DNA of 32,249 bases. Origin: a virus. Shown piece by piece: positions 1-32,249 of the stretch. The notes under the pieces were generated by a model. The model ran no database searches and was not told the origin of the DNA. It was given only the letters and a program-made list of their open reading frames with translations. Location of the stretch: positions 1 to 32,249 of IMG/VR virus record IMGVR_UViG_3300010354_000333. One strand, given 5' to 3'. A program made the position numbers and the translations under genes. Positions within the stretch are counted from its first letter, which is position 1, and the number at the start of each line of letters is the position of its first letter.

Positions 1-915
1 GAGTGATTCAGATAAGGTAGCGTACACAAGTTTAGCCTCTCTTACTGTCTTGGCGCGGTCAAAGTTTTCAATGATCTTAACCTTTTGAGTCTCAGTGAGA
101 TTGTTACGGAACAACTTGTTGACATAAAGAAGTTTAGCGTTCAAAAGATTAACTTCAGAAAGTTTGGTACGTAAGTACTTAACTGCGCTGTATGCTTCGT
201 TAAGTTCTTCTTCCATTTTCTTCATTTTCATTTTGTTTTTGCCTTCCATTTTGTTTTCTTTCTCACCTTCTTCCTCCTCTTCCTCTTCTTCGTTCAAAGA
301 AGCGAGAAGTTCGTTAAGATCGATTTCTTCGTCAACTGGTTCTTTTGCTGGCTCTTCTTCTTCCTCAGAGTCCTCTTCTTCACGGAGTGAGTTGATAATT
401 TCGTCGAGATCCAATTCTTCCTCCATTGTTTTAGTTTCGTCCGAAGATTCATCGTCCTCGAGTTCACGGAGGATTGCTTCTAACTGTTCGTCGTCATCTG
501 AGGACATATCCTCTTCATCGGAGTAGTCTTCGTCGCCGCCCATGTCATCATCACCCATGTCGTCACTGCCCATGTCATCATCACCCATGTCATCACTGCC
601 CATGTCATCATCACCCATGTCATCACCCATGTCATCATCACCCATGTCATCACTGCCCATATCTTCTTCGTCAGAAGGCATTTCTTCTTCGCCCTCCTCA
701 GAGATACCAGCAAGTTCTTTCATGCGCATTGTTTCGTCTGTCTCTTCTGCGTCCATTGCAGGCTCTTCTTCTTCCATTTCCTCACGGATCTTAGTAGAGA
801 GCATTGACTGGAGCTTTGGAGCAAACGCTTCTTCAAGTGCCAACTTAGCGCTTGCTAAGGCTGTTTCACGCACTGCTTTTGCATCAGCAATAGCTTCTTT
901 TAATAATTGATTCAT
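1..915 (-). CDS. gp22: Prohead core scaffold protein (T4 gp22-like), 3' end cut by window edge
   Basis: An open frame starts at the ATG at 915-913 and runs without a stop to the window edge (305 codons). It begins MNQLLKEAIADAKAV, then a helical stretch, then a very acidic middle with nine DMG units, then a basic Lys/Met patch and a helical segment containing NLLNAKLLYVNKLFR. Acidic, helix-rich scaffolds following the prohead protease are the T4 gp22 position and type; gp22 forms the inner core on which the capsid assembles and is then degraded by gp21. Several (L/I)-x-E sites are visible (LLKE near residue 7, then LRE, LRE, LNE, LNE), fitting proteolytic removal. T4 gp22 is about 269 residues, so this one is longer. 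The assignment rests on gene order, composition and recalled similarity to marine T4-like scaffolds. The major capsid gene probably lies next, outside the window. Confidence 0.85.
   Translation of the reverse strand, partial: MNQLLKEAIADAKAVRETALASAKLALEEAFAPKLQSMLSTKIREEMEEEEPAMDAEETDETMRMKELAGISEEGEEEMPSDEEDMGSDDMGDDDMGDDMGDDDMGSDDMGDDDMGSDDMGDDDMGGDEDYSDEEDMSSDDDEQLEAILRELEDDESSDETKTMEEELDLDEIINSLREEEDSEEEEEPAKEPVDEEIDLNELLASLNEEEEEEEEGEKENKMEGKNKMKMKKMEEELNEAYSAVKYLRTKLSEVNLLNAKLLYVNKLFRNNLTETQKVKIIENFDRAKTVREAKLVYATLSESL
538..663 (-). repeat. Acidic DMG tandem repeat within the scaffold gene
   Basis: Nine copies of a 12-15 base unit encode D-M-G followed by D or S and then further Asp residues. 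Most units are five codons (for example DDMGD) and one is four codons, so all changes stay in frame. The DNA copies are nearly identical, differing mainly in GGT GAT versus GGC AGT, which suggests recent expansion by slippage. Confidence 0.9.
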
Positions 916-934
916 TTTTTAAAAAAATTTTTAG

Positions 935-962
935 ATTGTGCGGCTATTAGTAGAGCCACAAT
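935..962 (-). other. Imperfect hairpin in the scaffold gene leader
   Basis: ATTGT, a two-base bulge and GGCT pair with AGCC and ACAAT around an 8-base loop. On the coding strand the hairpin is followed after a few bases by a run of seven T (927-921) just before the scaffold ATG at 915. It could be a weak terminator, an attenuator or an mRNA 5' stabiliser. Only the pairing is observed. Confidence 0.45.
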
Positions 963-980
963 TCGATTTATATTAAAGTG

Positions 981-1002
981 ACACCATATAGACTGATGGT
1001 GT
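981..1002 (-). terminator. Perfect 7-bp inverted repeat, possible terminator or mRNA-stabilising hairpin
   Basis: ACACCAT at 981-987 and ATGGTGT at 996-1002 are perfect inverted arms around an 8-base loop, in the gap between the membrane protein gene and the scaffold gene. There is no strong T run right after it on the coding strand (CACTTTAAT follows), so it is not a textbook intrinsic terminator. The 916-1056 gap is the longest in the window and holds no gene. It also contains the AT-rich stretch CTATATATAAAGG (coding strand, near 1007-1019), a possible promoter for the scaffold and capsid genes. Confidence 0.4.
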
Positions 1003-1056
1003 ATTCCTTTATATATAGGGTTATGTTACCTCAAACACAGTTTTTTAGAAAAAATT

Positions 1057-1908
1057 TTAGCGCATTGCACTTAAATTTCGCGACATATCTCCCATACGAC
1101 TATCTGGACCTGAAATAGGAGCACTCATCCATTTGTCAATTTTCTTCTGAAGTTCCGTTTTGTCTTCAGTTTTTTCAATTTCTTGTTGGTGACTACCAAC
1201 AGCATGTATTAAGTGTTTTACTAACTTAACCATTTCAATTGCTTTACCAATCAAGGCTGTAGCTCCAATTGCGATAGACACCAAGGATGTCATGGATGGG
1301 AAGGATATAATAGCAATTGTTGCCATAAGTAACACAAACAACATCATTCCAACTATTCCAAATACTTTTTGAGTTTTTTCACCACCACCCCATTTTGCAG
1401 CCAACCATTTAAAAAACCTCTCTATTGCTTTTCCAGCAAAGCCTGCAACTGCTCCTGTGTTTTTGAGCATTGTTTGTACTTTCTTAAACCCAGCTTTTAC
1501 ATCTGCCTCGTTTTTTCCTGTTATTTTAGCAAGACTGTGTGCTAGCACTTCAATAAGAGCTGCATTACCTAGAACGTCGCCTGCTGCGTGTGCAACTGTT
1601 GCAATTGCTCCACCACCTTCTTTGAGGTATTTACGACCTTCTTGTACCTTTTGCTCTAACTCTTTAACATCCGATGCGTCTATTTTATTCAAATTACCAT
1701 TTGCATCAAGAAGCTTTGATAATAGTGCAGCTTGTACCTCTTCGTCTGTTAAATCCAGACCGGTAGCTACTACTTCGTCACCTAATTTTTTAAGTTCACT
1801 GCCTACTGATTGAGCTGTTGCTGTAATTGTCTCAACTATTCTTTGTGTTCGCTGCTCTTGTAAGATACGATAAGTAAGTTGTGCTAAGCTAATGGTAGGC
1901 CTTTTCAT
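1057..1908 (-). CDS. Putative membrane protein with a head-targeting-like N-terminus
   Basis: 283 residues from the ATG at 1908-1906, which overlaps the upstream stop as TGATG; a TTG one codon earlier is less likely. The N-terminus MKRPTISLAQLTYRILQE is basic and hydrophobic and ends in L-Q-E, like the capsid-targeting tags of other proteins here. Residues 20-150 look helical. Residues 151-175 (AVAGFAGKAIERFFKWLAAKW) are amphipathic. Two hydrophobic segments follow, about 182-203 (VFGIVGMMLFVLLMATIAII) and 205-225, then a charged tail. It sits between small head proteins and the scaffold gene. I recognise no family. A virion-packaged membrane-active protein released during DNA ejection is one possibility; a host-membrane anchor for head assembly is another. 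Both are inference. Confidence 0.75.
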   Translation of the reverse strand: MKRPTISLAQLTYRILQEQRTQRIVETITATAQSVGSELKKLGDEVVATGLDLTDEEVQAALLSKLLDANGNLNKIDASDVKELEQKVQEGRKYLKEGGGAIATVAHAAGDVLGNAALIEVLAHSLAKITGKNEADVKAGFKKVQTMLKNTGAVAGFAGKAIERFFKWLAAKWGGGEKTQKVFGIVGMMLFVLLMATIAIISFPSMTSLVSIAIGATALIGKAIEMVKLVKHLIHAVGSHQQEIEKTEDKTELQKKIDKWMSAPISGPDSRMGDMSRNLSAMR

Positions 1909-2297
1909 CAATCAATAATGTCGTTAAAATTAACAAAAACATCTATGTTATCAGGTTGCACTGTTACAACCATTCCCTTACTGTTAATGCTTTTTAATTC
2001 ACCTTGGTTGCTAATAAAATCAGCGTTGTTATATTTTTTAACTTTACCTATATTAAACTTAATAGGGTACTTTAAGTCTGGTTGTTCTTTGGCATCTGTT
2101 GTTTCTTCGTCATCAGCTCCACTACTAGCATCAGCATCAGGCTCTTCTGCACTAGCATCAGCACTTGCATCGGCCTCCTCGTCACCACCTCCTTCACCAC
2201 CTGCTGCAGCAAAGGGATTGGCTGCTGCCTCTTCTTCATCTCCCTCTGCTTCGCGCAAAGGAATTAGATCTTTAAGCTTTATCACATTAAAGTTCAT
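1908..2297 (-). CDS. Small acidic head-associated protein with PLRE tag
   Basis: 129 residues from the ATG at 2297, which overlaps the upstream stop codon. A GTG at 2285-2283, just after that stop, would give MIKLKDLIPLREA, aligning better with two other tagged proteins here (MKLINLIPLREA and MKLKQLVPLREK), so the GTG may be the real start. After the tag comes a long Glu/Asp/Ala/Ser-rich low-complexity stretch (about residues 18-70), then a small C-terminal domain of about 55 residues containing YPIKFNIGKVKKY and VQPDNIDVFVNF. The L-R-E-A junction matches a T4 prohead protease cleavage site. It is likely a head-core or internal protein; the C-terminal domain is unrecognised. Confidence 0.8.
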   Translation of the reverse strand: MNFNVIKLKDLIPLREAEGDEEEAAANPFAAAGGEGGGDEEADASADASAEEPDADASSGADDEETTDAKEQPDLKYPIKFNIGKVKKYNNADFISNQGELKSINSKGMVVTVQPDNIDVFVNFNDIID

Positions 2298-2646
2298 AGT
2301 ATCTTGATAGATTGTGCCCCATTTCTTCGTACAAAGACTCCAAACGTTGTTGTAGCTTGGATATCTCTTTTATAGTCTGTCCAAACTGCTTATTGCCTTC
2401 ACGCAAAGTCTTTAGATTACGCTTTACCGTGATTTCATCAAACCAATCTTGAGTTTCTTGTAAGGTTACTGCTTCTGCTTTTGTGACAAGCTCATTGATT
2501 TCTTCAGCAACACGCCGTAAATCTTCGGTACGATAAATTACTGATCCGTACTCGTTAAACTTTTTTATTTCCTGTATGAACGCAGCCTTTTCGTTTGTCG
2601 TTTTTTTAGGAATGTCCAAGTTCTCAATTAATTTTTTCAGTTTCAT
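2287..2646 (-). CDS. Conserved head-cluster protein, helical
   Basis: 119 residues, mostly charged and helical. The ATG at 2646 lies three bases after the preceding stop. It begins MKLKKLIE, a possible short targeting tag. The central and C-terminal motifs (KFNEYGSVIYR, TLQETQDWFDEITVKRNL, LYEEMGHNLSRYYEL) match my memory of a protein family found next to the prohead protease and scaffold genes in marine T4-like phages, with no assigned activity. Its place between protease and scaffold suggests a core or internal head component. A TATTTAT box lies 16 bases before the start, inside the preceding gene. Confidence 0.85.
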   Translation of the reverse strand: MKLKKLIENLDIPKKTTNEKAAFIQEIKKFNEYGSVIYRTEDLRRVAEEINELVTKAEAVTLQETQDWFDEITVKRNLKTLREGNKQFGQTIKEISKLQQRLESLYEEMGHNLSRYYEL

Positions 2647-2649
2647 GTC

Positions 2650-2871
2650 TTATCTTAGTTTCATAAATAATTCATTGAGTAAGTCAATTGCGTCTTGAAT
2701 TTCCTCACTTACTGGTCCGTTTTCTTCAATTTTACCGTTTAGTGAAGTTAAGAGCGATACCATCTTTTGCACTTCTCCTTTATAAGGCTTTATGTGCGTA
2801 TAATCAAACTCTTCTCTTAATATGCTTTGCACTTCTTCACGAATTAGCTTCCTAAGTTCTGTTGTTTTCAT
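2650..2871 (-). CDS. Small head-cluster protein with LIREEVQSILRE N-terminus
   Basis: 73 residues. The first 20, MKTTELRKLIREEVQSILRE, contain two (L/I)-x-E sites (I-R-E and L-R-E) and resemble a leader that I recall recurring on many small T4-like phage proteins. The rest is a short acidic helical region (VQKMVSLLTSLNGKIEE and IQDAIDLLNELFMKL). It directly follows the protease gene, separated by 71 bases with no clear structure. Probably an internal head or core peptide; no enzymatic signature. Confidence 0.75.
   Translation of the reverse strand: MKTTELRKLIREEVQSILREEFDYTHIKPYKGEVQKMVSLLTSLNGKIEENGPVSEEIQDAIDLLNELFMKLR
2663..2669 (-). promoter_or_regulatory. TATTTAT box before the 2646 start
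   Basis: Coding strand TATTTAT, 16 bases before the ATG at 2646 and inside the 3' end of the upstream gene. One of eight such boxes in the window, all directly before minus-strand starts. Role inferred. Confidence 0.4.
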
Positions 2872-2942
2872 TGTACTGCTTTTATATAATTATAATAATT
2901 TTGCTATATCTATTGTGATAGTGTTGTTTAATTTTTCCTATA

Positions 2943-3539
2943 TCACATTGCGGATATTATATCGTTAATTAGAGCGTGCACTTTTGCATATCTATCACTC
3001 TTTACTTGAGCTACCGATTCGTTTAGTGGTGACATAAAAGCCCCTTGAGTCGATGGATTGGATACCAAATCCCAACAAACAATCTCAAAGTCATCTTGAA
3101 CTTCTACTTTACCCTCACCTATATTTTTTACACTACCCATTCCACGTGAGCTAATACCTAAGCGAATGCCTGATTTCAAAAGCTCCTTAGCAATGTTGCC
3201 AGATGGTGTGCTAAGTATTTCAATTCTGCCCATAAGATCCTCACCTTCCCACCATAAATCTATGACGTTGTGTGATACATTTTGCAAGTTAACAACTTGT
3301 GAATCTGGATGATCCAGTTCACCTAAGGCTCTACGTTCTTTAATAAAAGTTTGCTTATACTTCTCAGCTTCACGCTTTAATATGTCTTGTGGATACTGTC
3401 TGCCATTTTGATTAGTGGCGTCAGCTCTTTGCATAACTCCAGAGAGAATTACCTTTCCGTTGTTTTTTGCCATAGACTCGTTAATCTGTTCTGGTGTAAC
3501 GGACAGACAACCTATTGAATCTATTAGTAGCGCTTTCAT
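2943..3539 (-). CDS. gp21: Prohead core protease (T4 gp21-like serine protease)
   Basis: 198 residues, close to T4 gp21 (212). It processes scaffold, core and capsid proteins at (L/I)-x-E sites during head maturation and destroys itself. Visible motifs: GELDHPDS with candidate catalytic His76, GISSRGMGSV with candidate Ser131 (or Ser130), and a conserved Asp/Trp stretch VCWDLVSNPST around Asp157; this is the fold class shared with herpesvirus assemblins. The early segment VMQRADATNQNGRQYP is also typical. The enzyme carries candidate self-cleavage sites, I-N-E at 19-21 and L-N-E at 172-174, which would trim both ends. It lies in the T4 order between portal/core genes and scaffold. The assignment is firm; the exact third catalytic residue is not. 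Confidence 0.93.
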   Translation of the reverse strand: MKALLIDSIGCLSVTPEQINESMAKNNGKVILSGVMQRADATNQNGRQYPQDILKREAEKYKQTFIKERRALGELDHPDSQVVNLQNVSHNVIDLWWEGEDLMGRIEILSTPSGNIAKELLKSGIRLGISSRGMGSVKNIGEGKVEVQDDFEIVCWDLVSNPSTQGAFMSPLNESVAQVKSDRYAKVHALINDIISAM

Positions 3540-3547
3540 AATTATGA

Positions 3548-4300
3548 TTATTTAAAAATAGCTTTAATCTTTTGAATTATTTCCTGTTCCCTGTTAATGT
3601 TTCCTAGTTCTACCTCTTTGTCGTAGTCTTGGTAGATTAGCATGTCTCCTTGTAGATCAAATGCTAAAGGTTCTCCTGCTATGTACACGTCAACGTGGTG
3701 TACATTTCCTTCTTTTGCAATTTCTACATCTTCAGGCTTAATTGGTTGTTGAGCTAAGTTAAACAGCTTTACGATTTTGTTTTTTAAACTATTGGCCTCT
3801 ATTTCTTTTAGATTTGCAATCTCTCTTAAACGCTTATTTGCTTCGTTAAGCCTTTTGTTTATTTTCAAAAGAGCTTCGTTTGTTCGTCTCCAAAGCTTAT
3901 TATCACCTATTTGTGCTTCGTTTTTTAACTTAGCTGAGTGTTTTATGATTTGGTTTATCTCGTTTATTTTGCGGTTGATTTCTAGAATTGCTTCGTTTAT
4001 TTTTTTGTGTTGTGGTAAACTTGCATCTTCTTTAAACTGTTTGTAGTTTGCTTCTTTTATGTCAGACAAATGCTTTCCTTGATCTTTATACCCTATAAAG
4101 AATTTTTTCTTTTTAGGTGGTTTTACATGATATGCAGTTGATGCATCAAGTCCTTTTTTACTACCCTCAGCTTCGGAGTCTCCTACAAAAGCTTTTGGCG
4201 TAGCGTACGCTCCAACTCCATCTGTTGTACTACCTTCCTTTAACTTTTTGTTAAGCTTTTTAACAAACTTTTTTATTTCGCTTAGATTATTTTGCTGCAT
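3548..4300 (-). CDS. Putative prohead core protein rich in protease sites
   Basis: 250 residues; the start overlaps the end of the upstream gene by 14 bases. The N-terminus MQQNNLSEIKKFVKKLNKKLKE ends in an L-K-E site. Next comes GSTTDGVGAYATPKAF, a motif I recall from head-cluster proteins of marine T4-like phages. Residues 80-170 form two similar helical blocks with repeated NEA units (INEAILEINRKINEI and NEALLKINKRLNEANKRLRE) and about eight (L/I)-x-E sites. The C-terminal 70 residues (EIAKEGNVHHVDVYIAGE onward) look like a small alpha/beta domain. It occupies the place of T4 gp67/gp68 between portal and protease, so a core protein that the protease cuts into pieces is likely. Sequence identity to gp67 or gp68 is not claimed. 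Confidence 0.8.
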   Translation of the reverse strand: MQQNNLSEIKKFVKKLNKKLKEGSTTDGVGAYATPKAFVGDSEAEGSKKGLDASTAYHVKPPKKKKFFIGYKDQGKHLSDIKEANYKQFKEDASLPQHKKINEAILEINRKINEINQIIKHSAKLKNEAQIGDNKLWRRTNEALLKINKRLNEANKRLREIANLKEIEANSLKNKIVKLFNLAQQPIKPEDVEIAKEGNVHHVDVYIAGEPLAFDLQGDMLIYQDYDKEVELGNINREQEIIQKIKAIFK

Positions 4301-5141
4301 GTTTCAATTCTTTTAGAAGTTCATGGTATAGCAACAACGATAGCACATTTTCTTCCTTAACATTGCGTATTTTTTCATACTTATTCATTAAAGATATTGC
4401 TTCATTTAATTTGATACGCACTATTTTATCTGATACATTCTTTGCTTGCTTTTTTAACTGTAATTTTAGCTCGTAAGCTTGTTTAAGCATAAATTCACGC
4501 AGTGTATCTGTATTTGAAACATTGTATATGTACTCTCTAAGTATTAGCCTTTGTTTTGATGATAGTGTAGCATACTTTGTGTTAAATTTGTCAATCATTA
4601 GCTTATAAGCCAACAACCGTACTTCTTCATCTTGCTTTTTGTAAGCAGCTAGTGTATCAGCGTTTTCAACTACTTTACGCTTATTGCGCGTTATATGTTC
4701 AATTATATTGAACTTACTATCAACTATTTGCGTTGTTTGTGTAATTGATCCACCTTCAAATAAGGTGTATATTGAGGCAAAAGTTTTGTAATTGTGCACT
4801 TTAGTACTAAAAAAACTATCTAGGTCATAGTGAGCTTTTATTTCCTTGATTAGTTCATACTTTTCTTTTTTAAGAGCCTCATTTTTTAGCTTCTTTCTTA
4901 GTGAAATTACTGTGCTAATTAACTCTTTAGCTTTTGCTTCACTTTTATAGCTTTCATTTATTAAAGTTTGGTACATTACCAACTCTTTACCTAAAGTTGA
5001 CGATGCTTTAAAGTGCTTTTTGATCAATCCTAGTGCAGGCGATGGGTCTATCCCTCTCATTGTATCGGAAGTTACCTGCCTAGTTAGCAGTTCAAATAAA
5101 ATAATTGTGTTTTTTATTTTATTATGGCTTGATTTTTTCAT
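4287..5141 (-). CDS. Conserved head-cluster protein between portal and protease
   Basis: 284 residues, almost entirely charged and helical. It begins MKKSSHNKIKNTIILFELL followed by TRQVTSDTMRG and later has LGKELVMYQTLINESYKS and YKTFASIYTLFEGG. I recall this family next to the portal gene in T4-like phages from marine bacteria, where its function is not established; it may be a core or neck-region component. Unlike its neighbours it has no obvious (L/I)-x-E leader within the first 15 residues. The ATG lies 26 bases after the portal stop, with a TATTTAT box 6 bases before it. Confidence 0.8.
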   Translation of the reverse strand: MKKSSHNKIKNTIILFELLTRQVTSDTMRGIDPSPALGLIKKHFKASSTLGKELVMYQTLINESYKSEAKAKELISTVISLRKKLKNEALKKEKYELIKEIKAHYDLDSFFSTKVHNYKTFASIYTLFEGGSITQTTQIVDSKFNIIEHITRNKRKVVENADTLAAYKKQDEEVRLLAYKLMIDKFNTKYATLSSKQRLILREYIYNVSNTDTLREFMLKQAYELKLQLKKQAKNVSDKIVRIKLNEAISLMNKYEKIRNVKEENVLSLLLYHELLKELKHAAK

Positions 5142-5147
5142 CTGGTA

Positions 5148-5154
5148 ATAAATA
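5148..5154 (-). promoter_or_regulatory. TATTTAT box before the 5141 start
   Basis: Coding strand TATTTAT in the 26-base gap between the portal stop and the next ATG, 6 bases from the start codon. Same heptamer as seven other intergenic or near-start sites. Promoter role inferred. Confidence 0.4.
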
Positions 5155-5167
5155 TGTATTTGCTTAG

Positions 5168-6982
5168 TTAATCGTCTAAAATGTTCGCTTCTGATAACAG
5201 TGTTGAACCGTTTTTATTACCTTTTTTTCCTAATGTCTGCTTTAAAGCTCTGTCTTTCTTTAAATCATCTATTAGTTTGCCATGACCTTCGTATACATTC
5301 CTATTTGATTTAGCACCTACCGGATCCCAACCCAATGGATGATCATGTGTACCATACGTACCTGGCTCCTCAGGACGACCAGCTCCTGGCCAACCGCCTT
5401 GTGGAGCTTTTTCGTCATACCCCTTTGGTACACCACCATTGCCCTTGTAGAGGCTTGCTAAGTCGTGTGGAGTACCAAATGACATTCCTGTTTTAACAGG
5501 ATCGTTGCCTTCTGTTTTAATTTGTTCAAGACGGAATTGTATTTTATAATCCTGAACAAGCCTTTCCTGCTCTCTTAGATACTGCTCTTCCGTCATATTA
5601 AACAGATTTTCATATACCCACTGTCGACTAAAAAGCTTTTTTTCAATCATATCACCAGCAAGAGTAACTTTTGTAGCATATAGCTCAGCTCGCTCTTTAT
5701 CATAAACTGTGGACCCTACGGTAAGGTTTAATTCAAAATCTACTAAAGATTCATCATTAAAGCCTTGCGAGTAGAGGTGTATAATTGCTACTTTATAGAG
5801 CTCACTCACAATAATTCTCTGTATCCTCTCTACCGTTCTGGCAAAGCGAAAATCTTGAGCTGCTAGGGTTGATTTACCTGATATATCTTCTTCAAATCCT
5901 AAAAAAGCTTTTGGTATTTTTAAAGCTCCAAGTAAACGACCTTTTAAGTATTCTATGTCCGGAATACTATCGTATTGTATTCCTGATATACTTTCTACTG
6001 CTGTTGCACTTTCTCCTCCTCGAACTGGAAAGTAAAAATCTTCTAGGAGGTTCATCATGTTGTACTTTAAGTTGTACTGTCCTGTTTCTGGATCTACAAA
6101 TGGGACTTTTTTAATGCGATTGATCATTCCCTCCATGTATGCGTCAACTTCGTTTGGTGGAATATTACCAATATCAATCTTAAATACACGCTTATCTGGA
6201 GCTCGCATGATGCGATGGATTAACATAGCATCTTCCATTAAAGTTATTTGTTTCCACACTTTACGAGCTGGCTCTATTAAAGAGCGGCCGTATGGTAAAA
6301 AGTTTGTATCGGTTAGTAACCGAAAGTGCGCAACTTCATAGTTTTCAAATTCTTCTGTCTCCGTAGCAACTACATGCGATCGAGCTGTTAGCGCTGAAAA
6401 GTCTCTCTTGAATCTTACTCGGTTAGGATTTTCTGGATCAAAGTTCTCTTCTCTAATTATTTCGTATGCAGCCATAGGTTCAACTCCAATGATTCCATAC
6501 TTTTCAGCTATGTTTAGTTTTAAGAAGAAATCTCCATACTTAATCATGTTGCGAGTCCAAGGCCATAAATTAAACTCAATATTAAGAATATCGTAAAATA
6601 AGTTATGTAAAACTTTTTGAACTTTTTCGTCTGATGATTTAATTACCAGCACTTCTCCAGTTTCCGACTTAGTAGTACATTCATCTGCGTAGATATCTAA
6701 TGCTGATGATATTATACTGTCCGTGTCCATAGCTTCGTAGTCCTTAAATAACTCTAAACGAGTAGCTAAGTGCAGCTGTCCGTGGTAGTAAGAAAACCCA
6801 GGCATGTTTTGGTACATGCGTGAAAACCTATCAATACGCCTATTTTGGTCTATATTACCGCTTGATTGAATGCGGTCAGTATCAATAACTTTTAGTTGGT
6901 TACCACCAACATTACGTATAATAACGTCAGTTGAAAATAGTCGTTGTAACCTTTGAAATAGAGAAGGTTTATTCTCTGCCAT
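5168..6982 (-). CDS. gp20: Portal vertex protein (T4 gp20-like)
   Basis: 604 residues against 524 for T4 gp20. The portal forms the dodecameric ring at one capsid vertex through which DNA is packaged and ejected, and on which the prohead nucleates. Typical stretches are DTDSIISSALDIYADECT (near 85), a long helical stem with LMEDAMLIHRIMRAPDKRVF and GNIPPNEVDAYMEGMINRIK (about 245-290), and GRLLGALKIPKAFLGFEED (about 340-360). The C-terminal 100 residues are Gly/Pro/Lys-rich and include a His/Asp/Gly stretch (YGTHDHPLGWDP), which looks like a disordered extension and accounts for much of the extra length. It follows the terminase gene by only 31 bases. The start is the first ATG after a TATTTAT box. 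Confidence 0.95.
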   Translation of the reverse strand: MAENKPSLFQRLQRLFSTDVIIRNVGGNQLKVIDTDRIQSSGNIDQNRRIDRFSRMYQNMPGFSYYHGQLHLATRLELFKDYEAMDTDSIISSALDIYADECTTKSETGEVLVIKSSDEKVQKVLHNLFYDILNIEFNLWPWTRNMIKYGDFFLKLNIAEKYGIIGVEPMAAYEIIREENFDPENPNRVRFKRDFSALTARSHVVATETEEFENYEVAHFRLLTDTNFLPYGRSLIEPARKVWKQITLMEDAMLIHRIMRAPDKRVFKIDIGNIPPNEVDAYMEGMINRIKKVPFVDPETGQYNLKYNMMNLLEDFYFPVRGGESATAVESISGIQYDSIPDIEYLKGRLLGALKIPKAFLGFEEDISGKSTLAAQDFRFARTVERIQRIIVSELYKVAIIHLYSQGFNDESLVDFELNLTVGSTVYDKERAELYATKVTLAGDMIEKKLFSRQWVYENLFNMTEEQYLREQERLVQDYKIQFRLEQIKTEGNDPVKTGMSFGTPHDLASLYKGNGGVPKGYDEKAPQGGWPGAGRPEEPGTYGTHDHPLGWDPVGAKSNRNVYEGHGKLIDDLKKDRALKQTLGKKGNKNGSTLLSEANILDD

Positions 6983-6998
6983 TTTTAAGCGCTTTTAG

Positions 6999-7005
6999 AT
7001 AAATA
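6999..7005 (-). promoter_or_regulatory. TATTTAT box before the portal gene
   Basis: Coding strand TATATTTATC in the 31-base gap between terminase and portal, 16 bases before the portal ATG. That spacing suits a -10-type promoter box with a short leader. Inferred from the eight-fold recurrence. Confidence 0.45.
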
Positions 7006-7013
7006 TACTATAT

Positions 7014-8585
7014 TTACAGTAACCATGTTAAATCTTCGTCACGGCCGTTAACATTATGTTTCCAACTACCGTTTTGTTGAATGGCTCCTGTGTAGATGTT
7101 TGCTGCGTTTCTAGTTGCATTTAAAGCTGCCTTTGTTAAATCAATTCCAGCTTGTCTAAGTCGTAAGGCTGTGTCTCGAACCCAGATGCCTTGACACATG
7201 CACATAACAAGGTCGTCGTTATATCCTGATGCTGCTTGAGCTTTTCCTTCTCTCCATATAAATGTTGTAAGTTCATCAACAAACCGTTTACTTCGCAATA
7301 TAAGCCCTTTTTCTCGTGCAAGCAAATCAAACTTACTAATTGTCAATGGTCTAATTTTATGCGACATAGTGAAGCCCGCTACCATATCGGATTTGTTAGC
7401 TAAGTCATATCCTTTACTCAAAAAAGCATCTGAGTCTAGTACATCGCTTTTGTATGTATAGTACAAATTCTTATAACCTCTGTCTAACACTTGTTGTATG
7501 GTTGCCCAACCTACGTTATTATTTTCTATTACAAGTAAGGCATCGTTCCATTCAGTAGCAACACTAACAAGCATGTTTCCAAAATCTTTTGTTGTAAGCT
7601 GTCCTTTATACTCTGCTACTTGTGCTAAAGTGTCTACGTCTAATATGTGAAACGCTGAGTAGTCGGATCCATCGCCACGTGCTACGTCAGCTGTAACAAT
7701 ATAGCTTTTTGTGTAGTTGGGGATTTCCCATACCCAGAAATTACCGTCTATGCCTCTTTTTTCAACTGGTTCTAGTGCTGTCGTCTGCATGTACCATTGA
7801 AGTAGTACGGGGTCAACTACTGTGTTACCTGAGCTGCTAAAGTCACAGTCACATTCTTGTGCTGCTAATCTAGCTCCTAATTCTGCATCTTGTCTGTCTC
7901 TCCATTCCTGATCTCTTTCAGGGTGCACTTGCCACGGAAGTCTGATTGTCTTAAACTTATTTTCTCCAGCTTCTGCTTTGATCCAAATTTTGTGAAAAAA
8001 GTTGCCAGTACCATTTGGGGTTGATAGGATGATACCTTTACCACCAGTAGATAGTGTCTGTTGTAGGGATGCCCACAACTCTTCTGCTCCATCTACGAAC
8101 GCAGCTTCATCTATAATAACAAGAGAAAGTGCTTCTGAACGTCCTGATGTTCCTGTGCTTGCTACTGCCTTAATTTGTGATCCATTGGACAGACGCATTG
8201 AAAGTTTATTACTTTCTGTACAATTCATCTTTAACCAACTTGGTAGATTGTCAAACATAACTCGAACCTTTGTTACAAGATTCTTAGATGTGTTTTGGTC
8301 AATTGCTACAACAAGTACGTTTTTGTCACTATGGAAAAGAATAAGCCACAAACTATATGCAGCTATTAAAGTACTAATACCAAGCTGTCGAGATTTCAAT
8401 ACGATGCTTCTGTCATATTGTAAAAAATCTTGCAGAGTGTTTTCTTGATAGGGATATAGATGGAAAGGGATCTTTCCTCTTGTAGGATGCTGTATCATGC
8501 AGTACTTATTAATAAAGTACGCAGGATTTGTGGCACACTTAATGTACTCCTCCTTGATTATCTGTTTGAGGGTCTTTTCGGACAT
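7014..8585 (-). CDS. gp17: Terminase large subunit (T4 gp17-like ATPase/nuclease)
   Basis: 523 residues; packages DNA into the prohead with an N-terminal ATPase and cuts concatemers with a C-terminal RNase H-like nuclease. Walker A variant SRQLGIST at 65-72, Walker B LVIIDEAAF with Asp159-Glu160, coupling motif STPNGTGN at 188-195. Nuclease acidic residues: Asp300 and Asp308 (TADVARGDGSDYS), Glu354 (VIENNN) and Asp457/458 (GYNDDLV). All key residues are present, so it should be active. T4 gp17 is 610 residues; this is a compact version lacking part of the N-terminus. No small terminase (gp16) is recognisable just upstream. A promoter box is not visible directly before its start. Confidence 0.97.
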   Translation of the reverse strand: MSEKTLKQIIKEEYIKCATNPAYFINKYCMIQHPTRGKIPFHLYPYQENTLQDFLQYDRSIVLKSRQLGISTLIAAYSLWLILFHSDKNVLVVAIDQNTSKNLVTKVRVMFDNLPSWLKMNCTESNKLSMRLSNGSQIKAVASTGTSGRSEALSLVIIDEAAFVDGAEELWASLQQTLSTGGKGIILSTPNGTGNFFHKIWIKAEAGENKFKTIRLPWQVHPERDQEWRDRQDAELGARLAAQECDCDFSSSGNTVVDPVLLQWYMQTTALEPVEKRGIDGNFWVWEIPNYTKSYIVTADVARGDGSDYSAFHILDVDTLAQVAEYKGQLTTKDFGNMLVSVATEWNDALLVIENNNVGWATIQQVLDRGYKNLYYTYKSDVLDSDAFLSKGYDLANKSDMVAGFTMSHKIRPLTISKFDLLAREKGLILRSKRFVDELTTFIWREGKAQAASGYNDDLVMCMCQGIWVRDTALRLRQAGIDLTKAALNATRNAANIYTGAIQQNGSWKHNVNGRDEDLTWLL

Positions 8586-8601
8586 ATGTAACCGTTAATT
8601 G

Positions 8602-8988
8602 TTAGAAACTCCTATCAGCTTCTAGATCTTCAATTCTTGACTCTGCGTATGCATCAGCGTAATCATCAATAAGCTTTGCTAGCTTAGATAAGTCTTGGCT
8701 TGGTACCGAAAACTTTGAGCTGAAGTCTCCTAACATTTTATCGATTTTATTTCCAGCATCTCGTATTTCTCTAGTGATGCTGACATCGTTTTGATTTGTT
8801 ATCACATAACCTTCGTTAGTTTCCTTTTCTGCTTTGTAGTTTTTATCGATGTAGTTGAAGAACTCTTTTTTCTTCTCACCATCTAACTCACCAATTGAGC
8901 TAATACCAAACTTATCCATAGCTTTTTTAAAAAACTCTTGATAAGCTGTGTCTTCTTGTAATCTTTTTATTATGTGCGATGTTTTCAT
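8602..8988 (-). CDS. Small internal-protein-like head protein
   Basis: 128 residues. The leader MKTSHIIKRLQE ends in L-Q-E, like T4 internal protein leaders. It is followed by a charged helical domain with YQEFFKKAMDKFGISS and KKKEFFNYIDKNYK, a pattern I recall from small T4-like phage proteins without known activity, then a second helical part ending in YADAYAESRIEDLEAD. The ATG overlaps the stop of the preceding gene by one base and the gene ends 16 bases before the terminase. T4 gp16 (small terminase) sits here in T4, but I see no sequence reason to call it that. It is more likely an internal or core head protein. Confidence 0.8.
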   Translation of the reverse strand: MKTSHIIKRLQEDTAYQEFFKKAMDKFGISSIGELDGEKKKEFFNYIDKNYKAEKETNEGYVITNQNDVSITREIRDAGNKIDKMLGDFSSKFSVPSQDLSKLAKLIDDYADAYAESRIEDLEADRSF

Positions 8989-9299
8989 TAGTGTATTGTA
9001 TTTGTTTTAACCGTTTTTAATATAGTAAGCTTTGCTTCGCTGCTAAAGTCCATTGAAGTTAGAAACTGCGTAATAATATCAACCATTGCATCTGCTGTTG
9101 CTAACTCTGGTTCACGTCTCAATCTGTCCACAATTTTTTCAGCAAATTGTGTTGCTTTGCTTGGACCTTCTTCTTCTGGTTCTGGCTTAGGTTGCTCTTC
9201 GGGAGTAGCTTGTGCTTCTGGTTGCTCTTCGTCAGCTTCCATCAAAGCTTTGATCTCCTTACGTACTATTGATCTAAGTTGTGATTCTTTTATGCGCAT
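8988..9299 (-). CDS. Small tagged head-cluster protein
   Basis: 103 residues. The leader MRIKESQLRSIVRKEIKALME ends in an L-M-E-A cleavage-like junction. An acidic Pro/Glu/Gln linker (residues 22-47) follows, then a compact helical C-terminal domain of about 55 residues (KATQFAEKIVDRLRREPEL, ADAMVDIITQFLTSMDF). The tag-linker-domain layout matches the 2297 protein although the C-terminal domains are unrelated. The start has a TATTTAT box 16 bases upstream. Function unknown; packaging into the head is inferred from the leader. Confidence 0.75.
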   Translation of the reverse strand: MRIKESQLRSIVRKEIKALMEADEEQPEAQATPEEQPKPEPEEEGPSKATQFAEKIVDRLRREPELATADAMVDIITQFLTSMDFSSEAKLTILKTVKTNTIH

Positions 9300-9315
9300 T
9301 GTAGTTTGTTTATAT

Positions 9316-9322
9316 ATAAATA
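9316..9322 (-). promoter_or_regulatory. TATTTAT box before the 9299 start
   Basis: Coding strand TATTTATATATAAAC, 16 bases before the ATG at 9299, directly after the stop of the 221-residue gene. One of the eight recurring boxes. Because the site is nearly self-complementary, TATAAATA also reads on the plus strand here. Confidence 0.45.
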
Positions 9323-9988
9323 TTAGTAAACTTTCTTATACGATAACATTTTTGGTTCGTGAAGATACTCTAACGCATCAAAACCAAAATACTTTGCTTT
9401 ATATTGAGCTTGTGCATACTCATCGTAATCGTATTCACGATCAAAGTACTCTTTTAGATTTAAGTAAGCTTCATGCCAATTTATTTGCAATAAAAATTTT
9501 TCACATAAATTTATATGACTCTTGTATTGCTCAAAATCATGAAAGTCGTGTTCTATGTGCATGAGCTCAACTACCTTTTCTTCTTTAATGTAGTCAACAC
9601 AAAAATCAACCATGTACTTAGGTTTAATGTTGAGTATTTTAACCAATCTTGGATACTTCTTGCTAAGGCGAGTGAGCTGTTCAAGCGCAGCTCCTTTGTA
9701 AGCGTATCTAGTATTAAGGTGACAGTGATCCAAAAATACATGAGGGTCTGATTTTTCTTGTATCATCCAATCTTGAATGCAGGCTGCTGCATCTGTTGGA
9801 CTTCCAGGTACTAATACGTGTCCTGGTATGTTGTTGTGTTGATGGTATAGGCTTTCGATAAAAGTTAGTTCATAGCCAAATCTATCAAAAAATTCAGGAG
9901 CCACTAATCTGTCAAAGACAGACTCATCGGGTAGTGGCTCACTTATATAAGGATGGGGGACTAGCTTATACTCTAGTATCTTGAACAT
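9323..9988 (-). CDS. Conserved phage protein of unknown function
   Basis: 221 residues, no membrane segments and no leader tag. Striking motifs are VFLDHCHLNTRYAYKGAALEQL, then a Lys-rich stretch ending KILNIKPKYMVDFCVDYI, and a C-terminal aromatic, acidic region (FDREYDYDEYAQAQYKAKYFG). I recall similar proteins with a DHC...Y.G.ALEQL segment in marine T4-like phages, always as hypotheticals. Clustered His, Asp and Cys residues might bind metal, but no known catalytic motif is complete. The ATG at 9988 overlaps the stop of the previous gene by one base, indicating translational coupling. Confidence 0.8.
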   Translation of the reverse strand: MFKILEYKLVPHPYISEPLPDESVFDRLVAPEFFDRFGYELTFIESLYHQHNNIPGHVLVPGSPTDAAACIQDWMIQEKSDPHVFLDHCHLNTRYAYKGAALEQLTRLSKKYPRLVKILNIKPKYMVDFCVDYIKEEKVVELMHIEHDFHDFEQYKSHINLCEKFLLQINWHEAYLNLKEYFDREYDYDEYAQAQYKAKYFGFDALEYLHEPKMLSYKKVY

Positions 9989-10395
9989 TACTTTTGGTCT
10001 TCAATAACCTTAAGGAAGTTTGTTTGTGCAGCACCAAAGTTCTTTTTATCTTTGTTGTCAAATGGAATACGCTCAATTTGACCATCCTTCTGCTTCATTG
10101 CACACACAGTTGCATCAAAACGCTCAAGACCAGTTAGAGTGTAAACAATACCAAAGATTGCTGTTTTTTCTGTGATCTTGGCAACAAGCTTAGCATCGCT
10201 TATGATCATATCCAGCCAACCAAAATGAGTAACGTCTGCTACAAAGATGTGCTCTTCACTTTTAGTTCCTAAAAACTTAAATAAAGGCTTGTATCCATGA
10301 GCTGTTTGAAATTCACGGAAGTATGGAGTAGCGATCAACTCTGGTGAAGTTGGTTCGTCCGCTTCTCTTAGTGGTATTAGATTGATTAGCTTCAT
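9988..10395 (-). CDS. Small protein with PLRE head-targeting-like tag
   Basis: 135 residues beginning MKLINLIPLREADEPTSPE. The first 12 residues nearly match those of two other proteins here (2297 and 12995), and the L-R-E-A junction fits prohead protease cleavage. The body is a mixed alpha/beta domain (FREFQTAHGYKPLFKFLG, EEHIFVADVTHFGWLDMII, TAIFGIVYTLTGLERFDATV) that I do not recognise. Mature packaged form would start at Ala12. It lies 11 bases after a 26-codon ORF and ends overlapping the next start. Confidence 0.8.
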   Translation of the reverse strand: MKLINLIPLREADEPTSPELIATPYFREFQTAHGYKPLFKFLGTKSEEHIFVADVTHFGWLDMIISDAKLVAKITEKTAIFGIVYTLTGLERFDATVCAMKQKDGQIERIPFDNKDKKNFGAAQTNFLKVIEDQK

Positions 10396-10405
10396 TATAC
10401 TAGAA

Positions 10406-10486
10406 TTATTTGTATTCCTTTAGGTCTGATGATGTTTTTAGATCGGCCCACTTTACAGCTACTAATGTTTTTGGGTTCGTGTTCAT
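10406..10486 (-). CDS. Possible 26-residue peptide
   Basis: ATG at 10486-10484, stop TAA at 10408-10406, encoding MNTNPKTLVAVKWADLKTSS and six more residues. It fits neatly between the stop of the membrane protein gene (15 bases upstream) and the next ATG (10 bases downstream), and a TATTTAT box precedes it by 4 bases. If it is not translated, this is an 80-base leader for the 10395 gene. Coding status is uncertain. Confidence 0.35.
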   Translation of the reverse strand: MNTNPKTLVAVKWADLKTSSDLKEYK

Positions 10487-10490
10487 GTTA

Positions 10491-10497
10491 ATAAATA
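10491..10497 (-). promoter_or_regulatory. TATTTAT box before the 10486 peptide ORF
   Basis: Coding strand GACTATTTATTAAC, just after the stop of the small membrane protein gene and 4 bases before the ATG at 10486 (95 bases before the 10395 start). Same heptamer as the other sites; role inferred. Confidence 0.4.
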
Positions 10498-10501
10498 GTC
10501 A

Positions 10502-10711
10502 TTATTTAGATAAACAGCGTAGCAAGATGGATAGCCCAAAGAACAACCCCGCTACACAGTACAAAACGAAATTGGCGCTCCAAAGGCTTCCAGTCGTCTG
10601 TATTAGCCAATACTGTACTATGTCGAATCCAAGAGGATTGAAGAACAGCGCCAGCATCATGCTCCATGTTGCTAGAGTTTGCTTTGATATTTTTTTGTTG
10701 TCTACTATCAC
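10502..10711 (-). CDS. Small two-helix membrane protein
   Basis: 69 residues from a GTG at 10711; the frame is open for only six codons upstream and has no ATG there, so the GTG is the best start. Two hydrophobic segments, about 15-35 (TWSMMLALFFNPLGFDIVQY) and 45-65 (SANFVLYCVAGLFFGLSILL), are separated by a short TTGSLW loop. Small phage proteins with an LFFNP...TGS...YC.(A/S).LFFGL pattern are familiar to me from T4-like phages, without known function. Membrane location is inferred. An overlapping frame of similar length (10506-10718) is hydrophilic and less convincing. Confidence 0.65.
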   Translation of the reverse strand: MIVDNKKISKQTLATWSMMLALFFNPLGFDIVQYWLIQTTGSLWSANFVLYCVAGLFFGLSILLRCLSK

Positions 10712-10738
10712 CGTCCATTTAGGGTACGTTTAGTTAAC

Positions 10739-11752
10739 TTACTTTTTAAGCCGCTTAATTTCTTGCAAAACGGCTTTGCGAATAGCTTTACGTAATTTTT
10801 GTTCAGCTATAGTGGGTACTCCTTGTTGCAGTTGAGCAACTGTGTTTTTTTGACCTCCAGGCACGTCATCTGCTTGAGGCATCACACCACGACCTGGTGC
10901 ACCTGCCACTGGTTGTGATGTAGACTGCATTGAGCTTACATTTCCCCAAATATAGTCGGCAATTTTTTCTTTGCTCTCTAACTGTTTTGCTTTTTTAAAA
11001 GCTTCTATGACTGCTGGATCGGTTATGGTACTTATAACGTACTTCTTTAGACCATCCTCATTCATTTGAAGCAAGTTTTTTCCTTTTACACTTTGACTTG
11101 GAATTTTGGAAGCTCCCGCAGCAACGATCGCCAATTGGGTAAGTTTTAATGCATCTAACGGATTTTTGATATCCGGATTTGTAAAATTGTAAGCTACAAT
11201 TTTTGCATCCTTATTCATTGCGTATAGTTGTGACCAACGGTGGTGGCCATCCACAATGTATTTTCCATTAAAAACAATAATAGGAGCAGCAACCTTTACA
11301 CTACCACCTTTAAGTGCATATGCCGCGGCATCAGGTTTAGTTAGTGGAAATGCTAAGCTTTTATCTACGTCAATTTCGTTTTGTGTTGGTATTAAAGCTG
11401 TCACAGCAATTGCTGTAAGGTTTACAGTTGACTTTGTTGCGTCTGCATCCTTTACAAACTGCCTAAACTTAGGATCTGCTGTGAATTTGCCTAATGCTGC
11501 TACAAATCCTGGGTAGTTTTGCTTAAAAATAATTTTAAGTTTTTTGTCGAAGTCTTGTTCCTCAGCTTCTTTGATGAATTTTTTAAATTTCATGTCTGTA
11601 ATGTTGTTAGTATTTTCTTTAGCGTTGATATGTAAGGCTGCCATATATTTACGCAAAGCTTCTTTGTTGCCAGCAGTAGCACCAACACGCTTACCAGTGT
11701 CTTTTTTATACACTACATACTTGTCTCCTTGTTTTTTAACTTTGTATGGCAT
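10739..11752 (-). CDS. ParB-like (Srx-fold) domain protein
   Basis: 337 residues from the ATG at 11752, eleven bases downstream of the previous stop; a GTG at 11818 would overlap that gene by 56 bases and is less likely. Residues 1-50 are a small basic domain (MPYKVKKQGDKYVVYKKDTG). Next comes MKFKKFIKEAEEQDF at about residue 54, an apparent capsid-targeting leader with an I-K-E-A junction; its Met (codon at about 11593) may be a second start. The central domain has IIVFNGKYIVDGHHRWSQLY, the GHHR signature of ParB/sulfiredoxin-like domains, which bind or cleave nucleotides or DNA. The C-terminus is Gln/Pro/Gly-rich and ends in a basic helix (KLRKAIRKAVLQEIKRLKK). Substrate unknown. Confidence 0.8.
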   Translation of the reverse strand: MPYKVKKQGDKYVVYKKDTGKRVGATAGNKEALRKYMAALHINAKENTNNITDMKFKKFIKEAEEQDFDKKLKIIFKQNYPGFVAALGKFTADPKFRQFVKDADATKSTVNLTAIAVTALIPTQNEIDVDKSLAFPLTKPDAAAYALKGGSVKVAAPIIVFNGKYIVDGHHRWSQLYAMNKDAKIVAYNFTNPDIKNPLDALKLTQLAIVAAGASKIPSQSVKGKNLLQMNEDGLKKYVISTITDPAVIEAFKKAKQLESKEKIADYIWGNVSSMQSTSQPVAGAPGRGVMPQADDVPGGQKNTVAQLQQGVPTIAEQKLRKAIRKAVLQEIKRLKK

Positions 11753-11762
11753 CTTCTTTATT

Positions 11763-12203
11763 TTACCACTTTCTACATGACCAATAGCGTGCTTTCCATC
11801 TAGGACCTGGTGTGGCACAACGATGTCTAGCTCTAAATGATTTGCGTCTTTTTGGGTTGGATTTTTTTATTTTCATATTAGGATCGCCAAAGTTTACTTT
11901 AACAACTTTGTCGCCCTTCTTAACATACACTTTGAATTTTTTAACATCACCTCTCATAGGCTTACCAAGTGGCACATTGCGTCCTTGGTATTCAGCTTCT
12001 GTCATTAAGATTTTGCCAGCTTTGATGTCTTCTAGTAGTGCGATTGCACACTCGTTGCACATACTAATTTCGTTTGCAGCATTTATTTTTTTTGCAGCTG
12101 CTACAGCTTTGTTATATTCTTCTGAGCCTTTTGGCGCTGGTTTTTCACCACGAGCTCTTTTTGCTCTGATGTTGTGCCAAAGTCCTTTTGATTGCTCACG
12201 CAT
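11763..12203 (-). CDS. Conserved basic head-cluster protein
   Basis: 146 residues; overlaps the upstream gene by 8 bases. The N-terminal part (KGLWHNIRAKRARGEKPAPK) and helix with Cys49-x2-Cys52 are followed by ILMTEAEYQGRNVPLGKPMR, then a small beta-rich domain KVVKVNFGDPNMKIKKSN and a very basic tail with SFRARHRC and RWKARYWSC. I recall the second half as a widespread T4-like phage family in which an (S/T)-E-A-E-Y-Q-G-R junction resembles a prohead protease site. Four Cys (49, 52, 129, 143) may bind metal or be structural. The basic tail suggests contact with DNA inside the head. No enzymatic role is evident. Confidence 0.8.
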   Translation of the reverse strand: MREQSKGLWHNIRAKRARGEKPAPKGSEEYNKAVAAAKKINAANEISMCNECAIALLEDIKAGKILMTEAEYQGRNVPLGKPMRGDVKKFKVYVKKGDKVVKVNFGDPNMKIKKSNPKRRKSFRARHRCATPGPRWKARYWSCRKW

Positions 12204-12693
12204 TTATCTTCTCAATATTTAATTTAAGCTGATGTAACTCACTATTACCTATTTGCTCGATAGTCTGTTGTGTATCATCTATCCAGTTTTCTTTTACACC
12301 ATCTTCGGTGTACACTACTGTTTTCTGCTTTGCAAAATCTTTCACAAATTGCTCTAAGTCATCGTACATAGACTCCATGTTTGCTTTGTATAGAGCATTT
12401 GTATATTCCTCCAATTTACCAGCTTTTGTGATTTCATGCTCCATATCAACAACGCAATTAAAACACATACGGTACGTGTTCCAAGCCCACTTATGCACTT
12501 GACTTTTCATATTAGGTACTTTGCATTTTGGACATGCAATTGGTGTAATAATTTGTTTACGGAGCGATTCCATTTTAGTAACGGTCTTTTTTATACCGTT
12601 TTTTATAGTCCAGGTTTTACCCGACTCTTCCCAGATATCCCCCTCTTTATGCTCTATAAAAGCTTTTTTTTGCGATGTAACGTGATAACTCAT
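12196..12693 (-). CDS. Zinc-ribbon protein of unknown function
   Basis: 165 residues. A probable zinc ribbon is formed by Cys54-x2-Cys57 (CPKCK) and Cys77-x2-Cys80 (CFNC). Before it lies a segment with WEESGKTWTIKNGIKKTVTK, and after it a helical acidic region. Similar short zinc-ribbon proteins occur near head and neck genes in T4-like phages, with no assigned role. The ATG overlaps the end of the preceding gene by 4 bases and its end overlaps the next gene, so it is translated as part of a tight operon. Confidence 0.8.
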   Translation of the reverse strand: MSYHVTSQKKAFIEHKEGDIWEESGKTWTIKNGIKKTVTKMESLRKQIITPIACPKCKVPNMKSQVHKWAWNTYRMCFNCVVDMEHEITKAGKLEEYTNALYKANMESMYDDLEQFVKDFAKQKTVVYTEDGVKENWIDDTQQTIEQIGNSELHQLKLNIEKINA

Positions 12694-12995
12694 CTTGATT
12701 GATATTTGTATTTAGTCAATACATTTTGTATTTGTTTGTCAAACCTGCGTAATGCTCTACGCAACTCTAACCTAATACCTTCGTTAATTTTTTCTTCTTC
12801 TGATCGATCAGACACTCCCCTATAGAACTCTTTACCACCAGTACTACTAATACTAATTGTAAAAGTTGCTTCTGGTGATCCTGTTTCACCTACTTCATTA
12901 AATCCCTTGTCAAAGTGGAGTGTTATGTTTGTTGTTGGTGAAGTGGCTATTGCCTCTTTTTTTTCTCTTAAAGGAACTAGTTGTTTTAGTTTCAT
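12690..12995 (-). CDS. Small protein with PLRE head-targeting-like tag
   Basis: 101 residues beginning MKLKQLVPLREKKEAIATSP, the third copy of the K-L-x-x-L-(I/V)-P-L-R-E leader in this window. The rest has a beta-rich middle (ATFTISISSTGGKEFYRG) and a basic helical C-terminus (IRLELRRALRRFDKQIQNVL). No family recognised. The ATG lies 3 bases after the stop of the three-domain protein. Candidate packaged internal protein, by inference from the leader. Confidence 0.75.
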   Translation of the reverse strand: MKLKQLVPLREKKEAIATSPTTNITLHFDKGFNEVGETGSPEATFTISISSTGGKEFYRGVSDRSEEEKINEGIRLELRRALRRFDKQIQNVLTKYKYQSR

Positions 12996-12998
12996 TTG

Positions 12999-15422
12999 TT
13001 AAAATCTTAAATATCCTAATATTTGATTGATAGGTGCAAATGCTCCGGTTAGCTTATAAAGCTTTCCCTTATACTTAAATACTAGACCTTCCGTCGGAAC
13101 AATGGCATCAAAGCCACCAATATCTTTTAATCTCGTTAATTCGCGTTTTAAAAACTTTATTGCAGCGTCTGCATCTTCTATTGTTTCTGTATCTGCTGCT
13201 CGTTGTATTCCTCGAATTGCTGCCGATACGTCTTGTTTAACTTTCAACTTTGCTTCATCGGGACTAAGTGTTGTTAGGTTTTCGATGTTTCGTAAAACTC
13301 GTACTCCTAATTTTAGGAAGAGCAATTCAACTGGCTTGAGTGCTATTTTTTTTGTGGGCTCTACTTGCGTCTTGTCAAAATCTACCATCCACGATGTAAA
13401 CGCTTGATCTTGTATCTGACTTTTAATGTCAGTTATTTTTGTCGACTTATCAGTGAATGCCCAACGCTTTACTAGTCCGTCCAACACTTCTGTTGGTATT
13501 TTGTAGTTCAACTCAGTACTCTTTTTTTTGATAAAAGCCGTCCACCAATTTTGCACATAGTCTTTTACAGTCTTATCATCGCCTAAATTATACTTTGTTC
13601 TGATCTTATCTACTTCAGCTGTGAATTGCTTTAATTGGTTTGGTAGATCTAAATCTGCTTTTAGTTTTGCCGGGTCTGTTGTTTTTATTGTAAAAGTTTT
13701 TTGCTGATTTGCTTGTATTACGTCTAGTGCTTTTTGCAGTTCGTATATACCAGCCACATCCTCATCTTGTACGTTTCCATTTATATCAAAGGTTTTAAAG
13801 TGATGTAGCCTTAGTTGAGCTGCTCCGTACGGTATTACATTTGCTGTTTCAGGAAACAAAACTTCTAGACTAATAAACTTTTTTCCATTTTCAAAAAATT
13901 GCGCTTTTTGTTGTGGATTAAGTTTATTCATTGCTGTTTCTAGATCATTCATTGTTTCTACAAATGCCGTTTGTATTGGTCCACGACCACTAAACATTTT
14001 AGAAATTTGATCCGTTGTTAAGCTGTTTTCACCGTAGTTTTTTACTTGACCTTTATTTCTTGCTGCTCGTATGTTACCATCCTTGTAGGTAATCATAAGA
14101 TTTTGGCCATCTAACTTTTCTTGTGCATACTCCAATTTACCACCTAATGCAGCTTCAATCATTGCTTTAATTTCCTTAAAAGTCAAGTCTAAATCTTCAT
14201 AAGGATGAGCTAAATGGCCAGCAGCTCCTCCTTCCATTAAAGGTGTGGCTGGTTCATTTGAGTTTAACACGTTTTGTGTTCGTATTTTAGCTGTTGGATG
14301 TTTTGTTTTTAGTTGATCAACTGCTGCTATATTTTTTGGTGAATCGTCTAAAAAGTAGATATCATCGTACCCTTGTAATATTTGTTTCTCTATCCAGCTT
14401 GATTTTTTATATGGATCACTACTTCCAACAGCAATTACTGGCACGTTAATTCCAATTGTTTTTAAATAATCGCTGACTGCTTTTCCATCACTTCTAGCAG
14501 TTAATACTACTACCTTACGATCATCCATCGATGCATTAAGCATACGTTTCATTATGCTTGTATACTTTTTTAACTCAGTAGCTGATTTAATTGGACCTTC
14601 AAATTCACTAAAATCAAACACATCACCTTCATCCGGTTGGTACACTGCGTACTGTGCCGGTGTCATTGTGATTTTTTTTCCTGTGATTTTTTTTATTATG
14701 TGTATTTTGCTTGTGGTTTGCACAAGAGTATCATCAAAATCAAAAACTCTTAGCTTACCTTCGTCTAAGGTCTCTTTAGCGTTTTTTTTTAAAAGATCAA
14801 ATATCTTATCAGTTACTGCTTTGTCTGCTACGTTAGGGTAGTTTGTTGCAAAAGACTCTTTGTCGTTATTTTTTAAATCAGCTCTTAGTACGCTTGCGCT
14901 AATTCCTTTTCCATTCTCACTCTTTCCTGGAACGTATTTAGCTGCTTTTTCTGATCTGTTCTTATATGTGATAGGTGATGAATCGAGTGGTAACTCTCTT
15001 ACAAAGATTTCCGGTCTAGCATATTTACCTTCAGTGTGTCCTTTAACAAACTCCTTTACTCTAGCATAATCCTTATCTTTTGAACTAGCTGCTAATGCAT
15101 AAGTTCCTGGTTTTGCAGTTTCCATATACTTGTATGCTGCTGCTAAAGGACTGTTAACTTCTGTTTGTTGAACTAGAATCTTTGGTTCGTTTTTGATTAA
15201 CTCACGCCATACAGCTATGCTCTGTTCTCTGGTAATGCCATCACGAGGTTCTGGACCTATTAATACGATTACTTGCGATACTGTTGGTTCGGTTGCATAT
15301 CGTTTTGCTAATTCAAAATGACCACCATGTGGTGGTTTAAATCCTCCAGGAAATAGTACGACAGTTCCTTCGCTCATTTCAGTTAGCAAAGACTCAACTA
15401 AAAAATTACTAAGACTACTCAT
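12999..15422 (-). CDS. Three-domain nucleotidyltransferase / HAD phosphatase / ATP-grasp-independent ligase protein
   Basis: 807 residues in one frame. Domain 1 (about 20-215): HIGH-type nucleotidyltransferase, GGFKPPHGGH at 26-35 and ISASVLR at 174-180, as in NMN or cytidylyl transferases. Domain 2 (about 222-390): HAD phosphatase with DFDDT at 228-232, VVVLTAR at 304-310 and FLDDSPKNI at 357-365, as in polynucleotide 3'-phosphatases. Domain 3 (about 400-807): covalent nucleotidyltransferase/ligase with EKLDG (Lys436), RNKG at 455-458, ISLEVLF (Glu520), EGLVFK (Glu778) and KLYKL (787-791), which match ligase motifs I, Ia, III, IV and V; about 220 residues separate III and IV. The N-terminus MSSLSNFLVESLLTE resembles a capsid-targeting leader. 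A nucleic-acid (perhaps RNA) repair role is inferred; substrates are unknown. No P-loop kinase is present, so it is not a standard Pnkp. Confidence 0.88.
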   Translation of the reverse strand: MSSLSNFLVESLLTEMSEGTVVLFPGGFKPPHGGHFELAKRYATEPTVSQVIVLIGPEPRDGITREQSIAVWRELIKNEPKILVQQTEVNSPLAAAYKYMETAKPGTYALAASSKDKDYARVKEFVKGHTEGKYARPEIFVRELPLDSSPITYKNRSEKAAKYVPGKSENGKGISASVLRADLKNNDKESFATNYPNVADKAVTDKIFDLLKKNAKETLDEGKLRVFDFDDTLVQTTSKIHIIKKITGKKITMTPAQYAVYQPDEGDVFDFSEFEGPIKSATELKKYTSIMKRMLNASMDDRKVVVLTARSDGKAVSDYLKTIGINVPVIAVGSSDPYKKSSWIEKQILQGYDDIYFLDDSPKNIAAVDQLKTKHPTAKIRTQNVLNSNEPATPLMEGGAAGHLAHPYEDLDLTFKEIKAMIEAALGGKLEYAQEKLDGQNLMITYKDGNIRAARNKGQVKNYGENSLTTDQISKMFSGRGPIQTAFVETMNDLETAMNKLNPQQKAQFFENGKKFISLEVLFPETANVIPYGAAQLRLHHFKTFDINGNVQDEDVAGIYELQKALDVIQANQQKTFTIKTTDPAKLKADLDLPNQLKQFTAEVDKIRTKYNLGDDKTVKDYVQNWWTAFIKKKSTELNYKIPTEVLDGLVKRWAFTDKSTKITDIKSQIQDQAFTSWMVDFDKTQVEPTKKIALKPVELLFLKLGVRVLRNIENLTTLSPDEAKLKVKQDVSAAIRGIQRAADTETIEDADAAIKFLKRELTRLKDIGGFDAIVPTEGLVFKYKGKLYKLTGAFAPINQILGYLRF

Positions 15423-15937
15423 TGCTTATAAATAGTTTCTTTTTGTAATTGCAATCTTAACACAGCTATTTCTTTTGTCAAATTTTGTACATCTGCTTGT
15501 AATTTAGCAATAGTGTCTACTAAGGATTGACGACTATCAATCATAATGATATCTCTAACCACTGCTGTACCGTTAATAAAAGTTGCGTAGTTGTTAAAAG
15601 TTTTTTCTTCTACTGTTTGCTTTCCTATATACACTTTTTCAACATTTCTATAAGGAATGATATCACGTTTTTCTACGTCTCTAGTTGTTGGATTGTAGGA
15701 TAGGTATGATTGGATAAAGTAAGCATGATCTTGCTTTAATGCATCATCTACTGTAGTTGTTCCAATCCGGATTCTATCAGGACTCTGTTTAGCCTGCTTT
15801 AGTTGTTGCATATTTTCTCCTTTCCACTGTGGATAGAGCTTTTTTATCTCAACCTTTTCCATAAAAGGCTGAGACGTCACTAAATGTAATATTGGCGCTG
15901 CTTTTTTTACATTAAAAATATGTCGAGTTGGTATCAT
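15419..15937 (-). CDS. Small protein with C-terminal coiled coil
   Basis: 172 residues. The first 110 form a mixed domain with no recognised family (MIPTRHIFNVKKAAPILHLV, FIQSYLSYNPTTRDVEKRDI). Residues 135-168 make a heptad-patterned helix (LVDTIAKLQADVQNLTKEIA then VLRLQLQ), a likely trimeric or dimeric coiled coil. It starts one base after the stop of the 1334-residue structural gene and its stop overlaps the next ATG. An assembly partner, chaperone or short fibre component for the upstream structural protein is plausible from position only. Confidence 0.75.
   Translation of the reverse strand: MIPTRHIFNVKKAAPILHLVTSQPFMEKVEIKKLYPQWKGENMQQLKQAKQSPDRIRIGTTTVDDALKQDHAYFIQSYLSYNPTTRDVEKRDIIPYRNVEKVYIGKQTVEEKTFNNYATFINGTAVVRDIIMIDSRQSLVDTIAKLQADVQNLTKEIAVLRLQLQKETIYKQ
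15428..15434 (-). promoter_or_regulatory. TATTTAT box before the 15422 start
   Basis: Coding strand ACTATTTATAAGCAATG; the box lies inside the last codons of the upstream gene and 5 bases before the ATG of the three-domain protein. Its placement close to the start resembles the boxes at 5148 and 10491. Function inferred. Confidence 0.4.
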
Positions 15938-15938
15938 T

Positions 15939-18900
15939 TTATGGTTTTATAAAGTATGGATCAGTTGTAACTCCTACTTTGCAAAATTCAATATCGTCTA
16001 TTAGTACTCCAAAATAACGAGGAGCTCCATCAATATTAGTTCCTGATGACTCAAAACATAATTGTGCTGGTGCACCATACTGTACTAAGTTTATATTATA
16101 CTCTTCAAAATAATAACCTGTTTCACTATCGTAAAAAGTTATTGCTGGTGTGTCATTACCTCCAAATTGTGCATTGTTACCTATCCTAACTATATTTTGA
16201 TCTGGTGGGTACCATCCCGGTACTCCGGCTTTTTGTTGTGTAACAGTTGATTTTACATCAGCAATAAAGACGTATAAGAAAGACCCACTATCTGGTTTCA
16301 TTCTAAAATCTATATTAGAATTAGCTTTTACATCAAACCTTTTTAGTTTAAATTTTAAATTGTAAATTCCACCGTTTTGTGTAAAGTAGTTGCTGCCTGC
16401 TATGCCTCTTGTTGGCCAGTATAATCGACGCTTTTTTAATGCTGTTGTTAGTTCGTTATTGTTGGTTGCAGTTCTTTGTAAATGATACGATTCCGATACA
16501 CTTTGTGACGTTATACCAACACATCCTTCGTCAAGAAACGATCTGCCATCCATGTTGAATGCAGTTGTATATGGTACGGCTCCACCAAAGCCGCTCCAGG
16601 ATGGGTAGGATGGCCAAGGGCTGAATAGATCGTATAACGGTGCATTTTCTGCTTTTTCTAGTGATGCTGAGTACAGTGATGCTGGGTAGTTTTGTGAGCT
16701 TGTGTCGTAGCCATAAAAGTAAACTCCCTTATCTACTGAGTAGACTGCGTCGCGGTGGGTGGGTCCTATGGATGCTCCTGGCCCGTAAGTGTCATAAAAC
16801 CCAGCGTATGTTATTCTAGTTGGATCATACAAGTCATTTGCAGAGTACCCTCCATAGTCCGCAGCACTTGCTGTGTTTGTGTAGTGTAGGATAAATCCAT
16901 CAAAATATCGCCAGCTACTGGTTACTGTTCCTTGACTTGCGTCAAATATATAATTCCAGTTTTGTGTGGAGAAGCGCTCCCTTGTTTTTATTGTGAGTAT
17001 GTGATCGTTAGTATATGTAGTACCACCTCCCCTACTATAGGGATCTTGCGAAGTTACGAAAAGTTCAGGTTCGTTGTCAACAGTTATTTGATTTGCGGGT
17101 CGTTTGTGATAATCTGCCGATTGTGTGTTCATTATTGAAAGCCTTGGCATTTGCATGTTCCAACAACCAGCTGTAGTGTACCTTCTAGTAGCGCCGACTG
17201 TAGTTGCAATAGGGGTTGTTTCTCCGTTTGGATTATGTATTGCTAAATAGTTTGCTATTTTCATAGTCCAGTCCCTCCTGCGACCTTGTTGTGTTGTCCA
17301 TCCACCTACTGATCTGCCTATTGGTGTCTGTACTTCAGAAGCAAACTCGGGTACATCATTTACATTTGGATCCCAGTCTGGCCATAATCTATAGGAGTTT
17401 GTATATGGGTACATTTCGTACACACCTCCACCTAGCGCAACATAAGACTGAAAGCTACCACTAAATAGCATGTAATCGGACATTCCAGCTAGTGTTGTTT
17501 CAATAGGCTCCGGTACGTTTACAACCGTTGGTGCTGTTGTTGTTGAGTCACTTGAAGTTTCTACTGTGTAGTTTTTTAGATCCCAGATTTGTACTGTACC
17601 ATTCCAATTTGCTCTGGAATTTGATGTGGCCAGTTTACCAAAAAATGCCACTTTATCAGCATATGAGTCTCCACCAGTTACAAACCTATTATCATAGGTA
17701 ACAGCGTCAAAGCCAGATCTACTTGGATAAATACTATCGTAGTAACTCCAACTCAAACCACACATATAATACTTTACTGGATTAAAATTGAATAACGCTC
17801 TTTCCGATTGACATGCTGTGGTTGGTACTTCAGCTGTTGACCCTACTGATAGGTTTTCTAAATACGTAACATACTCTGACTGCCTTCCAGTATAGTCGTA
17901 ATATTCCAACTTATAGTCTATTGTTTCGTCTAAAGAAATAGCTATATCTTCCTTTGCTGGATACGCAAACTGTAATGTTTTTGGCGTAAAACCATTAAGT
18001 TTTCTTGGTGTTACGTTTATTTGTCCAATATAAGCACCTACTGGTAGATAGGCTGATTGTGTTGTAATTGGTTTTACCCGAAATAAAGGTCTTCCCAAAC
18101 CATCTTGGTCCGATATAAACTCAAATCCAACTCTCTCATAGTCTTTTACTGTTGTGCTATTGTTGGTTATAGAACCAATTTTTTTACCAAAAATACTATA
18201 CTTTTGCTGATATCTTTTGTACTCTTTATTTTTACTAATTCCAAAAGCTTTTGGATATGGATCTTTTCCAAACACTGTTCGATTTAACAACTGGCTACTA
18301 TAGTATATTTCCAGTTCTGTGTTAGGTTGTAGTAGGCAGTTGAACTCCATGGTGTAGGTGCCCTGTCCTGCGTAGTTTTGAAAGAACTTTGTTGTTAATA
18401 TTTCATAATTAGTGCTTGTAGCTTGCAAATAGACACTGTCACCCAAACCGTCTGATGATATTTGTGCTGTTGTAATTGCATCAAAGGTTGTCGGTGTTTC
18501 TGTGTACACTTCCCAGTGAGCATCTAACACGCTTTGTTCAGTGAAATACCCTAATAAGTAGAAATCTGTTATGTCTTGTGCGTACTTAGTTTGGTTAGGA
18601 TATCGTGCGTCAGATAAAAACTCTGTTGGTCGAACAATCTGTTCTTGCAATGGCTGCCAGTCGCCTACTTCACTACCTCTTCTATAATAAGCTTTTATTT
18701 TATACAACTCACCACTTATTGGTGCTAGTTCTTGAATTGTAAATTGTATATAGCTTTGTGATATAATACTACTTGTAACAAATTGTGTAGAGCTTGCTGC
18801 GTATGTTAGGCTTGCTGTAAAGTTTTGTATTGAGTTGAATATGTAGTTTACATATCCACCTACCTGGCCATTTGTTATGTTGACAGAGATTGGTGCGTCT

Positions 18901-19943
18901 AGGTATGCGGTTCTTCTATCTTTAACTCGAACAATTCTGCCTTTCCATCTCAGCAATTGATCATCTAGCGATTGTGTTGCAAATTCTATTGTTGTGTAAT
19001 TATCGTACGGGTTTGTGTTGCTAGGACTGTATCCAGGTGGAATTGGTGGCATAAGGGTGTAAGATTCTGTAGCAAATTGCACCAATGCTCCTATATCACT
19101 AGCAACAAAATAATCTATACTGGATGATATAACTGTGTTATACTTGTTGTACAAGTTTACTTGGTAGCCACCTAAAATGTCTTTATTTATTTCCCTATTA
19201 GTAGTGTAGATGCTGTTAACGGTATATGGCGTAGCTTCGTTGTTAACAGCTACCTGTCTTATTGTATCGTCTACAATTTTTTGGGTGTTAGCAATTTGCA
19301 ACTTGCCACTGGCATCTACAGTGTAGTTAGATGCTCGATTTCGATCAAATCCAGAGTACTCCGACGTACGTATTGTAAATGCTGTTGTTGACGCTGTTTC
19401 AAACACTGTACTAGCATTTTCTACTAAAGAAACCCTTGCTGGTGTAATTACCTGTGATACGCTAACATAAGGTGGATCATCAAAAATTAGTTCGGAGTTA
19501 TTTCTTTCAGTTGGCAACATTAAAATTTCCCTTGTCCACATTAAATTGTGCCCTGTTACAGCTTTATCGGTCAAATCCAACTCAACACCTTGTTGGTCTT
19601 TAGAGGCTACTCCCGTTACTGTAATGGTTCCTATTCCTGGAGCCGTTGTTGTTGTATATACGGATATTGCTATGTGATAGTTGCCAAATCGGTCTACATA
19701 TGTTGGGGTTTGCCAAAAAACCGGTTGGCCTTCGGCATCCAAAACCTCTACATCAAGCTCTTCATCTAACTTTAAGTTATTTGGATTTCCTTGAAACTTA
19801 ATAACGCTAATACCACCACCTATATATTCCGGAAAAAAAGTTATGTTGAAGTAGTCAGGAGATAGTAGGCTTGTGTCAACTACTGCGTACTGTCCTTCTA
19901 TTAAATTTTTTTTTACTGGCCTTTGTTCAGGTAGAAATATCAT
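15939..19943 (-). CDS. Large virion structural protein, probable tail fibre or adhesin
   Basis: 1334 residues, beta-rich, high in Thr, Ser, Tyr, Asn and Gly and low in charge, as in tail fibre and adhesin proteins. There is no signal peptide and no catalytic motif. The N-terminal 170 residues have short beta-sandwich-like stretches (IGGGISVIKFQGNPNNLKL, TYVDRFGNYHIAISVY). The middle is repetitive in feel but without exact repeats. The last 140 residues (from about 1190, IYNLKFKLKRFDVKAN, to IDDIEFCKVGV) resemble a jelly-roll carbohydrate-binding domain. It lies between recombination genes and a coiled-coil protein gene. Receptor binding is a reasonable guess; exact place in the virion cannot be told from sequence. 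Confidence 0.75.
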   Translation of the reverse strand: MIFLPEQRPVKKNLIEGQYAVVDTSLLSPDYFNITFFPEYIGGGISVIKFQGNPNNLKLDEELDVEVLDAEGQPVFWQTPTYVDRFGNYHIAISVYTTTTAPGIGTITVTGVASKDQQGVELDLTDKAVTGHNLMWTREILMLPTERNNSELIFDDPPYVSVSQVITPARVSLVENASTVFETASTTAFTIRTSEYSGFDRNRASNYTVDASGKLQIANTQKIVDDTIRQVAVNNEATPYTVNSIYTTNREINKDILGGYQVNLYNKYNTVISSSIDYFVASDIGALVQFATESYTLMPPIPPGYSPSNTNPYDNYTTIEFATQSLDDQLLRWKGRIVRVKDRRTAYLDAPISVNITNGQVGGYVNYIFNSIQNFTASLTYAASSTQFVTSSIISQSYIQFTIQELAPISGELYKIKAYYRRGSEVGDWQPLQEQIVRPTEFLSDARYPNQTKYAQDITDFYLLGYFTEQSVLDAHWEVYTETPTTFDAITTAQISSDGLGDSVYLQATSTNYEILTTKFFQNYAGQGTYTMEFNCLLQPNTELEIYYSSQLLNRTVFGKDPYPKAFGISKNKEYKRYQQKYSIFGKKIGSITNNSTTVKDYERVGFEFISDQDGLGRPLFRVKPITTQSAYLPVGAYIGQINVTPRKLNGFTPKTLQFAYPAKEDIAISLDETIDYKLEYYDYTGRQSEYVTYLENLSVGSTAEVPTTACQSERALFNFNPVKYYMCGLSWSYYDSIYPSRSGFDAVTYDNRFVTGGDSYADKVAFFGKLATSNSRANWNGTVQIWDLKNYTVETSSDSTTTAPTVVNVPEPIETTLAGMSDYMLFSGSFQSYVALGGGVYEMYPYTNSYRLWPDWDPNVNDVPEFASEVQTPIGRSVGGWTTQQGRRRDWTMKIANYLAIHNPNGETTPIATTVGATRRYTTAGCWNMQMPRLSIMNTQSADYHKRPANQITVDNEPELFVTSQDPYSRGGGTTYTNDHILTIKTRERFSTQNWNYIFDASQGTVTSSWRYFDGFILHYTNTASAADYGGYSANDLYDPTRITYAGFYDTYGPGASIGPTHRDAVYSVDKGVYFYGYDTSSQNYPASLYSASLEKAENAPLYDLFSPWPSYPSWSGFGGAVPYTTAFNMDGRSFLDEGCVGITSQSVSESYHLQRTATNNNELTTALKKRRLYWPTRGIAGSNYFTQNGGIYNLKFKLKRFDVKANSNIDFRMKPDSGSFLYVFIADVKSTVTQQKAGVPGWYPPDQNIVRIGNNAQFGGNDTPAITFYDSETGYYFEEYNINLVQYGAPAQLCFESSGTNIDGAPRYFGVLIDDIEFCKVGVTTDPYFIKP

Positions 19944-19958
19944 TAGCTGTTATTTTTA

Positions 19959-19965
19959 ATAAATA
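19959..19965 (-). promoter_or_regulatory. TATTTAT box before the 19943 start
   Basis: Coding strand CAACTATTTATTAAAAATAA, in the 26-base gap before the 1334-residue gene, 15 bases from the ATG. One of the eight recurring boxes. Confidence 0.45.
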
Positions 19966-19969
19966 GTTG

Positions 19970-22900
19970 TTAACATCTAATATAACTCAACTCATCTTTA
20001 CGATCAATTGTTATAATGCTATCGACCATGTCGCGAACAACATCTATATGGCTTATTACTAAGTTAAACTTAAACATATCCTTTAAGTGATTAAATAGCA
20101 TATGCATTGAGTTGAGGTTACTGCTATCTAATACACCCAATCCTTCGTCAATAGCTATAAAATTTGGTTTTGGTAAATTTGTAATCTTTATCAACGCTAC
20201 TCTAATTGCAAGTGAGCTTATAAATCTTTCCATGCCTGATGCCAATTCAAGTGGCCACTTATTATCATCGTAGTTAATGTACACGTTAATGTTTTTACCA
20301 TCCGTCTCTATTTCTACTGTAAAGTCGACTACTTGGCCAAGTATATTATTGACTTGTGCTTGTAAATATGGAATTGCTTTGCTTATTAACGCGTAGGGTA
20401 TTCCATCGCGACAAACAGCTTTTAGATAGTATTCATATGCAGTTTGCTTTTCAGAAAGTTGCTGCATGTGCTCTATATTTTTTTCACATTGCTGAATCGT
20501 TCCTTCACTTACTTTTATCTTACCATGTATCTCCTGTAATTTTTTTGATATGGCTTCTGCTTTACGTTTTTCTTCAGTTAGTTCAGTAGTTAGCTGATTT
20601 ATTTGTGCGTTAAGTTCCTTGTTGTATTTGATGATTGATAAGTTATCTTCGTATACTTTTATTTGATTTTGAGTTTGTTGTAGACTGGTTTGGTAAGCCT
20701 CTAGTTGGCTTTTTATTGACGTATGGTTTGCTTGTTGCAACTGCAGCTGCTGCTCTAGTTGAGATAGCTTGCTTTGCTCTTGTTTTAGCTTTTCGTAGTT
20801 GCTTTGCACCTGCTGATTATCAATTAGATATTGCTCAACAGTCTTTCTTTGTGTGAGAAATTCTGCTATTAGCTTTTTGTCATTTTCTAGTTCTTCTTTT
20901 GTTTTAATAGCATCTTTTACAAAAACATTTGAGGTACAATACTTGCAATTAGGATCATACTCATGCTCTTCTAACTTAGTTAGTTTATCTAGTTTTGCTG
21001 CTATTGTTAACTTGTAATGTTGTAGTTTTTGATCTAAGTCACTTTTATGTTTTGCTTTTGTTGATAGTTCGCTATATGCAATGGATAGCTGTAATTCATC
21101 ATACTGCAACATTCTATTAGAACACTCCTCTATTTCGTGTTGCAGCTTCCCCACTCGTAAATCGCATTTAGTAAGCTCTGATTGCTTTGCTGCAATCTCT
21201 TGTTCTTTTTTTGTTCGTTGTGCATTCAAACTATTAATATCTAACCCCTCTGCTGCGTTTGGTTTTATATCTTTAGCTAGTTGCAATATTTGCGCATTGA
21301 TTTTGTCTATCAAGGTTGTTTGATTTGCTTGATTTAGTTCTTGATCTATATAGGACTTGCTGTTGGTGTCTAGTGCACTTTGTGCGTCTCCCAGTAGTGT
21401 TTCAAAGTCTTGTTTCTGATACTCTTCTAAAAGGATTGTTGTTGTTTTTATCTCTTTATTTGCTGTGTCATATAGTGTGTCAAAGATTTTTAAATCAAGA
21501 AAGTTTGCAAGTAAATCCTTTCTCTCTCCCTGGGTCTTCTCAATGAAATTGGAATTGTTTCCTTGCAAAGATAGTGCTGTTAGAATGAAGTCTTCAAAGG
21601 TTCCAACATAGCTTTGTATGATTTTATCCGTGTCTCTGCGTTGTTCTCCATTAAGAGACACTTGCTGCCCTTCTTCATTAGTATACCAAAAATTTATATC
21701 AACTCTTAGCTTTCCTGCTAACGGACCCTTGGCGTACCTTGTTGCTGTTTTTTCAATAAAAAAATCAGTTCCATTGATCTCAAAATTAAATTTACACCAA
21801 AAGTTATCCTTTTTTCTGTTTAAAACTTGTTCAGCTTTACTTGCTCTGAATGAGTGATCAAACAAGCAAAAGCATAAGGCATCTAGTATTGCTGATTTTC
21901 CTGCGTGATTTGGTGCAAATAAACCACAAGTACCATTTAGCTTATCAAAGCTAACTACATTACCTTCTCCATAGGAAAACATATTGCTAAACTCAAACTG
22001 CTTTGGACTCCAAGCAACGTTTCTCACAATCTCTGCTCCTGCTATGGATTGATTTAATCCCTTGTTAATATCTAAAATTTTTGATACTAACTCGTCATCT
22101 AAATTGAACTGAGTAATGTAGTCGACTATGAGTTTGGATTGGTAATCCACACTACGTACATCTATATTACCAAAAGATTCCTCTACTTCTAGCTGAGCTA
22201 TTCCTTTGGTTTTATCTAGGTTATTTACTATAATATCGCTGTTTTTGTAGACTTTACGTATCTCTGCTAACACTTTTTTTATTTGTGCTGGTGTCGTGTT
22301 TGTTGTTTTTAGCCTAACATTTGTTCGTTGTGTAATAGGTAAATTTGATGGTAAGATTCCTTGATCTATTTCAAGTGTGAAGTACCCGTATTCATTTGGT
22401 ATGTCAAAAAACTCAACAGTAAGGTTGTTGCAGTCTACTATTGCGTAACCATGTCCTTCGTAAGATTCTCCGAAGTTTTGTTGCACTGTACTGCCTGGAT
22501 AAAACATTAGTGGGTTGCTTTCACACAATACCTGTCTTTTGTGAATATCACCTAGCAATACCAGGTCGTGTCCTGCGAAAATGTCCCAGTCAAGTCCGTG
22601 AGCTATGTTCATGCCACTATCTACTTTACTGTTTGCTATAGTACCATGATACATGCCAATTAAGCACTTCCTTTTTGTTTCAATTTTGTCTGCTGTTTTG
22701 TACTTATCCGAGGAATCTAGCAAGGACATTACGTTGATTAGCACATCTCCTATTTTATGCACACCTGAGTCTCTCAGGTAATATAGGTTTGGATGATTTT
22801 TTGCTTCTACAATTGGTGTTAATGCATCTAATCTGTTATTGTTATTAAGGTTAGTATCGTGGTTTCCGCAAATAACTACCGTGGGTCTTATGTCAGCTAA

Positions 22901-23137
22901 CCCATACAAAAGGTAAGATACCATGTGTATTAGCTCTGGACTCATGTCTGTTTTAGCATGAACAATGTCGCCACCAATAGTAATGATGCTGTTAGTTGGT
23001 AGCTGTTTTGCTGCTTCAAATAATTTGTCAAACACAAGCTTAAACTCCTTATGTCTTTTCCAATTGCGAATGTGCACATCAGCTATGTGCAGTATCTTAT
23101 CTACAGTTTTAAGCTCTGATTTTATTTTATTTATCAT
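19970..23137 (-). CDS. Fused Mre11-Rad50 (gp47-gp46 / SbcD-SbcC) recombination exonuclease
   Basis: 1055 residues in one open frame with no frameshift. Residues 1 to about 365 are the Mre11/gp47 phosphoesterase: DVH at 20-22, GGD at 55-57, GNHD at 91-94, HGT at 164-166, GHD at 189-191 and GDIH at 196-199, so every metal-binding motif is present. From about 375 the Rad50/gp46 ATPase begins: Walker A APNHAGKS at 408-415, helical arms about 560-890, zinc hook CKYC at 731-734, signature ASGME at 966-970 and Walker B FIAIDEG with Asp997-Glu998. In T4 the two are separate genes that resect DNA ends for recombination-dependent replication and host DNA breakdown; here stoichiometry is fixed at 1:1. 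The ATG overlaps the primase stop as ATGA. Confidence 0.95.
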   Translation of the reverse strand: MINKIKSELKTVDKILHIADVHIRNWKRHKEFKLVFDKLFEAAKQLPTNSIITIGGDIVHAKTDMSPELIHMVSYLLYGLADIRPTVVICGNHDTNLNNNNRLDALTPIVEAKNHPNLYYLRDSGVHKIGDVLINVMSLLDSSDKYKTADKIETKRKCLIGMYHGTIANSKVDSGMNIAHGLDWDIFAGHDLVLLGDIHKRQVLCESNPLMFYPGSTVQQNFGESYEGHGYAIVDCNNLTVEFFDIPNEYGYFTLEIDQGILPSNLPITQRTNVRLKTTNTTPAQIKKVLAEIRKVYKNSDIIVNNLDKTKGIAQLEVEESFGNIDVRSVDYQSKLIVDYITQFNLDDELVSKILDINKGLNQSIAGAEIVRNVAWSPKQFEFSNMFSYGEGNVVSFDKLNGTCGLFAPNHAGKSAILDALCFCLFDHSFRASKAEQVLNRKKDNFWCKFNFEINGTDFFIEKTATRYAKGPLAGKLRVDINFWYTNEEGQQVSLNGEQRRDTDKIIQSYVGTFEDFILTALSLQGNNSNFIEKTQGERKDLLANFLDLKIFDTLYDTANKEIKTTTILLEEYQKQDFETLLGDAQSALDTNSKSYIDQELNQANQTTLIDKINAQILQLAKDIKPNAAEGLDINSLNAQRTKKEQEIAAKQSELTKCDLRVGKLQHEIEECSNRMLQYDELQLSIAYSELSTKAKHKSDLDQKLQHYKLTIAAKLDKLTKLEEHEYDPNCKYCTSNVFVKDAIKTKEELENDKKLIAEFLTQRKTVEQYLIDNQQVQSNYEKLKQEQSKLSQLEQQLQLQQANHTSIKSQLEAYQTSLQQTQNQIKVYEDNLSIIKYNKELNAQINQLTTELTEEKRKAEAISKKLQEIHGKIKVSEGTIQQCEKNIEHMQQLSEKQTAYEYYLKAVCRDGIPYALISKAIPYLQAQVNNILGQVVDFTVEIETDGKNINVYINYDDNKWPLELASGMERFISSLAIRVALIKITNLPKPNFIAIDEGLGVLDSSNLNSMHMLFNHLKDMFKFNLVISHIDVVRDMVDSIITIDRKDELSYIRC

Positions 23138-24060
23138 ATTGCCATTTTTAGCGAAACTAAGTCAAATAAATCGATGTTTGTAGTTTCGTTAATCTTACTT
23201 TGCATGTTTTCAAATCCTGTGTCGTTTGGGTCTTGTGTTAGTTGTATTAGCTTTACTTCAACGCCATTGTTAACAAAATACTCTATTTCAACTAAAGCGT
23301 CTGCTACTGCATCGGGATCCAGTGCTAGGTGTATTGTTTGTACGCGTTGTTCTATTATTTTTGATTTCAACTTACTCAATATCTTTTTACCAAACAGCGG
23401 CACTGCGTTACGCTTTGTTGTGATTGCATCAAAAACTCCCTCAACAATTGTAATAGGTTGTGTCCAATCTATTATAGACTCAAACCCAATAATATCTTTT
23501 GTGCTGTCTGGGTTTTTGTGTTTTATCGTTGGTGTTGCGTAGAAGCTTCTTCCAACAAAATAATTTAACATTCCGTTGCTGTCGTAACTTGGTACAATAA
23601 TCATTCCGCTGTAGTCACCACTTTCGCAATAGCCTATTTGGTATTTTAAAATATCGTACTTTGTTAGCTTTCTTTTTTCTAAAAGATAGTGTATAGCGTT
23701 TTTAAAAAAAGGACTATTAACACTCCCTTTCCACATCGGTATGTACTCTAGCGGTAAAGTTACTTGCGTACTCTTGGTTTCTGCAAAACCATTGTTGTTT
23801 GGCTTTTTAGATGTTAGTTCTAAAGCTTTTATGTATAATGGCTTAGGTGCATTAGACTTGCCTAGTAAAGTAGCTATAGATCTTCCTTTAGTGTTACAAA
23901 CCCAACAATGATATACCTCTGATAAAAAGTTGACTTGTAGCTTTTTCTTGTAATGGTTACAGAACGGGCAGAAATAACTTGTTTCCCCATTTTTAGCCAT
24001 AGTTCCATGTCCTAAATGACTATCTACTATTTGCTTAAGTTGTAACTGGTTTACGTCCAT
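23134..24060 (-). CDS. gp61: DNA primase (T4 gp61/DnaG type)
   Basis: 308 residues, close to T4 gp61 (342). It makes RNA primers for lagging-strand synthesis. The N-terminal zinc finger has Cys31-x2-Cys34 (CPFCNHYKKK) and Cys52-x2-Cys55 (HCWVC). A linker and the primase core follow, with GMIIVPSYDSNGMLNYFVGR at about 152-171. The TOPRIM domain has VEGVFDA with Glu207 and LALDPDA with Asp248 and Asp250, the metal-binding acidic residues. The partner helicase (gp41 type) is not in this window. Its 3' end overlaps the start of the Mre11-Rad50 gene by 4 bases, so the two are probably translated together. Confidence 0.92.
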   Translation of the reverse strand: MDVNQLQLKQIVDSHLGHGTMAKNGETSYFCPFCNHYKKKLQVNFLSEVYHCWVCNTKGRSIATLLGKSNAPKPLYIKALELTSKKPNNNGFAETKSTQVTLPLEYIPMWKGSVNSPFFKNAIHYLLEKRKLTKYDILKYQIGYCESGDYSGMIIVPSYDSNGMLNYFVGRSFYATPTIKHKNPDSTKDIIGFESIIDWTQPITIVEGVFDAITTKRNAVPLFGKKILSKLKSKIIEQRVQTIHLALDPDAVADALVEIEYFVNNGVEVKLIQLTQDPNDTGFENMQSKINETTNIDLFDLVSLKMAI

Positions 24061-24077
24061 ATAAACAACTATACGCC

Positions 24078-24485
24078 TTATTTTTTCTCATTCAACCACT
24101 CTTGTGGTATAGTTTTATCTGCGTACATAAACCCATGTTTTTTACACCAGTTTGCGTACGTTGTTGGTGATCCTTTTCTAATTTTGTTTTTGGAATTTTG
24201 AAATACAAATCTAATGTCTAGTTCCGGATGTTGCTGTTTAATCAGTATATGCTTTTTTCTATCTGCTAGAACAAACCTACCTTTTGTTTCTATAAAAATT
24301 CCATTGGGAAGACGGAAATCTGGTGTGTACTCGTGGTGTGATATTGGTATTGTGTATAGTACTTTGTGTTGTTCATACTGTCCATCAATTCCTTCTTGCT
24401 TAAGGATAGCATCAACTGACTCCTCTAAACCACTTCTATAACCTTTATGCCTTGCAATTTTAATTGTAACTTTTTTTTTACTCAT
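24078..24485 (-). CDS. Endonuclease I, Holliday-junction resolvase (T7 gp3-like)
   Basis: 135 residues against 149 in T7 gp3. It resolves branched DNA and four-way junctions before packaging. Similarity to the T7 enzyme as I remember it is very high over KGYRSGLEE, YTPDFRLPNGIFIETKGR, RKKHILIKQQHPELDIRFVF and KGSPTTYANWCKKHG. The catalytic residues align with T7 Glu20, Asp55, Glu65 and Lys67: here Glu21, Asp56, Glu66 and Lys68, all present. The start overlaps the stop of the 537-residue structural gene as TAATG. T4 itself uses the unrelated gp49 (endonuclease VII) for this step; none is visible here. Confidence 0.95.
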   Translation of the reverse strand: MSKKKVTIKIARHKGYRSGLEESVDAILKQEGIDGQYEQHKVLYTIPISHHEYTPDFRLPNGIFIETKGRFVLADRKKHILIKQQHPELDIRFVFQNSKNKIRKGSPTTYANWCKKHGFMYADKTIPQEWLNEKK

Positions 24486-26098
24486 TAGACGTCGTATTTT
24501 ATTATAAAAGTTGTATCAACATTTTGTGGCAATTGTATAGGTTGCGTAACTGTTCCTACAACTAACAGCCTATTTCTATCATCATACAAACCAATACGTG
24601 TGATGTATGGTTTAAATTGCGATCCAGTAGCAAAGTCTGCTAAGACGTAGCTTTCAGCAACTGGATCGTATGCGTGTGCTGACGGATTGTTAGTGAATTG
24701 CAGTTCACCTGGAGTAACAGTGCAGCTGACCTCTACTTCATTTATAGTAGTAGTTCCTCTATACTTTAAACTATCTATTCCATAAGCTTCTATGCTTTCA
24801 ACTACTTTTTTATCCGTTACTACTACAAATCCTTGTCTTCGAAAAACATTTCCTACTGTTTGATATATGTTGTTTCTTCCACCTGATTGTGCACTACCTG
24901 AAAGCAAATATATTAGCCCAGTATTCACTGTTGCTGTATCTACCGATTGCTTTAAAAATGCTATGTTTCCAAACACACCATTAGAACCACTGAAACCATT
25001 TTCATCAGCTCCTACGTAAATTGAAGCGTTGTTAATGCAAAAACCATCACGCGAAGCACTTCTAAATGTATCTGTAAAGGTAATTGCTTTTATGTCAGTT
25101 CCACTATCTCCTGTGCCTGATGCTGTGTGATATGCTAATGTGAATAGGCTTTGACTTCTTGTTAGTACTATTGGCCCTGGTGCAATTGGTGCTGATGATG
25201 TCACTTTTAGTGTAGTTCCTCCATCACTTTTTTCAAAAACCAACCTCTTAGCGTTGTCCAAGGATAGTCTATACGGATATCTGTATACTAAAGCTCTTTT
25301 TGGACGTCCTTCTAAGTCTGTACCTTGATTTTCGTATAATTGCTTTTTTTGTAATAAAATACAGTTGCCACTGCCACTATAATTTAAAGTGATTGTGTAG
25401 TCCCTATCTTGGAAGTTATACCATTCGCTCATTACAGGGTCAATCCTAATTGAACTACTATTAGGGTATGTTGTGTTGTCTAGTTTTAGCTCAGTTTCAA
25501 AAGCAGATGCCGTTACTTGAGCATTAAACAAAGACACTTCTGCCGGGCTTTCATCCGAAACTGCTTGAGTAAATTCTGTTATTGTTTTTCCAAATTGCCA
25601 TGTATATATTGATGGCTTTAAGTTAAATACAACATTACTTGCACTTACTTGATAAGCTAACGATGCTTGTGTTCTAAGATTACCATGAATGTCATCCACA
25701 AACGTAACACCATTAACAACCATTTCAAAAGTTGTTGGTTCAATACGTTCACCATATTCTGTTTGCGGTATACTAATTACCAACGCTTTATTGCTTAGAA
25801 AGCGAGGTTGGTTTTTTGGATTTGTTGTATCGCCTAAAGCAGCTTTTGGATTTGTGTAGTAAAATCTATAAAATTGCGCGTCAGTTCCGTACCAAATTGT
25901 ATTTACGGATCTATCGTTGGTTGTATTTACAATGAACTCGTTTGCGTAGTACGGTTCATTGTAAATATCTTCCTTTCCATCCGGAACTTTAAGATTTATA
26001 GCTGCCGAGTACGTTGTGTATACTGTGCTACGTCTATAAGCCTTAAAGGGTGTTAGCCTTATATCAGACGCGTCTAGGTTTTTAAATACGCCAGACAT
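24485..26098 (-). CDS. Virion structural protein, paralogue of the 350-residue neighbour
   Basis: 537 residues, beta-rich. The C-terminal part ELQFTNNPSAHAYD, then YITRIGLYDDRNRLLVVG and TQPIQLP, aligns with the neighbour encoded at 26112-27164 (FNFTNNPTF, YITSVGLYDNVNRLLAVA, SQPLLKS). An earlier segment ALVISIPQTEYGERIEPTTF also matches its FVINIQRARYRQKIDPGNW. The extra ~190 residues lie in the middle. I recall such pairs from marine T4-like phages as structural genes, possibly baseplate or tail-fibre-base components. No catalytic motif. Confidence 0.75.
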   Translation of the reverse strand: MSGVFKNLDASDIRLTPFKAYRRSTVYTTYSAAINLKVPDGKEDIYNEPYYANEFIVNTTNDRSVNTIWYGTDAQFYRFYYTNPKAALGDTTNPKNQPRFLSNKALVISIPQTEYGERIEPTTFEMVVNGVTFVDDIHGNLRTQASLAYQVSASNVVFNLKPSIYTWQFGKTITEFTQAVSDESPAEVSLFNAQVTASAFETELKLDNTTYPNSSSIRIDPVMSEWYNFQDRDYTITLNYSGSGNCILLQKKQLYENQGTDLEGRPKRALVYRYPYRLSLDNAKRLVFEKSDGGTTLKVTSSAPIAPGPIVLTRSQSLFTLAYHTASGTGDSGTDIKAITFTDTFRSASRDGFCINNASIYVGADENGFSGSNGVFGNIAFLKQSVDTATVNTGLIYLLSGSAQSGGRNNIYQTVGNVFRRQGFVVVTDKKVVESIEAYGIDSLKYRGTTTINEVEVSCTVTPGELQFTNNPSAHAYDPVAESYVLADFATGSQFKPYITRIGLYDDRNRLLVVGTVTQPIQLPQNVDTTFIIKYDV

Positions 26099-26111
26099 TC
26101 ATTTTATAACC

Positions 26112-27164
26112 TTAGTAATCTAATTTTACTTTTATCAAAACCTCTCTTTGGAAGCTTTTTAATAGCGGTTGACTAAGTTTAGCTACTGCTAGTAATCGAT
26201 TAACGTTATCGTACAGGCCTACACTTGTTATATATACACTCGGATTTCCATACATTTGCGGGTATAAAAAGGCACCTGCTGTTGATCCTGAGGCTACAAA
26301 GGTAGGGTTGTTTGTAAAATTAAATTGCTTGTTTGTGATCCTTACAAAATAGTGTGTTGAGTTTATCTTTTCCTCACTTCTTGCAGCAAAGTAACTTGAT
26401 CCACTGATTCGTTTAAATAATTCAACATGGTTTTTAGTAGTGTTACTAGTTGACCCCGAATTCCAAATATTCATTTGCGCTGATGCTGATACCTGAGATG
26501 CATTTAATACAATGATTCCTGAATCTGGATAGAATAATCCCATCTGTGGTATACCACTAGCGGTCGTAGCTCCAGAACCACTATATACTGCAAATACTCT
26601 ACCAGTTGCGTTTACGTTTGGATTTTCTCCTGCTCCGCTACCATCAATTAAACTAACATAATTAGTTGTCCAGTTAGCTGCCGTAGAGCCACGACCAATT
26701 CTTAATTCCCAGTTTCCTGGATCGATTTTTTGACGGTATCTTGCTCGTTGTATGTTTATTACAAAAATGTCATTTGGATTAACGCCTCCAAAAGTAAATT
26801 GATTGTCCGTTGGCGGTAGTAGAAGGTTTCTATACTGTCCGTAAATTGCTCTAGATGGCGTGTCATTTACATTTTGTCCAGTTGTGTTTGGATCTCCAGT
26901 AGATCCACTACCCCTTATATTACCATATGCAAGTGCAAATTGCTGTTCTGCATCTGTGCGAGTTTCAGGATCTCTATGGTAGACATCAACGTAGTAAGCG
27001 CCTGCTATATCCATCTGAGTTGATGAGGTGAAAAAACCTACACCACTTAAATAGCTTTGGGAAAGTGGATTGATTCTTTCTGACCATAGTGGGGTACTCA
27101 CAATTTGTACGTCTCCACCAATTATGTCGTCTGCAGGATTAAAGATTTTATATACTTCAGCCAT
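26112..27164 (-). CDS. Virion structural protein, baseplate/tail type
   Basis: 350 residues, beta-rich, beginning MAEVYKIFNPADDIIGGDVQ. It contains TPSRAIYGQYRNLLLPPTDN and INIQRARYRQKIDPGNWELR, which I recall as hallmarks of an uncharacterised structural family in marine T4-like phages. Its C-terminal domain is shared with the downstream 537-residue protein. The leader has an A-rich run (AATAAATAAATAAAATAAT) and no Shine-Dalgarno sequence. Placement in the tail or baseplate is inferred from neighbours. Confidence 0.78.
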   Translation of the reverse strand: MAEVYKIFNPADDIIGGDVQIVSTPLWSERINPLSQSYLSGVGFFTSSTQMDIAGAYYVDVYHRDPETRTDAEQQFALAYGNIRGSGSTGDPNTTGQNVNDTPSRAIYGQYRNLLLPPTDNQFTFGGVNPNDIFVINIQRARYRQKIDPGNWELRIGRGSTAANWTTNYVSLIDGSGAGENPNVNATGRVFAVYSGSGATTASGIPQMGLFYPDSGIIVLNASQVSASAQMNIWNSGSTSNTTKNHVELFKRISGSSYFAARSEEKINSTHYFVRITNKQFNFTNNPTFVASGSTAGAFLYPQMYGNPSVYITSVGLYDNVNRLLAVAKLSQPLLKSFQREVLIKVKLDY

Positions 27165-27196
27165 ATTATTTTATTTATTTATTCTTTTGTTTTTGT

Positions 27197-27931
27197 TTAT
27201 TTAGCTCCTCCGGTTGCTTGTTGAGTGGTTGATATGTCTGCTATGTTGTTTGGCAATATTGTTACATTTACAGTTTTGAATCCACCAGTCTCGTTTGCTA
27301 TGATAGTTAGCAACAAGTTTCTTTGAACTGTTGTTGCTCTAGGTGCCAATAAGAACTTTCTACCTACAGCATATGCTGCAACACCGCCTTGTGCTACTCC
27401 TGCGACTTCGTCATCTAAGAAGTTTGTTATGCCACTAGCTTCAAAGCGCGCTTCTAATTGTTGTTGGTTTGCTACAGCTGCGTTGGCTAATTGTCCACCA
27501 GGAGCTACTGTCAGTTTGCAGAACTGATTGTTTGATATAATTGCTGTGTATCCTAGTGTGTTGTTTGCTCCTGCCAGGTTAGTAACAGTTGGAGTTACTA
27601 CTTCATCTGCATTAGTATTTGAAAGTACCAAGTTAGGATTTCCTATAGAGATGATTGGGATACCACCAATGTTTTTTGGTAGCGTTACTAACTTGTATCG
27701 CAACATTTGTGTGTCGTCTGGATTTGCTTCTATAATAGGCATATCTTCGATAACTGCACCATAATAGTTGCTGCCCAGTGTGTGAGCAGGGTTCCATAAT
27801 GTATAATCAATTTCGTCGTCAGATAAAGCAAATTTAGTAATGTTAATTTGCCCACCTGCTGCTAAGATCCTTCTTCCTGTGTTTGTTAAAATCGCATCAA
27901 CTGTTACCGTTGAATTATCTAAGTATCCCAT
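27197..27931 (-). CDS. Conserved virion structural protein (MGYLDN family)
   Basis: 244 residues. The N-terminus MGYLDNSTVTVDAILTNTGR, then ITKFALSDDEIDYTLWNPAH, NYYGAVIEDMPIIEANPDDT and MLRYKLVTLPKN, is a well-conserved pattern I recall in T4-like phages from marine samples, annotated as structural or hypothetical. The C-terminal half is low in charge and beta-rich with an Ig-like flavour (KTVNVTILPNN). It lies between the giant repeat protein and the paralogous pair, suggesting a tail or baseplate role. Confidence 0.82.
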   Translation of the reverse strand: MGYLDNSTVTVDAILTNTGRRILAAGGQINITKFALSDDEIDYTLWNPAHTLGSNYYGAVIEDMPIIEANPDDTQMLRYKLVTLPKNIGGIPIISIGNPNLVLSNTNADEVVTPTVTNLAGANNTLGYTAIISNNQFCKLTVAPGGQLANAAVANQQQLEARFEASGITNFLDDEVAGVAQGGVAAYAVGRKFLLAPRATTVQRNLLLTIIANETGGFKTVNVTILPNNIADISTTQQATGGAK

Positions 27932-27949
27932 AGTTTATTGTTTTTTTAT

Positions 27950-27956
27950 ATAAATA
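27950..27956 (-). promoter_or_regulatory. TATTTAT box before the 27931 start
   Basis: Coding strand GATATATTTATATAAA, in the 53-base gap after the giant repeat gene, 18 bases before the ATG. It shares the heptamer with seven other sites and has the longest spacing among them. Confidence 0.45.
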
Positions 27957-27984
27957 TATCGCTAATTGTTTTTTGTATGTTTTT

Positions 27985-30900
27985 TTATTTGAATTCAAAA
28001 TTTCCTTGAGATGATGGTTTAACTTTTATACCAAAAGTCGGCTTATCTGATTGTATTATAGTTACCACAGGACCTTTATCTATTGTATCCGGGCTATCTT
28101 GGTTGAAATCTGGTGATGTTAATTTACATCCACCGTATTTCAAATTAAACAATCCTTTTGATGCGTATGGTCCTACATGCCAATCTTGTACTTGCGCTGG
28201 TGGTTCATATATTCGATCTACTGTGAGTAAATCAAACGCTAATACAATTTGACCACCACTAGTAGTAATATTAGCTGCTGGCCTGAATCTTAGGCCTAAA
28301 TCGTAGTAACCCCCTACGTATGTTTTATCGTTTAAATTTTGACTTGCAATATAATTTTCGTAAATTCTTAGTTGGTTATATGTTAGCTCAATTTGCACTG
28401 TTTCCCCTGGTATTAGTGGTATACTTGTTTGTATTGGTTTGTAGTTAGTATCAGAGCTTCCAGTTACTGTGTTTGGTGTGTATAAGTCGCAAAATCCCGT
28501 TAAGTCTTGCGTACGATAAAACCCAATATCATTTTCTATAGCTGTAGGTCCTCCAATTGATCCATATAAATTAACCTCACTTATCCAAGCTACTCGTATT
28601 TTTATGCGATATTTTGTATAGAACCTTTCTTTTTTTGTTGCTGCTCTTGGTAACCCAAATACCATATTAGGGCGGCCGTGCCAAAGGCTTGATGTAACTA
28701 AAAATCCAGCTGGTGATGGACTGTAGCTGGTATCACCCGCTAAGGTTGGGTCATCACCAGTCCAACACATTAGTATTGGTGTTACTGTAGAGCTATAGGT
28801 TCCATACACAGCACCAGGAAATGTCGTTGTTGTTACTTGCCAAAAACTTGTAGTTGGTGGCATATCATATATTGCATTTGTAAAGCCAGCATTACCATTT
28901 TGGTTACTAAATGTTAACGGTGTGTTAAATCTAACCCTAAAATTATTTAAAGTTAGTTGTGTTGCAGCTCGAGTTGTTGGATTAACTATATTTCCAATTT
29001 GCCATCTACTGTCATCTGGTAATCTGTTGGCGGTTTTATTTGGCCTTCCTGGTGCTTTAAGTCTCCACTGCTCTGTTGGGTCTACGTAATTATCTCCATA
29101 TATTATGGAGTGTGATACTAGTGGATCTACAATTGTTGTCACTGGTACAGTTGCACCCTCTCCTACTCCCATTGGTCGCCAACGAGATGTTATATCTGTT
29201 GAAATTTGTTCGTACTCTTGTGCCGTTATTGATCCGTTACTTGGATACTCTGCTAGAAACTTAGCAAATGTATTATACCCACCTATTAAGTTTCCTTGGT
29301 AATCAGGTACATCCATATAGTTGCTTATATACCTTTCGGTCATAATGTCAGAAAACTTGTGATTGTCACTTTGCAATCCAATTGGGTTGCTATAATCACT
29401 TCTAACGCTAGGTACTGATATAAAATCAGCTGAGTTTGATACTAGGCCATATCCTGTATATACGGTTGGATCTGCAACTGGTCCTACCCACGTATAGAAT
29501 TGATACTGCGATGCTTTAATCCCTGCATACGCTTGTATTGTGTCTTCTAACGATTCTTTTTGCCGAATTGGTGCACCATCAACATAGGTTAGCTGATCTT
29601 TAGTACCTTGTGAGGTTATGGACTTGTTGTTGTATTCATTAACTTTTGCCGTTGTCACATAGAGCTCACGATCTTGAAGCACTACCTCGTGTTGTTTATA
29701 TTGGGTACCTATAACAACGGTTTCTGACGGTATATCTATGCCTTTATCGAAGCTTGTTGTAAACTCATCCTTATCCATTTGCACTAAGGTAGTTTCGGCA
29801 CTCACACCCCTAGTTCTTGTTAAGTCAATTCCACTATCGTTTATAATAGTAGACGGATCTGTGTCAGGTTCTACTATCAGCGTATCAGCACTTATACCCC
29901 TAGTCCTTGTTAAGTCAATTCCACCATCGTTTACAGTTGTAAATGGATCTGTGTCAGGCTCTACTATTAGCGTATCAGCACTTATACCCCTAGTCCTTGT
30001 TAAGTCAATTCCACTATCGTTTACAGTTGTAAATGGATCTACATCTGGCTCTACTATTGTGGTATTAGCACTTATACCTCTAGTTCTCGTTAAGTCAATA
30101 CCTATTGGATTATAATACTTATCTGCTTCATTTGCTGATAACCATTTTTGTAAACTTTTAGCGTAGGATTTGCTATCATTAGATCCACTTGCTATGAGTT
30201 GCTCTACCCGATCTCTAGTTTGTGTAAGTGGATTATCGTAATATTCTCTTTTAGGCTTTCCAGTATAAAACTCACCATTACTTCTTACGTGGTAAGTTCC
30301 TCGATAGATCTGTCCAGTGCTTTTGAGCAGTAAAACGGGTTGAACGCCATCATTACTTCCTTTTGTATAATAAAAATTATCGTAGGGTGATGCAGCTGAG
30401 TTACCTACTTTAGTCACTGACACCTCTCCACTACCTCTAACATAAAAAAATGGTCGTTTTATTTCAATACCATTAGTAAAGGCTGTTGTAAATGGATCTG
30501 TATCCGGTTCTACTATTGTAGTGGTTGCACTAATTCCACGTGTTTTAGTTAAATCAATACCCTCTGCAAATGCTCGAGTGAATGGATCAGTATCTGGTTC
30601 CACTATCGTTGTATTGGCACTAATTCCACGTGATTTAGTTAAATCAATACCATCTGCATATGCAGTAGTAAATGGATCAGTATCCGGTTCTACTATTAGC
30701 GTATCAGCGCTTATGCCTCTTGTTTTAGTTAAATCTATCCCATCTGCATATGCAGTAGTAAATGGATCAGTATCCGGTTCTACTATTGTAGTATTAGCGC
30801 TTATACCTCTCGATCTTGTCAGATCAATTCCATATGGATTGTAATACTTGTCAGCTTCGTTTCCAGTTAACCATCTAAACAACGCTTTAACGTATAAAGC

Positions 30901-32249
30901 TGCGCTATCACTACCACTAGGTACCAGCTCTTGTATTCTTCTCTTTTCTCCCGTAATTGGATCATTGTAGTATGCACTACGAGCTCTTCCTGTAAAGAAT
31001 CTGCCTTTAGGTGTAACGTGGTACGGACCTCGGTATACTTGCGAAGTTCCTTTTATTACGTATGCAAATTGATTTGTTGATGATTTTTCTCCTTTAGTAT
31101 AAAAAACTTCATCGTAAGGTGATGCAACCGAGTTACCTACTTTAGTTACATTAACCTCTCCTGTGCCTTTTGGTGAAAAACCACGTAAACTAACGCTAAT
31201 ACCTTTAGCATATGCCGTAGTGAATGGGTCCGTATCTGGCTCAATTATTAGGGTATCAGCAGTTATACCTCTTGTTTTAGTTAAATCTATTCCATCAGCA
31301 AAAGCCTTTGTAAAAGGATCGGTGTCAGGTTCTATTATTGTTGTATCAGCACTAATTCCTCGAGTTTTACTTAAATCTATTCCATCAGCAAATGCGCGGG
31401 TAAACGGATCTGTGTCAGGTTCAACAATTATTGTATCCGCTAATAAGCTTCCTTGTGGAAATAATTTTATGCCGTCTGGAAGCCATGTTGTGAATGAATC
31501 TAGATCAGGTTCAATAATAGTAGTTTCAGCAGTTACATACTCATTAGGTATTGTCGGTATGCCATCAGGAAACCAGATTGTAAAGTCGTCTGTGTCTGGT
31601 TCAATGGTTGTGGTATCCGCAGTTATATTATCATCTGGGACAATTGGTATGCCATTTGGAAACCAGATTGTGAAATCGTCTGTATCTGGTTCAATAATGC
31701 TAGTGTCTGCTGTAAGATTATCGTCCGGAACAATTGGAATTCCATCTGGGTACGCTGTTGTAAATGAGTCCAGATCAGGTTCAATTATTAACGTATCCCC
31801 AGTAGGCTCATACACTGACGGTAGCGGTAGTAGGCTTTCGTAAGTGTCATCTTCAAACGTCGGTCTTCGTGCAACTCGTACTTTACTTCGCGTCAGTAAA
31901 TCTGATTCAATCACCAATCCAGTTTGCAAATTTGCACGATGTGGTACAATATTTTTTATGATATTGTATATTGAACCGTTAAAATATTGTAAAAGTTTTA
32001 TGTAGTTTTGTGACTTATTTCTTCCTGTTAACTTTTTAACATATTGTTGTTTTAGTCGAACTAAACTTGTATAACTTTCGTTATAGATATCCTCGTATCG
32101 GCCTATAAAATCATCCAAACTAAGACCACCAAATTGCTCAGCTATATCCTGATTTACCTCATCAGTTGGTGATAGGTATATTCCTAATCGTGGACTATCT
32201 ACCGGTTGATCGTCTTGTAATGACTTTTGTATTTTCAAGTCAAATTGCA
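27985..32249 (-). CDS. Giant repeat-containing virion protein, N-terminus outside window
   Basis: At least 1420 residues; the frame is open to the right edge and no ATG lies near it (the first start-like codon is a TTG at 32238), so the gene is 5' truncated. Residue numbers here count from that TTG. Residues 1-130 include LGIYLSPTDEVNQDIAEQFG and a helical stretch. Residues 147-835 hold 15 units of exactly 30 residues around (I/V)-E-P-D-T-D-P-F-T, interrupted by two copies of a ~115-residue module. Residues 850-1417 are beta-rich with no exact repeats. There is no signal peptide, enzyme motif or membrane segment. Repeat-bearing giant proteins at this position are likely tail, baseplate or fibre components; acidic units could bind Ca2+, which is inference. 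Confidence 0.8.
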   Translation of the reverse strand, partial: QFDLKIQKSLQDDQPVDSPRLGIYLSPTDEVNQDIAEQFGGLSLDDFIGRYEDIYNESYTSLVRLKQQYVKKLTGRNKSQNYIKLLQYFNGSIYNIIKNIVPHRANLQTGLVIESDLLTRSKVRVARRPTFEDDTYESLLPLPSVYEPTGDTLIIEPDLDSFTTAYPDGIPIVPDDNLTADTSIIEPDTDDFTIWFPNGIPIVPDDNITADTTTIEPDTDDFTIWFPDGIPTIPNEYVTAETTIIEPDLDSFTTWLPDGIKLFPQGSLLADTIIVEPDTDPFTRAFADGIDLSKTRGISADTTIIEPDTDPFTKAFADGIDLTKTRGITADTLIIEPDTDPFTTAYAKGISVSLRGFSPKGTGEVNVTKVGNSVASPYDEVFYTKGEKSSTNQFAYVIKGTSQVYRGPYHVTPKGRFFTGRARSAYYNDPITGEKRRIQELVPSGSDSAALYVKALFRWLTGNEADKYYNPYGIDLTRSRGISANTTIVEPDTDPFTTAYADGIDLTKTRGISADTLIVEPDTDPFTTAYADGIDLTKSRGISANTTIVEPDTDPFTRAFAEGIDLTKTRGISATTTIVEPDTDPFTTAFTNGIEIKRPFFYVRGSGEVSVTKVGNSAASPYDNFYYTKGSNDGVQPVLLLKSTGQIYRGTYHVRSNGEFYTGKPKREYYDNPLTQTRDRVEQLIASGSNDSKSYAKSLQKWLSANEADKYYNPIGIDLTRTRGISANTTIVEPDVDPFTTVNDSGIDLTRTRGISADTLIVEPDTDPFTTVNDGGIDLTRTRGISADTLIVEPDTDPSTIINDSGIDLTRTRGVSAETTLVQMDKDEFTTSFDKGIDIPSETVVIGTQYKQHEVVLQDRELYVTTAKVNEYNNKSITSQGTKDQLTYVDGAPIRQKESLEDTIQAYAGIKASQYQFYTWVGPVADPTVYTGYGLVSNSADFISVPSVRSDYSNPIGLQSDNHKFSDIMTERYISNYMDVPDYQGNLIGGYNTFAKFLAEYPSNGSITAQEYEQISTDITSRWRPMGVGEGATVPVTTIVDPLVSHSIIYGDNYVDPTEQWRLKAPGRPNKTANRLPDDSRWQIGNIVNPTTRAATQLTLNNFRVRFNTPLTFSNQNGNAGFTNAIYDMPPTTSFWQVTTTTFPGAVYGTYSSTVTPILMCWTGDDPTLAGDTSYSPSPAGFLVTSSLWHGRPNMVFGLPRAATKKERFYTKYRIKIRVAWISEVNLYGSIGGPTAIENDIGFYRTQDLTGFCDLYTPNTVTGSSDTNYKPIQTSIPLIPGETVQIELTYNQLRIYENYIASQNLNDKTYVGGYYDLGLRFRPAANITTSGGQIVLAFDLLTVDRIYEPPAQVQDWHVGPYASKGLFNLKYGGCKLTSPDFNQDSPDTIDKGPVVTIIQSDKPTFGIKVKPSSQGNFEFK
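29740..30099 (-). repeat. 30-residue tandem repeat block 3 (four units)
   Basis: Four 90-base units encoding variants of G-I-D-L-T-R-T-R-G-(I/V)-S-A-(D/N/E)-T followed by x-(I/V)-E-P-D-x-D-P-F. Three are close copies; the last is degenerate (LVQMDKDEFTT). Within this block the post-FT segment is TVNDSG or close to it, unlike the AYADG of block 2, so units resemble their block neighbours most. Confidence 0.88.
30100..30444 (-). repeat. Inserted ~115-residue module, copy 2
   Basis: Contains GSGEVSVTKVGNSAASPYDN, FYYTKGS, QIYRGTYHVRSNGEFYTG, a charged stretch with a YYDNP motif, and WLSANEADKYYNPIG. It matches copy 1 over its whole length and interrupts the 30-residue array exactly at a unit boundary. 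The core Y-x-G-x-Y-H-x6-G-x-F-x-T-G resembles a short module I recall in many phage structural proteins. Confidence 0.85.
30445..30828 (-). repeat. 30-residue tandem repeat block 2 (four units)
   Basis: Four near-identical 90-base units with consensus GIDLTK(T/S)RGISA and IVEPDTDPFTTAYAD. DNA identity between units is high, including runs repeated exactly such as gtaaatggatcagtatccgg (plus strand), indicating recent duplication or gene conversion. Confidence 0.9.
30829..31188 (-). repeat. Inserted ~115-residue module, copy 1
   Basis: Contains GTGEVNVTKVGNSVASPYDE, FYTKGE, QVYRGPYHVTPKGRFFTG, YYNDPITGEKRRIQELV and WLTGNEADKYYNPYG. It is homologous to copy 2 at 30100-30444. Both copies enter the array after a unit ending in GI and leave it at a GIDLTR unit start, so module plus adjacent repeats probably duplicated together. 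Confidence 0.85.
31189..31800 (-). repeat. 30-residue tandem repeat block 1 (seven units)
   Basis: Seven units of exactly 30 codons. The first four are diverged (IIEPDLDSFTTAYPDGIPIV, TIEPDTDDFTIWFPDGIP and similar), the last three are close to the block 2 type (IIEPDTDPFTKAFADGIDLT). Period is strict, with no insertions or deletions, so spacing seems structurally constrained. Confidence 0.9.

Follow-up and report, generated by a model that had tools for sequence, protein, structure and literature searches.

Many unrelated genes of a T4-like virus of aquatic bacteria begin with short leaders that are very probably T4-type capsid-targeting sequences (CTS), expanded and diversified, by which the tagged proteins would be imported into the prohead and trimmed, and the bodies that do not belong to the core delivered. 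The virus is represented here by one window, the whole stretch of 32,249 nucleotides that was analysed, for which a near-identity search against phage isolates gave no match. Phages deliver proteins besides DNA, and the delivered set is known for few of them. If the reading is true, a short N-terminal signature and an adjacent S77 protease would allow injected proteins to be predicted from sequence in a wide range of uncultured T4-like phages. The signature would also help to tell cargo from contamination among the enzymes of virion proteomes. The three internal proteins of T4 would then be extended to an exchangeable delivery platform. New here are a tag set far larger than that of T4 and an 807-aa fusion that looks like a putative polyprotein cargo.

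The leader rule, a basic/hydrophobic N-terminus ending in (L/I)-x-E, was fixed on this window and later applied elsewhere. All twelve N-termini listed in the initial annotation can be read letter for letter on the minus strand from the starts it gave, and the leader search with shuffled controls that it proposed reveals an excess in the head region. Between positions 1 and 15422, 15 of 20 genes match, versus 4.8 ± 1.8 in shuffled N-termini (highest count 12 among 500 shuffles) and 3.8 ± 1.6 in internal segments; beyond 15422, the rule matches 2 of the 9 genes. In T4, the positive control, it recovers ipI, ipII, ipIII, gp22 and gp24, and also 25 of 103 ordinary genes (~24%), so that a single leader is no proof and individual genes may be wrong. 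This high background, together with that of Flavobacterium phage immuto outside its head zone (46/181 genes, 25%), speaks for chance, whereby small Lys/Leu/Glu-rich phage proteins would often match (L/I)xE near their start. As an account of the whole set, chance is scarcely credible: the shuffles already disfavour it, unrelated bodies carry near-identical leaders, and 24 of the 31 head-zone genes of immuto match (77%), against 7.3 ± 2.3. Equal leader frequency far from the head cluster, named at the outset as an argument against targeting, is thus not seen in immuto.

The gp21-like protease first proposed at 2943-3539 is confirmed by a Peptidase_S77 match, and in this window it is encoded together with portal and scaffold genes:

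2943..3539, minus strand: prohead protease, Peptidase_S77 (T4 gp21 family; PF03420, E = 1.7e-29)
5168..6982, minus strand: portal (gp20), without leader (PF07230, E = 7.6e-66)
7014..8585, minus strand: terminase large subunit (PF03237), matching the leader rule
1..915, minus strand: gp22-like acidic scaffold, running off the window; leader MNQLLKEAIADAKAVRE-TALA (here and below, the hyphen marks the candidate cut), with VRE-T at nt 865
3548..4300, minus strand: probable core protein; leader ending KLKE-GST, nt 4235-4300

The protease has a conserved [IL]xE-S site of its own (QINE-S, residue 21, nt 3477-3539), absent from the initial list, which by its sequence is a possible self-cleavage site. 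In relatives, the major capsid protein, whose gene lies outside the window, carries the same motif as a conserved QL[IVL]KE-G near residue 54. The product of 1-915, whose C-terminus matches the relatives' scaffold just before the capsid gene, is probably prohead core/scaffold rather than delivered cargo, and so, probably, is that of 3548-4300, whose site in relatives often lacks a hydrophobic P3. Two further leaders were rejected as cargo tags and are probably false positives of the rule: that of the terminase, as the immuto terminase has none, and that of 4287-5141, which forms the start of a conserved domain and has Leu at P1'.

The other tagged genes are the following:

1057..1908, minus strand: tagged protein, leader MKRPTISLAQLTYRILQEQRTQRIVE-T, nt 1831-1908
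1908..2297, minus strand: tagged protein, leader MNFNVIKLKDLIPLRE-A, nt 2250-2297
2287..2646, minus strand: tagged protein, leader MKLKKLIE-N, nt 2623-2646
2650..2871, minus strand: tagged protein, leader MKTTELRKLIREEVQSILRE-E, nt 2812-2871
8602..8988, minus strand: tagged protein, MKTSHIIKRLQE-D, nt 8953-8988
8988..9299, minus strand: tagged protein, MRIKESQLRSIVRKEIKALME-A, nt 9237-9299
9988..10395, minus strand: tagged protein, MKLINLIPLRE-A, nt 10363-10395
10739..11593, minus strand: ParB-like (DGHHR) protein, leader MKFKKFIKE-A, nt 11567-11593
12690..12995, minus strand: tagged protein, MKLKQLVPLRE-K, nt 12963-12995
12999..15422, minus strand: 807-aa nucleotidylyltransferase/HAD phosphatase/RNA-ligase-like fusion, leader MSSLSNFLVE-S, nt 15393-15422

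Of the originally listed cut sites, LLKE-A (915) and ILQE-Q (1908) were probably misplaced according to ortholog alignments. In almost every relative the former reads LLKD, with Asp in place of Glu, which makes AVRE-T (residue 17) the probable conserved site; ILQE-Q is not conserved, the conserved site there being IVE-T, residue 26. For the 2871 start, a second site, ILRE-E (residue 20), agrees with the relatives' VIKE-A no less well than LIRE-E does. RLQE-D (8988) is conserved, but an extra leader precedes it in some relatives and it may therefore belong to the body, and the frame of 10739..11593 is open upstream to 11752/11818, so that its leader may lie within the protein, where two modules join. 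Orthologs of 1908..2297 have the same body behind exchanged leaders, with 91% of distinct N-termini passing the rule (90% for 9988..10395). Pfam and PHROG searches assigned almost no functions to the small tagged proteins, and PDB profile and sequence searches with two cargo proteins gave nothing useful.

Across ortholog alignments, that of 12690..12995 included, P3 and P1 are conserved while adjacent leader positions drift. This pattern argues against reading the leaders as amphipathic N-terminal helices for membrane or DNA docking, translation or stability, uncleaved and with an incidental Glu. The basic and hydrophobic character of the leaders and a helix predicted by AF2 at residues 3-18 of the 807-aa protein would suit such a role; it is nevertheless very improbable, given also that the same motif recurs at the capsid-protein site and at fusion junctions, and that the excess over shuffled sequence falls mainly in the head zone and in a small number of cassettes.

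The comparison with relatives gives good support to the earlier proposal that the leader is a movable sorting tag. Among 80 contigs, 32 of 66 protein families encoded before the capsid gene match the rule versus 13.6 expected, and those after it match at chance level. Leaders are alike on non-homologous bodies in immuto (gp3/76/77/92 and gp230/83), they are swapped or added between orthologs, and homologs of NT5C and of NMNAT bear the tag in some phages and lack it in others. A 165-kb relative has a remote cassette at 8.6-14.4 kb, ~90 kb from the head genes, where nine tagged genes start with almost the same leader, for example MIKLKDILxE. Leaders, enrichment, mobility, the S77 protease and the conserved P3 and P1 positions are direct observations. 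The original description of a cargo set is upheld by these comparisons as regards the sorting signal; several of the listed proteins are probably core or scaffold and not cargo.

The function and site rules of the T4 CTS have been described (PMC9026906). From the features above we infer that tagged proteins of this phage are cleaved, packaged and injected: an N-terminal helix would dock each protein onto the assembling prohead core, the co-encoded S77 protease (2943-3539) would cut behind the Glu of (L/I)-x-E, the leader fragments would exit while the mature body remains with the DNA, and the non-core bodies would enter the host. The tag would be a mobile module that recombination has joined to a range of unrelated bodies, whole enzymes included.

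The 807-aa fusion has the following organization:

residues 20-210: nucleotidylyltransferase module
residues 222-380: HAD phosphatase module
residues 398-807: RNA-ligase-like module
LDE221-G: candidate internal cut site, P1 codon 14760-14762
LME397-GG: candidate internal cut site, P1 codon 14232-14234

Residues 20-210 belong to the HIGH-superfamily nucleotidylyltransferases by fold (Foldseek matches with PPAT/NadD at prob 1.00 and E-values as low as 4.5e-5) and by the HxGH-type motif in the conserved core FPGGFKPPHGGH. In the ligase-like module, EKLDG is conserved (KxDG nucleotidyltransferase motif); its best Foldseek matches are RNA ligases, albeit weak (E = 0.006, prob 0.87), Pfam RNA_ligase falls below cut-off, and PDB profile and sequence searches of this part gave nothing useful. 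An [LI]xE-GG precedes the ligase domain in 15/15 orthologs, and (L/I)xE sites are also present within that domain. A standalone ligase homolog in LR756500 has its own leader, MKFLKSYEEFLNENLILE-GG, and a standalone HAD carrying a leader was also found. In two relatives (L101 and L102) the first site reads FLVD, and the second (E15) is retained. Asp at the P1 position of the first site blocks processing in T4 IPIII. Immuto gp88 was considered as a counterpart of the fusion and dropped for poor alignment.

Judged from its sequence, the fusion resembles a polyprotein cargo whose modules are bounded by conserved candidate cut sites: one leader would probably import the three enzyme modules, which the protease would then separate at the conserved linker sites. 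A wider proposal, which we hold only tentatively and slightly short of even chances, is that the prohead protease is a cargo-maturation enzyme, with a single leader importing an in-frame fused polyprotein whose enzymes are freed in the head at retained leader-like junctions, yielding a large and exchangeable stock of enzymes for injection. The protease may also activate some enzymes, as a putative Ntn hydrolase of one relative has LNE immediately before its presumed catalytic Cys. Possible targets of the nucleotidylyltransferase-phosphatase-ligase set are the NAD of the host or RNA damage as infection begins.

For immuto, virion proteomics finds no mention in Nilsson 2020 (PMC7077304). In another T4-like phage, S-CREM2, tagged proteins, enzymes among them, are virion-detected: over the part of the genome that was covered, tags occur in 8/15 detected non-structural/hypothetical proteins versus 6/58 undetected ones (P = 7.7e-4; PMC10665884), and a T4-type pattern, written after seeing the sequences, in 6/15 versus 1/65 (P = 1.0e-4). 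The authors state that CsCl contamination cannot be excluded (PMC10665884). These data weigh against the view that the leaders are true head-targeting tags on what is mainly prohead core/scaffold, cut up and expelled with little or nothing delivered. The tagged set does contain scaffold and sits among head genes, and the T4 head core proteins gp22, gp67 and gp68 are fragmented in this manner (PMC5694885, PMC9026906). Such a role for the whole set is unlikely in view of the enzyme-like tagged bodies (nucleotidylyltransferase, HAD phosphatase, ligase-like, NT5C and a possible GNAT), the detected S-CREM2 enzymes and the tagged cassette remote from the head genes.

Delivery by CTS remains the preferred reading, and the T4 system (IPI-III, Alt, gp24 and gp22, with protease gp21) is its closest model. 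Both share an S77 protease within the head cluster, short N-terminal (L/I)xE leaders on non-homologous bodies and, as seen in relatives, a capsid-protein propeptide ending in the same motif; the T4 gp24 leader MAKINELLRE-S resembles those of the window. No homologs of the T4 IPs were found. Unlike T4, with its handful of tagged genes, about a dozen or more occur here, with several leader types (MKLINLIPLRE, MIKLKDILxE, MKxxxLRxxIxxE...LxE), tagged enzymes, multi-module fusions with internal sites and, in a relative, remote tag cassettes. The ejection proteins of phiKZ/SPN3US are likewise trimmed by a Glu-specific prohead protease, at several sites per protein (PMC5694885). Their P3 is A/S/G and their propeptides often exceed 100 residues, whereas the leaders of the window genes span 8-26 residues with L/I/V at P3; a propeptide system of that type was set aside, as (A/S/G)-x-E with long propeptides does not occur here. 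In T4-like cyanophages (S-CREM2, S-SCSM1, S-CBWM1, S-SZBM1), NMNAT, kinase and SAM hydrolase are virion-associated according to the accessible parts of the reports, which give detection without a link to CTS and leave contamination open (PMC10665884, PMC9602691). The nucleotidylyltransferase detected there is of the same superfamily as that of the window, and the cyanophage copies have T4-type leaders, e.g. MKNFSSFLTE-A; that of the window differs in its leader and in being fused to HAD and ligase-like modules.

The window, a 32-kb fragment of a virus, has nearly all of its genes on the minus strand. Its head cluster is of the T4 type, comprising terminase, portal, S77 prohead protease and an acidic gp22-like scaffold whose gene is truncated by the left end of the window. 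Judged by the portal protein, the closest isolates are Microcystis phage Mel-JY01 (53.5%) and Flavobacterium phage vB_FspM_immuto (51.5%); the protease links the window to 80 IMG/VR contigs (identity 49-87%). Further features of the window are:

480-710, minus strand: run of near-exact DDMGDDDMGSD acidic repeats within the scaffold
10502-10711, minus strand: frame encoding a small, conserved membrane protein (ALFFNPLGFDIVQYWL...); ORF 10506-10718, which overlaps it, probably lies in the wrong frame
19970-23137, minus strand: single 1055-aa protein, apparently the gp46 and gp47 subunits (SbcCD-like recombination nuclease) joined
27985-32238, minus strand: large tail-like protein in which the repeat TTIIEPDTDPFTxxFADGIDLTKTRGIS occurs many times

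The leader rule ([LIVMF]xE with its Glu between residues 6 and 26, at most two acids, basic residues at least equal to acidic ones, at least three hydrophobics) was written once, on the window, and kept unchanged in all later tests. Since the immuto N-termini had already been listed by then, the tests on T4, the contigs and the T4-like cyanophage S-CREM2 are cleaner than that on immuto. The capsid-targeting-like leaders that the initial annotation had listed in positions 1-15422 exceed chance: the rule matches 15 of the 20 genes, compared with 4.8 +/- 1.8 for shuffled N-termini and 3.8 +/- 1.6 for internal segments, and 2/9 window genes outside this region. Leaders are not equally frequent away from the head genes in the complete immuto genome, where 24/31 head-zone genes match (shuffled, 7.3 +/- 2.3) versus 46/181 elsewhere (shuffled, 31.9 +/- 4.8). 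Relatives set against shuffled controls, as had been proposed, agree: with the proteins of the 80 contigs grouped by their bodies (from residue 31), to count related copies a single time, a majority leader occurs upstream of the capsid gene in 32 of 66 families versus 13.6 +/- 2.9 (200 shuffles, maximum 22). After the capsid gene, the figure is 10/39 families (shuffled, 6.0 +/- 2.0), and 18 of 140 distinct N-termini match there, which is chance level (17.7 expected). In T4, the rule recovers ipI, ipII, ipIII, gp22, and gp24 together with 25/103 ordinary genes; given this background of about a quarter, single leader assignments require ortholog support.

Such support, from ortholog N-termini, was found for most of the cut sites initially listed, while two had to be moved. 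In the protein starting at 915, nearly all relatives have Asp in place of the listed Glu, and VRE|T (the bar marks the predicted cut) is the conserved site; in the gene starting at 1908, it is IVE|T and not ILQE|Q. The prohead protease bears a conserved [IL]xE|S site of its own. In relatives, the capsid protein has QL[IVL]KE|G at about residue 54, which corresponds to the T4 gp23 site. Within the 12690-12995 family, the leader drifts (consensus 10-20% at several positions) while P3 Leu and P1 Glu are conserved, which a protease site would predict and a helix by itself would not.

The proposal that the leader is a movable tag on differing bodies is also well supported. Immuto gp3, gp76, gp92, and gp77 have the leader type MENFDLKKFLVENKLTxNS in common (pair scores 70-100) on bodies scoring at chance (20-46), and gp230 and gp83 share MKKQILSEQFxRMQxLAGIITE. 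The body family of window 1908-2297 carries at least six unrelated leaders among relatives, nearly all ending hydrophobic-x-Glu, and the 8602-8988 body has a second leader added in front in some relatives. The clearest case of a tag moving among bodies is a cassette on a related contig (L078, 165609 bases; 8.6-14.4 kb of the contig, L126:8609-14438), about 90 kb away from that contig's head cluster, in which nine tagged genes form one run broken only by a 60-aa ORF. Their leaders are near-identical (MIKLAEILNE, MIKLKDILNE, MMKLKNILLE, MIKLKDILFE twice, MIKLKDILYE, MIKLNNILLE, MKLKGIVKDIVLE, and MKLKDILKE), and the mean similarity of the bodies is at the shuffled level, the top-scoring pair having a domain in common. 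One of the mostly unrelated bodies is a HAD phosphatase, and another is possibly a GNAT. T4 Alt is ADP-ribosyltransferase-like, and the start of one tagged protein (L126:10460-11215, MIKLKDILFE-AKQVGIIYHYTSYSRAIDIVKSGKL) loosely resembles such domains; family and PDB sequence searches with this protein gave no match.

Enzymes occur with and without tags. NT5C (5′-nucleotidase) bodies in the window's group follow short leaders (MIKLINILSE|S, MIKLSNILE|T, MKKVMGNLADLLLE|E); those of phages Atu_ph07, RHph_I1_9, and RBC11 start right at the enzyme. NMNAT-like proteins of cyanophages and a Methylophilales phage have T4-type leaders (MKSFFQFLSE|A, MKKFSAFLTE|A, MKKFSEIIE|A), and those of jumbo phages RaK2 and GAP32 have none. 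Elsewhere on the L078 contig (L133:18124-18996, contig 158124-158996) lies a putative Ntn hydrolase (AAT family, E=4.6e-4, below cut-off) with CVIARC immediately preceded by MIKLRNLLHELNE; a cut after LNE would uncover the presumed catalytic Cys. A 248-aa protein (L020:907-1653), tagged MIKLKDLLSE, looks by eye like NADPH-dependent FMN reductases or flavodoxins and had no match in Pfam. Immuto gp80 (L082:23189-23944, tag MKKSQLRQIIKE) contains DUF5661 and weakly matches the T4 endoribonuclease RegB (E=0.0056).

An 807-aa protein (12999-15422, minus strand) combines a leader with three modules:

Residues 20-210: predicted HIGH-superfamily nucleotidylyltransferase (AF2 and Foldseek: PPAT/NadD, prob 1.00)
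Middle: HAD phosphatase, resembling families of polynucleotide-kinase phosphatases (phrog_415)
C-terminal: ligase-like part with an invariant EKLDG motif; the best fold matches, weak ones, are RNA ligases

Its leader M[SN]xLxx[FY]LVE is conserved, except for Asp in two relatives (L101, L102). All 15 of 15 orthologs have [LI]xE|GG immediately N-terminal to the ligase part (Met at P4-P3 variants included), preceded by a region varying in content and length; (L/I)xE sites are found within the ligase part too. Modules of the protein also occur alone: the ligase part after the T4-like leader MKFLKSYEEFLNENLILE|GGSYGH in jumbo phage LR756500, and the HAD with its own leader in L041 (MFNLTELLNE; this HAD is 35% identical to that of the window) and in the L078 cassette (MIKLAEILNE). 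The cassette also has a further domain in two forms, standalone (ILYE|IGDASAKPF) and as a fusion's C-terminal module (MLRE|IGDGSAKAF). The simplest reading of these sequences is that tagged genes were joined in frame with their cut sites retained, whereby a single leader would bring in several enzymes.

The virion proteome of S-CREM2 is published (PMC10665884). In the parts of its genome that were covered, the rule matches 8/15 virion-detected non-structural or hypothetical proteins versus 6/58 undetected ones (Fisher one-sided P = 7.7e-4). A T4-type pattern, written with these sequences already seen and hence descriptive, matches 6/15 versus 1/65 (P = 1.0e-4), namely a SAM hydrolase, a Cas9-like nuclease, a kinase, a cytidylyltransferase/NMNAT, and two hypotheticals. 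The nuclease (ORF12, L119:7704-10313) has a leader-like motif of the T4 type, FASFMAE|A, that ends at residue 25. The authors could not rule out contamination (PMC10665884); the tags speak for packaging. NMNAT-like proteins have also been detected in virions of S-SCSM1, S-CBWM1, and S-SZBM1 (PMC9602691, PMC10665884).

In T4, ten residues of the capsid-targeting sequence (CTS) are enough for import, residues 4 and 7 matter in targeting, residues 8 and 10 in processing, and Asp at residue 10 blocks processing (PMC9026906). The window fits this system, as the initial annotation had held; for this phage, packaging, cleavage, and injection are predicted steps. Several of the tagged proteins probably belong to the core and are not cargo. 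The kind itself is not new, and the CTS was earlier suggested by the T4 authors as an evolutionary route to load varied proteins (PMC9026906). The novelty lies in scale and form: compared with T4, the window and its relatives have far more genes with tags, leaders of several types, and enzymes among the tagged proteins; one relative has remote cassettes, and polyprotein cargo is likely.

Follow-up and report, generated by a model that had tools for sequence, protein, structure and literature searches.

Described systems and the window protein

The T4 prohead protease gp21 cuts after Glu in the motif L/I-X-E (PMC9026906). The gp23 propeptide is 65 residues long (PMC5694885) and gp24 is cut at position 10 (PMC9958956), and at these positions the T4 record reads FLTE↓AEIG and LLRE↓STTT, respectively, both of which fit L/I-X-E (arrows here and below mark a cut or a proposed cut). 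The T4 internal head proteins IPI-III and Alt, which bear a capsid-targeting sequence and are gp21 substrates, resemble the protein described here in having a short leader ending in L/I-x-E, an S77 protease of the gp21 type and a gene in the head/packaging operon; however, T4 head proteins lose terminal propeptides, whereas members of the present family chain several enzyme domains with intervening sites, and the modules are shuffled between phages. Polyvalent proteins (Iyer et al. 2017, PMC5512222) carry 2-15 disparate domains per polypeptide and are predicted to be injected with the DNA, and the window protein likewise joins two or more domains of disparate activity in one polypeptide. Processing of polyvalent proteins is predicted to occur by embedded zincin-like peptidases, which PMC5512222 calls likely, not obligatory, whereas the sites of the window protein match a separate head-maturation protease. 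Term searches of the main text of that paper returned no passage on a HIGH nucleotidyltransferase, and RNA ligase is mentioned in the passages matched only as not associated with 2H domains.

Among the closest described systems are genes of cyanophage S-SM1 and Pelagibacter phage HTVC008M, which share nucleotidyltransferase (phrog_395), kinase and KOW modules with the present family and have a ligase-like DUF6267 gene next door, but in which these are mostly separate genes. Mass spectrometry of S-SM1 virions detected 41 proteins, including a putative 'citidylyltransferase', T4-GC190 (PMC3037559). T4-GC190 is SSM1_190 in the S-SM1 record; its N-terminus, MKKFSAFLNEA, is a T4-like leader, its HIGH domain is matched by the family nucleotidyltransferase profile (33.7 bits), and phrog_395 is common to it (5.9e-129) and the window protein (2.3e-7). 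Its homology to the window protein is distant and limited to a single domain, and the head operon does not include its gene. In HTVC008M, the kinase (177 bits) and KOW (31 bits) modules are separate neighbouring genes, and the kinase gene starts with MIPFILKEGLYDPGIFK, which shows the LxE↓G..DPGI border also seen ahead of the kinase within polyproteins, so that gene borders and module borders are interchangeable. The literature searched (most subscription papers being outside its scope) described neither such a family of polyproteins nor a prohead protease that processes polyproteins, and reported neither cleavage nor virion detection of the window protein or any member of its ligase family.

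The window, that is, the whole stretch of DNA analysed here, is a 32,249-base virus record with one uninterrupted 807-aa ORF, from which a tailed phage living in water appears to produce a single head-addressed precursor of three nucleotide-handling enzymes (Table 1). A preliminary description of this DNA had placed all signature motifs in a single 807-residue frame, which we confirmed, adding the strand (minus), and its identification of three domains likewise held. The nucleotidyltransferase carries GGFKPPHGGH (HxGH type: HGGH) and ISASVLR, and residues 19-219 matched phosphopantetheine adenylyltransferase (PPAT) chains with a Z score of 14.7 (2.7 Å over 158 residues). The HAD assignment draws on the DFDDT/LTAR/FLDD motifs and a match to PHROG 415 (phrog_415, E 1.5e-8). 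Structure prediction, which the preliminary description had proposed as a check, returned the nucleotidyltransferase fold and a ligase fold with RNA-ligase matches, but the HAD part of the full-length model was weak (pLDDT about 50-80). The window protein gave no match to a P-loop kinase, and none to a peptidase domain in Pfam or PHROGs.

Table 1. Features of the window protein and related genes in the window (positions in the window; residues of the 807-aa protein)
Feature	Position	Strand	Basis or remark
Whole ORF: leader, HIGH nucleotidyltransferase, HAD and covalent ligase-like domain	12999..15422	-	Proposed polyprotein precursor, 807 aa
MSSLSNFLVESLLTE, residues 1-15, proposed capsid-targeting leader	15378..15422	-	Ends in LxE (LTE at residue 15); also LVE at residue 10
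HIGH-superfamily nucleotidyltransferase, PPAT/NMNAT fold, residues 19-214	14781..15368	-	Motifs, fold, PHROG match
LDE↓G, residues 219-222, proposed protease site nucleotidyltransferase/HAD	14757..14768	-	Model pLDDT <50 at 215-236
HAD-like phosphatase domain, residues 222-387, exchangeable cassette	14262..14759	-	DFDDT, LTAR, FLDD
LME↓G, residues 395-398, proposed protease site before ligase	14229..14240	-	Model pLDDT <50 at 383-403
RNA-ligase-like covalent nucleotidyltransferase domain, residues 398-807	13002..14231	-	Constant C-terminal module of family; Lys436 = predicted nucleophile
Helical insertion, ligase motifs III-IV, residues 593-773	13104..13646	-	Family-wide
Next gene, leader-like N-terminus MKLKQLVPLREK	12690..12995	-	
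Gene with leader-like N-terminus MKLINLIPLREADE	9988..10395	-	
Gene with leader-like N-terminus MNFNVIKLKDLIPLREAEG	1908..2297	-	
Prohead core serine protease, Peptidase_S77, T4 gp21 type, proposed processing enzyme	2943..3539	-	E 1.7e-29; phrog_207 E 1.3e-57

The ligase-like domain and its shuffled partners

The C-terminal domain carries EKLDG with Lys436, RNKG, Glu520, EGLVFK and KLYKL, which cover motifs I (KxDG), Ia, III, IV and V. Two structure alignments were used, of 46 and 50 sequences; in the former, E435, K436, D438, G439, R455, N456, K457, E520, E778, G779 and K790 were invariant among the 46 aligned relatives. Because PDB sequence searches with the window protein and with ligase profiles gave no ligase match, folds were needed for the assignment, and because the fold search with the full-length model listed mostly the nucleotidyltransferase, the ligase domain was folded alone. 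This model (alignment of 50 sequences) reached a pLDDT of 93.2 and a pTM of 0.89, and RNA ligases (T4 Rnl1, archaeal RNA ligases and Naegleria Rnl) topped both of its fold lists, with a modest Foldseek E value of 4e-3 (prob 0.92) against T4 Rnl1, a Foldseek prob of 0.97 against an archaeal RNA ligase, and a Z score of 9.2 (4.0 Å) against the Naegleria RNA ligase, in which only ~184 of 413 residues were aligned. Judging from the lengths, the unaligned remainder is mostly the helical insertion. The core fold and motifs I, Ia, III, IV and V are thus shared with these RNA ligases, whereas the large helical insertion between motifs III and IV sets the window ligase apart from them; the preliminary description had considered a ~220-residue insertion at this place unusual, and the helical stretch is real but present throughout the family rather than special to the window protein.

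Family databases gave faint signals for this domain. The ligase module scored 14.6 bits against Pfam RNA_ligase (PF09414), under the curated cut-off of 27, a weak match to the same entry was seen in 33/50 family members (best E 0.0012), and an NCBIfam search returned nothing useful and no name for the ligase part. Against DUF6267 (PF19782), hhalign gave a probability of 0.4% with a 4-sequence profile, too low to show homology, although motif I of both was in register in the aligned stretch, and the DUF6267-type protein of locus L006 had no match to the ligase profile. As a separate observation, L006 (4764-6956) represents a parallel lineage in which the same nucleotidyltransferase is fused to DUF6267 (E 1.1e-69), and its linker repeats the start of neighbouring genes, INEKFSDESDPVQDMGIG. 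In S-PM2 (L090, 2998-4777), a single DUF6267-nucleotidyltransferase protein seems to have been split between two reading frames, S-PM2p141 and p142, the latter starting with the end of DUF6267.

With the whole window protein as query, tblastn against 50,697 phage records found no relatives beyond three records, namely Microcystis phage Mel-JY01 and two uncultured huge phages. A ligase-domain profile search of viral contigs returned at least 585 relatives among at least 599 matched stretches, and the best 80 of these relatives were kept. The family set gathered with the ligase profile comprised 85 distinct proteins, L007 (same contig as L005) and L087 (the window itself) having been dropped beforehand. 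A scan of genome contigs added six loci (L094-L099), all on short contigs from metagenome-assembled genomes whose six titles are unrelated (the labels include Bacillus, Pelagibacteraceae, Flavobacteriales and Euryarchaeota); these are probably misbinned phage contigs whose labels say nothing firm about the host.

Modules were mapped with 18 seeds, their borders being drawn by the analyst from the seed sequences. KOW, POLB, DGP, TM, W3, PSPS, COL, FAV and X53 are our own labels, and one shuffled module of the relatives carries the name DUF5872, which we take to apply to it. Pfam backed the kinase (Zeta_toxin/AAA_33), NUDIX, Zn_protease (one relative, L027) and ParB_N modules, ParB_N below its cut-off. 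The ligase was C-terminal in 85/85 proteins, and the nucleotidyltransferase was present in 64/85; among the 46 proteins closed at the 5' end, 43 had it. These 46 proteins showed 20 architectures and lengths from 421 to 1543 aa (the longest member, L096, with 1907 aa, was found later). Nucleotidyltransferase and ligase are the constant pair, with other modules swapped in and out: upstream modules (kinase, NUDIX, KOW, Pol-beta-like) were shuffled among relatives, KOW and kinase occurred in both orders, the DUF5872-like module stood at several places, and NUDIX was found in 3/85. The preliminary description had suggested a database search for the domain order of the window protein; in the family, HAD was found in 4/85 proteins (the window protein, L041, L043 and L005, the last a remnant without DFDDT). 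P-loop kinase was present in 15/85, none of which has HAD, and the window protein has no kinase; the comparison drawn earlier with the kinase and HAD set of T4 Pnkp therefore does not carry over. The kinase had also been described as 'replaced' by the nucleotidyltransferase, yet the P-loop kinase module sits beside the nucleotidyltransferase in other members, so that nothing is 'replaced' in the family.

Leader, protease and motifs at domain borders

The leader of the window protein (residues 1-15) ends in SLLTE and conforms to the rule of 10-20 aa with L/I-x-E. A common leader pattern, MxxL[ST]x[WYF][LI][VTA] (with L allowed at the aromatic place), was found in 23/46 closed proteins, where it heads five kinds of first module (nucleotidyltransferase, KOW, kinase, DUF5872-like and W3). 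LxE occurred at residues 8-26 in 40 closed-5' members, including chance hits inside the nucleotidyltransferase in L021 and L028, and 6/46 closed-5' proteins start directly at the nucleotidyltransferase with no leader (L019, L021, L022, L024, L028 and L079). Neighbouring genes in the window have similar starts (MKLKQLVPLRE, MKLINLIPLRE and MNFNVIKLKDLIPLRE), too few for statistics. In one further window gene (10739-11818, minus), the listed GTG start is probably wrong, and an internal ATG gives a T4-like leader, MKFKKFIKEAEEQ, followed by a ParB-like DGHHRW domain; in L002, a polyprotein of this kind begins with a fused ParB_N-like domain.

The S77 protease gene lies 9.5 kb downstream of the window ORF, and the window also encodes a T4-type portal (E 7.6e-66) and a T4-type terminase, all three on the strand of the ORF. 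Among 20 loci chosen by the analyst out of 87, Peptidase_S77 was found in 15/20 relatives' records, the five without it being fragments of 17-48 kb. It was on the same strand in 15/15 and 6-12 kb downstream in 13, while in two huge phages it was about 18 and 39 kb away; the place of the family gene in the head/packaging operon is conserved.

Only four places among the 807 residues of the window protein have L/I-x-E with A, G, S or M as the next residue, namely 10, 15, 221 and 397, which correspond to the leader and both domain borders. The full-length model had a pLDDT below 50 only in two long stretches (Table 1), which contain sites 221 and 397, and in three short stretches inside the weak HAD; residues 1-8 of the ligase model (LMEGGAAG) were also disordered. 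Across the family, 149 of 239 junctions remained once those >70% alike over the last 15 residues before a module of the same kind had been left out; where a gap exceeded about 45 aa, the count was confined to the 25 residues nearest the following module. [LIVMF]xE was present at 134/149 non-redundant junctions (0.90), compared to 0.21 inside modules and 0.56 in shuffled junctions, and [LIVMF]xE[AGSDN] at 107/149, compared to 0.04 and 0.21, respectively, counts that are related by descent and so not phylogenetically independent. Little or no junction excess was seen when D, K, N or S took the place of Glu after [LIVMF]x, and in 15/149 junctions either the hydrophobic residue was missing (xxE) or a clear site was absent. 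Per 100 aa, [LIVMF]xE[AGSDN] occurred 2.39 times in linkers, 0.24 times in modules and 0.62 times in other ORFs of the loci. Module cores were depleted of [LIV]xE[AGS], with 27 seen and 82 expected from shuffles, the corresponding controls being 115/102 for D, 175/197 for K and 45/73 for Q (seen/expected).

The site before the ligase stood at one fixed place in 74/85 proteins, with L (53) or I (21) at P3, ten kinds of residue at P2 and always G at P1', in agreement with the L/I-X-E rule of gp21. The fixed site lacked Glu in the other 11 (LLLMGG in nine, LLLCGG in L077 and another sequence in L002), and these had LxE elsewhere in the examined junction stretch. All twelve kinase junctions (9 distinct) read [LIV]xE↓G, whether after a leader or internal. 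A small two-part protein of the window (11763-12203, minus), which matches several PHROGs of unknown function, has GLWHNIRAKR near its start, RKSFRARHRC near its end and LMTE↓AEYQGR between the parts.

Competing readings and possible function

Because the borders between domains resemble protease sites, the mature products are probably the individual domains as separate proteins. We consider it likely that the window ORF encodes a head-targeted polyprotein that is cut by the maturation protease and whose pieces are ejected with the DNA. The leader MSSLSNFLVESLLTE would act like a T4 capsid-targeting sequence and bring the precursor into the prohead core; judging from motif, position and statistics, the gp21-type S77 protease would then cut after Glu15, Glu221 and Glu397, freeing the HIGH nucleotidyltransferase, the HAD phosphatase and the RNA-ligase-like enzyme inside the head. 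The pieces may stay in the virion and be ejected with the DNA, as the virion proteomics of the S-SM1 homologue suggests.

The same leaders and borders might belong to a polyvalent-type effector that is packaged and ejected uncut, the border LxE being a remnant or a scaffold-docking signal; uncut packaged multidomain proteins are known, such as the N4 virion RNAP (PMC5512222), and the likeness of leaders to internal borders would suit docking motifs, but L/I at P3, Glu at P1 and a free P2 are the cleavage rule rather than a generic docking motif, and the depletion of the motif in module cores adds to this, so that we regard an uncut effector as unlikely. Quite improbable, in our judgement, is an intact multifunctional cytosolic enzyme in which nucleotidyltransferase, phosphatase and ligase, joined by flexible linkers, treat broken RNA or DNA ends one after the other. 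The preliminary description had pictured such a trifunctional end-healing enzyme, and the catalytic motifs are indeed kept in all three domains, while HAD plus ligase matches known phage RNA-repair sets (PMC7824862); against it stand the rarity of HAD, one of its four occurrences being a remnant, the protease motif, which is about ten times as dense in linkers as in modules, the N-terminal leader and the conserved place in the head/packaging operon. It had been said that a split protein would speak against this enzyme, and the sequence evidence from the borders goes part of the way. Very unlikely is a head-core filler or scaffold with incidental or lost catalysis: the motif is also a cutting site in T4 core proteins (PMC9026906) and several modules (KOW, DUF5872-like, PSPS) are small and look basic, but ligase catalytic residues invariant in 46 aligned sequences would be unexpected for a filler.

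If the head-targeted polyprotein is cut and ejected as proposed, the enzymes could serve in the host at once as nucleotide or RNA repair tools, for instance by repairing tRNA that defence nucleases of the host have cut, by rebuilding NAD-type dinucleotides, or both, which is the least certain step. Phage kits for RNA repair and NAD restoration have been described (PMC9503650, PMC7824862), and as outlined there the family modules overlap both, the former in ligase, HAD phosphatase, Pol-beta nucleotidyltransferase and kinase, the latter in HIGH nucleotidyltransferase with kinase or NUDIX. Because nucleotidyltransferase and ligase are the constant pair, we favour, tentatively and with more doubt than confidence, a role early on in repairing the damage that host defence does to RNA ends and dinucleotides. 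For T4-type tailed phages more generally, we lean slightly towards a polyprotein strategy like that of RNA viruses, in which the head-maturation protease doubles as processor and shuffled nucleotide-handling enzymes, always ending in an unnamed RNA-ligase-like family, are freed in the capsid and ejected with the genome. This would account for a family that occurs in viral contigs at 585 or more places and whose ligase part lacks an NCBIfam name and matches Pfam only below threshold, and it would mean that the T4 capsid-targeting and protease system delivers whole enzyme sets, probably against RNA- or NAD-directed host defence in the first minutes of infection. L/I-x-E between domains offers a testable rule for finding ejected enzymes in phage genomes, and the ligase family is a possible source of new RNA ligases as reagents.

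Three further ORFs of the window, all on the minus strand, were recorded. A 1055-aa ORF (19970-23137) joins a metallophosphoesterase to an SMC/AAA_23 ATPase, forming an SbcD-SbcC (gp47-gp46 type) fusion; the gp47-gp46-type pair of S-SM1 is two genes. A T7-type endonuclease I (24078-24485, Phage_endo_I E 1.7e-59) sits in an otherwise T4-type head region, and a large ORF (27985-32238) carries, close to its N-terminus, tandem repeats of the TADTTTIEPDTDDFTIWFPNGIPIVPDDN type.
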